IMG/VR virus record: IMGVR_UViG_3300043419_001406
Coordinates: 1 to 51,894 of that record
Length of the DNA stretch: 51,894 nucleotides
Strand: one strand, 5' to 3'
Source of the DNA: a virus
The position numbers and the translations under genes were made by a program. A model generated the notes under the pieces. It did no database searches and had not been told where the DNA came from. It worked only from the letters and a program-made list of their open reading frames with translations. Below are positions 1 through 51,894 of this stretch, one piece after another. Position 1 is the stretch's first letter. Every line of letters begins with the position of its first letter.

Positions 1-59
1 ACCTCCATGGAGTGGAGCTTGATAGGGCCGGCGCAATTCAGGCAGAAGTGGTCAGCCAT
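1..59 (-). CDS. DnaC-like helicase loader, N-terminal fragment cut by the window edge
   Basis: Only the first 19 residues are present. They are the same as the start of the full-length gene at 47615-48325 and include the first CxxC pair (C6, C9). The start codon overlaps the stop of the 57-residue gene just upstream. On a circular map this fragment and the full gene are one locus. Confidence 0.85.
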   Translation of the reverse strand, partial: MADHFCLNCAGPIKLHSME

Positions 60-225
60 TGTTCTGCTCGTAGAGCTTGATCAGGGTCTTCTGGCTGAAG
101 GCCTTGAGCTTGCCATTGATGCACAGGTTCCAATACCGGATGTTGCCCTTGAGCCTAGGCTTGAGGGGCCTGACTACCGAGCCGTCCGGCAGGACGTAGT
201 ATTTGGTTTGTTCGATCTGTTTCAT
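52..225 (-). CDS. Small basic protein (57 aa), unknown function
   Basis: A 57-residue protein between the replication initiator and the helicase loader, starting MKQIEQTKYYVLPDGS. It has alternating basic and aromatic residues. The pattern of beta-strands then a short helix ending in a KLYEQN-like tail loosely recalls small DNA-binding or NUMOD-type modules, but I cannot assign a family. Its stop overlaps the loader start, so the two are probably translationally coupled. It is repeated at 48318-48491 with an identical or nearly identical protein, which supports it as a real gene despite its size. Confidence 0.7.
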   Translation of the reverse strand: MKQIEQTKYYVLPDGSVVRPLKPRLKGNIRYWNLCINGKLKAFSQKTLIKLYEQNNG

Positions 226-228
226 GGG

Positions 229-909
229 TCAGAAGCCTTTGGCGTGGTCGGCGTCGGTGTGGGCAGGCTTGGAAGGGCGTCCATAGACCCCCTTGGCGGC
301 CTTCACATGGACGGATTGCCACTCGTTGCGGCCCGAGGTCTCAAGGGCGTCGATGGAGGCGCTAGGATCGAAGCCAGACAGGTATTTGGCCTGCTTGACC
401 TGCCAGCTGAGGCTGGTGGTCCATTTGCGCTGACGCCTGAGGGCCACATAGTCGCTCCAAGCGTTCCAGAGGTCCTTGGGCCAATCCTTGATGATGGCCT
501 GAAACTCCTCCCCCGCCTGTATCTTATTCCTATCGTTTATATCATTAGTATCTATAGGGTGAAGTTTCTTTCGCCCCTCCCCTGAAGTTTTCTTCACCCC
601 CCCGGTGAAGTTTTCTTCACCCCCATCCAAGGCGAGCGTGACGATATCCCAGAGGACGCCGTTAGGGTCGCGCTTGATGTGGCCGGCAAGCTCCAGCTCC
701 CCGATCAGGAGCTGGATGTTCCGGTCAGAGCAGTTCAGGTACGCACCGAGCGTGGCCCGGGACGCGTAGCAGCCATTCTCGTTCGAGAGGATGTGGATGA
801 TGGACCAGAGGAGCTTGGCGTTCGTGCTGATCGTGACATCGCTGAATATCTTGGCGGGTATCCAGACGCCCTTGAACGGAAGGCTGGCCTTGCTAAGCAT
901 GTCGCTCAT
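229..909 (-). CDS. Replication initiator-like winged-helix protein (226 aa), left copy
   Basis: The N-terminal part (about residues 10-90) reads as a winged helix-turn-helix, with a SRATLGAYLNCSDRNIQLLI segment like those of phage replication proteins of the lambda-O/DnaD type. The C-terminal part is helical and tryptophan-rich. The middle (about residues 96-118, GGEEN...GRKK) is low-complexity because the DNA beneath it holds iteron-like repeats and an AT-rich tract, as in lambda gene O. A DnaC-like ATPase gene follows, as P follows O in lambda. The start overlaps the upstream stop (ATGA). This copy has six extra N-terminal residues compared with 48495-49157. I infer origin binding; direct similarity to O was not tested. 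Confidence 0.75.
   Translation of the reverse strand: MSDMLSKASLPFKGVWIPAKIFSDVTISTNAKLLWSIIHILSNENGCYASRATLGAYLNCSDRNIQLLIGELELAGHIKRDPNGVLWDIVTLALDGGEENFTGGVKKTSGEGRKKLHPIDTNDINDRNKIQAGEEFQAIIKDWPKDLWNAWSDYVALRRQRKWTTSLSWQVKQAKYLSGFDPSASIDALETSGRNEWQSVHVKAAKGVYGRPSKPAHTDADHAKGF
517..624. other. Candidate replication origin inside the initiator gene (iterons plus AT-rich tract), left copy
   Basis: Three related repeats occur at 557-577, 581-600 and 603-624, with core TGAAGTTTTCTTCACCCC; the first is degenerate. The third contains a perfect 7-bp inverted repeat, ggtgaag-tttt-cttcacc (604-621). Directly adjacent, 519-556 is strongly AT-rich in an otherwise GC-rich genome and could serve as the unwinding element. 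The arrangement matches the lambda origin, which lies inside gene O. The right copy (48783-48890) preserves it almost base for base. Confidence 0.6.
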
Positions 910-1136
910 CGTTTGTGGCTGGTCGAGCGTTCCTTCCAGCCCTCGGGCGTGTAGGCCCGGATGCTGGCCGTGTAGCCGTCAGGCTTCCAATCGAGCCTGA
1001 TGGTCACGTCCTCGTATTCGTAGGTGACGTTGCCTTCGCCCTGCATGATGTAGGGCGTGTCCTCGATGGCGTTGACGAGCTTGCTGTCAGCCCACGCGTC
1101 GAAGCCGAGACGCCGGATGTGTTCGGACGAGCTCAT
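906..1136 (-). CDS. Hypothetical protein (76 aa), left copy
   Basis: A small protein with an alternating pattern in its second half (NVTYEYEDVTIRLDWKPDG, then TASIRAYTPEGW) that suggests a small beta-sheet domain. I do not recognise the family. It sits between the exonuclease and the replication initiator: its start lies one base after the exonuclease stop and its own stop overlaps the initiator start, so all three are likely coupled. The right copy differs at three residues (R/Q, Y/H, K/R), which supports it as a maintained gene. Confidence 0.75.
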   Translation of the reverse strand: MSSSEHIRRLGFDAWADSKLVNAIEDTPYIMQGEGNVTYEYEDVTIRLDWKPDGYTASIRAYTPEGWKERSTSHKR

Positions 1137-1137
1137 G

Positions 1138-2079
1138 TCAGATGACGGCGATGCCGAAGTACTCGTCGTCGGTCATGCTCTGATCCAGCGACTGAGTGGC
1201 GATACGCATGATGCCGTTGGCGAGCATCTGGCGTCCTTCGATGATGGACTTCTGGCCGAACAGATAGGCGCGCGGAGCACCGGTATCCTTGCCGGCCACG
1301 ATGTACATGACCAGCGCGGGCCTGTTGTAATACGCGGACGCGAGCCCGGCGTACAGCGAAGCCTGAAGCTTCCACATGTCATCACGGGCCTTCTTGATGA
1401 CCTTGCCCATCGTCGAGCTCGGAGCCGTCTTGTAGTCGATGACCACGATGGGCTCCTTGTCGCTGTCGGGGACGAAGATGGCGTCGAGCTGGCCCTTGAC
1501 CACGCGCTCGATGACGAGCTGGTGGCTGTCGTCGTCCTTCATGTCCTTGGACCAATAGCCGGCGTAGTCGTCACGCATGCGATAGGTGGCCTTGGCCATG
1601 CCCTTGAGAGGGACCTCGGTGATGAGCTTGCCGGACTTGAGGTCGACCGCGGACTCAAGCACACGCTTGGCTCCTCCGGTCAGGGCCTCGGCCTGCTCCC
1701 ACAGGTTCTCGCCGATGATGGTCTTGCCGTCGGCCGCAAGGGATTGGAAGGACGCATGGAGCGCCTTGCCCTCCTTGGTGCGACGATCCACCTTCGGCAC
1801 CTTGATGAAGGAGTCGATGATGTCCTGCTTGCCGCTCATGATGGCGTGGAACGCGCTCCCGATGAGCATGTCATCGGTGGGCTCGTCCTGCTCGTCCACG
1901 ATCTTGCGGGCCGTGTGCATGCCATGGTCCAGAACCTTCTTGATGTAGCTCTGGTTGAGGCCTTCGTCGGACCGGTAGAACATCGGGACGATGGCCTGCG
2001 GGTTGGTGATGACCACGTCTGCGTCGTGGTAGTTTTCGGCGTCATTGATCGTGACGCGCGTGTTTTTCTGTTCGCTCAT
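1138..2079 (-). CDS. PD-(D/E)XK exonuclease, RecE/RecB-like (313 aa), left copy
   Basis: Probably a 5'-3' double-strand DNA exonuclease that makes single-strand tails for the ERF annealing protein at 45116-45835. The PD-(D/E)XK signature is visible: D199 in GQLDAIF, then D215 and K217 in VIDYKTA. An N-terminal helix carries GSAFHAIMSG (about residue 75) and a C-terminal WKLQASLYAGLAS helix (about 240) matches the QxxxY-like motif of RecB-family nucleases. The length suits the phage exonuclease VIII-like family. The start overlaps the previous stop (ATGA) and follows a CCCAACACAAA leader with no Shine-Dalgarno site. The right copy differs at nine residues, none in these motifs. Confidence 0.85.
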   Translation of the reverse strand: MSEQKNTRVTINDAENYHDADVVITNPQAIVPMFYRSDEGLNQSYIKKVLDHGMHTARKIVDEQDEPTDDMLIGSAFHAIMSGKQDIIDSFIKVPKVDRRTKEGKALHASFQSLAADGKTIIGENLWEQAEALTGGAKRVLESAVDLKSGKLITEVPLKGMAKATYRMRDDYAGYWSKDMKDDDSHQLVIERVVKGQLDAIFVPDSDKEPIVVIDYKTAPSSTMGKVIKKARDDMWKLQASLYAGLASAYYNRPALVMYIVAGKDTGAPRAYLFGQKSIIEGRQMLANGIMRIATQSLDQSMTDDEYFGIAVI

Positions 2080-2306
2080 TTTGTGTTGGGTTGGGAAATG
2101 TGTCCGTGCGGGATGCGCCCCGTCATGTCATTGACGAGATCCAGCAGGAGGCTCCTGCTGTTGTTGTCGTACGCGATGCCATTGACTTTGACCTTGGCCC
2201 CCATGCCGGCAAGCCGATAAGCCGCGAACGCGGCACGACGCTCATGGTCGGCCTCGACGTCTGCGGCCACGAGCTTGGGGCTGGGCCTGTTGTGCGTGAT
2301 GGGCAT
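2076..2306 (-). CDS. Hypothetical protein (76 aa), left copy
   Basis: Starts MPITHNRPSPKLVAADVEAD; a helix of charged and alanine residues (about 18-35) is followed by a short strand-rich stretch (AKVKVNGIAYD). No family recognised. It starts one base after the stop of the Api92-like gene and its stop overlaps the exonuclease start, so it lies inside the coupled recombination cluster. The right copy is nearly identical in protein. A role in recombination or replication is only guilt by association. Confidence 0.7.
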   Translation of the reverse strand: MPITHNRPSPKLVAADVEADHERRAAFAAYRLAGMGAKVKVNGIAYDNNSRSLLLDLVNDMTGRIPHGHISQPNTK

Positions 2307-2307
2307 G

Positions 2308-2742
2308 TCAGTAGTCGGTGTACGAGTCCTTGGTCATCTTGCCGTTGTTCCACCATTGATGCCCCCTGAAGGACATGCCCGGCTCATCGTACTTGATGCG
2401 GAACTTCAGCTTGGGGAAACGCTCGGCGATCTTCTTCATGATGCCAAGAGGCGGACTCCATGCGCTGGAGAACACGAGGTCGAGACGCCATGAGCGCGGA
2501 CCATACGCCTTGTCTGCGTTGATAGGGCCATAGACATCCAGATCAGTAGGCTCCCACTTGGTGCCGAGGTTCTGGACGTTCCAATCGTACCAATCTTCGC
2601 GCTTGGGGTCGTAGTCGGGGAACAGCCGGCCGAAGGTGGCCTCCTGCCTCTCCGTCTTGCTGAGGATCAGGTCGAGGAGAGCGTCGAGCTCTTCGCGCGT
2701 GGCGGCGAACGCCACGAAGTCATTCATTACCCAATTAGGCAT
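2308..2742 (-). CDS. Api92/YubB-like ferredoxin-fold protein (144 aa), left copy
   Basis: The N-terminus MPNWVMNDFVAFAATREEL is the signature of the YubB/Api92 (DUF1281-type) proteins carried by phages and conjugative elements. Further family features follow: LGTKWEPTDLDVY, then FSSAWSPPLGIMKKIAERFP and a YDEPG...F-G segment. The role of the family is unknown; it often appears inside polyvalent proteins that enter the recipient cell, which is of interest here. I chose the ATG at 2742 over the longer frame because it overlaps the upstream stop (ATGCCTAA) and because the MPNW start is universal in the family. The right copy differs at about nine positions. Confidence 0.75.
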   Translation of the reverse strand: MPNWVMNDFVAFAATREELDALLDLILSKTERQEATFGRLFPDYDPKREDWYDWNVQNLGTKWEPTDLDVYGPINADKAYGPRSWRLDLVFSSAWSPPLGIMKKIAERFPKLKFRIKYDEPGMSFRGHQWWNNGKMTKDSYTDY

Positions 2743-2923
2743 GGCCGTACTTAAGCTTGAGGGCAAGGTCGATGACCCGGGCGAGTTTCTTGCCGTTCGC
2801 TCCTTCGAGGTGCTTGTCGAGATGGGCTTTGATTTCCTTCTCGGCCTTGAGCATGTCCTTACGGAGCTCGGCGTGGCGTTCTACCAGCTGTTCAAGCTGG
2901 TCTAGTGTTTTGTCTTTTTTCAT
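2735..2923 (-). CDS. Small coiled-coil protein (62 aa), left copy
   Basis: A charged helical protein with heptad-like leucine spacing (LDQLEQLVERHAELRKDMLK), likely a single coiled coil. Function unknown. It is the first protein gene after tRNA-Ile2 and is preceded by a 113-base segment with conserved direct repeats, so its expression may be controlled there. The leader just before the ATG (CACACGCATCACGCAT) has no Shine-Dalgarno site. Its last codons overlap the start of the Api92-like gene. The right copy is intact with a few substitutions. Confidence 0.7.
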   Translation of the reverse strand: MKKDKTLDQLEQLVERHAELRKDMLKAEKEIKAHLDKHLEGANGKKLARVIDLALKLKYGHA

Positions 2924-2942
2924 ATGCGTGATGCGTGTGAGG

Positions 2943-2986
2943 CAATGACTTTGACCAGCATATGATCCATGTCAATGCGTTTGACC
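2943..2986. promoter_or_regulatory. Pair of CAATGNNTTTGACC direct repeats, left copy
   Basis: CAATGACTTTGACC (2943-2956) and CAATGCGTTTGACC (2973-2986) lie 30 bases apart, about three helical turns. In the right copy (51191-51234) both repeats and the spacing are kept while the bases around and between them differ. A further GATATCC pair (3000 and 3017) is also kept. I infer a regulator-binding site or promoter region for the early minus-strand genes; no clear -35/-10 pair is visible. Confidence 0.45.
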
Positions 2987-3036
2987 CATTATTTCGCCAG
3001 ATATCCGCAAGTAGTTGATATCCAATGAAATCAATT

Positions 3037-3112
3037 TGGTGGGCCCACCCGGACTTGAACCGAGAACCAATCCCTTATGAGGGGACTGCTCTAACCATTG
3101 AGCTATGGGCCC
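3037..3112 (-). tRNA. tRNA-Ile2(CAT), lysidine type, left copy
   Basis: A complete cloverleaf of 76 nt with encoded CCA. The acceptor GGGCCCA pairs with TGGGCCC, the D-arm is AGCTCAATGGTTAGAGC, the anticodon loop is CTCATAA and the T-loop is TTCAAGT. The anticodon is CAT, but the body resembles bacterial tRNA-Ile2, whose C34 is modified to lysidine so that it reads ATA, more than a Met tRNA. ATA is frequent in the late genes, so it could help their translation. It lies in the early operon, six bases after the upstream gene. Confidence 0.9.
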
Positions 3113-3118
3113 TTCAAA

Positions 3119-3517
3119 TCACTCGCGCTCGCCGGTGCGTATTATGATCGGCCGACGCTCGCCCATGTATCCCACTCCGCGCACCACATTATAATCGACC
3201 CACTCCACGGCCGTCACCATGCGGTCATCTTCATCTTCATCGTCGAAGGCCTCGTAGAATACGGCCACCAGCTTCTCGTAGCTGTAGATGACATGGTGGC
3301 CATCCATATCCCATCCGACGATTGCCTCATCGAGCTGCTCGCGCGGCTCCAGCATTATCGCACCAGAGAGCTCATCGTTCTCGTCGATCACATCATCGAA
3401 CCATGTGCGGTGCTTGGCCGGCACATCGCTCCCAAGTTTGTCAGCCGGGCATGTGCTCACCCTAGCCTTGATTTTGTTGTTGTTCCTGCGTTTGTTGTTT
3501 TTAGGTTTGCGTGCCAT
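3119..3517 (-). CDS. Hypothetical acidic-tailed protein (132 aa), left copy
   Basis: An N-terminal lysine, arginine and asparagine-rich stretch (MARKPKNNKRRNNNKIKAR) is followed by an acidic domain with FYEAFDDEDEDDRM near residue 95. The basic-then-acidic layout could reflect nucleic-acid binding, but no family is recognised. An in-frame ATG at 3574 would add 19 residues and run over the divergent nuclease start at 3548, so I prefer 3517. It is the first gene of the early minus-strand unit, directly upstream of tRNA-Ile2. The other copy is at 51367-51765. Confidence 0.65.
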   Translation of the reverse strand: MARKPKNNKRRNNNKIKARVSTCPADKLGSDVPAKHRTWFDDVIDENDELSGAIMLEPREQLDEAIVGWDMDGHHVIYSYEKLVAVFYEAFDDEDEDDRMVTAVEWVDYNVVRGVGYMGERRPIIIRTGERE

Positions 3518-3547
3518 ACCGGACCAATTCAGATCAGAGCACACGCC

Positions 3548-4039
3548 ATGTCCATACCAATCTATGAGAGCCACGCGGATCGACGTCGACAGCAGGAGGT
3601 CATAGATTTTGTAGCGCTACATTGGAACGCCACTCCGGTAATCAGCCATCCCATGGCCCAGCATGACTACGCCCTATGTCGGCATGACCATAGCGACGAC
3701 CGCATGTACGCCCACGCCTACGCAGAGGTCAAGTGTCGCTCCGAACACCGGCAGGACTATTGGCTGTCCAAGGCCAAGTGGGACTACCTCATGGACCTAT
3801 CCAACGTCACCGACAGGCCAGCCTTCCTGATCGTCCATTGTGCCAAGACCGACAAGGTCAGGTATGCCAAGGTAGGCGTCGAACAATACTATCCCAAAGT
3901 CATCAGCGCCGGCCGTACCGACCGACCAGACGACCCCAAGGCCATCGAGGAAATGGTCGTCCTGCCAATGGCCCGTTTCCATAGCCTAGGATGCCTCAGG
4001 AGGCCAGATCAGGGTAAGGACGAGCTTACTACCGGTTAG
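3548..4039 (+). CDS. PD-(D/E)XK nuclease-like protein (163 aa)
   Basis: The spacing of conserved residues fits a small PD-(D/E)XK nuclease: E17 in the first helix (QQEVIDFVALHWN), D40 in HDYALC, then E60-V-K62 in YAEVKCRS. A Q-helix with YWLSKAKWDYL follows, as in resolvase-like or VRR/VSR-type endonucleases. The substrate is unknown; Holliday junctions or phage DNA ends are possible. I chose the ATG at 3548 because an upstream extension would lie antisense to the 3119-3517 gene. It is divergent from that gene with only about 30 bases between them. The right copy is cut off by the window end. Confidence 0.6.
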   Translation: MSIPIYESHADRRRQQEVIDFVALHWNATPVISHPMAQHDYALCRHDHSDDRMYAHAYAEVKCRSEHRQDYWLSKAKWDYLMDLSNVTDRPAFLIVHCAKTDKVRYAKVGVEQYYPKVISAGRTDRPDDPKAIEEMVVLPMARFHSLGCLRRPDQGKDELTTG

Positions 4040-4177
4040 CCTGTCCCAGCTCGTTCTGAGCCGATTGGGATTGAGCTAGGATCGATATTAACGCGTGACC
4101 CCCTAGTGGTAGGCTCCTAAAGAACGACCCCTTGTCAAGTGGGTATCGATCAGATTGCCGGTCAGATGGACGGAATG

Positions 4178-4194
4178 ATGAGCTTTGAGCTCAT
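4178..4194. terminator. Hairpin between convergent genes
   Basis: ATGAGCT-TTG-AGCTCAT is a perfect 7-bp inverted repeat in the 220-base gap between the plus-strand nuclease and the minus-strand HTH gene. The following sequence is AT-rich but has no clean T-tract, so a role as a terminator is only suggested by the convergent setting. Nothing else in this gap is recognisable. Confidence 0.3.
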
Positions 4195-4259
4195 ATTGGT
4201 TCATCAATTAGACATAATGGATCTTGTGCGAAATCAAATCCGACGTCCATCGGTCATGA

Positions 4260-4874
4260 TTAAGGGGGCGGGGGGGGTTGAAGCTCGTCGTCCGTCTTCT
4301 GTATCGACGGGTTGCCAGACGTACTGCTCGAATCCAAAAAATCCCCCTTAGGGTCTTTGGCCCAAGTGAGGAACTTTGCGGTTTCCTCCGGCTTGGACAC
4401 CTCAAATTGGCCGTCTATGACGATTTCCTTCGCGCTCTTCAGGTCCTTACCCCTACTTTTGAGGAGTTGGTCAAGGGATTTGTGGTCAATCGTGAATCTG
4501 TGCTCGACGACCGCCTGAGGCTGGTCTTGGAGGGCCTGAATCTTGTCTATGGCGATACCCATGGCGATTGGGATCTGGGAGACGTGCAGGCTGTCCAGCT
4601 CGTCGACCAGCTTCTGGCTGGCCTGCTGGACGAACGACTTCAGGTTCCGGACGGTGGCCGCCTTGAACTCGTCGTTAAGGCCGGTTGCCTCCGGCATCGA
4701 CCTTTTGATGGCCATGACGTTGTTCGGGGACATCCGCTGGAGCTTGGCGATCTCGTCGATCGGCCTGCCGGCCCTCAGGAGCTCCTCGACGGCTGCCCGA
4801 CGCTGCGGGTCGACGCGCGAGGCGTTGTGGTCCGAGCTCGGAGAGGTGTCCAAGCGTCCATTATCGTTTGACAT
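4260..4874 (-). CDS. HTH protein, possible small terminase subunit (204 aa)
   Basis: Residues about 25-60 (RRAAVEELLRAGRPIDEIAK) form a helix-turn-helix like those of phage small terminase subunits. The middle is helical and would suit oligomerisation, and the C-terminus is low-complexity. No other small terminase candidate is seen, and the gene sits one gene cluster away from the large subunit. Its orientation against the late genes is unusual. It starts about 30 bases from the divergent RusA start. The extreme C-terminus is five prolines encoded by an interrupted C-run (five and eight C), which is prone to slippage or sequencing error, so the exact end is uncertain. It could also be a transcription regulator. 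Confidence 0.55.
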   Translation of the reverse strand: MSNDNGRLDTSPSSDHNASRVDPQRRAAVEELLRAGRPIDEIAKLQRMSPNNVMAIKRSMPEATGLNDEFKAATVRNLKSFVQQASQKLVDELDSLHVSQIPIAMGIAIDKIQALQDQPQAVVEHRFTIDHKSLDQLLKSRGKDLKSAKEIVIDGQFEVSKPEETAKFLTWAKDPKGDFLDSSSTSGNPSIQKTDDELQPPPPP

Positions 4875-4903
4875 GGTTCCGTAGTGTCTTCGTTATTACG
4901 CCC

Positions 4904-5401
4904 ATGTCAACGAAGGAGCTCATCAGCAAGGATCCACTCCGCGTTGATTTCACCGTCGACATAGAACCGATACGGACGACCCACCAGACCGACCTAAGGA
5001 TCCTCAAGACGCGCGACGGACGGCAGTTCATCGGCAAGACGTCGAAATCCAAGGTCAAGATTTGGGGGCAGGAGTTTGCCAAGCACATCCAGAAGCACAA
5101 GCCGGACAAGCCGCTCGAGGGCCCGCTTTGGCTCAGGATGACGTTCGCCTTCCCCCTGAACAAGGGCGACAGGCGCAAGAGCCTCCCGCATACGGTCAAA
5201 CCGGATTGGGACAACCTGCCTAAGACCATCTGCGACGTGCTGACCAAGGAAGGCTTCTGGCACGACGACTCTCAGGTGGTCTTCGGTCAGGTGGTCAAGT
5301 GCCGCCACCACAAGCCGTTCGTCGGCATCCGCGTCTGTCCGGCTCCTTGGATCGACGAGGCCTTCGTCGAAGCCCTTTACGCCTCACACCATGCAGACTG
5401 A
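4904..5401 (+). CDS. rusA: RusA-family Holliday junction resolvase (165 aa)
   Basis: The diagnostic RusA block is present: KPDWDNLPKTICDVL (K99, D101, D103, N104) followed by FWHDDSQVV (D121, D122). These are the aspartates that hold magnesium in the family. RusA dimers cut four-way junctions, and phages use them to debranch DNA before packaging. The length is slightly above the usual 120-140 residues because of an N-terminal extension. I chose the ATG at 4904 (MSTKELISKD) because the longer frame would overlap the divergent HTH gene. It is the first gene of the late plus-strand unit and overlaps the next gene by 11 bases. Confidence 0.85.
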   Translation: MSTKELISKDPLRVDFTVDIEPIRTTHQTDLRILKTRDGRQFIGKTSKSKVKIWGQEFAKHIQKHKPDKPLEGPLWLRMTFAFPLNKGDRRKSLPHTVKPDWDNLPKTICDVLTKEGFWHDDSQVVFGQVVKCRHHKPFVGIRVCPAPWIDEAFVEALYASHHAD

Positions 5402-5870
5402 GAAGGACATAATAGCGCGGTTCGGATTGCCTAGGGACGAGATGGTCCGGTTCCGTCGCGACAACCTCAAGGCCGGCGAGGATTGGAACCGGCTCAGACA
5501 GGGCGAGAAGCCCGAGCACATGTGCCCGATCGTCTTCACCGAGGCCGGCACCCGCAAGGTGTACGAGAAGTTCGGCATCTGCGACAAGCCTCAGGAGTCT
5601 TGGCCGAAGCTCGCCATCGTATCGCGGACGAATTGGCCGAACCACCGGATCATGACTGTCCTCATTGACGGCAAGTCCCACAACGTCATAGTAGCCGACG
5701 CAAGGCTGTTCTACCCCGGCGCCGAAATCCTCGTCGACCGCAAGGGGAGCAAGCTCATATGCTCGCTCCGCCCGGACAGCCCACAGAAACTTTTCACAAC
5801 CATCAGGCGCAAACATGAAGAAGCCATACAACTCAAACAAGGAAACCAGCAGCAAGTCCGAGAGGGCTGA
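5391..5870 (+). CDS. Hypothetical protein (159 aa)
   Basis: The N-terminal part (DIIARFGLPRDEMVRFRRDN) looks like a small helix-turn-helix. A strand-rich middle (RIMTVLIDGKSHNVIVAD) and a charged helical tail follow. The family is not recognised. It overlaps the RusA gene upstream, and its end overlaps the next small gene in another frame (5815), so it is embedded in a compact operon. A DNA-binding role is only suggested by the N-terminal pattern. Confidence 0.65.
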   Translation: MQTEKDIIARFGLPRDEMVRFRRDNLKAGEDWNRLRQGEKPEHMCPIVFTEAGTRKVYEKFGICDKPQESWPKLAIVSRTNWPNHRIMTVLIDGKSHNVIVADARLFYPGAEILVDRKGSKLICSLRPDSPQKLFTTIRRKHEEAIQLKQGNQQQVREG

Positions 5871-5985
5871 ATCCGCCCGCTACGAAGCCTACGAGCGCAA
5901 GCAGCCCGGCTACGCCAAGTCCGACAAGTCCGACAAGGGCTCGTCATGTGGCAAGGGCTGGAAGGGCTACAAGGGCTGCAAGTAA
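5815..5985 (+). CDS. Small Lys/Gly/Ser-rich protein (56 aa)
   Basis: A short, highly basic low-complexity protein ending SCGKGWKGYKGCK, with two cysteines and repeated SDK units. It overlaps the end of the preceding gene by 56 bases, and its stop is followed immediately by the ATG of the next gene (TAAATG), a junction type repeated in this operon. It might be a small DNA-binding or virion protein, but there is no family evidence. The gene-like junctions and lysine-rich composition are the main support. Confidence 0.5.
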   Translation: MKKPYNSNKETSSKSERAESARYEAYERKQPGYAKSDKSDKGSSCGKGWKGYKGCK

Positions 5986-6786
5986 ATGCCCGACGAGCCG
6001 GACTTAATCAAGGGCAGCGAGGAGGCCTACCGACAGGTAAGGCAGGCCCAGCTTGATCGAGCCCGGGCGAACGATACGCCGGAGGACGCCAGCCCGGATA
6101 CCGCGGCTTCGATGGGCGCGCTCTTCAGGAAGCAGGAGGACGCGGCCCAGACCGCCGCCGTCCACTATAACGCGGCGATCAACCTTCAGAACTACGTCCA
6201 GCAACAGCGCGAGTACTTCGACGACAAATCGGACGCCATGTCGCTCAAGGGGATGCTTGAGCGCGGCGGCGAGCGTAAAGGCGGCGTCGTAAGGGTCTCC
6301 GACGGATTGGCCGGAATGCTGGCGGCCGGCGGCGAAAGAAAAGGGGGCATGGTAAAGGTGTCGGACGGGCTGGCCGGAATGCTGGCCGCTGGCGGACAAA
6401 AAACAGGACCTGAGCTCAAGATCGGAGCCAGCTTCAAGGAGCAGCTCGAAGCGGTCAGGTGGGGTGCTAGGATGCAAGCCCTTCGCATCGCAGGCAGAGA
6501 GTACGCGAGTCAGCGAAAAATAAAAAACGATGGCGGCCTGTCGGCCGCCAGACAGCCGTACGCCGGCGTAAACTTCTTCGGCCACAGGTCCCAATTCACG
6601 AGGGGCGCCGTAACGTTCACGCCAATGGATTTTTCAAACGGGGTTCCGATAGTCGGGGTGCACAAGGCCGTCGAGGACGGATGGGCGCCCGTGGGTGCCG
6701 GCTATTCGGCGGCCATGAAGAGAGCCCTGCTTCAGATGGGCCGAAATTACAGGAGTACGCTTCCGCTGTACGGAAACAGCTACTAA
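5986..6786 (+). CDS. Hypothetical protein with tandem repeat (266 aa), upstream of terminase
   Basis: Residues about 94-135 hold two near-perfect 21-residue tandem repeats of type GGERKGGxVxVSDGLAGMLAA, with a partial third (GGQKTG). The DNA repeat unit is 63 bases with several synonymous changes, so it is not a recent slip. The N-terminus is acidic and helical (QAQLDRARAND), and the C-terminus is aromatic (LPLYGNSY). It begins directly after the previous stop and ends directly before the terminase ATG. The position suggests a packaging or head role, but no family is recognised. Confidence 0.7.
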   Translation: MPDEPDLIKGSEEAYRQVRQAQLDRARANDTPEDASPDTAASMGALFRKQEDAAQTAAVHYNAAINLQNYVQQQREYFDDKSDAMSLKGMLERGGERKGGVVRVSDGLAGMLAAGGERKGGMVKVSDGLAGMLAAGGQKTGPELKIGASFKEQLEAVRWGARMQALRIAGREYASQRKIKNDGGLSAARQPYAGVNFFGHRSQFTRGAVTFTPMDFSNGVPIVGVHKAVEDGWAPVGAGYSAAMKRALLQMGRNYRSTLPLYGNSY

Positions 6787-8427
6787 ATGTCGTTCGATCA
6801 GGTCAACATAGGGACGCGGGAAGCCCCGCTGATGGTGACGAAGCATCCCATCATACACACTCCGTCCCGCGAAGACCTGATAGACTTGGCGCGCGAGATA
6901 GGTCCAGAAGGCGTCGTCGAGGTGTTGAAGCGCCGCGAGGAAAAAATAAAGGCCGAGGTAGCCGACCCATACAGGCATGGATTCGAGCCGGATCATTGGC
7001 GCGAGGCCGACGGCCTGCTCATGTCCGGAAACGAGCTGCTTATCATGGGCGGAAACCGAGCCGGTAAGACCGAGTACGCGGCCAAGCGGATCATGCAGCT
7101 TCTCTGCACTAGGCCTAATTCGCGAATATGGTGCCTGCACACGACCTCGCAGACATCCATCCAGATGCAACAGGCGGTCATCTGGAAGTACATGCCGCCG
7201 GAGTTCAAGAACGCCAAGAAGACCAAGGTAACGAACATCCAATACTCGCAGAAGAACGGCTTCACCGACGCGACGTTCGTCCTGCCAAACCGGAGCCAAT
7301 GTTTCTTCATGAACTACGGTCAGGAGAAGAAGGTCATCGAAGGTGGCGAGCCGGACATGATCTGGTGCGACGAGCTTGTCCCTCCTGATTGGGTTGAGAC
7401 GTTGCGCTACCGACTAGTGACTAGGTCGGGCAAGATGCTCCTGACCTTCACCCCTATCACGGGCTATACGCCTGTCGTCAAGGAGTACGTCTCCGGGTGC
7501 CGCTTCAAGAAGACCCTCAAGGCGGACCTGCTTCCTGACACGCAGAACGTTCCCAACATACCCAAGGGCCACATGCCCTACACGGCCTCCTGCCTGAAGG
7601 GTTCCGCGAACGTTATCTGGTTCCATTCGATACTGAACAGCTACTCCCCGTTCGAGCAGATCAAGCTGGCCCTCAGGGGCCGCGGGCCGTACGAAGTCAA
7701 GATACGCGCGTACGGATGGGCCGAGTCCCTGTCTGGCTCACAGTTCCCAAGGTTCGGAGAGCCGAACATAATACCGGCCGACAAGATACCCAGCGAGGGC
7801 ACGAACTACATGGTCGTCGATCCGGCCGGAGCTAGGAATTGGTTCATGTGCTGGATGCGGGTAGATAAGAATGGGAACAAGTATGTGTACCGAGAATGGC
7901 CCGACATCAGCATGGGTGAGTGGGCTCTCAACGGCGAGAAGCCGGACGGCAAGCCCGGGCCCGCGCAACGCCAAGGAGCCGGCATGGGCGTCATCGAGAT
8001 CAAGGAGCACATACGCTCGCTTGAAGCCGGCGAAGAGATTTTCGAGAGGTACATCGACCCTAGGGCTGGGAACGCCACGGCCATAAACAAGGAGGGCGGA
8101 GTGACCCTGATACAACTCCTAGAGGAAGACCCGAACCCCATGTGGTTCACTCCGGCGGCCGGCCTCAGGCTCGAAGAGGGCGTTGGGATCCTCAACGATT
8201 GGTTCTCCTACGACCAGAACAACCCCCTCAGCGCCGTCAATCAGCCAAAGCTTTACATATCCGAAGACTGCATAAACACGATCTGGTGCCTGCGCGAATG
8301 GACAGGCCTCGACGGAGAGAAGGGCGCCAGCAAGGACCCCGTCGATTGCATGAGGTATCTCGCCGTCATGCAACCGGGTTACTCGGACGACAAGACGTTC
8401 AAGGCGGTCGGAGGAGGAAGCTATTGA
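6787..8427 (+). CDS. terL: Terminase large subunit (546 aa)
   Basis: ATP-driven motor and nuclease that packages DNA through the portal. Walker A is GGNRAGKT (residues 88-95) and Walker B with the catalytic glutamate is MIWCDE (191-196). The C-terminal RNase-H-like nuclease begins with YMVVDPAG (D345) and ends near SKDPVDCMRYLAVM (about 515-530). The GGNRAGKT form and the 546-residue length fit the T7/P22-like group. The gene abuts the preceding stop (TAAATG) and is separated from the portal by one small HTH gene. Confidence 0.95.
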   Translation: MSFDQVNIGTREAPLMVTKHPIIHTPSREDLIDLAREIGPEGVVEVLKRREEKIKAEVADPYRHGFEPDHWREADGLLMSGNELLIMGGNRAGKTEYAAKRIMQLLCTRPNSRIWCLHTTSQTSIQMQQAVIWKYMPPEFKNAKKTKVTNIQYSQKNGFTDATFVLPNRSQCFFMNYGQEKKVIEGGEPDMIWCDELVPPDWVETLRYRLVTRSGKMLLTFTPITGYTPVVKEYVSGCRFKKTLKADLLPDTQNVPNIPKGHMPYTASCLKGSANVIWFHSILNSYSPFEQIKLALRGRGPYEVKIRAYGWAESLSGSQFPRFGEPNIIPADKIPSEGTNYMVVDPAGARNWFMCWMRVDKNGNKYVYREWPDISMGEWALNGEKPDGKPGPAQRQGAGMGVIEIKEHIRSLEAGEEIFERYIDPRAGNATAINKEGGVTLIQLLEEDPNPMWFTPAAGLRLEEGVGILNDWFSYDQNNPLSAVNQPKLYISEDCINTIWCLREWTGLDGEKGASKDPVDCMRYLAVMQPGYSDDKTFKAVGGGSY

Positions 8428-8431
8428 TACC

Positions 8432-8650
8432 ATGCTAAACCTACCCGCCAACACCCCTCCCCTGCTCCGTCTGGCCGAAGCTTCGGTCGTATTCAACCTG
8501 AGCAAGTCGACCCTGCTACGCCTAAGGCGGAGCGGATCCGTGAGAACATACAAGACCAACGGAGGTCAGTATATGTTCTACCGGGACGACATCATAGATT
8601 TCATAACCAAGAACACCAATGGCCTCGATAAAGTACAAGAATCACCCTAA
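8432..8650 (+). CDS. Small excisionase/MerR-like HTH protein (72 aa)
   Basis: The sequence LLRLAEASVVFNLSKSTLLR, then a wing (TYKTNGGQYMFYRDDIIDFI), is the winged helix of the excisionase/MerR group. Such small HTH proteins bind DNA, and near a terminase one could serve as packaging-site recognition or as a regulator. It starts four bases after the terminase stop and overlaps the portal start by 32 bases. It could be an alternative small terminase partner. No integrase is present, so a role in excision is unlikely. Confidence 0.65.
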   Translation: MLNLPANTPPLLRLAEASVVFNLSKSTLLRLRRSGSVRTYKTNGGQYMFYRDDIIDFITKNTNGLDKVQESP

Positions 8651-10871
8651 TCAGCGCGACCAGCTGGCATTCCACAACAGGGTGCCGGACATACAGTTCC
8701 TGCTGAACGAATATCAGCGCTCGGCTTATCACGGCACCATGGTGTCGAAGATGAACTATGCCGACGATATTCGTCTCGCCCGCTGGCCCGGACAGACCGA
8801 CGACGGCAAGAAGCACAGCTACGCCCGCCCGGACGGAGATCCCGCGTTCCCCTTCGAGGGCGCGTCAGACGTTCGCATCAGGCTGGTCGACCGCCTCGTG
8901 CGTGAGCAAAAGGCCCTGCTAATGCACTCGTTCAAGGCATGCACCCTCAAGGTGGGCGGCACCGAGATCGGAGACACCATGGCGGCCGCGTCGGCCACGA
9001 ACCTGATGCGCTGGCTGATCGAGACCAAGATGAAGCTTGAGCTTCACAAGGAGGCCGAGCTCCACGCCGACTACATGCTAAATTACGGATGGTCCGTGGT
9101 GCAGGTCACTTGGGACCGCCAGATGGGCAAGCGCACCCAGACCATCAGCTTGGAAGAGTTGGCCATGGCAGCCGAGCAGGCCCGCATGCAGAACTCCGGA
9201 GACTCCATGATGGCCAATCTGGTCGCCGCGATTCAGTCCGGAAAGGACGACTACGCCGTTCAGCTCATGACGGCCCTCCTTCCGAACATCAAGGAGCCTG
9301 ACCTCAGGAAGTGCGTCAAGTCGATGCGCGAGACGGGTACCGGCTACATCGACGAGCCGTACGTCGCCCGCAACCTCCCCGTCGTTTCGGCCCTGAAGCC
9401 ATATGACGAGGTGTGCTTCCCGCCAGAAACCAGCGACCTTCAGAAGGCCCGCGTCATCTTCCGGCGTCAGTACGTCACAGAGGTCGAGCTTCGCTCAATG
9501 GGCGAAGTAGACGGATGGGATAAAGAGTTCGTCGAAAGCGCCAGCCGCACGATGGGAAATCATTACTACTTCAATGACCCCAATCTGGTTCCGACCACGA
9601 CGATGTTGAACTCCAACATCCAGCGCGGCGACAACCTTGTGGAGCTCGTATGGGCCTACTATCGCCAGCTGGACAAGGATAACATCCCGGCAATCTATTA
9701 CACAGTCTTCTGCCCTCAGGTCGGCAGCGAGCTGTACGCGAAGCAGGAGCTTCTGAACTACGCTCACAACATGTACCCGTTCGTTGAGCTCCGGATGGAG
9801 ACTTCGCGGCGACAGGTCACGGAATCCCGCGGAATCCCGGAGATATGCAAGACCGAGCAGGAGGAGGTCAAGGCCCAGCACGACGCCATCCGTGACCGCA
9901 CGGCCATCGAAGTGCTTCCGCCCGTCAAGGTGGTCAAGAGAATAGGAGCCCTGAATAGGATCGCACCCGGTCAGGTCCTGCCCGTCACCAACAAGGATGA
10001 CTACACTTGGCTCGAGCCCCCTGCCGGCCGTGCCGAGTACGCCTTCCAAGTCATCGAGCAGGTCGAAAAGAACCTTGGCAATTACTTCGGCTTCCAAGTC
10101 GGAGAAAAGCCCATCGACCCCGTCAAGATCCAGATGATGAAGCAGCTTCAGGTTGATAATTGGCTGATGTTCTGGACGCGCTGCTTCAGCCAGATGTTCT
10201 CCCTGTGCCTTCAGTTCATGGAAGAGGAAGAGGTGGTCCGCATCACAGGATCCCCGCTTAAGCAGGGCCTTTCGGACATCCACTCGCAGTATGACCTGAA
10301 CGTAAGGTTCGACGTCAGGGACGCCGACCCGGACTTCGTCCGCGAGAAGCTCAAGTCCATCGTCGAGACTGTCGTTCCGTTGGACGTTTCCGGGGTCATT
10401 GACCGCGATAAGCTGGTCAAGCTCGTCATCGAGTCGATCAGCCCGGACGCCGCCCGCGAGCTCGTCATCGACAAGGCAACCGCGTCCCAGAAGCTCTACA
10501 AGGACGTCACGAACGACATCGCCCTGATGATGCTCGGCAACGAGGCCCAATACGTCGAGAACGACCCTCAGGCCTCCTCGAAGCTTCAGTTCGCTCAGGA
10601 CATCTTGGCGAAGAACCCGAAGGCACAGCAGGCCGCTCAGGGGGACCGCATCTTCCAGATACTGCTGGAGAACTACATGAAGCAGCTTCAGTTCTCCGTC
10701 GAGCAGGAGAAGAACAAGCAGATCGGCCGAGTCGGCGTTTCGCCGGCATCGGAAAAGATCCAAGAGGAGTTCAGCAAGGCCCGAGAAGAGCAGGCCGCCG
10801 CCGCCGCGGAGACGCAGGCCCCCGCCCCTCAGGTCGAGACCCAGCCTCCTCCCGCCCAGATGATGATCTAA
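8619..10871 (+). CDS. Portal protein, P22-like (750 aa)
   Basis: The dodecameric ring at the capsid vertex through which DNA passes. The position between terminase and scaffold, the length (P22 portal is about 725 residues) and the composition fit. The N-terminal region (RVPDIQFLLNEYQRSAYHG) leads to an alpha/beta wing, a long helical stem (about residues 440-520) and a C-terminal glutamine, alanine and proline-rich tail (EEQAAAAAETQAPAPQ). T7-type portals are shorter (about 535). The start overlaps the small HTH gene. No Shine-Dalgarno site is visible. Confidence 0.85.
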   Translation: MASIKYKNHPNQRDQLAFHNRVPDIQFLLNEYQRSAYHGTMVSKMNYADDIRLARWPGQTDDGKKHSYARPDGDPAFPFEGASDVRIRLVDRLVREQKALLMHSFKACTLKVGGTEIGDTMAAASATNLMRWLIETKMKLELHKEAELHADYMLNYGWSVVQVTWDRQMGKRTQTISLEELAMAAEQARMQNSGDSMMANLVAAIQSGKDDYAVQLMTALLPNIKEPDLRKCVKSMRETGTGYIDEPYVARNLPVVSALKPYDEVCFPPETSDLQKARVIFRRQYVTEVELRSMGEVDGWDKEFVESASRTMGNHYYFNDPNLVPTTTMLNSNIQRGDNLVELVWAYYRQLDKDNIPAIYYTVFCPQVGSELYAKQELLNYAHNMYPFVELRMETSRRQVTESRGIPEICKTEQEEVKAQHDAIRDRTAIEVLPPVKVVKRIGALNRIAPGQVLPVTNKDDYTWLEPPAGRAEYAFQVIEQVEKNLGNYFGFQVGEKPIDPVKIQMMKQLQVDNWLMFWTRCFSQMFSLCLQFMEEEEVVRITGSPLKQGLSDIHSQYDLNVRFDVRDADPDFVREKLKSIVETVVPLDVSGVIDRDKLVKLVIESISPDAARELVIDKATASQKLYKDVTNDIALMMLGNEAQYVENDPQASSKLQFAQDILAKNPKAQQAAQGDRIFQILLENYMKQLQFSVEQEKNKQIGRVGVSPASEKIQEEFSKAREEQAAAAAETQAPAPQVETQPPPAQMMI

Positions 10872-10874
10872 CCC

Positions 10875-11141
10875 ATGACACCAGAATCCAACAAATACGT
10901 CCAAAACGCATTCGGCGCCACGGACCCGAACGCATCCGAACTGTTCAAGGCCGTGCTAGTCGTCATTGACTTCGCCCTCCAGATAGAGATGGGCAAGGTC
11001 ATGTCTCCGGCCACCACGGGAGAAGCTAGGGTTCACTCAGCCGGTAGGCTTGATGCGCTGAACGAGATTCTCGTGCATCTCCAAGACCGCCGGGACGCCG
11101 CTCTTAAGCCGAAAACGGGTCAAACCAGCGCACAGCAGTAG
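10875..11141 (+). CDS. Small virion-region protein (88 aa)
   Basis: A mostly helical protein (SELFKAVLVVIDFALQIEMG, then RLDALNEILVHLQDRRDAAL) between portal and scaffold. The family is not recognised. It starts three bases after the portal stop and is followed by a 76-base gap. The position suggests a head-assembly accessory protein, but nothing in the sequence confirms this. The gap after it (11142-11217) has no gene and no clear promoter elements. Confidence 0.65.
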   Translation: MTPESNKYVQNAFGATDPNASELFKAVLVVIDFALQIEMGKVMSPATTGEARVHSAGRLDALNEILVHLQDRRDAALKPKTGQTSAQQ

Positions 11142-11217
11142 AGTGTATTGCTTTGCTGAATACGTCGACCATCAATCCTTACGTCTCTGCGGACGTTAAA
11201 CGCTGACCTCCATACAT

Positions 11218-12174
11218 ATGGAAAACGACCAACAGCCACAAGCTGATCTCGAACTTGGGAACGAGATTAATCCCCCCATGAACGAAAACGTTAGGCAAGC
11301 CGAACCTAACGCAAAAGAAAGCCCGGAAGATTTTTTCTCCCGGGTGCTGTCTGGCGGCCAGATAGAACAAACCACCGGCGTGGAGTCGCCGGAAGCGCCC
11401 GAGGCAGTAATGCCGGAGGCAACCACGGAAGCCGAAGATGCCGAGCAACAGGTTGACGATAGCACGGAACGCCCCACCACAGGCGTCCAAAAGCGACTCG
11501 CCAAGCTGACGGCCCTGAGGCGGGAAGCCGAGGAGAAGGCTAGCAGGCTAGAACAGGAAGTCGCAGAACTCAAGCGATCCAAGGCCGTCGTCCGCACAGA
11601 TGCGCAAAATCCATTCGCGCAGCTCGAAAGCGTGGGCGATATTCAGGCCGAGTTTGAGAAACAGCGAAAGATCCGACTATTTTGCGAGCGCTACCCGGAC
11701 GGATACTACCCTGAAGGTGAAGGCGAGCCGGTGTCGAAGGAGAACATAGCCAAGGCGAAAGTCAGGGCCCTCCAAGCCATCGAGGAAGAACTTCCCAAGC
11801 AGTTGATGTATCTCGAAGAAAAGGACAAGGCCAAGAAGTTCGCCCGAAGCGAGTTCAGCTGGCTCAATGATCCCACGGATGACAGGACGACCAAGGTCAA
11901 GGCCTTCGTTGATGCCATGCCCGAGATCAAAAGGTTCCCGGACTACGAGATATACGCTGCCCACATGGTCAATGGCATGATGAGCTACAAGGCTCAGAAG
12001 GCCGTCGCCCAGAATACTCAGAGGAGGGTTCCGGTGCAACCCAGCATGAGCAGCGCACCCGCGCCGCGGCCGCAGAAAAGCGACCCGGTTCAGTACGCCT
12101 CTAGCATGGAGCGCTACCGCAAGAGCGGGACGATCGACGATCTGGCAGATGTGTTCAAAAGCAAGTTCATCTAA
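11218..12174 (+). CDS. Scaffold protein (318 aa)
   Basis: Probably the scaffold that directs procapsid assembly. It is highly acidic and helical, with an N-terminal low-complexity region, a predicted coiled coil (about residues 95-125, KLTALRREAEEKASRLEQEV) and a basic C-terminal segment (RYRKSGTIDDLADVFKSKFI) of the kind that docks to capsid protein. It sits directly before the major capsid gene, as in T7 and P22. The 76-base gap before it is the largest in the head module and could hold regulatory sequence, though none is evident. Confidence 0.8.
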   Translation: MENDQQPQADLELGNEINPPMNENVRQAEPNAKESPEDFFSRVLSGGQIEQTTGVESPEAPEAVMPEATTEAEDAEQQVDDSTERPTTGVQKRLAKLTALRREAEEKASRLEQEVAELKRSKAVVRTDAQNPFAQLESVGDIQAEFEKQRKIRLFCERYPDGYYPEGEGEPVSKENIAKAKVRALQAIEEELPKQLMYLEEKDKAKKFARSEFSWLNDPTDDRTTKVKAFVDAMPEIKRFPDYEIYAAHMVNGMMSYKAQKAVAQNTQRRVPVQPSMSSAPAPRPQKSDPVQYASSMERYRKSGTIDDLADVFKSKFI

Positions 12175-12186
12175 CGACCAAACATC

Positions 12187-13530
12187 ATGGCTAATCTCTA
12201 CGAACGGGACTTCCAGAACCAGCGCCCCCTCCCCGGCGCCCGCATCGGTATCCGCGAGGAACTGAGCGACCTCATCCTCAACGTCGACGCCAAGGACACG
12301 CCCATCACCTCGATGGCCAAGCGTGGCTCCAAGCCCGGCAACACGACCTTCCGCTGGCAGGTCGACCGCAATCCCGAGCCCTCCGTGGAACTCGGTATCG
12401 TGGACGGCAAGGACGTTGATCCTAACAACATGGACGGCGCCAACGCCGGCCTCGGTGGCAACACGTTCAAGCAGTACACCGTCGGCTTCAGGACTGAAGT
12501 CGAGAACAACATCCACATGTTCCGCAGGGCCGTCCACGTCTCCAACCTGACGCAGGACGTCCTCAACATCGCGGGCGTCAAGGATGAGCTCTCGCGTCAG
12601 CTCTCGAAGGCCACCATCGACCTGAAGCGCTCCATGGAGCTGACCTTCACCTCGGACATCCTCCCGGTCCTCGATAACGGCACCCTGCCCTATCGTACCC
12701 GATGCCTCACGGCGTGGATCAAGCCCGAGCTGGCCTCCGCTCAGTACAACACCCAGACCAAGTATGGCATTCAGGCCACCAACTCGGCCGCGGGCAACTA
12801 CAGGCAGGAAATCCGCTCGATCAACGAGAACTTCCTGACTCCGTCGACCTCCATCGTCGGCACCGGCCTCACCGTCGACAATCTCTCCGAGAACGACGTT
12901 CAGGACGTGATGACCTCGGTGTACGAGCAGACCGGTCAGTTCCGCTCCCACGAAGCCGTCGTCGGCACCTCCCTCAAGAGGCAGTTCACGAACCTCGTGT
13001 ACACCCAGCGCGCTCCTGCCGACACCAGCAAGATCACGAACAACCGCGACGCCAACTCGGACACCATCAAGGCTTCCGTGGACGTGTTCGAGGGTGACTT
13101 CGGCCGTCTCTCGCTGATCCCGTCGCAGTTCCTGCATGCCGGCGTCAACCCCTACACCATCAAGTTCGTCGAGGGCGACGCCGCCGGCGAGTGGCACGTC
13201 TACGACGGCGACATCAGCATCGCCGCCAACCTCGTCGCCGTCAAGGTGACCGACTTCGTCACCGGCGCCACCACGGCTGCCCCGGCGAAGTACGAAACCG
13301 AGGCCGACGCCAAGAAGCACGTCAATCTTCACGCCCAGAACGCGAAGACCAAGGGCTTCATCATCCCGTGGGAGTACCTCGAAATCCGATACGGTGGCAA
13401 CATCGCGCAGGTTCGCGAGCTCACCGAAAACGGTGGTGGCCCTCGTCGCATGATGGAAGCCATGGCCGCTCTGGTCGTCCAGAGCCCGCTGTGCTTCGGC
13501 ATGTTCGACTACAAGGCTAACAACGCCTAA
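12187..13530 (+). CDS. Major capsid protein, SU10/DUF5309-like (447 aa)
   Basis: Forms the capsid shell (HK97 fold inferred). The block EELSDLILNVDAKDTPITSM followed by FRWQVDRNPEP matches the N-terminal pattern of SU10-like (DUF5309) capsid proteins, as does the later SRQLSKATIDLKRSMELTF helix. Its place after the scaffold supports the call. Codon use is heavily biased to C-ending codons, as expected for the most abundant virion protein. The leader is CGACCAAACATC before the ATG, without a Shine-Dalgarno site. Confidence 0.88.
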   Translation: MANLYERDFQNQRPLPGARIGIREELSDLILNVDAKDTPITSMAKRGSKPGNTTFRWQVDRNPEPSVELGIVDGKDVDPNNMDGANAGLGGNTFKQYTVGFRTEVENNIHMFRRAVHVSNLTQDVLNIAGVKDELSRQLSKATIDLKRSMELTFTSDILPVLDNGTLPYRTRCLTAWIKPELASAQYNTQTKYGIQATNSAAGNYRQEIRSINENFLTPSTSIVGTGLTVDNLSENDVQDVMTSVYEQTGQFRSHEAVVGTSLKRQFTNLVYTQRAPADTSKITNNRDANSDTIKASVDVFEGDFGRLSLIPSQFLHAGVNPYTIKFVEGDAAGEWHVYDGDISIAANLVAVKVTDFVTGATTAAPAKYETEADAKKHVNLHAQNAKTKGFIIPWEYLEIRYGGNIAQVRELTENGGGPRRMMEAMAALVVQSPLCFGMFDYKANNA

Positions 13531-13542
13531 TCGTACGAGGTC

Positions 13543-13881
13543 ATGGCTGAGCTGCCGCCCATCCATGAAGCCATCCCGGGCGACCTTCTCCAGCCTATGC
13601 TGGAGGAGTTTCGCTCGGGGTGGAACCTCCGTAAGGTCCAAGCAGAGGCAGCTCGGAAGCTCATCGCCGAGACCAACAAAAATGAGCACCACTTTACCGA
13701 GGGTCTTGGCCAGCTCAAGGCCCGCATCCCCATAGACTTCTACCAGCACATGAAGTTCTTGTTCGGCCCGGACATCTGGCAGGACAAGAAGTTCTTGAAC
13801 CGAGTCCTTCAGGAGAACCCTGAGTTCAAGCCGACTGTCGCGTCCAAGGCGCAGATCGTCGCGCCGGGACTGCCCTTTTAA
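13543..13881 (+). CDS. Head-region protein (112 aa)
   Basis: A helical protein (LLQPMLEEFRSGWNLRKVQA...ETNKNEHHFTEGLGQLKARI) just after the capsid gene. The family is not recognised. C-ending codons predominate, as in the capsid gene, which suggests strong expression. It could be a decoration, head-tail joining or internal protein. Its short spacing on both sides (12 and 5 bases) keeps it in the structural operon. Confidence 0.65.
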   Translation: MAELPPIHEAIPGDLLQPMLEEFRSGWNLRKVQAEAARKLIAETNKNEHHFTEGLGQLKARIPIDFYQHMKFLFGPDIWQDKKFLNRVLQENPEFKPTVASKAQIVAPGLPF

Positions 13882-13886
13882 CCGTC

Positions 13887-14597
13887 ATGGCCGAATATAA
13901 CAACGGCAGGGAGCGCCCGAGGAACGCCGGACCCACCCCTCCGAGCAAGCCAACTCCGCCAACCCCGCTTAACCAGCAGCGGACAAAAAACCCGAACGCC
14001 TACGAAAGTTCGGCGGACATAGTCGCTCGAAGGAATGCTGAAAACGCCCGCAAGGCTGAAGAGGCCGCTCGTAGGAACCCGATAGCTCGTCCGGGCGGTC
14101 CAGATAGGTTCCAATACTTCGAGAACAAGCCCCTGCCCCAGATGCCTCCGCTTCCGCGCGAAGGCATGACCGGGCTAGAGCCTCAGGCTAAAAACACATT
14201 ACGAACTCCGTTCCATCTCTATCCTAGCTTTGGGGGCGAAGAAAGCCCTCTGATTCCCGACAGGTTCCTAGGCGAAGTTGTTGCAGGAGCCTCTGGATCC
14301 GGAAAGGCCTTTACGCCCGAAGAGGAAATGATGATCGCCGAACAAATCATGCAGGCGCTGCAAGGGAAGAGGTTTGGCAATCAGGATGAATATAGGATGG
14401 ATGGAACATACAGTCCGTTCAGGATCAAGGGCGGCCCGGCAACGATATACGAAAACTCCGGATATGAGGATGAGAACGGAAGGCCCATAGCGACCGGACG
14501 TAGAGGCATGAGCGGTCAGCCGATTATGCCATACCTGCCTCAATTCCATGCTGACCTCGGCACCATACCGGGAGTCGGAAGCTACCTTATACCTTAA
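13887..14597 (+). CDS. Proline-rich structural-region protein (236 aa)
   Basis: The N-terminal 80 residues are proline, asparagine and arginine-rich and likely disordered (PTPPSKPTPPTPLNQQRTKN). The rest is glycine and proline-rich with an EEEMMIAEQIMQAL helix near residue 150. Function unknown. Its stop shares a base with the start of the tail adaptor gene (TAATG), so the two are likely coupled. The location suggests a minor virion protein. ATA and AGG codons are more frequent than in the capsid gene. Confidence 0.65.
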   Translation: MAEYNNGRERPRNAGPTPPSKPTPPTPLNQQRTKNPNAYESSADIVARRNAENARKAEEAARRNPIARPGGPDRFQYFENKPLPQMPPLPREGMTGLEPQAKNTLRTPFHLYPSFGGEESPLIPDRFLGEVVAGASGSGKAFTPEEEMMIAEQIMQALQGKRFGNQDEYRMDGTYSPFRIKGGPATIYENSGYEDENGRPIATGRRGMSGQPIMPYLPQFHADLGTIPGVGSYLIP

Positions 14598-15376
14598 TGC
14601 GATACTCCAACTTCAGCGAAATCCTCCACTCGGCCTTGCAATTCTGCGGGCTGGACAGGAACCTTACGACCCCTGACAGGTTCGCCATGATCCGCGACTA
14701 CGCCAGCCGCAGGATCCAGCTCATCTGGGAGTCCAACGATTGGCCCGACCTCAAGCGTTACACCAAGTGCAACGTCGCCTTGGAGGACGGAAGGAGCAAG
14801 ATAGTCACTCCGGCTGATCTCGGCCAGCTCATTGACGTGTGGTCCATGGACCCGCTCGCCTCGACCAACTCGATCCAGCTCGACTTCAATGGCATCAATA
14901 ACGGCTTTTACCTGTCTGCCTCTGGTCCGTCTGACGTCTGGGTGGAACATCGACCAGACTCGCCTGTCCTGTCCGGAGACGCTTGGAGGGTCGCAACTTC
15001 TTACCGAAAGGGCTCTCAGGTCTACTACGACGAGGGCCCCGGCCTAGCCGGCATTGTCGACGGAGCTTCCAGCTTGGTTCCCGTGAACGGATACCCGTCC
15101 AAGGGCAACTTCTGGAATTACACGGGCGAAGAGCCTTCCGTTGCCGGAACCCCTCCCGACTTGGACCCAAATTGGGTCCGTGTGACCATCCCGCGCCTCT
15201 TTGCCGACTACGTCGCTCAGGGCTCCTTCTCCGATTACAGCCGCGCTCAGGGATCTCTTGACGTGAACACCCTCGGGTTCATCGAGAACCGGGCCGAGAA
15301 CGCCAAGGAGCATGCCCTTGACCAAGTGCTCCGACAGCAGGGCATGACGCGAAGGATCAATTTTCGAGGATACTAA
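14597..15376 (+). CDS. Tail adaptor-like protein with a CBM-like insert (259 aa)
   Basis: The N-terminal helix pair (FSEILHSALQFCGLDRN...RFAMIRDYASRRIQLIWESN) and the C-terminal helices (RLFADYVAQGSFSDYSRAQG) resemble the adaptor (T7 gp11-type) that joins portal and nozzle. Between them (about residues 125-190) is a segment with YRKGSQVYYDEG and NFWNYTG, the pattern of a CBM5/12-type carbohydrate-binding module. The same type of module occurs in the fiber gene two places downstream. Location and length fit an adaptor; the insert is my reading of pattern only. Confidence 0.65.
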   Translation: MRYSNFSEILHSALQFCGLDRNLTTPDRFAMIRDYASRRIQLIWESNDWPDLKRYTKCNVALEDGRSKIVTPADLGQLIDVWSMDPLASTNSIQLDFNGINNGFYLSASGPSDVWVEHRPDSPVLSGDAWRVATSYRKGSQVYYDEGPGLAGIVDGASSLVPVNGYPSKGNFWNYTGEEPSVAGTPPDLDPNWVRVTIPRLFADYVAQGSFSDYSRAQGSLDVNTLGFIENRAENAKEHALDQVLRQQGMTRRINFRGY

Positions 15377-15379
15377 TCT

Positions 15380-15655
15380 ATGTTCAACAAGACCACCCCG
15401 CTAATCAAGCGGTTCAAGACGAAGACCTTCGAGGCCTCCGCCACCCCTACCAAGATCAACCCTGTCGAGCTCGGCGAACAGCGCATCCAGCTGCACATCC
15501 AGCCGCTGGACAACCATTGTGACATCACCTACAATGAAGGTGACACCGATGGCCTGAAGATCCTCAAGGACGGCATCTACATCGTGGAAGGCTACCAAGG
15601 CCCGCTGTACATCGTCGGCAACGGTACGGTCGTCGTCTACGAGGGCGTCATCTAA
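15380..15655 (+). CDS. Small beta-rich structural protein (91 aa)
   Basis: A strand-rich protein (QRIQLHIQPLDNHCDITYNE, then KDGIYIVEGYQGPLYIVGNG) likely to form a small beta-sandwich, like head or tail completion and decoration proteins. The family is not recognised. It is placed between the adaptor and fiber genes, three bases after the first and overlapping the second (TAATGG). C-ending codons dominate, suggesting high expression. A homotrimeric decoration protein is one possibility. Confidence 0.65.
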   Translation: MFNKTTPLIKRFKTKTFEASATPTKINPVELGEQRIQLHIQPLDNHCDITYNEGDTDGLKILKDGIYIVEGYQGPLYIVGNGTVVVYEGVI

Positions 15656-16758
15656 TGGGATCGTCGTATCTGCCCCCTCCGGAGCAGAACGTCGTCAACG
15701 TTGGCGATGAGATATCTGCGTCCGCGCTAGCCGCCCTACAAGCGGCCAGTCCCTCGCTGTCTCAGGCCAACCCTGTGGCGTCCGAGGACTATGTTGATGC
15801 GGCCATAGGAGGCATTGAGCCATCCGGAGCCGGCAAGATAGCGGACTACGATAACGGCAAGACCTACGCCGCCGGCGATCAGGTCGTATTCAATGACAGG
15901 CTGTACAAGTTCAAAGCCTTCATCGGGGCCGCCGGATACGCTCCTGATACTCATCCAGCCGCTTGGACCGAGCTGTCCGCAGGCATTCAGACTTCGTCTG
16001 TTAGGTATGAGTCAAGTAGGGCAAACGCCCATCATGTTTTGCTAACGGAGTGCGAGGTGTTTACTTCCGGGATGGGGGCGTTTAGCCAAACAGGGCTGTC
16101 GGCTATCACTCCGAATACTAGGCGCTTGATAGCGCCATCTTCATCTACGGGCTACGCAAGCTTCACCTACAACGCGACCATGCTTGCGGTTGGATGCCCC
16201 ATCGTACCCGGAACGCTGCTGAACAACCTAGACCAGCCTAGGCTTGATTGGTCTAAGGAGATAAGACTTTCCGCGATCGTTAAGCACTACGGGGCAAGCA
16301 CGTCCGTTGACGCGAACAGCCATTTCTGGCTTGGACTATCATCCAAGCACAACACGGCATTCATCCTTTCTAGCACTTACTATTTTGACGGGTTTGGATC
16401 CATCGGTATCACTAGGATAGGATCTGGACCAATAAACCTAGTGTACAAGGACAACACCGTCTCGGGCAGCCTTCATCAGTCCGACCTCCTTAACAGGGGC
16501 AATCAGATAAGAACCATTCCGACATCGTTTACGCCCGTAGATGGCAGGTCTGTCGAGTATCAGATCCACAGCAATGGCAATGGCGTCGTCAGGCTGTACG
16601 CAAATGGAATAGAGCTGGTCGCCGTATACAATGCCTACGCATCGCTCCCTCCAACCGTCGAGGGAGCAGTCATACACGCTGGAGTCGTCAATACGGCCAC
16701 CATGACCGGAATGAGGGCGGCCTGCTACGTCAGTAACCTCAAAGTCACATACGCATGA
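15655..16758 (+). CDS. Tail fiber / receptor-binding protein with CBM5/12-like module (367 aa)
   Basis: The N-terminal part is short and alanine-rich, then residues about 60-105 (YDNGKTYAAGDQVVFNDRLY, ending AAWTEL) show the aromatic spacing of CBM5/12 chitin-binding-type modules common in phage tail proteins. The C-terminal about 240 residues are strand-rich, like a concanavalin/LamG-type jelly roll. This should bind a surface glycan of the host. Compared with the neighbouring gene, codon use shifts to more ATA and AGG codons beyond the CBM, suggesting that the C-terminal domain was acquired by exchange. Confidence 0.7.
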   Translation: MGSSYLPPPEQNVVNVGDEISASALAALQAASPSLSQANPVASEDYVDAAIGGIEPSGAGKIADYDNGKTYAAGDQVVFNDRLYKFKAFIGAAGYAPDTHPAAWTELSAGIQTSSVRYESSRANAHHVLLTECEVFTSGMGAFSQTGLSAITPNTRRLIAPSSSTGYASFTYNATMLAVGCPIVPGTLLNNLDQPRLDWSKEIRLSAIVKHYGASTSVDANSHFWLGLSSKHNTAFILSSTYYFDGFGSIGITRIGSGPINLVYKDNTVSGSLHQSDLLNRGNQIRTIPTSFTPVDGRSVEYQIHSNGNGVVRLYANGIELVAVYNAYASLPPTVEGAVIHAGVVNTATMTGMRAACYVSNLKVTYA

Positions 16759-16979
16759 CCAAGTACAAGGCAACAAAGCCGTTTGGCGGAAATGAAACCG
16801 AGTGCCCTCCTGCTTGGATTTCAATCGTGTTCCCGGATTTCAACGGAGAGCCAGCCTCCGTGTTCGGCGCGACTTGCATCATCGAGTTCGCCACCGAAAC
16901 CACCGTAATGCCAAACCCTAACGTCGTCATAGAGAAATGGAGCGAGACGACGGAAGCTTGGGAGCCTTTCCAACCATGA
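16755..16979 (+). CDS. Small fiber-associated protein (74 aa)
   Basis: A small beta-rich protein (PPAWISIVFPDFNGEPASVF) with aromatic residues throughout. It overlaps the fiber stop by four bases (ATGA) and is itself overlapped by the next gene, so the three are coupled. It may be a fiber chaperone or tip accessory, as small genes following fiber genes often are. No family is recognised. Confidence 0.6.
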   Translation: MTKYKATKPFGGNETECPPAWISIVFPDFNGEPASVFGATCIIEFATETTVMPNPNVVIEKWSETTEAWEPFQP

Positions 16980-17083
16980 TCACCATCACCCTCCTCATCG
17001 TCGCCTTCCTTGGCGGCGTCTATGTCGGCGCTCGCTGGGCTGAAAAGCTCCGTGAGGTCTACACCTCCATCACCGGCAAGTAA
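16976..17083 (+). CDS. Single-span membrane peptide (35 aa)
   Basis: An N-terminal hydrophobic segment MITITLLIVAFLGGVYVGAR followed by a short charged tail (WAEKLREVYTSITGK). It overlaps both neighbours (ATGA at the start, TAATG at the end), which is the same junction style as the surrounding genes and supports it as coding despite its size. It could be a small holin-like or virion membrane peptide. The main lysis candidates lie elsewhere. Confidence 0.6.
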   Translation: MITITLLIVAFLGGVYVGARWAEKLREVYTSITGK

Positions 17084-18477
17084 TGGCCAGAGAGGTCACA
17101 GCCGATGCCGACCTGAGGTTCGAAGGTTTCGCTAGCTACCCCAATAGCGCGACCTTCGAGCCTAGCTCGTTTCTGGAATACGCCAGCAACGTCAGGATAA
17201 CGGACGGCGTGATCTCCCCTAGGAAGGGCTCCCTGCTCGTCCTTTCCCTAGGTAGCAACTCATTGGCAGACTACGCCGTGCCTGCACATGGGGCCAGCGG
17301 AGACTCCATCATATTCTTTGGCTCAAACCAGCGCTACACCATCGATAGCGAGATGGTTATCAGCGATCTGGGAATCCAGCAGTACCAAAGGGTTCGCGGC
17401 CAAGGCTACCAAAACGCCATTTGCGCCGAGTCGACGGACCAATCCTTCACGGCCTGCGGGAATATCACGGAAAGGCTCGTGACGGCCGAGAACGACCAGC
17501 TCAGGTTCACGGCCTATGGCGGCGTAAAACCCGTCCCGGCTGACAGCCTAAGCCTCATTCAGGGCACTTACGACCCCATCCAAGCCATTTCGACGGCCCA
17601 CAACTCCATATTGGCCTTCGGCAAGAGGAGCATCTACTCCATCAAGGCCGGCGTGGGCTATCTGGCTACGCCCAAAAAGCAGGACGCCCTGCACCAAGTC
17701 CAGAAAATCAGCTCTTTCGACGGAGTGACGGGCAAGGATGCCTTGGCGACCATGGGAGGCATCACCGTTTTCTTTGATTCCAACCGCCGCCCGGGCATAA
17801 AAGTCCTCGCCGGCGAGAAGTTCTTGGAGGGAGGAGAGCCGATGAGCACCTTGATCCATGATATCATCGATCGTGTGGACCCTGCTTACTACGACAAGGT
17901 CTGCATCGTCGCTTTTTGTGGCCGTTTCTACGTTTCTCTCCCGTTTTCAGAGGGAGGTCAGCTCCGCTGGCGAGTCTTGGTGCTCAATCCGCAGCTTAAG
18001 GGCATGTTTGAGTCCCTCGACGAGTACCCATTCAACCCATCCGTCCTGCTCGTGGCCCGCAAAGACGGCCGTCCTAGGCTCCATGCCTTCGATGTGACGT
18101 CAAAAGAGCTCTACAGGCTCGAAGATGGCCTAGTGGATGACCGGGTTGACGCCTCTCAGGCCGTCACGTCCGAGATCAGGACGCGCAACTACATGTTCCG
18201 CACCATGGCTGACAAGAAGTATGACGCCTTCTATGTCCACATGGACAACACGGACGAATCCAACGTCCAGATCAAGGCAATAACCATAAACCCTGACTCC
18301 GAACAGGTCATGGACAAGTTTAGCGACGCCAAGGGCGCCACGGTTAGGCGCGGTTTGATCAACAAACGTGCCATGGGTGTTAAGCTCAAGATCATTGTCA
18401 CCGGCGGGTCGGCGCGCATCCTTGCATGCGGATTGGACGCCTCCGTAGCTGGAAGATCCCTATTTAGCATCTACTAA
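17083..18477 (+). CDS. Tail nozzle-like (gp12/gp10-type) protein (464 aa)
   Basis: Probably the nozzle below the adaptor. The opening block (SSFLEYASNVRITDGVISPR) is the pattern seen at the start of beta-propeller nozzle proteins, where each blade follows an N-x-x-x-x-D-G-x-x-x-x-R signature. The rest is strand-rich with repeated GxxxR/W motifs, and a C-terminal beta domain begins near residue 365. It is shorter than T7 gp12 (about 794 residues) and close to P22 gp10 (472). The position after adaptor and fiber genes fits. Confidence 0.65.
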   Translation: MAREVTADADLRFEGFASYPNSATFEPSSFLEYASNVRITDGVISPRKGSLLVLSLGSNSLADYAVPAHGASGDSIIFFGSNQRYTIDSEMVISDLGIQQYQRVRGQGYQNAICAESTDQSFTACGNITERLVTAENDQLRFTAYGGVKPVPADSLSLIQGTYDPIQAISTAHNSILAFGKRSIYSIKAGVGYLATPKKQDALHQVQKISSFDGVTGKDALATMGGITVFFDSNRRPGIKVLAGEKFLEGGEPMSTLIHDIIDRVDPAYYDKVCIVAFCGRFYVSLPFSEGGQLRWRVLVLNPQLKGMFESLDEYPFNPSVLLVARKDGRPRLHAFDVTSKELYRLEDGLVDDRVDASQAVTSEIRTRNYMFRTMADKKYDAFYVHMDNTDESNVQIKAITINPDSEQVMDKFSDAKGATVRRGLINKRAMGVKLKIIVTGGSARILACGLDASVAGRSLFSIY

Positions 18478-19403
18478 TGTTATCCCCGCTTCCAGATCCT
18501 CACTATCCTTGGGGTAACGGAGTTTATCCGTACGCAGGCACTACTGCGAATTACACACTCCCTACGGGACATACCGCATCCCCGAGCCAATCTCATTGGA
18601 AGCCTGACCAATGGGGGTACATCCCCAACAGGGGATACACCCTGTACGCCCGGGATCTCAAGACCGAGATGCTCGGCACCCAAGATGCGTACAACGAGAC
18701 TCTCGCCAGCTGGATAGACAACAACAACGTCGCCAAGTGGTGGATGAGCAAGGATGCCGAAGAGATGACTCCGAACTTCAGGAGTCAGCTGCTCTACGGG
18801 ATGGCCAATGACGTCGGTGGCACCACGTTCCTTAACAACGTCCCCACCAACGCAGACCAGAGGGAAAAGCTCGTCGAGCTGGCCGCCAAAGCAAAAGCCC
18901 TGTATGAAGACCCTGAGATAGACGTCAGCCAGAACACCCAATATGCGGCCGGCATGAGCGCGGCCATGGGTGGAGGCCATAACGCCGCCACGGCGATCAA
19001 GGACAATATTTCGTTCGAGCAGAAGCTTGAAGCCAAGAAGGTCGCCCTTCAGGCCTACACGCAAGCATTGGACGCCTACTTCAAGACCTATACGTCCACC
19101 GCCGTGCAGATGGGGTCGGACATCAACAAGTCCGCCTTGGTCGCCGCCACCAGCGTACCTACCGTCGTTCCGTTCGAGTCGCAGCTCGCCGGCGACGTCT
19201 ACTCGAATTGGCAGGACATCAAGAATACCGGCCAGATGCGCGACCAGCAGATCAGGCAGACCTACAATGGTGCCAAGGCCATGCTTTCTTACTACAAGAA
19301 GACCGATGCTTGGATCGAGCAGAACTCATGGAATTGGTACCCTGAAACCACGGCCACGGTCCTAGGCATCCGCTCTCAGTACCACGCCGCCGCCTCCTTC
19401 TAA
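18477..19403 (+). CDS. Putative internal virion protein (308 aa)
   Basis: The first 65 residues are glycine, proline and aromatic-rich; the rest is helical, with an alanine-rich stretch (YAAGMSAAMGGGHNAATAIK) and a helix running through residues 180-230. No family recognised. It begins a run of five mid-sized genes between the nozzle and the giant gene, the place where T7-like phages encode ejected core proteins (gp14-gp16). The start shares a base with the nozzle stop (TAATG). Confidence 0.6.
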   Translation: MLSPLPDPHYPWGNGVYPYAGTTANYTLPTGHTASPSQSHWKPDQWGYIPNRGYTLYARDLKTEMLGTQDAYNETLASWIDNNNVAKWWMSKDAEEMTPNFRSQLLYGMANDVGGTTFLNNVPTNADQREKLVELAAKAKALYEDPEIDVSQNTQYAAGMSAAMGGGHNAATAIKDNISFEQKLEAKKVALQAYTQALDAYFKTYTSTAVQMGSDINKSALVAATSVPTVVPFESQLAGDVYSNWQDIKNTGQMRDQQIRQTYNGAKAMLSYYKKTDAWIEQNSWNWYPETTATVLGIRSQYHAAASF

Positions 19404-19404
19404 C

Positions 19405-20298
19405 ATGCAACAGCTCAACTCGCCGTACCAAGGAGATCGAAGCGACAGCCTGTCCAACATCATGGGCATGCAGTACCAACCTCAGAATCAGCTCAATCAG
19501 TTCACATCCCAGCTTGGAATAACAGGAATAAACAACGCCTCTGCCACCAATCGCGCCGCCATGCAGAATTGGTCGAGCGAGAAGATAGCGGCCAATAACC
19601 TCAGGGAGACCACTAGGTTCAACACGTTGAACTACATGCTTGGAGCAGGCAGGCTTGGAATGGACATGGACAAAAGTGAGTTCGATATGCAAAAGGACAT
19701 CGCTACGTTCCGAGAAAATAGGGCCAACAAGGTCATCGATCAGCAGAACGAAAGTGATAAGATCCGTAATGAAAAGCTTCGCGTAACTGCCGGAGAAAGG
19801 CTGAAAACCCTAGCCGACGCGGACGCTGACAAGGCCGCTTCGGCCGCATGGGGCGTGTGGGAAAGGCAGGCCGACGACGTGCTGGAACAGCTCAAGGAAT
19901 CCGTAAGGACCGCAAAAACGCCCGAAGAAAAGGCCAGATACGAGTACCAACTCAACTCATTCGCCAGAAAGTACAGCTGGGCTGCGGGCGAGTGGAATAA
20001 GCGCGGAAGGCACTTTATGACCGCCTTCAGCACGTCTCCGCTAGGAAACCCGATGACGCTTCGAGAGACGGCTATCGCCGGTTTCAGGCCGCAACAATCA
20101 GGCCCGGCGGCAGCGGCAGGCGGAGGCGACGTATGGTCCGACGAGTATAAGCAGATACCGGGCGCTCCAGACCCTGCCGCTCCGTCGGCTAATTGGGCTC
20201 CCGCCGTAGTCCCTGCGCCTGCCACAGCCGCTACTCCTGCTCCCACCCCTGCCGATCCGGCCGCACCGGCTCCCACTTGGACCCCTACGGAATACTGA
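19405..20298 (+). CDS. Putative internal virion protein (297 aa)
   Basis: Helical and charged for most of its length (QQNESDKIRNEKLRVTAGER; EQLKESVRTAKTPEEKARYE). The last 70 residues are a proline and alanine-rich linker (PAPATAATPAPTPADPAAPA). The helical body resembles the gp14-type ejection proteins in character, but no direct similarity is visible. It follows its neighbour after one base. The Pro/Ala tail may be a flexible tether in the core. Confidence 0.6.
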   Translation: MQQLNSPYQGDRSDSLSNIMGMQYQPQNQLNQFTSQLGITGINNASATNRAAMQNWSSEKIAANNLRETTRFNTLNYMLGAGRLGMDMDKSEFDMQKDIATFRENRANKVIDQQNESDKIRNEKLRVTAGERLKTLADADADKAASAAWGVWERQADDVLEQLKESVRTAKTPEEKARYEYQLNSFARKYSWAAGEWNKRGRHFMTAFSTSPLGNPMTLRETAIAGFRPQQSGPAAAAGGGDVWSDEYKQIPGAPDPAAPSANWAPAVVPAPATAATPAPTPADPAAPAPTWTPTEY

Positions 20299-20304
20299 TA
20301 TCAG

Positions 20305-21267
20305 ATGGCTGACACCTACAGGAGAGACGCCGGGAACCAAGGAAATGCCGGCATAAGCAAAGCCGTAAACGAGCTTGCCTCCTCTGGACGTCGACGGGTC
20401 ATTAAGCCTAACCAATTTTCCGGAGTTCCAACTCCTGAGCTTATTTATCTGGATGATTCGTCCGGAAGGAAGATGGACGATGAGACGTACTCCATCCTTA
20501 CGCAGGAGCTCGGCAAGCGTGGAGTCGCCATGGGCGTACAGAACAAGGCCGCGATATCGGATGCCGGGATAAACGTCGCAGACTCCTTGGCGGGGGTCAC
20601 GGGAGCCACATCGAGGTTCAAGAACGTCGCAAGGCTGTCCAAGGCAGCCCCGATCGCCGGATCGGTCCTAGGAGCCGTTCAAGGAGTTTCTCAGGCCGCA
20701 TCGGGAACAAACCCATACGGAGAGGGCATGCCGTCCGGATGGAATATACCGATAGACATCATCGAGGGATCTTATGGCTACACGGGCCCGTTCTATCCGC
20801 TGGCGCAGGCCGTTTTCGGAGGAGCTCTTTCCGAGATGGCAAATACATCGAACATGAAAGACGAAAGGCAGCGCCTTCTTGAGCTGGCTAAGGCCGGCAA
20901 GTTCGATGAGATCGAAAGAAGCCTCATGAGTTATGACTCTAGGGATTGGGACAGGGGAAAGCTGTCCCAGATATTTACGTCCGGCCTTCAGCAGGTTGAG
21001 AACAAGAGAAGGAACATGTTCAGGACGAACTTCAGGTCGCTTACGTCCAAGCAAGAAAGGGAGGCGGCCTTGATGGCAGAAATGGAAGACAGGTATAACT
21101 ATGACAGGGCGATGAGCGACTCAGATTTCGTATCCAAGTCCATCGCAGGCTACAGGGCCCGCGAGGCCGGATGGGACGCCGATCAGGTCGAGACGCTAAA
21201 ACGTTGGATAAAGGAATCGCTTGCTGGCCATGAGAGCGCAAGATATGAGGGAGTTCCCTCGCTTTAA
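20305..21267 (+). CDS. Putative internal virion protein with hydrophobic segment (320 aa)
   Basis: Residues about 85-150 contain glycine and alanine-rich amphipathic or hydrophobic stretches (AAPIAGSVLGAVQGVSQAAS; FYPLAQAVFGGALSEM) like the membrane-active parts of ejection proteins. The C-terminus is helical and charged. No family is recognised. An ejected pore or channel component is a reasonable inference from the composition and gene order, not from homology. Confidence 0.6.
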   Translation: MADTYRRDAGNQGNAGISKAVNELASSGRRRVIKPNQFSGVPTPELIYLDDSSGRKMDDETYSILTQELGKRGVAMGVQNKAAISDAGINVADSLAGVTGATSRFKNVARLSKAAPIAGSVLGAVQGVSQAASGTNPYGEGMPSGWNIPIDIIEGSYGYTGPFYPLAQAVFGGALSEMANTSNMKDERQRLLELAKAGKFDEIERSLMSYDSRDWDRGKLSQIFTSGLQQVENKRRNMFRTNFRSLTSKQEREAALMAEMEDRYNYDRAMSDSDFVSKSIAGYRAREAGWDADQVETLKRWIKESLAGHESARYEGVPSL

Positions 21268-21275
21268 TTTCAAAA

Positions 21276-22766
21276 ATGCCCGCAGATCCTCGCTTTGCCG
21301 CTCCTCCGGCTCCTCCATATAACTCGCCAGAAGAGGTCGTAGCTGAATGGCGAAAACAGTTCGGCGTGTGGTGGGAACAACACGGACGAACACATAATAC
21401 TGATGGATCTAGGAAGGATGGCGCCGACAATCCGCCTAGCGACGCGGAAACTCCGCCCAAAGAAAACCAATCTAAACCAAAACCACCTATGGCAGATCAA
21501 ACAAACCCTCCAAAAGAGCCCCCGAAAGAGCTGACCCCCAACCAAATTGCCGAGGCAATATTGGCCGAACAGGCGTCAAAAAATCAGATCGGCGAGATTC
21601 CCGGAAGGAGGCCGACTTCTCTAAGCGAAGTAGCACGACGGGCTGAAGGGTACTTGCAGACCCCCGAAGAGGACCTGTCTGGATTCTGGAAGGCCTTAGT
21701 GGGGCAAAGCGTTCCAAGGAGCAGGTTGGCCTTGCTTGCGCAGATGTTCAACCCTGTGGCATTCTTTACCTCCACTCCGACCGGAATTGCGGCGAGGCTT
21801 GAAGCCGCAGACGCCTTGGAGGAGGGGAGAAAATCAACGGTCGATGAGGCTAAAATCACGGGACTTGTTCCTGAATCTGAGCTTCAAGCTGACCCAGACA
21901 AGGTAGAGACGATAATTCCAGAAGAAGCGGAAGGCCAGACCGGAAACGTTCAAAAAAGGGCCAGAAAAATAGTAGCAGGCGTCAAGGAGCAATACGCACA
22001 AGGGCGCGAAAAAGTTGTTAAGGCTAAGAACGAAAGTGCTGCGGCCGCAGGCGTCCTTGGTGGCGCGAGCAAGGCTGTTCAGGGCGCCGGCGCCGGAGCG
22101 TTGCTCTATAATTTCTGGCCTCAAGGCGTCTGGCCGAGGGACCCGGCTCCCACCCTTAAAGATAAGCTTGAAGACTCCACCAAGCTTGAGGGGGATAGGT
22201 GGAACGCGGTCATGCAGAGGCTGGAGCCACTCCGTGTAAAAGCGATAGAAGGCGATACCGTTGAGCTTGCAAACAAGCGCGAAGAGTCTCGCAAGCTTGC
22301 GTCCAAAGCCCTCTCTTCAGCCCTCAAGGTGAACATAGAGGGCCTTAAGGAATCAGATCTGGCGGCGGTAGTTAAATCGTCCGGAGTAAGGAGCGACCTT
22401 AACGCCAAGTTCGTCCAATCGATACCCCCTGAAAAGATAGACTCTTGGATGCAGGACAGGAGCGCCGCCTCCAGAAGGAGCCTGAATGAAGCCATGGATG
22501 CTCAATCCAAGATCGAGGGAAAGAAGGACATGGTGTATCTTGGGCGCGGAAGGTTCGCGATAAAAATGAAGGGCCTCGAAGGCGAGAATCCCGGCTGGAC
22601 CATAGCGAGCCTTAAGGACGGTAAGGTGGTCATACCCAATGAAAATAGCGACCTCGACAATAAGCCCACGAAGGGCATGACCTACGGAGAGTACAAGAAG
22701 CTCAAGGGAAGCGACAAGGCGCTGGCGGAATACTCGGGCAATGGTGGCCCAGAAATAGAGTTTTAA
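21276..22766 (+). CDS. Putative internal virion protein (496 aa)
   Basis: An N-terminal proline and lysine-rich disordered region (about 1-100) is followed by helices. A small Gly/Ala hydrophobic stretch lies near 250-270 (SAAAAGVLGGASKAVQGAGA) and long charged helices fill 290-410. A short strand-rich C-terminal domain (about 415-480: GRGRFAIKMKGLEGENPGWT) resembles the small beta modules in the giant protein. Codon use is noticeably less biased than in the capsid gene. It lacks a recognisable start signal; an in-frame ATG about 70 residues later (MADQTNPPKE) is a possible alternative start. Confidence 0.6.
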   Translation: MPADPRFAAPPAPPYNSPEEVVAEWRKQFGVWWEQHGRTHNTDGSRKDGADNPPSDAETPPKENQSKPKPPMADQTNPPKEPPKELTPNQIAEAILAEQASKNQIGEIPGRRPTSLSEVARRAEGYLQTPEEDLSGFWKALVGQSVPRSRLALLAQMFNPVAFFTSTPTGIAARLEAADALEEGRKSTVDEAKITGLVPESELQADPDKVETIIPEEAEGQTGNVQKRARKIVAGVKEQYAQGREKVVKAKNESAAAAGVLGGASKAVQGAGAGALLYNFWPQGVWPRDPAPTLKDKLEDSTKLEGDRWNAVMQRLEPLRVKAIEGDTVELANKREESRKLASKALSSALKVNIEGLKESDLAAVVKSSGVRSDLNAKFVQSIPPEKIDSWMQDRSAASRRSLNEAMDAQSKIEGKKDMVYLGRGRFAIKMKGLEGENPGWTIASLKDGKVVIPNENSDLDNKPTKGMTYGEYKKLKGSDKALAEYSGNGGPEIEF

Positions 22767-22772
22767 CAGCTC

Positions 22773-23708
22773 ATGGAAGACGAAGATATCTCATCCCTGA
22801 TAAGCCAAATGGCGTCTCAGGGCCCGACTCAGTACGGAGCCACTTCGTCTGCCGTGCCCGGCAGGCAGCCTCGGCCGGCGCCGGTAAGTTTTGACGTCGC
22901 TAGGCAGATGTACGACGACGACTCGATGGCTCTGGCCGCTGTTTACGACACCAGCGGACGTGCCTCCGCGGCGCAACAGGCATATCTGGATCAGCAAAGG
23001 AAGATGCAGGACCCGAACTTTCGGGCTCAGCAGTTCTACATGAGCACGGGCAACTTGGCCGGAGCGATCCAGATAGGTAAGTCAAAAGGTTCGGCCCTGT
23101 TCAAGATGGGGTCCGAGATCAACATGGGTAGGGCAGGAACCTTCATGATGGCTCCTCAAGGCGAAATGGAGGCCAAGACGCCCGACGGCAGGTCGATCAG
23201 AATACCGGCATACATGGTGGCCGCAAAGAACGGCATCAACGTCCTTCCGTTCACGGGTGGGGACGAAAACGCGGACGCTTACAAGAGCACGATCATGAAC
23301 GCCGAGAGGGCATTCAGCCTGCTCGATGAGCTAGAGGATCTGTATAATGACAGCGGATACATCGGAACGATGTCGCCCACCGCCCGCGCCGCAAAAGCCG
23401 TCCAAATCGAGTCAATGCTGACTCCGCTTGTCCTCCAGACGCTCTCCGGAACAAAGAGCCTAGCTAGCACATCCGAGAAAGAGCTTGAGCTCATTCAGGG
23501 CGGAGTGCCTAGGGCTGCCAGCTCCATGATGTGGAATCGAAGGTCCAACGAGATCCTGAAGTTGCGCAAACTGAGGACCGATATTCAGGGCGTAATTTAT
23601 CGCTCATCCAAGCTCAATGGTATTGAATTGATCCCGAAGAAGCGCCAATCTTCTGGCGCCGGTGGGGCGGCCCAGACCGTCTCCATTCCCGGAGTCATAC
23701 CTGAATAA
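22773..23708 (+). CDS. Putative internal virion protein (311 aa)
   Basis: Begins MEDEDISSLISQMASQGPTQ, then a glutamine-rich helical part, a strand-rich centre (about residues 115-150) and a helical C-terminal half (ERAFSLLDELEDLYNDSGYI). The stop shares a base with the ATG of the giant gene (TAATGG), so translation of the giant gene probably depends on this one. No family is recognised. The gene order and coupling suggest the two products are made in proportion and may assemble together. Confidence 0.6.
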   Translation: MEDEDISSLISQMASQGPTQYGATSSAVPGRQPRPAPVSFDVARQMYDDDSMALAAVYDTSGRASAAQQAYLDQQRKMQDPNFRAQQFYMSTGNLAGAIQIGKSKGSALFKMGSEINMGRAGTFMMAPQGEMEAKTPDGRSIRIPAYMVAAKNGINVLPFTGGDENADAYKSTIMNAERAFSLLDELEDLYNDSGYIGTMSPTARAAKAVQIESMLTPLVLQTLSGTKSLASTSEKELELIQGGVPRAASSMMWNRRSNEILKLRKLRTDIQGVIYRSSKLNGIELIPKKRQSSGAGGAAQTVSIPGVIPE

Positions 23709-26700
23709 TGGAACCTACCGAACCTACCCAACCGCAAACTCCAGAAGACAGGGACGCCCAGATAAAGCGAGACATCATCGCCGGGCTTCAGTCTGGAGGA
23801 ATGGACTTAAGGGCCGCGCCTGCTTTCAATTTTGAGGAAGAGGAGAAGCCCGACGTCGCGGCTCAGACCGATCCGTCGTTGCTCACCGGCAAGGACATCT
23901 ATGAGTACATGCAGATGAACCGAAAGGCCCGGTTCTCTCATGACGAGATGGGCAGGAAGTCGTTCAGGATGATGATGGAGTACATGGACACCAAGAAGTC
24001 CGACTTCATGGGGTCAGCCGAAAACGCCTTAAGCACGATGGTTGAGGAGCTTGGCGGTCTGGCCGATGCTCCGCTGAATCCCGTAAAGTTCGCCGCCAGC
24101 ACGGCTGAAGGAGCCGCGAAGGGCATACAAGACATGTACGGCATCTTCGCCCAATCTGAAGATCCGGGAAGCTGGGGCTTCAAGCTGAAGAGCTATTTCA
24201 TGCGTCTTGCCGGAAAGGACGACGGAGACGTCGACTCGCAGATACGTCAATTCCATGAGGCCCGCGATTTCAATAATCGCTCTTACGAGCACATGGAAGG
24301 CAAGGGGACGATCCTCGGTGATTACATGCCGGAAGGCTGGAGGAAGACCTACGAAGGCCTCGTCGATTCAAAGTTCGCCACGGCCATGTCCTATGCCGTG
24401 CTCGACATACCGGAATGGTTTTTCTCTGCCGGATCCTCCACGCCGTCCACCGCGCTCAAGCTAGCCGCAACCGGAGCCGCCAAGAGCAGGCAGGCAACTT
24501 GGGCGGCTAGGGCCGTCGAGCGCCTAGGCGGATATGGAACTAATCTATTAGGCAAGAACTTGGACTTGGCAGCCGGCAAGTCGCTCGAAGCCGCCGGAAC
24601 AATCATCAGGGCCCCTTTCAAGGCCATCTACGGATCGTCTGCCGCCGCCGCACAGCTTGCTGGCGACTATGCCGGCAACGCCGTCCGCAACGCCTCCACG
24701 GCAGCCGCCGTAGAGATGGGCGCCGAGATAGTCGGCAACGGCATCAGGCACCCGGCCATGGGCTTCATGCGAAGCATCGGCCTTGAAGCTCTTGGCGAGC
24801 TGGCCCAGACCGCCGGAGCCGACATCGTCGACCGCGCGCTCGGCAAGGCCATGGTCAAGCCGGACGCGATCGGAATGACGACCCTTGAGCGCCTTGCTTC
24901 CGGAACCGCCCGCGGAGCCGAGACCATGTCCCGCGAGGCTCAGATGCTCGCCGTCGGTCTCAACGCTTCCGTCGGCTGGTCTACCAGCATGTCCAGCTCC
25001 GCCCTCAAGGCCATGTTCAGGGACGGCCTCATTGGCGCTGGCATCGGATACTACAACTCGCGCGAAGAAGGCGCCGGTGCCGGCGTAGGCATGGGTGTCG
25101 CTTGGGGCGGCCTTTCTGGAACCGTCCGCCACATGGGCGCGTACACTCGCTTCCAGCATCAAGACCAGCTGCTCGTCGACAATTTCAAGGGCTACGGCAT
25201 CGAGGCGTTCCGCCGGGTCCTAGGCACCACGGGCTACGAAAGCGCGAAGAGGTTCACCGAGCACGTCGAGAGCTTCGGAGATCTCCGTACGTCCGCCATC
25301 GAAATGGCGCACCTTCAGACGCTCATAGCTCACGAGGGCAACCTCATGGGCGTCGGTAACGTCAATTTCTACTTCGGCGACGTCTCCAAGAACCCGTCAG
25401 AACTGATGCAGGTTCTTGTCGACATGAAGATGCCGGCCAGCGAGATCGTGAAGACGATCGAGGGGGTGAAGAATAACCCGGGCATGATGGCAGACTTCAA
25501 GGACGTCAACAACGCCAACAAGAAGGTCCTGATACTCAACAGCGAGCAGTACAGGCCGACCACGGGCAGGCATGAAGTAGCCCACCTGCTCCTCAGATCT
25601 GTCGCGGAAGCCAACGGGGACATGGAGCTCATCGGCGATGCCGCAGGGAATAAGTTCAAGATCTTCAGGCCTAACTACCTGCTGAATCTTCTTGGCGCAT
25701 CCAAGGACATGGGCGCCATGCCGGACAAGGCGTGGAACGCCATGATACAGTCGTACACCGCGCTCTACGCCATGGCAACAGAAGGCCTCGACGAGGCTGG
25801 CGCCAAGGCTAGGGGCATGCAGATGGCGAATGCCGTCGAGACATATCGCGAGGCCTACAACAATGGCCAACTCAAGCTTCAAGACCCGGACGTAGCTTAT
25901 TTCGTAGCTCAAATCTCTAGGGTGGCCGAGGAAGCCTTCGCTTACTATCAGGGCGGACTCAGCAACGTTCTCCCCGTCGACCAATACACAAAGGACCCTG
26001 CCGCTAGGAATATGCTGAGGGCTTGGGCCGAAAACAGGGCCGCCCGCAAGAACAGCCTGATCATGGCCGACCTTGAGCTGGCTGGCGTCGAGATCCGGTC
26101 TAGGCTCACCAATCCGGACGGCTCTCCCAAGCTTTTCAGCGATCAAAAGGACGCTCACGGCAATCCCATCCCTGTCTTCGACTCCTTCCTTTTCGACGAC
26201 GGCAAGATGCTCCGCACTCCGGGCATGGACTCGTGGATCGACATGGTCATGCGTCAGGCCTACTCCAAGGGCGAAGTGCTCACCTCTACGATGGATCCGT
26301 TCCGTCAGGAGGCTTTGGCAAAGTCTGCCGGCAAGACTCATCTGTTCAGCTCTGTAGCCGGTGGCGGCATGAGGCTTAAGTCTCCCAAGGAGCTGGACGA
26401 GATGTCCAGCGAGCAGGCCAAAAAGATATTGGGCGCCGCCGGATCGGTTCCGGAAGACGTCCGTCCCTTCGTGGAGGTGGACCAAGAGGGCGCCACCAAG
26501 ATAAAGCTGGAGTCCATCGGAGCCGAGGCGCTCGAAGCCATCAGGCAGTCAGGAGCGTTCACGAAGCAGGAGTGGGATGCCATCGCCGGCATGATCAACA
26601 TCGTCCAGCGCAACCGGCAGGGCTCGATGCACAACAATGTGCTGAACGCCACGCTTCTCGCCCACACGATGCAGGTTCGCAAGGGCGCCAGCGTCATCCG

Positions 26701-29700
26701 CCTTACCGGCAAGGATGTCCCCGTCACCTACAGGTCGTTCGTCCCTCTCAGCGTTGAGGTCTACGTCAAGACCCATGACGCCCAAGGCAACCCGCTCAGG
26801 AGCCCTAAGGGCGGAGTGCTCATCCACTCTCTGGACATCGCGGCCGAGAACCGCAGGCTCCAGCGCGTATTCAAGAGGGCCGACGTCCAGCAGCTCTTCG
26901 GCGGAGACTTTGATAAGTTCGTCAAGACCTTCAACGCATACGTCATTAATCAGTCAGGCCTCAACGGAGCTAGGGTTCCGACGGCAGACCTTCTAAGGCC
27001 TATCTACGGCCCAGATGCCGAACGAGTCCGAGACATCCTGTATGAGGCTTTTGGCGGAAGGAAGACCAAGGATTCGGCTTGGATCAATGAGCCGGGCAAC
27101 GGATACAGGGGCGGAGCAGACGACCCCAACAGGCCGTTCTTCACCATGCGGTTCGACACGATGGCTGACATCCAAGTTCAGCCCACCGCTTGGAACCCCT
27201 ATTCTCGCGTCCCGTTCTTCCCGTACATCCACAACGTGGCGTACGAAGGAATCACGAAGAACTTCCAGCTTTCTGGATTCGCCGCCAGCCCGCTCGCCAA
27301 CGGAGGCATGATGCTCCGCAACCGGCAGGGCTTCGAGATATACGAAAGCAAGAAGGGCTATACCCTTTTCGATCCGTTCGGCATCAAGGTCGGCGTGTTC
27401 AAGACAGCCGCCAAGGCCATGAAGAAGGCGGCCAAGGACGCCGGCGAGCTAGACGAAGCCGACACCATCCCGGGCAACTCCACCTTCCATACGCCAGAGG
27501 GACCGTCCGAGATGGAGCCCTCGGCTTACCTGTCCAGCACCATGATGCTTGGCGGAAGGTCCGGCCAGATTGCGGCAAAGCTTTCGGCAGGCCGTAGCGC
27601 CCGCGGCATGAGCCCTGTCGAATATGTCGCGGCCCTTGCTAGGACCAACCCGAAGGCCAGCTTTGATGCCAGCCCTGTAAGCTCTTCGTCTTCTCCGAAC
27701 GTATTTCACCCGACCAACAACGCCGGGGTCGGGCTAGTCAACCTTCCGCCTATCGTTGCCCCAGACGGCACCGTCATCATCGACAAGGCCGTTCCGAAAA
27801 AGTTCATCAGGATGGATGAGGCCTTCGGCTCCGCGGCCCTTAATCTGGATGGCATAGACATACCTGCCGAGCAGGCCATCCTCAGCGCCGACGGAACGAC
27901 GCCTACTGCCATGCCGGGCGGAGACATGATCAATATCGCCATGTCTTTCAGCCCTGCACATGTCAGGGGGCTGGTCTCGCTTCATGGCCTAGACTTCGCG
28001 AATGCCGCATTTTCAAACAGGGCTGCAACCAGCCTTGTCGTGGCTACCGCCGTAAGGAACGGATCAATACCCATCCCAAGCACCTCCGGCGCCGGCAACG
28101 CTAGCCACGCCATGGCGCTTGCGTCTCTGATGGGGCAGAGGGATGCAAGCGGAACGAGCATCCATGAGGGCTATGTGGATGATTTCGTCTCAAAGAAGCA
28201 GATAGATGTCTTGGGCGACATGGCCACAAAGGTTGCTGGCGGCAACGTGGGCGCATACGACCTAGATAAAATAGGAAATTATAAAGACCAGAAACCGAAT
28301 CCGGCATTCCTTAAGTCGGCATTGTCCATAAGGGCCACATTTGGTACGCTTGATTGGGCGAAGGGAATCGTAAAGTCCGTCCAATCCGGCAAGACCCCGA
28401 GCACGGCTCAAGTGGCAGCGGCCCGCGCCATTCTCTCGGCCGTCGAGGGCAAGGCGACCCAGACGGGATCGCCGGCTCGCATGCAGCTCACTAGGGTCGC
28501 AAACCTAGACTTCGCGAGGGCCTACACGGAAGCGAAGATGGTCTATGGCACCGAGCAGAATGCTCCTCTAGCTGGAGGCGCCGCCGGAGGACAATGGATA
28601 TTTAGCGCTCCGGATAATCCTGACCATGTGATCATGTTCAATGACGCCATGGTCGACCTGTCGGACGTGGACCCAAGTGTATCTTCGTATCAGGCTGCGC
28701 TTGTTGTAAGGGAAATAGAGGCCCATCACGCAAAGTTCATGCAGGCCGTCAAAGCCTCTGGCAGCAAGATTCCCGTCTTTGATGAAGGCTCTGTCAGGAC
28801 TTCTTGGATTTCCGGACTTAATGATCTCATCCCGGGCCTGTCAGATGCCTTCACGGACATAATCATAAACCCGAAACGATCCCCTAGGCCTTCCGCAAGG
28901 GTTCAGACGTTCTTGGACGCATGGCGCGACTCCGCCAATAGGACGGCATCTAACGGAGGCATATTCAAGAAGACCGTAATCGGAAAGTTCGGGACGAATG
29001 GGAAGCTGGAGCTAGCGAAGACCGGATCAAAGATCGGCTTTGCTTGGATGTCTCTGGACAATGTGAATGATCCTGACGTGGATAACGTGCTCACGCACAG
29101 GTCTATCTACGAGGGCATAGAGGACGCCATAAACAGGCATGCGGTAGGAGACCCGAATGCCATTGTAGACGCCGCGGTTCTGTACGGAGTGATAAGCTCC
29201 TTGACCTCTGATGGGAATCCGTTCTTCCACCTTATAAAGCCGACGTATGAAAGGACGCTAGCCGGTGGAGTAAAAGACACGTTCAACAGGACCACCTTCT
29301 CCTCGGTCAGGGACCAGAGATACGGCAAATACAACACCTCAGCAGGGTATCCTTCTAGGCCCTACAGCAAGCCGGCAACAAGCATCTATGACCTTCCCGC
29401 GTCGAGGGCTTATGTCACGAAGCGGTCTACAAAGGCTTTGAAGGCTGCCGACGCTTCGGCGCCAATGTATCTGGAGGCGTCCGTCAATTCGGCAGACCCT
29501 TCGAGATACAGGTCGGTAGCAAGGGACAACGCCATAATAGGGTCCTCCATATCTCCGATAGTCGTAAGGACCAAGGGGACCAACCCCGTTCTTCAGGGCG
29601 GAGCGGCGAGCATGGTGGTTCATTCTAAGTCGGCGTCCGTCATGTGGTACGCTGGAACGAAGAACCCCGGGCACATGACGATGATCCCCGAGTCCCTAGG

Positions 29701-32700
29701 GGCCGATAATCTCATAACCGGCGGGACTGTGATGGACCCTGCCGGACAGACCTCCAGCCCGGCGTTTCTTTCGATCGCCATGGAGTCCATGGACGCCGCA
29801 GGAAACTTCGACTTCTCCAAGAAGATAGCCCGCGTAGACAAGGATGTCGGCGAGTGGCTGGGCATGTATTCCAATCTCGGAAACAACTCCCGCAACTTCG
29901 TAGACCAGATCACGAAGAGCATCCGCGAAGGGCTGGATCAAGCCGCCGGAGATACGGACAAGGTAGGATTGGTGTACGCCAGCCTCACTAAGGCCCTGAT
30001 CGACGTCGGGGTTTCCCACGATCAGGCCATGTTCGCCGAAAGGATGATCATAGAGCGGATCAAGCTTCAGGATGCCGTCCGGTCCTCCGGCGTCGGCTCC
30101 GCCGAAGCGCTGAACTCTCTGGCATCCATATCTGACGCCATCTTGCAGAGCGAAGAAGCTCGCGCCGGTGGTCCTAGGATAGGAGGCCTTTCAAAGAATA
30201 AGATCGAGTCGTACACCGCGATGCTCAAGGAGTACCGGAAGACCGGAGAGTTTCAGCTCGGGTCCAAGGAGGTAGCCAAGGGCAAGACCATCGAAGGCGA
30301 CAATCTGCTGATGCTCTCCGGAAGGAAAGCAGAGGCCTATCTGTCCAAGGAGCGCAAGGAAATGCTCATCGCCATGGGGCTGATGGGCAAGCTCAAGGAC
30401 TCCGCCGGCAACATCCATACCTACTTCGAGATATCGGACGCCCGCGCAAAGCTGAACACCGCTACCTTCGCCAACGGCCTAGCGGGAGTCCTGACCGAAG
30501 GACTTCCCGACGCCGAAGCCGCCATCGAAGGCGCGCTCCTGTCCCGCATAGGCAGGGCAAATACTGTCGACCTTCAGTCGCTCATAGACAATTTCAACTC
30601 GCGCAACCTCAAGCTCAAGGACCTGCTGATTCATGACGAGCTGTACGCTCTCTACCCTCAGCTTCCCGAGATGAAGGTCACCTGCACCCGTGGGCTGGGC
30701 GCCTCGTTCAATCCAGCCGGAGACAAAGGCTTCCAAATAGGCGTGGATAACCTGCTCAGGCAAGAATACGCGTCCCGACTCGATATCGACTCGTCGTCCG
30801 CTAGGGCTGGCGAAGGCATGGGCCATGAAGGTCATGGCGAGTTTCCTTCCTACGAGGAGCTCCTGAGGGACACCTTGCTGCATGAGGTCCAGCATGCCAT
30901 CCAAAATGCCGAAGATTGGAGGGATATAGCCTTCCAAGCCGACGCCGGAATCAGGTCAATGACGACGGATCCGACGGCTCCCGTGTTCTCGGACGCCCAG
31001 AATCCGTCCGGCTATCTGACCCCCTTCTATGTCGGAGCCGCCAAGGCTCTTGGGTCCGACGAGAACATAGGCATCATGGGCCCGTTCGAAGACGACGGAA
31101 CCCTTAGCTCAGACGTCGTCAGGATCCTCAAGAAGCACTTCGCCGATCATGACAAGCTTGCCAACGTGGTCATCCGCAACACCGGAGCCGCAGGCATCCG
31201 CGAAAGCATCGGCTACGCCGGCACGGATGACGTCGTAAGGGCGATCAAGGCCATAATCGAATCGCCTTTGGCCAAGACGCTCGTCGCCGACGAGATACCC
31301 TCCGTCGTCAGGATAGCCGAGAGGTACGCCACGGCCATAGACCTGTTCGAGTTCGCCCTGTCCAACAGGGCTTCTGAGTTCGATGATACGGCCCGGGCCA
31401 ACATGGCCGCCAAGCTTAGGGCCAACAGGGTCGCCGTCATGAACATGCGGGCCGCCGCCATGGCCTCCCTTGAGCGCGTCAAGGAAGGTTCAGATCCTCT
31501 GGTCGAGGCTTCCGCCTTGGCCGGAGTGGTCCGCGACCTCCAGCCCAGCATGATCATAAAGGACCCGTCGCTGTCCATCCTCGCGAAGGACGTCGTCGGC
31601 AACATGGACTACCTGACGTACGTCCAAGAGGTCGCCGTGAGGCCGCTCACTAGGTCCCTTAGCAAGCTGGCCCTCGCCGCCCATAACGGCCCCTCGTCCC
31701 TCTCTCCGCTTCAGGCCAACCTCAGGATCGCCGAGGTGGTCCATGGACTCATGGGGGCCCTGTACATGCAGGACCCGATGGAGATATCCGCCCGCGAGAC
31801 CGAGGCTAGGTCCAAGATGAGCCTTGAGCAGCTCGCCAAGCTTCCTCGTAAGACGACCGAAGACATCGTCAAGATGCCTGAAGCCCTTCGCATCGGCTTG
31901 TTCGCTAGGTCTGTCGCCATGTCCGACATGGGCATGGAGATGAGTCCCGGCATGTTCGACGAGTTCAAGAATGACAACTTGCTCATGATCGGTGGTTCCA
32001 AGGGCAGCCAGAAGCTCTCCTCGGAAGTGCTCACCAGCCAATCCGCCGTCTACGAGCTGGGCCTCAGGTACATGGCTAGGGCGTCCTTGCTCAGCCACCT
32101 GATAAAGCCCGACGACATCATCAAGCGAGCCAACGAGCTGGCATACAAGAGCCGCGGCTGGAAGATAACCCCGGAGGGCAAGGCGGTCTACGTCGTGTCC
32201 GAGGGCTTGCTTTCCATCAGCAGGGAAGGCGTGTCCGGAAGGGATGTGGTCTTCAACCTGATGAACACCTTGGATACTACCGCGGGACAGCCGCGTAGGG
32301 ACAGGGCTATCAGGAACGATACCGATCAGCGCATACAAAGGATCGAGGCCGGCAAGAACAAGGATGCTAGGAGCAGGGCCATGTCTGGCATCGTTGGCCC
32401 CAACCCGGAAAACCTCAGCCTTCAGGATATCGAGAAGATGGGCTCGGCGTTCGGCAGGGTCGCCGACGCAGAATACTACAGGGACAATGATTCGAGCGGA
32501 GACGCCGGAGTGCTGTTCGCGGCCGGCCTTTCCAAGGACGGAACGTCCGTCACCATTGAAGACATAGCGGACGCCATCGGCGCCGCCATCAAGGTTGAGT
32601 CCGAGATGACCATGGGAAGCCCGGCCCTTGACGCCGTGATGTCCAGCAACTTCCCCGACTTCTTCCTCGGCGAGAACTTGGTCCAGATGCTACGCACCGC

Positions 32701-35700
32701 AGGCGTCGACGAGCAGTCCATACTGTCATCTAGGGCCGACGAGATATCCAAGTCGTTCGCCAACAAGCGCGTGTCCAAGTCGGAAGTGGCCGACCTTATG
32801 GCCATCATGCATGACGTCCCGTTCGCGGACTATGCGAATGACGTCACCAACAGGGAGCAGGTGCTGATGAGCGTAGGAAAGCTGGATGAAGAACTGCCGG
32901 AAAAGATAAGGGCCGCCTACTTCGAGGACGGCGACATGGGCAAGTTCATCAGGTCGACGGTGCACACCATCCTGAACTCAAGGACCACCTCTGGGGATGA
33001 GCCGTTAAAGTACATGTTCGACAGCGACACGGCTCTTTCGGGCGGGTCTGGCATCATGAGGCTCCATAACGTGGTAACCACGGTCATAACCCAGCATTGG
33101 AACATGATAGAAGGCCTCTACAACCTTACGGGGAACAGGTCTGTCGCAGAAAAGCTCCTGAAGAGGCTCACGGATAGGTATCCCACCGCGCGTGACGTGT
33201 CTCCCAGCTTCCACAGCAATAGGGTGGTGTTCCAGAAATCTGTCACGATGGCTGGCGGCGGAATCGATCGCGACACCGCGGCCAACATGATGAGAAAGGC
33301 GTTTACCAACAGGCTGAGCAAGCTTCTCATGGCCCTCACGCCGCTTGCCGAGCGCGTCGCTGAGCTCTCCCGCGCGGACGAAACCACGGCAACCCTCAAG
33401 CTCCTCGAGCACATATACGGCAAGGTCATCGACGAGACGCTTCAGCATGTCGAACGCATGCGTATGAGCGCCGACGACTCCGGAGGTGTCATTAGCGGCT
33501 ACTCGGCCCTCGTCGGCAGGCACATAGGAATGGGGGGAGGGTCCTACTCGATCACCGACAAGTCTAGGGCGACGTTCCAGAAGCTGGCCGAAAGGACGCT
33601 TGGTGGCACTAGGGTGAGCCGCATGTCCGGCACCCTGCCGCTGGTAGGACTTTATGGAGGAGCGACGCACCTGATGCGCCTGTCCTCTAGGGTCGACAAT
33701 GTCTTCATGAGCACGGCCGGCGTTGCCCTGCAAGGTCAGGGAGGATTTGTCTCTGACAGCGGAAGGTCCTCCAACCTGATCAGCAACCAGACCGCCGGAG
33801 AAACTGAGCTCAGGCTCATGCTTGAATCTAGGCCGGACGTCACCAGAATATTGGAAGAAAGCGCTGACCTAGCCGACGAAGCCGACCTGACGGCGGCTAG
33901 GCTTATCGTCTCCAAGATGGGCGACATGGTCACCGCTGGAAGCGAGGACATGGTCGAAAATCATGCGCCCATGATAGTGAGCGTCATGCGAGCCCATAGG
34001 AGGCTCAGGCAAATGGCAAAGGGCGTCATGGCGGCAATAGACACCCAAGGAAACTATCTCGGGGTAGGGTCGCAGCTCCGTCCATCAAAGATGATTTCCT
34101 ACTATGGGAACGTCTTCCTTTCGGACCAGACGGCCGCGCTGATCAATAAGACCATCGCCGATGACCAAGTAGGCATGGAGCTGACCCTTCACCACCTGCA
34201 AGACCAGCGCGAAAAGGCAACGGCCTTGCTTGAGCTGATGAGGTCCATCGAAGATCAGCCCGGCATCCTGCAAAACTTCGGCACCATAATGACCGAATCG
34301 TTTGGCGATACCTATCATACGGCCGCCGACGTCAATAATGCTAGGAGGCTAACCAATCTGTCCACCCTCAGGACCTACGTCCCCAAGGATGGCGAAAAGA
34401 GGCTGGTCATAACATCGGCCCACGAAAGCCTGATGAGCGCGGCCGAAGAAAAGGATATCACGATCCTGTCCGGCATGGACACGACGTCCATGAACTCGCC
34501 GGCGTTCGCATCCGGTCGGTACGCCGCCAATGATTACACCGTATCGGCCAACCTTTTCGGAGACATGCCCGGAGAGCCGATAGGCACGGCGCTCGAACGG
34601 ACGTCATCCGTGCTGGCAAAGGCCCTCGATACCTCGCAGATGAGGGATATTCAGTTCGCCGATCAGGTCGCTAGGACGATGCGGTCGTTCAAGGGACAGA
34701 CGAGCATGTCCTACAAGCAGAACTCGATAGGCAGGTCCATGATACATGTGGCCGGCGGAGGCTTCGGTCTTTACGGCGCCGCCGACCAACTGTCTAAGTC
34801 CAATGACGCAAAGCTGAGGGCTCTCGGGGAAGCCCTAAGGAGCTTCGATCACGAAGTGGGCGTCGACTATGAGACCGACCTAGCCAGCTCCTTGCTCGCA
34901 GGCCTTATGGTCCCCCTTCTCAAGAGGCTTTCTGATCGCGAGTCTCTGTATGACGCCAAGGCGGACATAGCATTCCTTGTAGATGCATTCAGCAAGGATA
35001 AGGCGAATTGGTCTGGGAACCTAGACGATTTCGTGTTGAGCTGCCAAAACGCGATGAGCCGAAGCAACGGCATCGGCATACGCAGGCTTGGGCAGTATAT
35101 GAGCGTCAGATTCTCTTCGGCCGATTGGCAGGGCATGGCTAGGGCGGCCGGAGCCGTCATGTTCGACAGGCACATAAGCCTCGGATTGGCCACCAAGTTC
35201 ACGGCCGATGAGATCAAGGCCATACGAAGGGAATACATGAAGACCTTGGCCTCCAACAAGGCCGACACGCCCGAGTATGAGTCCTATCATCGTCAGAGGT
35301 CTCAGGCAGGAGAACTTCCTTACACCAGAGAAGTGCTATTAGAGGAGGGTCAGGGATTGTCAAAGGGCACGAAGATCTCGGAGTCTAAGAGCGCCCTGTA
35401 TGCGATGAATAACCTGATCGAACAGGTCCTAGGCACTAGCGACCATGGGTCCGGTTCGGCCCTGTTCTTCGCAGTTCTCGGCGGGCTTACTGATCATGAA
35501 GGCGTGAAGCATTCCCCGGCGGCCATCAAGACTGATGACGGGTGGAAGGTCGCTCCCAGCGGTTTTTCCCAAAACGCCGACAGCTCAGCCAGAGATATCG
35601 CCTACGGAAGCGTCACCGCGGACGAAGTCTTCGTCGAGGGTCCGAGTGGATTTAGCGAAGCATCCGGAGCCAGCATATACGAGAAGGGCTCGTTGTTCTC

Positions 35701-38700
35701 TTCCGGCGAAGTGATGACTGCCGATAGGGGCGGTATCGCGATGGCCTTGATGACGCACCCCGAGATGGAGTCATATCTGTCCGTCGTAAGGTCTCAGGGC
35801 GTTCCCGTAACCACGTCGTTCAAGCCGGCAAGGCATCCTAGGCTTACCAAGGACATAGTCAGGACCCACATCAGGAAGTCCATCGCCGCTAGGCTCAGGG
35901 ACTCGGGCACCGACGTGATCGAAATCCAGCCGGCAAGCATGTCCCTCTCATACAGGGCTCCGAGCGCCGCGATGCTGATAGGCATGCGCGGAATGGATAC
36001 CATCAAGGAGGCGGTCAAGGATTGGAACGGCTCCGGCATCAGGTCGATAGACCGAAGCATACAGTACAAGACAGGCACCCAGAAAGGAAACTACATAGCG
36101 GCTGGCGAAAAAGGCCTGTCGTTGGTGGAGGGCATGTATGGAGACATCGGAGCCATGGCCGAATCAAGGCCGTCCAGAGGCTTCTCTTGGACCCGCGCCG
36201 CGAACGGAGACATATTGGTGAACATATCCGGAGACCACCTCGGCTATAAGCTGGATGCACGAGGCCAAGGAAAGAAGATGGGCTTCGGATTCTCCCTGAC
36301 AGAAGGCGTCGGCTTCGATGGCACTAGGGGAATATTCATACCCGCCAAGGGCGGAGTACAGTCCGCGATACGCCACATCATGGGCACCTACGGGCACTTC
36401 ATGGGAGACGCCTACGACACGGGGTCTTCATCCATGAAGGCGGCTTACATCAGGGCCGATGAGAGGATGGGCGGAAGGATCCACAGGTCTAGGATAGATG
36501 GAGCCGGAAAGGACATCGCCATAGCTGCCAAGGAAGTGGTGAGCCCGTCGGTCGGACCCAAGACAGACCTGACGAGGGCGGCCAGCAGGCTGGCCTTGGG
36601 TCAGTCGGCCGGATATGTGACCATCAGGATACCTGCCAACTCCAACATGGAGACGATAAGGCAGATGCTTCTGACGGCTCACATGGATCCTACCATCACC
36701 CCCAACTACGGGCTGGCGGCGAATACGGGACGATTGGATAACATCACGCTGCACGAAATGTCCGTAGGTAACGGCGGCATAATGAGCCCCATTCAGGATC
36801 AGTCGGGCTCATACAGCAGGAGCATCAAGCACAAGATAAGGACCGAGGGTAATAGCATCTTGGACTCCGATCAAGACGCCAAGTCGCTGATAGACAGCCT
36901 GACAAGGATCAAGTCCCAGATCGATCCGCACGTCGTCGAAGACATCGAGCTTCTCGTGGCCAAGATAGTCGGAAAAGAAAGCGGCTACTTCCTGCCGGAT
37001 GCCGAAAGGAAGCTGGCGCTGGACGGCGATACCGGAATGGCGATAGCCTCCCTGTTCCCCGGCCGCGAAGACCTGCTGAAGTACTCTTGGGACGCCAAGG
37101 CTCGGCATGGCATCAAGGTCTGGAAGCGCACCGGCCCCAAGGGTGACGCCAACTTCAGGGCGCATGTCGTTCAGTTCGACACGCCCGTTTCCATCAGCCC
37201 GGAAGGCGGACTACAGATATCCAAGACGGCCTTCGCCTTCAAGACGGCGGCCGAAGCCGAGCAGTATGCCAATCAGGTGTCCCGCATGATGAGCGGCGCC
37301 GAAATGGTAAAAGCCCTCGCCGACGGAGACATTGAAGTCGTCGACAGGCCTGACCTCGCCAAAGCCAATGATGACTTCATAGGCGACGTCGAGCCCCGGA
37401 AGCTTTCCATGCTCGGAGAGGAAGGCATCGTGCAGTCCGAAAACGGCTATACCGTCGGAGACCTCGACTCGGTGTTCGACAAGAAGACCGCCTCTCAGAT
37501 GTCGAAGGTGCTCGGCTCTAGGAAGCACGTCAGGTTCAAGTCCAGCAACTTGCTCATGATAGGCTCTAGGAGCATGGACGAGCTGGAGTCCTTGGTTAAG
37601 AGCAAGCTGAACTTCGGCCTTCCCAAGGGCCCGATCAGGTTCGCCTCCAAGGCCATGAACGCAATCTCTAGGGGCTTGGATAACCACAAGCGTCACAGGG
37701 ATGTCATGAGCGGAGCGGATTGGTTCGCTTTCATGAAGACGAACGGCGTCTCCGGCGAAGAAATCCGTCAGTCCGGCCTAGGCCAGCTGTTCTCCACCTC
37801 GCTTGAAACGCCCTTGTCTAGGATGGATGTCGCCGAGTTCTTGGCGGCCATGATGCCCAATCTGGTCAAGAATGACTTCAAGTTCAGCCCCTACCAGAGG
37901 GCGATCGAGGCCATGACGATGGACATTCCTTCGTCCCCCCAGAATCCGGCCCCTGCCTTCTTGCAGTCCTCCGGATGGCATGTGCCTTACATCCAGAACG
38001 CCGCGATCCAGACGGTCGCCAACATGAAGATGAGCATAGACGCCGTCCGTGGACCGGTTTCAGAGCTCAGCAACAGGCTCAAGGCGGCGGTCGACGCCAA
38101 CAATGAACCGGCCGTCGCGAAACTTAAAGCCGCCATCAACGTCATAAGCGACGCCCTGATATCGGCCGCCGGCCGACTTGGAATCCCTGAGGACAGGGTG
38201 GTCGACATGATGCGCGGAGGACTTGGCATGGCCGACGTCGTCGAAGCCATGAACGAGCAGCTCAAGCAAAGGCTTCGTGAGGCCACCAGCGAGACCTCGA
38301 CTTCCAGCGACATAGCAAAATTGGCCAACGACCTTGACTTCACGGGAGTCGAGTCCGTCAGGCAGAAGTACAACGACGAGGTGGCCAAGATGATGAAGGA
38401 CGCCGCCCTGCTGGAGGCCCTGTCTGGCGTCGCCCCTGAGATATACGCCCCCTTGAGGCTCATGAAGCATGGCTGGATCGGCGCTACAAATCCGTCCTTG
38501 GGAGCCCTTTCCACCACAATCGGCGGAAGCGGAGAAATACCTAAGAACATGTGGTTCGGCTCCGGATACACGGAGCTGATGGGCCAGACGCTCGGAACCC
38601 GAAAGGAAGGATGGGCCACTTACTCGACCGGCAAGCAGGAAACCGGAACGAACACCGCCGTCCAATACTACAGCCCCGCCATTCGGGATCAGATAAGTCA

Positions 38701-41700
38701 GTACATCGCGGACCTCGGAGAGCAGGCTCTTGCCGCCGAACAGGCCGGCGACCTTCAAAAAGCCGACGCTGCTAGGAAGTTGCGAGATGCGGCGAAGCGA
38801 GTCGCAACCGTGAGGGAAGCCCTGTCGGGGGCCCCTTATGGCTCCGCTGGAAGCCACTTCGGCAACTACCTTCCGTCTGGAGATGTCACTCCTGCCGGTG
38901 GTGAGTATGAGATCGGTCACTACAGGTACTCGCTCAACCTAGCCCTGTCCGGACTTTCCGTGCCGCTGTTCGACAAGCCGGAAGCCCTGCTGATAGGCGC
39001 GAAGGAAGCCGGCCTGCCCATGGAGGTCAGGCTCGATAAGCTCGGATACCCCGTGATGATGCTCGAAGAGTTCCAATCCGACCTGTTCCAGAGGTACGGC
39101 GGAACCGGCGTCGTCGAGGAGGCTGATGCGTTCCTTCCTGCCAGCGCAGAAGAGGCCGTCAGGATGCAGTCGGTCCCGGCAATCAAGGAGAAGAAGGAAA
39201 GGATGGCCAGCCTCACGGCCATCAGGGACAACATGGCCAAGCACCTGCTTGAATCCCTGATGGATGTCACGGACGACAAGTCCTTCACCGACCTCACGAT
39301 AAGGCTTCAGCTCAACAACCTAGATTTGATGAACAAGATGTTCATCACGGCGAGCTGCCCGGGCCTGTTCCGCGGAACGGGAAGGTATGTCAAGACCCCC
39401 GAAACGCTGATAGCTTCGATCAAGAAGCAGGCCGGCTTCACCCTGCCCGAGCGCATGCTCGTGGTCGAGCCGGACGTCGAGCTCATCAAGATAGGCATGG
39501 GCGGAGAGCTTTCCGAAGCCTCATGGCAGAAGGTTTCCGACAGGATGATCCGGAACATGAGGTCCGCCGAGGACGTCCATGTCCTGTTCCGCGAGGGCGG
39601 CATGAACATGGATCAGATCGTTCAGGCCGTAATGAGGCACCCGCGCAGGAGCCTTGAACAGTCGATGAGGTCCATATCCCAGCTGATGGCCAAGGCCAAC
39701 ACGGACATGCTCTCTGAGAATTACCTCCTGAAAATCCTGCCCAACGTCGAAAACGCCCCCAATGGAGACCTTAAGCAGCTCTTGTTGGGCCTCGCCGAAA
39801 GGATACAACAGCGTGGAACCTCAGGAGGAGCAGAAGGGTCGGCGAACCTTCTCGCCGCCCAGCTGGCCGCCATGGTGCTTCTGGACGAGAAGTACGTCTT
39901 GGACATATCGAAGGCGGTGCAGGACGGATCCAAGATCGACTATGAAGCCGTCGCTAGGAGGACCCTTGAGACCATCAGGGCCAAGTTCGCCGACAGCCGT
40001 TCGTTCAACGGAAAGACCGTCCTGACGGCCTTTGAGGTCATGCTCATGCAGGCTTCTGAGCCCAAGCCGTTCCTCGGCGCGGAAAATAACTTCTCCGCTG
40101 GCACGGGAATAGGCCACGCCGAGCTCGGAAGCCTTATCGCTGCGGCTGAAATACCGGAAGCGGATCTGGCCGACGTCGAGAACATCTCCATCAACCAGCT
40201 CAACGAGTACCTCGGCCTCACGATGCGTCAGAGGGAAAGGATGGTCGGAGAGATAGCCGAATCGATATCCATGGGCGGAGACCTTTCCAAGAAGGCCATC
40301 TACATAAGCAGGGGCCCGAGCGTCGACGACGTCGGACCGCAGAGGTCTTACGTCACCATACGCACCACGAACTTGGAGCCCATGCAGCTCGCGAACAGGG
40401 TCGTGCTTGAGATGCTCAAGGCCAAGAAGGAAGGCCGTGCGATAAGGTCGATAGTCGTCGCGGACTACAACCGGTACTCCGGAACTCAGGCCGGCGCGTT
40501 CGTCCGATCCATATCGGAGCTGTTCGTCGCCATGGCCAAGAAGGAGTCCCTTACTCCTGAGATCGATAAGCTCGGATCCGAGATAGCGGAGCTGTCCAAG
40601 GGCGTACCCGAGATAGGGTCGCTCAAGGGCGCGCAGAAGCACGGGTCGAGCGCCGTCCTCCCGAACAGCCTCCCTCTGGTGGACATCAACGGATACAAGT
40701 CGGCCCACCTGTCCATGGCTGTCATCGATTCGATGAACCACGGGATGAGGGGCGTAGGCCTTTACGACGCCTCGTTCCAGCTGGAGCGCGGTCACGGACT
40801 CGATAATGATCCGACCACCTACATAGGCTTCGGTAAGAACAACAGGTATGTGTTCGCCCTAGATGACAAGCTGGCGTTCAAGCCGATCCAAGCGCTCCTC
40901 TACACCTATGAGAAGCTCTTGGGCGAATACAACGGTCAGGACGGGCCTCATGGAGGCTTCCTCTATAGGCTGGCCAACTTGGACGAAGAAGACGTGATCC
41001 GCCTCAAGTCCGGCAGCACGATAGATCATAACGGCGTCACGGGCACCCTCGGCAAGCACATGGCCATCTTCATGAAGGACATGAGCGAAAGGATCCCGGA
41101 CGGAATGGTGGAAACCATCAAGACGTCCTATGACACCAACGTGTCCTTCGAGATGGGAGGAAGGCTTCTCAGCAGGTTCGAGCAAAGCATCGACAAGAGC
41201 CTCAAGCGCAACCTGACGTCATCCCTTTCGGGCCCGGCGTTCGTAGGAGGCAAGAAGGTCGAGAACGTGCTCTGGGAGGGCGGAACCAAGTTCAACGCCA
41301 ACGCGATGAAGGATTCCGTGCTAACCCTGATGCCGGCCCAAGCGCACGGTAGCGCCGGCTGGGGCTATCTGACCAACTACGGACTTCCCGGATGGAAAGT
41401 TGACCTCATGATGACGGGCGCGTCCCGTGCATTCAGGGACAACTACAGCCTCGACGCCTTCGACAGGCCTAAGTTCGAGGTCAGGGGGAGCAACATGGTC
41501 CTTCTGGATCCGAAGACCGGAAGGGAGCTCGTCACGGTCGATGTCACCAGCGAGCAAGGCATGCGGATATTCCGCGAGAAGTACCTGCAAGCCAGCAAGT
41601 ATCGCGGAGGAAATTGGGCGATAAGGGCGTTCATGAAGGAGTGGGGAGCCGCCGGCGCCTACATAGACACGACCGTCCTTGCGGACCTTCCTAATTACCG

Positions 41701-43018
41701 AGGCGAAGTCTCCGGCTACAAGCTGGACGTCGATAGCGGAATGCCCAGCTACATATCCAACCTGTCCGCGCTGAGCAGGCAGAACGACGATCCTCGTGTT
41801 TCCGCGATCATAAGGGCCACCCAAGAAGGCAAGCTCAGCCCTGAAGGCTTCAATAATCCTCCCGGATTCGGAGGCTTCAGGATTTCGCCCCAAGAAGGCG
41901 GCATGATAATCGGTCAGGCCGGAGGCTCCTATAATCCGGAAACCCCGATATCGTCGTCGGGCAACTACATAAACGCCGAAAGCGAGCCGGGCGCCGGATC
42001 ATTCAGGGGCCAGCAGCTTTCCGCCGAAAGGTCCGAAGCTCAGCCCACGGCGTCGTCGCTCACCCAAAATGGGGCGGTTCATCCGGCCGTATACGCCGCC
42101 GTGCTCGGCGGAGGAGTTGCCACCCCCGAGGCCGTGGCCAGCATGATAATCAAGATGAGGAACACCACCGTCACCACGATGGTCCATACCCCCGAGATGC
42201 GGACCAAGGAGCACGAGCTCGCGTTCAGGACGAAGGTGTCGTCTGGCATACACCTGCTGATGGCTTCCGGCCGGAAGGCTGAGCCCGGCAAGCCTGTCGA
42301 CCCGAACATCATCTCCGCCTTGGCCCAGCTTGCTGAAAAAGTCGAGGCCATGGGCCAGCTGAGCAACAGGCGCAGGTCTGAAAGCGTCGAAGACACCCGA
42401 TACAGGGACCTGAGGGATAACACCCCCATCACCTACGCGGACAACCTGATGGTCGACAGGTCGCAGCTGCCTAAGCTCCCTATGGCCGAGAAGCCCGCTG
42501 AGATCGATCCCAACGACAAGCGCTTCAGGATCTACGACAGGGACAAGGCCGTTGGGCTGCTCAAGGCCGGCCACTCGGATCTTGAGGTCGCGAAGCACAT
42601 GGGCGTCTCTAGGACCTTGATCGTACTCCTAAGGGCCAAAGAAGGCATAGCTCCCCTGCCGGAAGGCAGTCCGAGCAAGAGAGACCGCCGGGCGGTTCAT
42701 AAGCTTGGCGAAGAAGAAATCGTCAAGCGGATGGATGCCGTCGTCGAAGGCCTGAAGTCCAATCAGGGCACGGCGACCGAGCTCATCAGGAAGACCAACC
42801 TGACTGATTCCAAGCGCCAGCATGGCGGGTGGAAGAAGGTAAGGGATTATGTCGAGAGCAAGGGCGTTCCTAAGCCCAAGCGTCGCAGCCCAAAGAAGGT
42901 CGATCCTTCGCCTTCTGACAGCCTCAGCGACCCGACCCATGAAGCTCAGGTCAAGAAGCCTTCCAACCAATCAGATCTCATGAAACGCGAACAACTAGAA
43001 GGGGACATGAATGGATAA
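23708..43018 (+). CDS. Giant polyvalent protein (6,436 aa), probably packaged in the virion
   Basis: One uninterrupted frame of 19.3 kb, about 40% of the unit genome. The likely role, by analogy with phage large polyvalent proteins and ejected core proteins, is delivery into the cell with the DNA to disarm or take over the host. Visible parts: acidic N-terminus (1-60); Gly/Ala-rich membrane-active-looking region (about 230-470); HEVAH (622-626) with a possible third ligand E741/E742; a small beta module (about 1208-1243); a second HEVQH (2392-2396) after an YPQLPEMKV block typical of polyvalent-protein metallopeptidases; an EEFQSD site (5120-5125) with matching C-terminal blocks at about 5662-5700; a further beta module (about 5923); a helix-turn-helix (about 6283-6312); and a basic tail. 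A short LLM-type motif recurs at 878, 1277, 2199, 2757, 4614 and 6182. AGG and ATA codons are frequent. No RNA polymerase motif was seen. Confidence 0.85.
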   Translation: MEPTEPTQPQTPEDRDAQIKRDIIAGLQSGGMDLRAAPAFNFEEEEKPDVAAQTDPSLLTGKDIYEYMQMNRKARFSHDEMGRKSFRMMMEYMDTKKSDFMGSAENALSTMVEELGGLADAPLNPVKFAASTAEGAAKGIQDMYGIFAQSEDPGSWGFKLKSYFMRLAGKDDGDVDSQIRQFHEARDFNNRSYEHMEGKGTILGDYMPEGWRKTYEGLVDSKFATAMSYAVLDIPEWFFSAGSSTPSTALKLAATGAAKSRQATWAARAVERLGGYGTNLLGKNLDLAAGKSLEAAGTIIRAPFKAIYGSSAAAAQLAGDYAGNAVRNASTAAAVEMGAEIVGNGIRHPAMGFMRSIGLEALGELAQTAGADIVDRALGKAMVKPDAIGMTTLERLASGTARGAETMSREAQMLAVGLNASVGWSTSMSSSALKAMFRDGLIGAGIGYYNSREEGAGAGVGMGVAWGGLSGTVRHMGAYTRFQHQDQLLVDNFKGYGIEAFRRVLGTTGYESAKRFTEHVESFGDLRTSAIEMAHLQTLIAHEGNLMGVGNVNFYFGDVSKNPSELMQVLVDMKMPASEIVKTIEGVKNNPGMMADFKDVNNANKKVLILNSEQYRPTTGRHEVAHLLLRSVAEANGDMELIGDAAGNKFKIFRPNYLLNLLGASKDMGAMPDKAWNAMIQSYTALYAMATEGLDEAGAKARGMQMANAVETYREAYNNGQLKLQDPDVAYFVAQISRVAEEAFAYYQGGLSNVLPVDQYTKDPAARNMLRAWAENRAARKNSLIMADLELAGVEIRSRLTNPDGSPKLFSDQKDAHGNPIPVFDSFLFDDGKMLRTPGMDSWIDMVMRQAYSKGEVLTSTMDPFRQEALAKSAGKTHLFSSVAGGGMRLKSPKELDEMSSEQAKKILGAAGSVPEDVRPFVEVDQEGATKIKLESIGAEALEAIRQSGAFTKQEWDAIAGMINIVQRNRQGSMHNNVLNATLLAHTMQVRKGASVIRLTGKDVPVTYRSFVPLSVEVYVKTHDAQGNPLRSPKGGVLIHSLDIAAENRRLQRVFKRADVQQLFGGDFDKFVKTFNAYVINQSGLNGARVPTADLLRPIYGPDAERVRDILYEAFGGRKTKDSAWINEPGNGYRGGADDPNRPFFTMRFDTMADIQVQPTAWNPYSRVPFFPYIHNVAYEGITKNFQLSGFAASPLANGGMMLRNRQGFEIYESKKGYTLFDPFGIKVGVFKTAAKAMKKAAKDAGELDEADTIPGNSTFHTPEGPSEMEPSAYLSSTMMLGGRSGQIAAKLSAGRSARGMSPVEYVAALARTNPKASFDASPVSSSSSPNVFHPTNNAGVGLVNLPPIVAPDGTVIIDKAVPKKFIRMDEAFGSAALNLDGIDIPAEQAILSADGTTPTAMPGGDMINIAMSFSPAHVRGLVSLHGLDFANAAFSNRAATSLVVATAVRNGSIPIPSTSGAGNASHAMALASLMGQRDASGTSIHEGYVDDFVSKKQIDVLGDMATKVAGGNVGAYDLDKIGNYKDQKPNPAFLKSALSIRATFGTLDWAKGIVKSVQSGKTPSTAQVAAARAILSAVEGKATQTGSPARMQLTRVANLDFARAYTEAKMVYGTEQNAPLAGGAAGGQWIFSAPDNPDHVIMFNDAMVDLSDVDPSVSSYQAALVVREIEAHHAKFMQAVKASGSKIPVFDEGSVRTSWISGLNDLIPGLSDAFTDIIINPKRSPRPSARVQTFLDAWRDSANRTASNGGIFKKTVIGKFGTNGKLELAKTGSKIGFAWMSLDNVNDPDVDNVLTHRSIYEGIEDAINRHAVGDPNAIVDAAVLYGVISSLTSDGNPFFHLIKPTYERTLAGGVKDTFNRTTFSSVRDQRYGKYNTSAGYPSRPYSKPATSIYDLPASRAYVTKRSTKALKAADASAPMYLEASVNSADPSRYRSVARDNAIIGSSISPIVVRTKGTNPVLQGGAASMVVHSKSASVMWYAGTKNPGHMTMIPESLGADNLITGGTVMDPAGQTSSPAFLSIAMESMDAAGNFDFSKKIARVDKDVGEWLGMYSNLGNNSRNFVDQITKSIREGLDQAAGDTDKVGLVYASLTKALIDVGVSHDQAMFAERMIIERIKLQDAVRSSGVGSAEALNSLASISDAILQSEEARAGGPRIGGLSKNKIESYTAMLKEYRKTGEFQLGSKEVAKGKTIEGDNLLMLSGRKAEAYLSKERKEMLIAMGLMGKLKDSAGNIHTYFEISDARAKLNTATFANGLAGVLTEGLPDAEAAIEGALLSRIGRANTVDLQSLIDNFNSRNLKLKDLLIHDELYALYPQLPEMKVTCTRGLGASFNPAGDKGFQIGVDNLLRQEYASRLDIDSSSARAGEGMGHEGHGEFPSYEELLRDTLLHEVQHAIQNAEDWRDIAFQADAGIRSMTTDPTAPVFSDAQNPSGYLTPFYVGAAKALGSDENIGIMGPFEDDGTLSSDVVRILKKHFADHDKLANVVIRNTGAAGIRESIGYAGTDDVVRAIKAIIESPLAKTLVADEIPSVVRIAERYATAIDLFEFALSNRASEFDDTARANMAAKLRANRVAVMNMRAAAMASLERVKEGSDPLVEASALAGVVRDLQPSMIIKDPSLSILAKDVVGNMDYLTYVQEVAVRPLTRSLSKLALAAHNGPSSLSPLQANLRIAEVVHGLMGALYMQDPMEISARETEARSKMSLEQLAKLPRKTTEDIVKMPEALRIGLFARSVAMSDMGMEMSPGMFDEFKNDNLLMIGGSKGSQKLSSEVLTSQSAVYELGLRYMARASLLSHLIKPDDIIKRANELAYKSRGWKITPEGKAVYVVSEGLLSISREGVSGRDVVFNLMNTLDTTAGQPRRDRAIRNDTDQRIQRIEAGKNKDARSRAMSGIVGPNPENLSLQDIEKMGSAFGRVADAEYYRDNDSSGDAGVLFAAGLSKDGTSVTIEDIADAIGAAIKVESEMTMGSPALDAVMSSNFPDFFLGENLVQMLRTAGVDEQSILSSRADEISKSFANKRVSKSEVADLMAIMHDVPFADYANDVTNREQVLMSVGKLDEELPEKIRAAYFEDGDMGKFIRSTVHTILNSRTTSGDEPLKYMFDSDTALSGGSGIMRLHNVVTTVITQHWNMIEGLYNLTGNRSVAEKLLKRLTDRYPTARDVSPSFHSNRVVFQKSVTMAGGGIDRDTAANMMRKAFTNRLSKLLMALTPLAERVAELSRADETTATLKLLEHIYGKVIDETLQHVERMRMSADDSGGVISGYSALVGRHIGMGGGSYSITDKSRATFQKLAERTLGGTRVSRMSGTLPLVGLYGGATHLMRLSSRVDNVFMSTAGVALQGQGGFVSDSGRSSNLISNQTAGETELRLMLESRPDVTRILEESADLADEADLTAARLIVSKMGDMVTAGSEDMVENHAPMIVSVMRAHRRLRQMAKGVMAAIDTQGNYLGVGSQLRPSKMISYYGNVFLSDQTAALINKTIADDQVGMELTLHHLQDQREKATALLELMRSIEDQPGILQNFGTIMTESFGDTYHTAADVNNARRLTNLSTLRTYVPKDGEKRLVITSAHESLMSAAEEKDITILSGMDTTSMNSPAFASGRYAANDYTVSANLFGDMPGEPIGTALERTSSVLAKALDTSQMRDIQFADQVARTMRSFKGQTSMSYKQNSIGRSMIHVAGGGFGLYGAADQLSKSNDAKLRALGEALRSFDHEVGVDYETDLASSLLAGLMVPLLKRLSDRESLYDAKADIAFLVDAFSKDKANWSGNLDDFVLSCQNAMSRSNGIGIRRLGQYMSVRFSSADWQGMARAAGAVMFDRHISLGLATKFTADEIKAIRREYMKTLASNKADTPEYESYHRQRSQAGELPYTREVLLEEGQGLSKGTKISESKSALYAMNNLIEQVLGTSDHGSGSALFFAVLGGLTDHEGVKHSPAAIKTDDGWKVAPSGFSQNADSSARDIAYGSVTADEVFVEGPSGFSEASGASIYEKGSLFSSGEVMTADRGGIAMALMTHPEMESYLSVVRSQGVPVTTSFKPARHPRLTKDIVRTHIRKSIAARLRDSGTDVIEIQPASMSLSYRAPSAAMLIGMRGMDTIKEAVKDWNGSGIRSIDRSIQYKTGTQKGNYIAAGEKGLSLVEGMYGDIGAMAESRPSRGFSWTRAANGDILVNISGDHLGYKLDARGQGKKMGFGFSLTEGVGFDGTRGIFIPAKGGVQSAIRHIMGTYGHFMGDAYDTGSSSMKAAYIRADERMGGRIHRSRIDGAGKDIAIAAKEVVSPSVGPKTDLTRAASRLALGQSAGYVTIRIPANSNMETIRQMLLTAHMDPTITPNYGLAANTGRLDNITLHEMSVGNGGIMSPIQDQSGSYSRSIKHKIRTEGNSILDSDQDAKSLIDSLTRIKSQIDPHVVEDIELLVAKIVGKESGYFLPDAERKLALDGDTGMAIASLFPGREDLLKYSWDAKARHGIKVWKRTGPKGDANFRAHVVQFDTPVSISPEGGLQISKTAFAFKTAAEAEQYANQVSRMMSGAEMVKALADGDIEVVDRPDLAKANDDFIGDVEPRKLSMLGEEGIVQSENGYTVGDLDSVFDKKTASQMSKVLGSRKHVRFKSSNLLMIGSRSMDELESLVKSKLNFGLPKGPIRFASKAMNAISRGLDNHKRHRDVMSGADWFAFMKTNGVSGEEIRQSGLGQLFSTSLETPLSRMDVAEFLAAMMPNLVKNDFKFSPYQRAIEAMTMDIPSSPQNPAPAFLQSSGWHVPYIQNAAIQTVANMKMSIDAVRGPVSELSNRLKAAVDANNEPAVAKLKAAINVISDALISAAGRLGIPEDRVVDMMRGGLGMADVVEAMNEQLKQRLREATSETSTSSDIAKLANDLDFTGVESVRQKYNDEVAKMMKDAALLEALSGVAPEIYAPLRLMKHGWIGATNPSLGALSTTIGGSGEIPKNMWFGSGYTELMGQTLGTRKEGWATYSTGKQETGTNTAVQYYSPAIRDQISQYIADLGEQALAAEQAGDLQKADAARKLRDAAKRVATVREALSGAPYGSAGSHFGNYLPSGDVTPAGGEYEIGHYRYSLNLALSGLSVPLFDKPEALLIGAKEAGLPMEVRLDKLGYPVMMLEEFQSDLFQRYGGTGVVEEADAFLPASAEEAVRMQSVPAIKEKKERMASLTAIRDNMAKHLLESLMDVTDDKSFTDLTIRLQLNNLDLMNKMFITASCPGLFRGTGRYVKTPETLIASIKKQAGFTLPERMLVVEPDVELIKIGMGGELSEASWQKVSDRMIRNMRSAEDVHVLFREGGMNMDQIVQAVMRHPRRSLEQSMRSISQLMAKANTDMLSENYLLKILPNVENAPNGDLKQLLLGLAERIQQRGTSGGAEGSANLLAAQLAAMVLLDEKYVLDISKAVQDGSKIDYEAVARRTLETIRAKFADSRSFNGKTVLTAFEVMLMQASEPKPFLGAENNFSAGTGIGHAELGSLIAAAEIPEADLADVENISINQLNEYLGLTMRQRERMVGEIAESISMGGDLSKKAIYISRGPSVDDVGPQRSYVTIRTTNLEPMQLANRVVLEMLKAKKEGRAIRSIVVADYNRYSGTQAGAFVRSISELFVAMAKKESLTPEIDKLGSEIAELSKGVPEIGSLKGAQKHGSSAVLPNSLPLVDINGYKSAHLSMAVIDSMNHGMRGVGLYDASFQLERGHGLDNDPTTYIGFGKNNRYVFALDDKLAFKPIQALLYTYEKLLGEYNGQDGPHGGFLYRLANLDEEDVIRLKSGSTIDHNGVTGTLGKHMAIFMKDMSERIPDGMVETIKTSYDTNVSFEMGGRLLSRFEQSIDKSLKRNLTSSLSGPAFVGGKKVENVLWEGGTKFNANAMKDSVLTLMPAQAHGSAGWGYLTNYGLPGWKVDLMMTGASRAFRDNYSLDAFDRPKFEVRGSNMVLLDPKTGRELVTVDVTSEQGMRIFREKYLQASKYRGGNWAIRAFMKEWGAAGAYIDTTVLADLPNYRGEVSGYKLDVDSGMPSYISNLSALSRQNDDPRVSAIIRATQEGKLSPEGFNNPPGFGGFRISPQEGGMIIGQAGGSYNPETPISSSGNYINAESEPGAGSFRGQQLSAERSEAQPTASSLTQNGAVHPAVYAAVLGGGVATPEAVASMIIKMRNTTVTTMVHTPEMRTKEHELAFRTKVSSGIHLLMASGRKAEPGKPVDPNIISALAQLAEKVEAMGQLSNRRRSESVEDTRYRDLRDNTPITYADNLMVDRSQLPKLPMAEKPAEIDPNDKRFRIYDRDKAVGLLKAGHSDLEVAKHMGVSRTLIVLLRAKEGIAPLPEGSPSKRDRRAVHKLGEEEIVKRMDAVVEGLKSNQGTATELIRKTNLTDSKRQHGGWKKVRDYVESKGVPKPKRRSPKKVDPSPSDSLSDPTHEAQVKKPSNQSDLMKREQLEGDMNG

Positions 43019-43355
43019 CCCAGCAGACAAGGCAGATGCCGTGTTCGTAAAAGACGCGGTAATCTCAGGCATATTAGGGGGAGCCGCCATGGGTGCCCGA
43101 ATACTCCTCAGCCCCGAGCCGCTATCGCTGGCTTGGATAATCCGCCGGGCGGCGGCCGCCATGATAACGGCGGCCATCGTCGGGCTCGTCGCACAGGACT
43201 ACATACAGAGCAAGGGAGCCCTGTACGCATCGATCGGAGCGGCCGGAGCAGTAGCCCCGGAGCTCATGGAATACCTCATACGCTACGTCCGCGCTCGCGG
43301 CGAAAAGGAACTCCAACATGCGACACGAACCAAACAAAAGAAACGACGAAAGTAA
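43011..43355 (+). CDS. Holin candidate (114 aa)
   Basis: Small membrane protein with two or three hydrophobic segments (AVISGILGGAAMGARILLS; AAAAMITAAIVGLVAQDYIQ; LYASIGAAGAVAPELMEYLI) and a highly basic C-terminus (RTKQKKRRK). This is the layout of phage holins that permeabilise the inner membrane at lysis. It overlaps the end of the giant gene by eight bases and the start of the next membrane-protein gene by 38, so lysis timing would be tied to late expression. Confidence 0.65.
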   Translation: MDNPADKADAVFVKDAVISGILGGAAMGARILLSPEPLSLAWIIRRAAAAMITAAIVGLVAQDYIQSKGALYASIGAAGAVAPELMEYLIRYVRARGEKELQHATRTKQKKRRK

Positions 43356-44346
43356 CCTTCTATGGGCTACTACGATAATTCTATCAATGGCCGCATCCTG
43401 CGCGGCCTATACCAGCTATGTCGTGCAATCGGTATTAAACTCCCTGAGGTCGACGGAGGCCATGGTCGTCCTTCTGACGCCGGACGGAATCGCAAGCGAC
43501 GACAAGAATCTGGAGCGAAACCTGAACGCCGCGCAAAGAGCCCTCGAAACAAGCGCCGACCTGTCGCTCGCCCTGACCATAGCCTGCGCGATCGTCGCAT
43601 CAGGCCTGATAACCCGCGTCGTTAGGTCCATGAGGTCCGTGCCCGTCATCGTGGCCGTCCTGCTTCTCGCAGGCTGTTCAAGCCGCAGGGAGAAGCTCCC
43701 AGAAGCACAGCCCGCACCCAAGGGAGCGGAGCTCGAAAGGGTCGGCAAAGATTTGGATGTCATCGACTCTCGGGTTGCCGCGGCCGTAAGTGTGGCTCGG
43801 GAGGCTAACACGGCGGGCAAGCCGGCCGTCGTCGAGTCTGAGCTGTCGGTGGCATCCTCCTTCCTGCCTAAGGCCACGGAGGGCGATCTAGCCTACGCGC
43901 GCCAGCGTTCGGAGAAAGCCACGCCGGCCGAGTACGAAGCCCAGCGCAAGAAGGCGGCCGAGAAGCAGAAGGCCCTCGAAGCCGAATGGGCCAACCTTGA
44001 GAAGCAGGCCGCGGCCAGCAAGGCCGCCCTAGTGGCGAGGGACGCCCGCATCGTCGAGCTTGTCGCCGAGCTGGACAGGGCGAAGAAGGACGCGGCATCC
44101 CAGCTATGGACCATGGCCGGCATAGCCATGGCGGCCCTTGGCGGGCTATGCGTGGCGTTCGTAGGCCCGAAGAAGGGCCTGCCCCTCATCGTGTGCGGAG
44201 CAGCCATGGGAGCCGTGCCGTTCGTGATAGACTCGGCCTACTTCACCTATGTGATGGCCGGTACGCTCGGGTGCCTATCGCTCCTGCTGGTCTGGTACGC
44301 TTGGGATTGGGTTCGTGACAGGGTCAAGGGCGGCGGTACGGCTTGA
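43318..44346 (+). CDS. Membrane protein with an internal lipobox, possible spanin-type protein (342 aa)
   Basis: Hydrophobic segments lie near residues 14-35 and 84-104. An internal methionine (M105, codon at 43630) is followed by a perfect lipoprotein signal, VPVIVAVLLLAGCSS. Beyond it is a charged coiled coil (about 130-250: AEKQKALEAEWANLEKQ), then three hydrophobic segments at the C-terminus. Taken from M105, the product would be a lipoprotein with a coiled coil, as in spanin systems; taken whole, it is a multi-span membrane protein. Two products from one frame, or a fusion, are both possible. It is the last gene of the late unit, overlapping the holin gene. Confidence 0.6.
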   Translation: MRHEPNKRNDESNLLWATTIILSMAASCAAYTSYVVQSVLNSLRSTEAMVVLLTPDGIASDDKNLERNLNAAQRALETSADLSLALTIACAIVASGLITRVVRSMRSVPVIVAVLLLAGCSSRREKLPEAQPAPKGAELERVGKDLDVIDSRVAAAVSVAREANTAGKPAVVESELSVASSFLPKATEGDLAYARQRSEKATPAEYEAQRKKAAEKQKALEAEWANLEKQAAASKAALVARDARIVELVAELDRAKKDAASQLWTMAGIAMAALGGLCVAFVGPKKGLPLIVCGAAMGAVPFVIDSAYFTYVMAGTLGCLSLLLVWYAWDWVRDRVKGGGTA

Positions 44347-44370
44347 CTCAAGGCGACCCCGCGCGATCAT

Positions 44371-44405
44371 CTTAATCGAGGCGTCGTTGTTGTCGTCTCA
44401 TTAAG
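44371..44405 (+). terminator. Hairpin after the late operon
   Basis: CTTAATcGAG pairs with CTCATTAAG around an 16-base internal part, starting 25 bases after the last late gene. No T-tract follows, so it may be an RNA-stabilising 3' structure rather than an intrinsic terminator. The rest of the 150-base gap contains only the two hairpins listed next. Confidence 0.35.
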
Positions 44406-44432
44406 TGTGCGTGGGGTAGCTACGGCTTTAAA

Positions 44433-44452
44433 GGGGGAGGTTCGCCTCCCCC
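44433..44452. terminator. Strong hairpin with TTCG tetraloop, convergent region
   Basis: GGGGGAGG-TTCG-CCTCCCCC is a perfect 8-bp stem with an unusually stable tetraloop. Read on the minus strand it is followed by TTTAAAG; on the plus strand no T-run follows. It lies between the convergent late and early units and may end transcription from either side. Confidence 0.65.
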
Positions 44453-44460
44453 GCCTACCG

Positions 44461-44492
44461 CAAAATAAAGAAGCCCGGATTTCTCCGGACTT
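44461..44492 (-). terminator. Intrinsic terminator of the early minus-strand unit
   Basis: On the minus strand, AAGTCCGGA-GAAA-TCCGGGCTT is followed by CTTTATTTTG. It lies two bases beyond the 3' end of tRNA-Leu, so it should end the tRNA-bearing early transcript. The stem has one mismatch. Confidence 0.65.
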
Positions 44493-44494
44493 CG

Positions 44495-44575
44495 TGCCCA
44501 AGGAGGGACTTGAACCCTCATGTCTTTCGACGCCCGTGCTTAAGACGGGTGCGTATGCCATTCCGCCACTTGGGC
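44495..44575 (-). tRNA. tRNA-Leu(TAA)
   Basis: Class II cloverleaf: acceptor GCCCAAG/CTTGGGC, D-arm GCGGAATGGCATACGC, anticodon loop CTTAAGC (anticodon TAA) on a CCCGT/ACGGG stem, a short variable arm GTC-GAAA-GAC, and T-loop TTCAAGT on GAGGG/CCCTC. CCA is not encoded (the next bases are CGA). It is the last gene of the early unit and would read TTA and TTG. Confidence 0.9.
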
Positions 44576-44581
44576 CTCCGG

Positions 44582-45013
44582 TCAGGATGCGAGAGCCTTG
44601 AGGGCTTTGCGCAAATCGCGGATGGCCTTACGGGCTTCGACCTTGGTCGAGCGATCGACCTTGGCTTCGGCCTTGGTTTCGACGACCTGCTGGCCGGCGA
44701 CGCCGTAGGTGGCGGGATCGAGACCGAGCGCGCGGGAGAAGCGGATGGCTCCGATCTCGCGCATCACTCCGCGCCGGATGAGGTCGGAGACGTTGATCTT
44801 CTCCTCGCGGGCGGTGTTGACGATCTGCTTGTACAGCTCGCCCGGGACGGCGGCGCTGAGCACCCCGTGGACCGACTTGCCGTAGGCCATGCCCAAGCTG
44901 GCCTTGCGGCCGTTGAGCTTGTCCTGCTTCGCGGCGGCGATGCGGGTGCTGTTCTTCTTGCCGACCTTCTTGAGGGAGAAGCCGGACTCGTTGTTGATGC
45001 TGATGTTCTGCAT
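44582..45013 (-). CDS. Ribbon-helix-helix protein (143 aa)
   Basis: Residues about 55-88 (VPGELYKQIVNTAREEKINV, then SDLIRRGVMREI) match a ribbon-helix-helix (CopG/Arc-type) DNA-binding fold. The basic N-terminus (KKVGKKNSTRIAAAKQDK) and a long charged C-terminal helix flank it. It could act as a transcription regulator of the phage or as a DNA-organising protein. It starts after tRNA-Arg with the leader CACCCAAACACACAC, which has no Shine-Dalgarno site. tRNA-Leu follows within a few bases. Confidence 0.7.
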   Translation of the reverse strand: MQNISINNESGFSLKKVGKKNSTRIAAAKQDKLNGRKASLGMAYGKSVHGVLSAAVPGELYKQIVNTAREEKINVSDLIRRGVMREIGAIRFSRALGLDPATYGVAGQQVVETKAEAKVDRSTKVEARKAIRDLRKALKALAS

Positions 45014-45036
45014 GTGTGTGTTTGGGTGGAAAGTTT

Positions 45037-45108
45037 TGGCCCCACTAGGAGTCGAACCTAGATTAAGCGTTTAGGAAACGCCTGTCCTATCCGTTGAACG
45101 ATGAGGCC
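45037..45108 (-). tRNA. tRNA-Arg(CCT)
   Basis: Cloverleaf with acceptor GGCCTCA/TGGGGCC, D-arm GTTCAACGGATAGGAC, anticodon loop TTCCTAA (anticodon CCT) on GGCGT/ACGCT, and T-arm CTAGG-TTCGACT-CCTAG. CCA is not encoded. It reads AGG, a codon that recurs throughout the late genes (for example in the many GCTAGG, TCTAGG and CCTAGG hexamers of the giant gene). Confidence 0.9.
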
Positions 45109-45115
45109 GAGATGA

Positions 45116-45835
45116 TTAGAACGGGACTTCGTCGCTGGTGGGCTCGGGGCGGGTGATGCCCGGGCTGCTCTTGGCCTTGATGTAGTCGTCGAGGGCGGCC
45201 CTCAGGATCACATCGGCTTCAGAGATGCCCTTGTCGCCGTAGGGCTTGGGCTGCCATTCCTTGGCGTACCAATCGAGGCTGTTGGCCGGCAGGGAGCCAA
45301 GCGTCTGGCCCTTGTTCTTGCCGAAGTGGAGGGCGACGTTACGCCACTCGCCGGCGACGGCGGACGGAGCCTGCTTGGGCTTGGCCGGAGCGTCGTAGGA
45401 GGCCTTGGCATGGGGGACGTAGGTGTTCGTCTCGACGGCGGCCTGACCATCGTCATCCTCTGCGGCCAGATTTGCGATGGCGCTCAGGGCGTACCGCCTC
45501 AGGTAGCTGTAGATCGAGCCGGCTTTCTGAGCGTCAATCTTGGCCGGGTCCACCGGAAGATGGGCGACGAAGTCGAGCTGGTCTCCGCTGACGTGGAGCA
45601 GGATGGTCTTGATGCCGACCTGTCCGCTGTAGGAGGACGGGTGCTGGATGATGGTCCATCCGTGCTTGGCGAAGGTGCCCTTGATGGCTTCAATGTGCGA
45701 ACCGAGGGTCGCATACTTATTGCCGTAGTGAGGGTTCTTGGCGTCGAACTTTGGCGGCTGAACTTCGCTGATAGCCTTGACCAGAGCCGCGGAAGCGACG
45801 GCGCTGAGCTTGTTGTTGGGTTCTTGGTATTCCAT
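45116..45835 (-). CDS. ERF-family single-strand annealing protein (239 aa)
   Basis: Pairs complementary single strands during recombination, presumably on tails made by the exonuclease at 1138-2079. The ERF signature is clear: PHYGNKYATLGSHIEAIKGT, then GSIYSYLRRYALSAIANLAA followed by EDDDGQ. After a proline-rich linker (about 145-160), residues about 168-195 (HFGKNKGQTLGSLPANSLDW) resemble the small C-terminal module of exodeoxyribonuclease X-type proteins. The last residues, TSDEVPF, resemble the acidic SSB tail. The start is the ATG after CTCCCACC. Confidence 0.9.
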   Translation of the reverse strand: MEYQEPNNKLSAVASAALVKAISEVQPPKFDAKNPHYGNKYATLGSHIEAIKGTFAKHGWTIIQHPSSYSGQVGIKTILLHVSGDQLDFVAHLPVDPAKIDAQKAGSIYSYLRRYALSAIANLAAEDDDGQAAVETNTYVPHAKASYDAPAKPKQAPSAVAGEWRNVALHFGKNKGQTLGSLPANSLDWYAKEWQPKPYGDKGISEADVILRAALDDYIKAKSSPGITRPEPTSDEVPF

Positions 45836-45844
45836 GGTGGGAGA

Positions 45845-46051
45845 TTATTTGATCTTGGTGAAAGTGTGGCCGGACAGACGGATGCCGTCGGCGCGTCGCT
45901 CAAGGAGCCAATCGCTTATGATCTGGGAGCCGATGACGGTCTTGGATGTTTTGTTCTTTTTTGCGATTTTGGCCAGCAAGGACCATTCGGCTTTGGTCAG
46001 GCGAAGCGTCAGGAATTGGCGAGGCTGATCGTAGACCTTGGGCCTGCTCAT
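45845..46051 (-). CDS. Small ribbon-helix-helix-like protein (68 aa)
   Basis: A strand (RQFLTLRLTKAE) followed by two helices (WSLLAKIAKKNKTSKTVIGS, then QIISDWLLER) suggests a ribbon-helix-helix DNA-binding protein of the Arc/CopG type, basic overall. It overlaps the stop of the preceding gene (ATGA) and lies just before the ERF gene. An early regulator is plausible. It is too short for firm family assignment. Confidence 0.65.
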   Translation of the reverse strand: MSRPKVYDQPRQFLTLRLTKAEWSLLAKIAKKNKTSKTVIGSQIISDWLLERRADGIRLSGHTFTKIK

Positions 46052-46350
46052 TTGGTGATGCTTTCGCCCTCCTTGAGCTCGGCGGCCTTGATGACCTTGA
46101 GGCTCTCGACGTACTTGATGCCTTCGAGCCGGATGGCCGTGAAGTCCATCTGCTTGTAGCCCATGACCAAGAAGCCTTCGGAGGCCATGAGGTGGTGGAC
46201 GTTGGCCTCGTGGGCCGTGACTTCGGCTTCGCCGGGATTGAAGCCGGCCGCGTACTTGAGCATCGAACCGCGATCCGTGAACGAGTTCACGAGCAGCTCA
46301 TTGATGGTGGGCCATCTTGCGATGACCGTGTATATTTTGTCTGTTTTCAT
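46048..46350 (-). CDS. Hypothetical protein (100 aa)
   Basis: An alpha/beta small protein (KIYTVIARWPTINELLVNSF, then HEANVHHLMASEGFLVMGYK) of unknown family. It starts 16 bases after the 3' end of the tRNA-Cys-like gene with the leader CTCCCAACACACACA and no Shine-Dalgarno site, and its stop overlaps the next gene (ATGA). Genuine coding is supported by these junctions. No function can be proposed. Confidence 0.65.
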   Translation of the reverse strand: MKTDKIYTVIARWPTINELLVNSFTDRGSMLKYAAGFNPGEAEVTAHEANVHHLMASEGFLVMGYKQMDFTAIRLEGIKYVESLKVIKAAELKEGESITK

Positions 46351-46366
46351 TGTGTGTGTTGGGAGA

Positions 46367-46441
46367 TGGAGGCGGGTGTGGGATTTGCACCCACGTTGGT
46401 CGGCTTTGCTGGCCGGGGCATAACTACTCTGCTAACCCGCC
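46367..46441 (-). tRNA. tRNA-Cys(GCA)-like gene with altered invariant bases
   Basis: Acceptor GGCGGGT/ACCCGCC with encoded CCA, D-arm GCAGAGTAGTTATGC, anticodon loop CAGCAAA (anticodon GCA), T-arm GTGGG-TGCAAAT-CCCAC. The body matches bacterial tRNA-Cys. Three normally invariant bases differ: T33 is A, T55 is G, and G18 is A. The anticodon stem also has a C-A mismatch at 27-43. It may be a decayed or specialised tRNA. Confidence 0.75.
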
Positions 46442-46528
46442 GTAAATTGGTGCCCCGCTAGGGGCGTTTAGACTTGGCGTATTGCCTTTAGCGTCAAGGC
46501 CCACGTTTAAAGTGCGCCGTAAAGGGAA

Positions 46529-46542
46529 CCCCCTTTCGGGGG
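46529..46542 (-). terminator. Hairpin after the 78-aa gene
   Basis: CCCCC-TTTC-GGGGG forms a perfect 5-bp stem just beyond the stop of the 46553-46789 gene. On the minus strand TTCCCTTTA follows, a weak T-tract. It may be a partial terminator or RNA-processing signal ahead of the tRNA-Cys-like gene. The rest of 46442-46528 has another small hairpin (46452-46465) and no recognisable gene. Confidence 0.4.
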
Positions 46543-46552
46543 CGTGGCTCGA

Positions 46553-46789
46553 TTACTTGGTGATCGAGTTCAGGCCGAGTTGGGACTCGATGCGAGAAAC
46601 GCGAGCATTCAGTTCTTCGATGGCCTTGACCATACCGTTGTGGATCCGGACGATGTCTCCGGCGTCGGAGAGCTGGTCGAGTTCGAGGACGCGCTTGTTG
46701 AGGAGCGCGATGCTCGGATTTTCCAGATCCGCGAGGAGGGCATCAATCTCGGCCTTGGTGGTCTTGGCCTTGTGGTCGATAAACGACAT
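46553..46789 (-). CDS. Small coiled-coil protein (78 aa)
   Basis: Almost entirely helical with heptad-like spacing (KAEIDALLADLENPSIALLN, then MVKAIEELNARVSRIESQL). Function unknown. It lies alone between two intergenic stretches: 114 bases upstream with an AT-rich part, and a hairpin downstream. That makes it a candidate for separate transcription. The leader is AACCCAATAAGCACA directly before the ATG, with no Shine-Dalgarno site. Confidence 0.65.
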   Translation of the reverse strand: MSFIDHKAKTTKAEIDALLADLENPSIALLNKRVLELDQLSDAGDIVRIHNGMVKAIEELNARVSRIESQLGLNSITK

Positions 46790-46883
46790 TGTGCTTATTG
46801 GGTTGTTGTTAATGAACGAGACCGGTGCTGTGTGCGCCGATGAGAAGAACCATGTTAAGTGTCATCTCATGTGCAACACATAT

Positions 46884-46900
46884 TTAACACAAAGTGCTAA
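46884..46900 (-). promoter_or_regulatory. Inverted repeat in an AT-rich gap, possible operator
   Basis: TTAACAC-AAA-GTGCTAA is a 7-bp inverted repeat with one mismatch, in the AT-rich part of the 114-base gap upstream of the 46553-46789 gene. On the minus strand TTAAATAT overlaps it and could be a -10 element, but I see no matching -35. Assignment is tentative. Confidence 0.25.
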
Positions 46901-46903
46901 GAT

Positions 46904-47326
46904 TTACCTAAGTCGTTGGTATTTAACGTGATACTTTTCCATCTTTTTCTGGAAACTGACCGGTGTGCACCAGATCCGACCCCCCATTCTGACATATCCC
47001 GTGACCCCGAAGCGGTATCCGGCGTACACGTCGGCGAAGCTGGGCTCCCTGCGGAGCCTTGCTTTCAGGCGTATGTAAGTAATTTCCAAATACAGAGCGC
47101 AAGCTCGTCGTGCCGGGACGGGAAGATGGGCGTCGGTCCAAGGAGAGTTGGACACTTCTTCCCAAGCGTCCTTGGAAAGTCCATACGCACCGCGGGCGAT
47201 TATGATGCCCCTGTGCGTGTGCAGGTATTCGTCGGCGTCCTTCACGATGCCGGTCTCGAGCTCGCGCACGATGTCGAGCTGATCGGCCTTGGCCATGATG
47301 CCAAGCATAAGCAATAGCCACCTCAT
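46904..47326 (-). CDS. Lysozyme/transglycosylase-like exported protein (140 aa)
   Basis: The N-terminus MRWLLLMLGIMAKADQ reads as a signal peptide with an AKA cleavage site. The following sequence, with VRELETGIV, then GIIIARGAYGLSKDAWEEV and a C-terminal helix YRFGVTGYVRMG, resembles the small lysozyme-like or transglycosylase domains of some phages, where a catalytic glutamate precedes a G-x-Y-G-x-x motif. This would make it a peptidoglycan-degrading endolysin candidate. It is unusual in lying in the early minus-strand unit and not next to the holin. Its start overlaps the upstream stop (ATGA). The family call is by pattern only. Confidence 0.5.
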   Translation of the reverse strand: MRWLLLMLGIMAKADQLDIVRELETGIVKDADEYLHTHRGIIIARGAYGLSKDAWEEVSNSPWTDAHLPVPARRACALYLEITYIRLKARLRREPSFADVYAGYRFGVTGYVRMGGRIWCTPVSFQKKMEKYHVKYQRLR

Positions 47327-47502
47327 CCTCTGGGGTCCTCCAAGAAATCTAGGCGAGCCTCTAGATCGCGTATGTCTTCCTTCAGCCGCTCGACCTCGGC
47401 CTTTAGGCGGGCGTAGTCCTCGTAGCGGACAAAGACTCCGTTTTCTTCTTCAACCAATGCCGCAGAAAATCCACGGATGGCGTATCGCTTCGGTTCGCTC
47501 AT
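47323..47502 (-). CDS. Small coiled-coil protein (59 aa)
   Basis: A strand-rich start (MSEPKRYAIRGFSAALVEEE) followed by a leucine-heptad helix (ARLKAEVERLKEDIRDLEAR) that should form a coiled coil. I chose the ATG at 47502 because a GGAGG Shine-Dalgarno site lies eight bases upstream, one of the few in the window, and because a longer frame would run antisense-like through the small membrane peptide gene. It is coupled to genes on both sides (ATGA). Function unknown. Confidence 0.7.
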   Translation of the reverse strand: MSEPKRYAIRGFSAALVEEENGVFVRYEDYARLKAEVERLKEDIRDLEARLDFLEDPRG

Positions 47503-47618
47503 TTGTTTGCCTCCAATAGTTTGATGACATCTTCGAGTCGTCCAATGATTAGGTAAAGCAAGGCAATCACAACGCCCCAGCAAAACAGGCTCATATCAAA
47601 CGGCGGCTTCTCGCTCAT
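47499..47618 (-). CDS. Single-span membrane peptide (39 aa)
   Basis: Starts MSEKPPFDMSLFCWGVVIAL with one hydrophobic segment (about residues 10-26), followed by a short helix (RLEDVIKLLEANK). Its start overlaps the loader stop and its stop overlaps the next gene (AAATGAGC). The final codons carry the Shine-Dalgarno site of that gene. It is probably a real small gene given these junctions. It lies directly before a coiled-coil protein and the lysozyme-like gene, so a lysis role is possible. Confidence 0.6.
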   Translation of the reverse strand: MSEKPPFDMSLFCWGVVIALLYLIIGRLEDVIKLLEANK

Positions 47619-48325
47619 AGCATCTCTGGGGTCTCAGCTCCGGGCGCCACGCCGACGACGCTGAACAAGTCCTTGTCCTTGATCCGCGCGAGCAAGGCGT
47701 TGCCAACCTCCTTGTCGTGGAAGCGTTCGGCTAGGCTCGCGCCGGTGTGGTTGGTCGTGATGACTGTGGCTCGCTTATGCTGGGCCCGCTGGTCGATGAT
47801 GGCGAACAGCACGGAGGCCATGCGTTCGGTCATCTTCTCCTTACCCAAGTCATCCAACCCGAGCACCTCGGCTTCGATCAGGGCCTTCATGGCCTGATCC
47901 CAGCGCTCTTTGCCCCAAGCTGCGGCCATGTCCGCTTCAAGCTCGAACATGGTCATCACCTTCATGGAGATGCCAAGGCCCTTGAGCCGGTTGCGGATGA
48001 ACCACATGCACCTCGTCTTGCCCTTGCGGGTGACGCCGTGGATGAGCAGGGACTTCTTCTGGGTCTCCGGGTGCCATGTCGTCGCGAGCGCGGCGAGCAC
48101 GGGAGGAAGCCTCTTGGGATCCGTGTCCTTGAACAGCTCCGGGCAGCCGTCGGTGTTCGACGGCATGTGGACATGGAACTCCTTGGCCCGCTCGGCCTCA
48201 GCGATGGCCACGCATGCGTCCTTGGAGCAGTACTTGGCCGGCGACAGGTGGATGACGCGTCCGGCCACCTCCATGGAGTGGAGCTTGATAGGGCCGGCGC
48301 AATTCAGGCAGAAGTGGTCAGCCAT
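47615..48325 (-). CDS. DnaC-like helicase loader ATPase (236 aa)
   Basis: Walker A is GVTRKGKT (residues 97-104), and Walker B is VLGLDDLG with D158 and D159, the LDDLG form of DnaC/DnaI-type loaders. A later TNHT with GASLAERF (about 195-205) corresponds to sensor and arginine-finger regions of that family. The N-terminus has a four-cysteine metal site (C6, C9, C33, C38). The protein should deliver the host replicative helicase to the origin opened by the initiator encoded just upstream, as lambda P does for O. No phage helicase or polymerase gene is seen. The start overlaps the 57-residue gene's stop. Confidence 0.88.
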   Translation of the reverse strand: MADHFCLNCAGPIKLHSMEVAGRVIHLSPAKYCSKDACVAIAEAERAKEFHVHMPSNTDGCPELFKDTDPKRLPPVLAALATTWHPETQKKSLLIHGVTRKGKTRCMWFIRNRLKGLGISMKVMTMFELEADMAAAWGKERWDQAMKALIEAEVLGLDDLGKEKMTERMASVLFAIIDQRAQHKRATVITTNHTGASLAERFHDKEVGNALLARIKDKDLFSVVGVAPGAETPEML

Positions 48326-48491
48326 TGTTCTGCTCGTAGAGCTTGATCAGGGTCTTCTGGCTGAAGGCCTTGAGCTTACCGTTGATGCACAGGTTCCAAT
48401 ACCGGATGTTGCCCTTGAGCCTAGGCTTGAGGGGCCTGACTACTGAGCCGTCCGGCAGGACGTAGTATTTGGTTTGTTCGATCTGTTTCAT
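48318..48491 (-). CDS. Small basic protein (57 aa), right copy
   Basis: Same gene as 52-225, with a few base changes (for example TTACCG for TTGCCA) that are mostly silent. Here it is joined to a complete loader gene downstream and the initiator upstream, which shows the natural gene order. Function unknown. See the left copy for the sequence description. Confidence 0.7.
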   Translation of the reverse strand: MKQIEQTKYYVLPDGSVVRPLKPRLKGNIRYWNLCINGKLKAFSQKTLIKLYEQNNG

Positions 48492-48494
48492 GGG

Positions 48495-49157
48495 TCAGAA
48501 GCCTTTGGCGTGGTCGGCGTCGGTGTGAGCGGGTTTGGCAGGACGTCCATAAGCCCCCTTGGCTGCCTTCACATGGACGGATTGCCACTCGTTGCGGCCC
48601 GAGGTCTCAAGAGCGTCGATGGAGGCGCTAGGATCGAAGCCAGACAGGTATTTGGCCTGCTTGACCTGCCAGCTGAGGCTGGTGGTCCACTTGCGCTGAC
48701 GCCTGAGGGCCACATAGTCACCCCAAGCGTTCCAGAGGTCCTTGGGCCAATCCTTGATAATGGCCTGAAACTCCTCCCCCGCCTGTATCTTATTCCTATC
48801 GTTTATATCATTAGTATCTATTGGGTGAAGTTTCTTTCGCCCCTCCCCTGAAGTTTTCTTCACCCCCCCGGTGAAGTTTTCTTCACCCCCATCCAAGGCG
48901 AGCGTGACGATATCCCAGAGGACGCCGTTAGGGTCGCGCTTGATATGGCCGGCAAGCTCCAGCTCACCGATCAGAAGCTGGACGTTCCGGTCAGAGCAGT
49001 TCAAGTACGCACCGAGCGTTGCCCGGGACGCGTAGCAGCCCTTCTCGTTCGAGAGGATGTGGATGATGGACCATAGGAACTTCGCGTTCGTGCTGATCGT
49101 GATGTCGCTGAATATCTTGGCGGGTATCCAGACGCCCTTGAATGGAAGGTCACTCAT
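48495..49157 (-). CDS. Replication initiator-like winged-helix protein (220 aa), right copy
   Basis: Same gene as 229-909 but lacking six N-terminal residues, so the start is MSDLPFKGVWIPAK. Since this shorter form is intact and coupled to the upstream gene (ATGA), the extra residues of the other copy are not needed. Scattered substitutions are conservative (for example V/I, L/F, N/K). The iteron-bearing centre is preserved. It feeds directly into the 57-residue gene and the complete loader gene. Confidence 0.75.
   Translation of the reverse strand: MSDLPFKGVWIPAKIFSDITISTNAKFLWSIIHILSNEKGCYASRATLGAYLNCSDRNVQLLIGELELAGHIKRDPNGVLWDIVTLALDGGEENFTGGVKKTSGEGRKKLHPIDTNDINDRNKIQAGEEFQAIIKDWPKDLWNAWGDYVALRRQRKWTTSLSWQVKQAKYLSGFDPSASIDALETSGRNEWQSVHVKAAKGAYGRPAKPAHTDADHAKGF
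48783..48890. other. Candidate replication origin, right copy
   Basis: Same arrangement as 517-624: AT-rich tract (48785-48822) next to three TGAAGTTT(T)CTT repeats and the perfect inverted repeat ggtgaag-tttt-cttcacc (48870-48887). I see only one or two base differences from the left copy over this segment, in contrast to the more diverged coding sequence nearby. Confidence 0.6.
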
Positions 49158-49384
49158 CGCCTGTGGCTGGTCGAGCGTTCCTTCCAGCCCTCGGGCGTAT
49201 GCGCCCGGATGCTGGCCGTGTAGCCATCAGGCTTCCAATCGAGCCTGATGGTGACGTCCTCGTATTCGTAGGTGACGTTGCCCTCGCCCTGCATGATGTA
49301 GGGCGTGTCCTCGATGGCGTTGACGAGCTTGCTGTCAGCCCACGCGTCGAAGCCGAGGCGCTGGATGTGTTCGGATGAGCTCAT
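49154..49384 (-). CDS. Hypothetical protein (76 aa), right copy
   Basis: Same gene as 906-1136, with three amino-acid differences (IQRLGF for IRRLGF, RAHTPEG for RAYTPEG, SHRR for SHKR). Coupled to the exonuclease gene upstream and the initiator gene downstream. No family recognised. Confidence 0.75.
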   Translation of the reverse strand: MSSSEHIQRLGFDAWADSKLVNAIEDTPYIMQGEGNVTYEYEDVTIRLDWKPDGYTASIRAHTPEGWKERSTSHRR

Positions 49385-49385
49385 A

Positions 49386-50327
49386 TCAGATGACGGCGAT
49401 GCCGAAGTACTCGTCGTCGGTCATGTTCTGATCCAGCGACTGAGTGGCGATACGCATGATGCCGTTAGCGAGCATCTGGCGTCCTTCGATGATGGACTTC
49501 TGTCCGAACAGATAAGCGCGCGGAGCACCGGTATCCTTGCCGGCCACGATGTACATGACCAATGCCGGCCTGTTGTAGTACGCGGACGCGAGGCCGGCGT
49601 AGAGCGAAGCCTGAAGCTTCCACATGTCGTCGCGGGCCTTCTTGATGACCTTGCCCATCGTCGAGCTGGGAGCCGTCTTGTAGTCGATGACCACGATGGG
49701 ATCCTTGTCGCTGTCAGGCACGAAGATGGCGTCGAGCTGGCCCTTGACCACGCGCTCGATGACAAGCTGATGGCTGTCGTCATCCTTGATGTCCTTGGAC
49801 CAATAGCCGGCGTAGTCGTCACGCATGCGATAAGTGGCCTTGGCCGTGCCCTTGAGAGGAACCTCGGTGATGAGCTTGCCGGACTTGAGGTCGACCGCGG
49901 ACTCAAGCACACGCTTGGCTCCGCCGGTCAGGGCCTCGGCCTGCTCCCACAGGTTCTCGCCGATGATGGTCTTGCCGTCAGCCGCAAGGGATTGGAAGGA
50001 CGCATGGAGCGCCTTACCCTCCTTGGTGCGACGATCCACCTTCGGCACCTTGATGAAGGAGTCGATGATGTCCTGCTTGCCGCTCATGATGGCGTGGAAC
50101 GCGCTCCCGATGAGCATGTCATCGGTGGGCTCGCCCTGCTCATCCACGATCCTGCGGGCCGTGTGCATGCCATGGTCCAGAACCTTCTTGATATAGCTCT
50201 GGTTGAGGCCGACGTCGGACCGGTAGAACATCGGGACGATGGCCTGCGGGTTGGTTATGACCACGTCTGCGTCGTGGTAGTTTTCAGCGTCATTGATCGT
50301 GACGCGGTTGTTTTCTTGTTCGCTCAT
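49386..50327 (-). CDS. PD-(D/E)XK exonuclease, RecE/RecB-like (313 aa), right copy
   Basis: Same gene as 1138-2079. I count nine differing residues, none at D199, D215 or K217. Differences include K5E, T7N, E39V and S/N in the SLDQNMTDDEY segment. The intact length and spared active site indicate selection on both variants. Leader and ATGA overlap are preserved. Confidence 0.85.
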   Translation of the reverse strand: MSEQENNRVTINDAENYHDADVVITNPQAIVPMFYRSDVGLNQSYIKKVLDHGMHTARRIVDEQGEPTDDMLIGSAFHAIMSGKQDIIDSFIKVPKVDRRTKEGKALHASFQSLAADGKTIIGENLWEQAEALTGGAKRVLESAVDLKSGKLITEVPLKGTAKATYRMRDDYAGYWSKDIKDDDSHQLVIERVVKGQLDAIFVPDSDKDPIVVIDYKTAPSSTMGKVIKKARDDMWKLQASLYAGLASAYYNRPALVMYIVAGKDTGAPRAYLFGQKSIIEGRQMLANGIMRIATQSLDQNMTDDEYFGIAVI

Positions 50328-50554
50328 TTTGTGTTGGGTTGGGAAATGTGTTCGTGCGGGATGCGCCCCGTCATGTCATTGACGAGATCCAGCAGGAGGC
50401 CCCTGCTGTTGTTGTCGTACGCGATGCCATTGACTTTGACCTTGGCCCCCATGCCGGCAAGCCGATAAGCCGCGAACGCTGCGCGACGCTCATGGTCGGC
50501 CTCGACGTCTGCGGCCACGAGCTTGGGGCTGGGCCTGTTGTGCGTGATGGGCAT
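50324..50554 (-). CDS. Hypothetical protein (76 aa), right copy
   Basis: Same gene as 2076-2306, differing at about two residues (SRGL for SRSL, PHEH for PHGH). Its stop overlaps the exonuclease start. Unknown function. Confidence 0.7.
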   Translation of the reverse strand: MPITHNRPSPKLVAADVEADHERRAAFAAYRLAGMGAKVKVNGIAYDNNSRGLLLDLVNDMTGRIPHEHISQPNTK

Positions 50555-50555
50555 A

Positions 50556-50990
50556 TCAGTAGTCGGTGTACGAGTCCTTGGTCATCTTGCCGTTGTTCCA
50601 CCATTGGTGGCCCTTGAAGGCCATGCCCGGCTCATCGTATTTGATGCGGAACTTCAGCTTGGGGAACTTCTCCGCGATTTTATTCATGATGCCGAGAGGC
50701 GGACTCCAAGCGCTGGAGAATACGAGGTCGAGACGCCAAGAGCGTGGACCATAGGCCTTGTCTGCGTTAATCGGGCCATAGACGTCCAGATCCGTAGGCT
50801 CCCACTTGGTGCCAAGGTTCTTCACGTTCCAATCATACCAATCCTCACGCTTGGGGTCGTAGTCAGGAAAGAGCCGACCGAAGGTGGCCTCCCCCTTCTC
50901 AGACTTGCTGAGGATGGTGTCGAGAAGAGCGTCGAGCTCTTCACGCGTGGCGGCGTACGCCACGAAGTCGTTCATCACCCAATTAGGCAT
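50556..50990 (-). CDS. Api92/YubB-like ferredoxin-fold protein (144 aa), right copy
   Basis: Same gene as 2308-2742. The family signature positions (MPNWVMNDFVAY, LGTKWEPTDLDVY, FSSAWSPPLGIM) are kept while surface-type residues vary (K/R, Q/K, S/A). The ATGCCTAA overlap with the upstream gene is kept, which supports this start in both copies; the extra N-terminal residues of the longer frame differ between copies (PSSL against ASNS). Confidence 0.75.
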   Translation of the reverse strand: MPNWVMNDFVAYAATREELDALLDTILSKSEKGEATFGRLFPDYDPKREDWYDWNVKNLGTKWEPTDLDVYGPINADKAYGPRSWRLDLVFSSAWSPPLGIMNKIAEKFPKLKFRIKYDEPGMAFKGHQWWNNGKMTKDSYTDY

Positions 50991-51171
50991 GGCCGTACTT
51001 GAGTTTGAGGCCAAGGTCGATGACCCGGGCGAGTTTCTCGCCGCTCGCTCCTTTGAGGTGCTTTTCGAGATGGGCTTTGATTTCCTTCTCGGCCTTGAGC
51101 ATGTCCTTGCGGAGCTCGGCGTGGCGTTCTACCAGCTGTTCAAGCTGATCTAGTGTTTTGTCTTGTTTCAT
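50983..51171 (-). CDS. Small coiled-coil protein (62 aa), right copy
   Basis: Same gene as 2735-2923 with a few substitutions (MKQDK for MKKDK, EKHLKGASGEK for DKHLEGANGKK). The heptad pattern is unaffected. Its upstream region contains the conserved repeat pair. Function unknown. Confidence 0.7.
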   Translation of the reverse strand: MKQDKTLDQLEQLVERHAELRKDMLKAEKEIKAHLEKHLKGASGEKLARVIDLGLKLKYGHA

Positions 51172-51190
51172 ATGCGTTATGCGTGTGAGC

Positions 51191-51234
51191 CAATGACTTT
51201 GACCAGCGTGTGAGCTGTGTCAATGTATTTGACC
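51191..51234. promoter_or_regulatory. Pair of CAATGNNTTTGACC direct repeats, right copy
   Basis: CAATGACTTTGACC (51191-51204) and CAATGTATTTGACC (51221-51234), with the same 30-base spacing as in the left copy. The sequence between them differs at many positions from the left copy, so the repeats stand out as the preserved part. Confidence 0.45.
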
Positions 51235-51284
51235 AACTATTCACTCAGATATCCGCAAGTAGCTGATATCCAATGAAATCAATT

Positions 51285-51360
51285 TGGTGGGCCCACCCGG
51301 ACTTGAACCGAGAACCAATCCCTTATGAGGGGACTGCTCTAACCATTGAGCTATGAGCCC
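51285..51360 (-). tRNA. tRNA-Ile2(CAT), right copy
   Basis: Same as 3037-3112 except for one acceptor-stem change (GGGCTCA), which turns a C-G pair into a T-G wobble and keeps the stem. CCA is encoded. The preservation of pairing supports a working tRNA in both variants. Confidence 0.9.
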
Positions 51361-51366
51361 TTCAAA

Positions 51367-51765
51367 TCACTCGCGCTCGCCGGTGCGTATTATGATCGGC
51401 CGACGCTCGCCCATGTATTCCGCTCCGCGCACCACATTATAATCGACCCACTCAATGGCGGTCACCATGCGGTCATCTTCGTCTTCATCATCGAAGGCTT
51501 CATAGAATGCTGCCACCAGCTTCTCATAGCTGTAGATGACATTGCGGCCTTCCATGTCCCATCCGACGATCGCCTCATCGAGCTGCTCGCGCGGCTCCAG
51601 CAATATCGAGCCCGTCAGCTCATCGTTCTCGTCGAGCACATCATCGAACCATGTGCGATGCTTCGCCGGCACATCGTTCCCAAGTTTGTCAGCTGGGCAT
51701 GTGCTTACCCGAGCCTTGATTTTGTTGTTGTTCCTGCGTTTGTTGTTTTTATGTTTGCGTGCCAT
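51367..51765 (-). CDS. Hypothetical acidic-tailed protein (132 aa), right copy
   Basis: Same gene as 3119-3517, with conservative changes spread along the protein (for example MEGRNVIYSYE for MDGHHVIYSYE). The basic N-terminus and acidic DDEDEDDRM stretch are kept. Unknown function. Confidence 0.65.
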   Translation of the reverse strand: MARKHKNNKRRNNNKIKARVSTCPADKLGNDVPAKHRTWFDDVLDENDELTGSILLEPREQLDEAIVGWDMEGRNVIYSYEKLVAAFYEAFDDEDEDDRMVTAIEWVDYNVVRGAEYMGERRPIIIRTGERE

Positions 51766-51795
51766 ACCGGGCCAATTCAGATCAGAGCACACGCC

Positions 51796-51894
51796 ATGTC
51801 CATACCAATCTATGAGAGCCACGCGGATCGACGTCGACAGCAGGAGGTCATAGATTTTGTAGCGCTACATTGGAACGCCACTCCGGTAATCAGC
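51796..51894 (+). CDS. PD-(D/E)XK nuclease-like protein, N-terminal fragment cut by the window edge
   Basis: The first 33 codons are identical in DNA to 3548-3646. On a circular map the gene continues from 3647. It includes the helix with E17 but not the D40 / E60-V-K62 site. Confidence 0.6.
   Translation, partial: MSIPIYESHADRRRQQEVIDFVALHWNATPVIS

Follow-up and report, generated by a model that had tools for sequence, protein, structure and literature searches.

A 6,436-residue, nearly cysteine-free protein at the end of a podovirus virion operon: a probable giant ejection protein with two metallopeptidase signatures

Why does a podovirus-like phage give 40% of its genome to one gene, and what could such a product do? 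The window analysed here is the whole 51,894-nucleotide stretch of IMG/VR record IMGVR_UViG_3300043419_001406. The gene in question, here called the giant, stands among the following genes.

6787..8427, + strand, terminase large subunit (TerL; PHROG 2; used as bait for the clade)
8619..10871, + strand, portal protein (tblastn to annotated portal proteins)
12187..13530, + strand, major capsid protein (MCP) of podovirus type (PHROG 1328, E 7.5e-39; matches to PaP3/LUZ24-like phages and Vibrio podoviruses)
18477..19403, + strand, 308-aa Cys-free virion-operon protein
19405..20298, + strand, 297-aa Cys-free virion-operon protein
20305..21267, + strand, 320-aa Cys-free virion-operon protein, fast-evolving
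21276..22766, + strand, 496-aa Cys-free protein in the Cys-free block upstream of the giant
22773..23708, + strand, 311-aa Cys-free protein translationally coupled to the giant (homologue in 18 of 18 records tested)
23708..43018, + strand, giant open reading frame (ATG start, 6,436 aa, 696 kDa, 3 Cys)
43011..43355, + strand, holin-like protein (PHROG 6384, E 8e-4)

The ends of the record form an imperfect direct repeat (positions 1-3646 versus 48267-51894, 94.4% identical, 184 mismatches and 10 gap openings), and hence the genome unit is about 48,248 bases rather than the 51,894 recorded in IMG/VR. The genome is circular or terminally redundant and was probably assembled through two strain variants, which would account for its listing as linear in IMG/VR. 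On the ~48.25-kb unit the giant gene takes 19,311 of 48,248 bases, or 40.0%, in agreement with an earlier sequence-only reading of one 6,436-residue gene filling about 40% of a ~48-kb genome. That reading had also described an uninterrupted 19.3-kb frame joined to an upstream virion gene by TAATG, and both are confirmed: the 6,436 codons contain no internal stop, and the TAA of the upstream gene overlaps the start of the giant, as it does in most other giants. At its 3′ end the giant is overlapped by the holin-like gene, and its product has a computed pI of 6.3. The description of the genome as podovirus-like was likewise borne out by the relationship of the MCP to PaP3/LUZ24-like and Vibrio podovirus proteins, with no tail-tube or tape-measure gene detected.

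A scan with the C-terminal three quarters of the giant found two independent IMG/VR contigs with intact homologues of 6,453 and 6,459 aa in the equivalent place. These two closest relatives are 96% identical to this phage in TerL, 87-92% in MCP and 59-61% in the giant. Codon comparison with them gave dN of 0.35 and 0.31 against dS of ~1.5-1.6, pN was well under pS in every 200-codon segment, and indels in the three-way alignment were few and short, none exceeding 10 residues. Viral scans seeded from the giant alignment returned only these two relatives, with poor peptide patterns; TerL was the productive bait and brought 130 related contigs. Among 28 longer TerL-related records, the N-terminal giant profile was present in 24 and the C-terminal profile in 23, and 19 further contigs gave full or contig-truncated homologues in one open frame of 5,266-6,380 aa. 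These 19, the two closest contigs and this giant make up the set of 22 giants used below (5,266-6,459 aa, a few of them cut short where the contig stops). Because each of the 22 records keeps a single open frame, the giant is a hallmark of the clade. The independent intact homologues and the purifying selection answer the doubt, raised earlier, whether the frame might be misassembled.

Giant pieces or the C-terminal region of a relative had no match in an isolate-phage collection (DNA and protein), a plasmid search gave none, and TerL, used for host inference, had none in bacterial genome contigs. We found no paper describing this clade in the open-access literature. One contig of the wider clade, IMGVR_UViG_3300010970_000150 (88,287 bases; L221 and L254), contains two different TerL genes tens of kb apart, and is either two joined phage genomes or a chimera.

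Comparison with sister phages, whose TerL is ~61-69% identical to that of this phage or of each other's clade, divides the giant into two unequal parts. Frames of 2.5-4.4 kaa fill the equivalent slot in these phages, and their N-termini are homologous to the following region.

23873..27487, + strand, conserved N-terminal module (aa ~56-1260; hhalign to sister-phage N-termini)

This homology has probabilities of 98.6-100 and E values of 5e-16 to 7e-64 (hhalign), and the module is 84-85% identical in the closest relatives. For aa 1260-6436, ~5,200 residues, no homology to the sister profiles was detected. The sister proteins (for example in IMGVR_UViG_3300032286_000345 and IMGVR_UViG_3300020161_000877) are thus like the giant in the N-terminal ~1,200 residues, in operon position and in paucity of cysteine (0-4 each), but are shorter and lack the EExQSD and HExQH modules described below. 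In phage C75C1, the nearest named phage (TerL 34%), the equivalent stretch holds three Cys-free proteins of 2,769, 375 and 1,343 aa, none of which is detectably homologous to the giant. From these comparisons, one N-terminal module carries very different C-terminal freight, and this clade carries the most. The mass of ~690 kDa given by the sequence-only reading (computed, 696) stands. Such a size is no one-off, since the giant is a clade hallmark at the top of a graded size series running through 2.5-4.4 kaa in sister lineages.

Two minor observations belong to this comparison. A small domain that closes the N-terminal module of the giant (aa 1200-1255, GYEI...G..LF.PFG..VGVFK) is found again at the very C-terminal end of shorter sister proteins; the match has probability 79 and E 1.5e-5 in one set and is weak elsewhere. 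The 2,769-aa protein of C75C1 (CDS 38751-7576 across the origin) contains irregular repeats of YxLPxFxV, seen by eye.

Cysteine is nearly excluded from the giant. Its 3 residues in 6,436 compare with 0.65% in other late genes (Fisher p 1.5e-9) and 0.70% in early genes (p 8e-8), and the 22 giants together have 70 in 129,134 residues. The neighbouring virion-operon genes share this property: the five directly upstream (18477-23708) encode no cysteine at all. The same holds for gp50, gp51 and gp52 of phage N4 (0 of 4,294 residues), whereas the N4 replication proteins that we checked contain cysteine. Such exclusion fits a chain that would cross the oxidising periplasm unfolded, and low cysteine could also reflect another constraint, for example one acting on any extracytoplasmic, virion-internal or exported protein. 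The phage has genes for tRNA-Met (CAT, 3037-3112), tRNA-Leu (TAA, 44494-44575), tRNA-Arg (CCT, 45037-45108) and tRNA-Cys (GCA, 46367-46441), and so carries a tRNA-Cys beside a largest protein nearly without cysteine.

Of all observations, a natural recombinant pair points most clearly to an N-terminal third that acts together with the delivery apparatus and to a remainder that is separable from it. The pair consists of two relatives, G027 and G028 (L165 and L166), found in separate metagenomes, with ~93% DNA identity from the portal region through a 251-aa gene, the equivalent of 18477-19403. Across the next four Cys-free genes and the initial third of the giant they diverge to 27-68% protein identity, and they regain ~95% identity just ahead of peptidase 2, from the site below to the end of the compared region.

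30305..30310, + strand, breakpoint-equivalent site (aa ~2,200, approximate; from the L165/L166 pair)

Because divergence is confined to this block, the four upstream genes and the N-terminal third of the giant were exchanged together. The comparison concerns one pair of metagenomic contigs, for which chimeric assembly of one is unlikely. Replacement of a single gene inside the putative ejection block is probable for the 496-aa gene: the two closest relatives (L002 and L003) have genes for 568 and 580 aa at this place, and neither is detectably similar to it.

Sequence searches of giant pieces against Pfam, PHROG and PDB gave no family match. Conserved residues, read from the alignment of the 22 giants, mark the following features.

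24929..25132, + strand, Gly-rich block GAGIG..GAGAGVGMGVAWGG.SG (aa 408-475; near-invariant in the 22 giants and among the most conserved parts)
25361..25957, + strand, metallopeptidase-like domain 1 (aa 552-750)
25571-25585, + strand, HEVAH of domain 1 (aa 622-626; Glu742 at 25931-25933)
30614..30937, + strand, metallopeptidase-like domain 2 (aa 2303-2410; invariant His2309)
30881-30895, + strand, HEVQH of domain 2 (aa 2392-2396; wider signature LLHExQHxIQ)
38825..39112, + strand, EExQSD module (aa 5040-5135; alignment of 22 giants)
40625..40852, + strand, second conserved block of the C-terminal region (aa 5640-5715; alignment)
42530..42643, + strand, helix-turn-helix (HTH; aa 6275-6312; C-terminal add-on in a subset of giants)

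Domain 1 has a zincin-type peptidase signature, and its peptidase activity is putative. H622, E623, H626 and E742 are invariant in the 22 giants, with an HExxxH form in one subclade. A model of aa 61-1255 (AlphaFold, pLDDT 64.7) places the HExxH in a helix that follows strands, and the Glu in a helix further along. The assignment rests on motif and conservation, because the fold search gave no significant match. One sister group keeps the HExxH of domain 1 (as HELFH) and another has lost it, hence activity of this domain is not universally needed. In domain 2, H2309, H2392, E2393, Q2395 and H2396 are invariant in the 22 giants, and its profile matches a 3,145-aa phage protein and gp3 of EBPR podovirus 3 (E 1.1e-18, probability 99.1). 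In both signatures, zinc-ligand and catalytic residues are unchanged down to 14-30% identity.

Invariant positions of the EExQSD module are H5050, G5070, H5071, R5073, E5120, E5121, Q5123, S5124, D5125 and Q5128; the motif is reminiscent of an EIQSD motif of other large phage proteins, to which it may be related, and the module has no confirmed relative outside the clade. The HTH is assigned from matches of some members to Pfam HTH_23/HTH_28 and PHROG HTH families, this giant being below threshold and placed by alignment only. The predicted structure of the giant is mixed alpha/beta. Neither the model of aa 61-1255 nor that of aa 4880-5995 (pLDDT 73.9) had a significant fold match in PDB, nor had the latter in BFVD. 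The N-terminal module is without a strong transmembrane segment, and we found no nuclease or RNA polymerase in this protein and its relatives (Pfam/PHROG), no lytic transglycosylase or lysozyme domain in giant pieces or the late genes tested (Pfam), and no LPD, ART, ArdC-N or BECR Pfam domain in the giant or its 21 relatives.

These features are best compared with the polyvalent proteins, some of which contain zincin metallopeptidases and for which injection was proposed by Iyer et al. 2017 (PMC5512222). Among their metallopeptidases are variants with HExxxH and one type that has a conserved His further upstream (PMC5512222). Like them, the giant is a very large multidomain protein of a terminase-portal phage, with zincin-type signatures and a DNA-binding domain. 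It joins at least two domains of disparate biochemistry, namely two of metallopeptidase type and the HTH; an HExxH with a later Glu is present as H622/E623/H626/E742, and H2392/E2393/H2396 are also conserved; and TerL, portal and MCP, as expected of portal-terminase packaging, are encoded in its operon. It differs in having no curated LPD/Pfam domain, in its 6.4 kaa in a 48-kb genome, and in its own ~1,200-residue N-terminal module followed by a putative payload of ~5,200 mostly unassigned residues. Membership survives the lack of an LPD domain, because such a domain is common but not obligatory. By predicted domain make-up the giant thus appears to belong to the polyvalent type, as an extreme variant rather than a new kind; for packaging and injection the signs are indirect, namely cysteine exclusion and joint exchange with virion-operon genes upstream. 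Of the peptidase, nuclease and DNA-binding modules named for such proteins in the sequence-only reading, the two peptidase signatures and, in a subset, the C-terminal HTH were recovered, but a nuclease was not.

For possible delivery, phage N4 offers the closest parallel. Its gp50, a virion RNA polymerase (vRNAP) of 3,500 aa and 383 kDa, is present in 4 ± 1 copies and ejected, and is thought to unfold and then refold; gp50, gp51 and gp52 are the ejection proteins (Schitoviridae, PMC12633501). The giant resembles gp50 as a giant podovirus protein with an HExxH domain that is next to other putative ejection proteins, and, as in the N4 set, cysteine is (almost) missing from giant (3 of 6,436) and five upstream products alike. 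By this analogy the giant would work like an N4-type giant ejection protein. It is larger (696 versus 383 kDa) and, with no polymerase detected in it, does not count as an N4-type vRNAP; homology with the latter was rejected, as the giant has no profile similarity to gp50. Phage phi-crAss001 stores ~5.5 MDa of cargo in its virion, for which partial unfolding during tail passage has been proposed (PMC10172136). It is likewise a case of large proteins in a podovirus-like virion, if the giant is packaged as we suggest, but its cargo is spread over several separate proteins, none above 277 kDa, the phage genome measures ~103 kb, and the large cargo proteins are RNA polymerase-associated (PMC10172136). 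The 3,145-aa protein of MW202426 (Caudoviricetes) and EBPR podovirus 3 gp3 have the peptidase-2 family in common with the giant (H..LFAAYP ... LLHEIQH); outside it no relation is detectable, and gp3 has only ~335 aa. Nor does the giant match an ejection protein of T7 gp16 or P22 type with a transglycosylase, since Pfam gave no lytic transglycosylase or lysozyme domain for its pieces or for the late genes tested.

Among the ejection proteins of a podovirus, we consider the giant likely to be the last and the largest one, packaged, threaded through the tail, and built of a delivery module and a payload. According to our model, it would be packaged in the capsid and enter the host by way of the tail in a mostly unfolded state, either together with the DNA or immediately ahead of it. 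The N-terminal third (at least aa ~56-1260, and up to ~2,200 as judged from recombination) may serve as a delivery or docking module that leads or anchors threading together with the Cys-free upstream ejection proteins, and the remaining two thirds may be payload that refolds in the host cytoplasm. There the metallopeptidase domains might trim or release parts of the payload, or cut host proteins, and the HTH-bearing C-terminus, where present, might bind DNA. By our own arithmetic four copies of the giant amount to 2.8 MDa, whereas the DNA of a 48-kb genome weighs more than ten times as much, and therefore the load would be large but not impossible. Points that weigh against the model are the lack of family and significant fold matches for the giant, the want of a strong transmembrane segment within its N-terminal module, the loss of the domain 1 HExxH in one sister clade, and the other constraints that could keep cysteine low. 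The earlier proposal of a giant ejected effector or core protein is thus supported in part, by peptidase signatures, HTH, position at the end of the virion operon and N4-like low cysteine, and we infer packaging, ejection and action in the host by analogy.

In a different and, in our judgement, unlikely scheme the peptidases would cut the giant in the producing cell into virion or ejection proteins of ordinary size, and no 696-kDa chain would be packaged. Two conserved peptidase domains (aa ~622 and ~2392) agree with such a polyprotein, as do the three separate Cys-free proteins in the equivalent stretch of C75C1 and the precedent of phage P1 DdrB, which is processed before packaging (PMC5512222). 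However, we detected no homology between the giant and the C75C1 proteins, and the HExxH-containing N4 vRNAP is packaged unprocessed (PMC5512222). Moreover, the sister clade without the HExxH of domain 1 keeps frames of 3.5-3.7 kaa, and cysteine exclusion extends over the whole length, thus all parts appear to share one fate.

The gene directly precedes the lysis genes and its polyvalent composition is effector-like, which would also suit a protein that is made late but is no part of the virion, such as an anti-competitor factor or a product set free by lysis. This is highly improbable, given that the N-terminal third was exchanged along with upstream virion-operon genes, that the giant is translationally coupled to one of them, and that it shares cysteine exclusion with them. 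A shade less credible still is a structural role in the tail of a long-tailed phage, as a tape measure or otherwise. Tape-measure genes are often the largest of a phage, and the giant is large, late in the operon, Cys-poor and rich in Gly/Ala stretches. However, its head genes are of podovirus type, the zincin and EExQSD signatures are of an enzymatic kind, the predicted structure is mixed alpha/beta, and length varies ~2.5-fold among sister phages with related head genes; among the virion genes no tail-tube, sheath, baseplate or tape-measure family gave a match, which is absence of evidence only. Misassembly or a chance run of unrelated open frames, suggested by the metagenomic origin of the contig and an end repeat 94% identical rather than identical, has practically no probability left, because colinear full-length frames occur in independent contigs and are under purifying selection throughout.

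If the giant is such an ejection protein, its clade of ~48-kb podoviruses may eject a ~700-kDa chain composed of an exchangeable delivery module and a self-processed payload of ~4,000-5,000 residues, kept nearly free of cysteine for unfolding, periplasm crossing and refolding; we advance this wider picture tentatively, as somewhat short of an even chance. Among proteins that viruses are known to deliver, the giant would then rank with the largest. It is about twice the size of the N4 vRNAP, the largest laboratory-studied ejected protein that we found, and would set a new scale for short-tailed phages, raising the question of how a phage stores so long a chain and how the chain is unfolded and refolded. 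Cysteine exclusion would become a general marker of phage-ejected proteins readable from sequence, and a cheap one in uncultured phages whose largest genes match no family. The ~5,200 conserved and mostly unassigned payload residues may hold new counter-host functions. In addition, the clade offers natural experiments in its graded sizes, in peptidase motifs that some lineages keep and others have lost, and in a recombinant where the delivery-linked part is divided from the payload.

Two further observations concern other virion genes. The protein encoded at 15655-16758 in the virion operon has a CBM_5_12 carbohydrate-binding domain above the Pfam cut-off. The MCP is ~100 residues longer than in sister phages (447 versus 342 aa) and reaches 467 aa in close relatives; its homology to other podovirus MCPs ends near residue 320.
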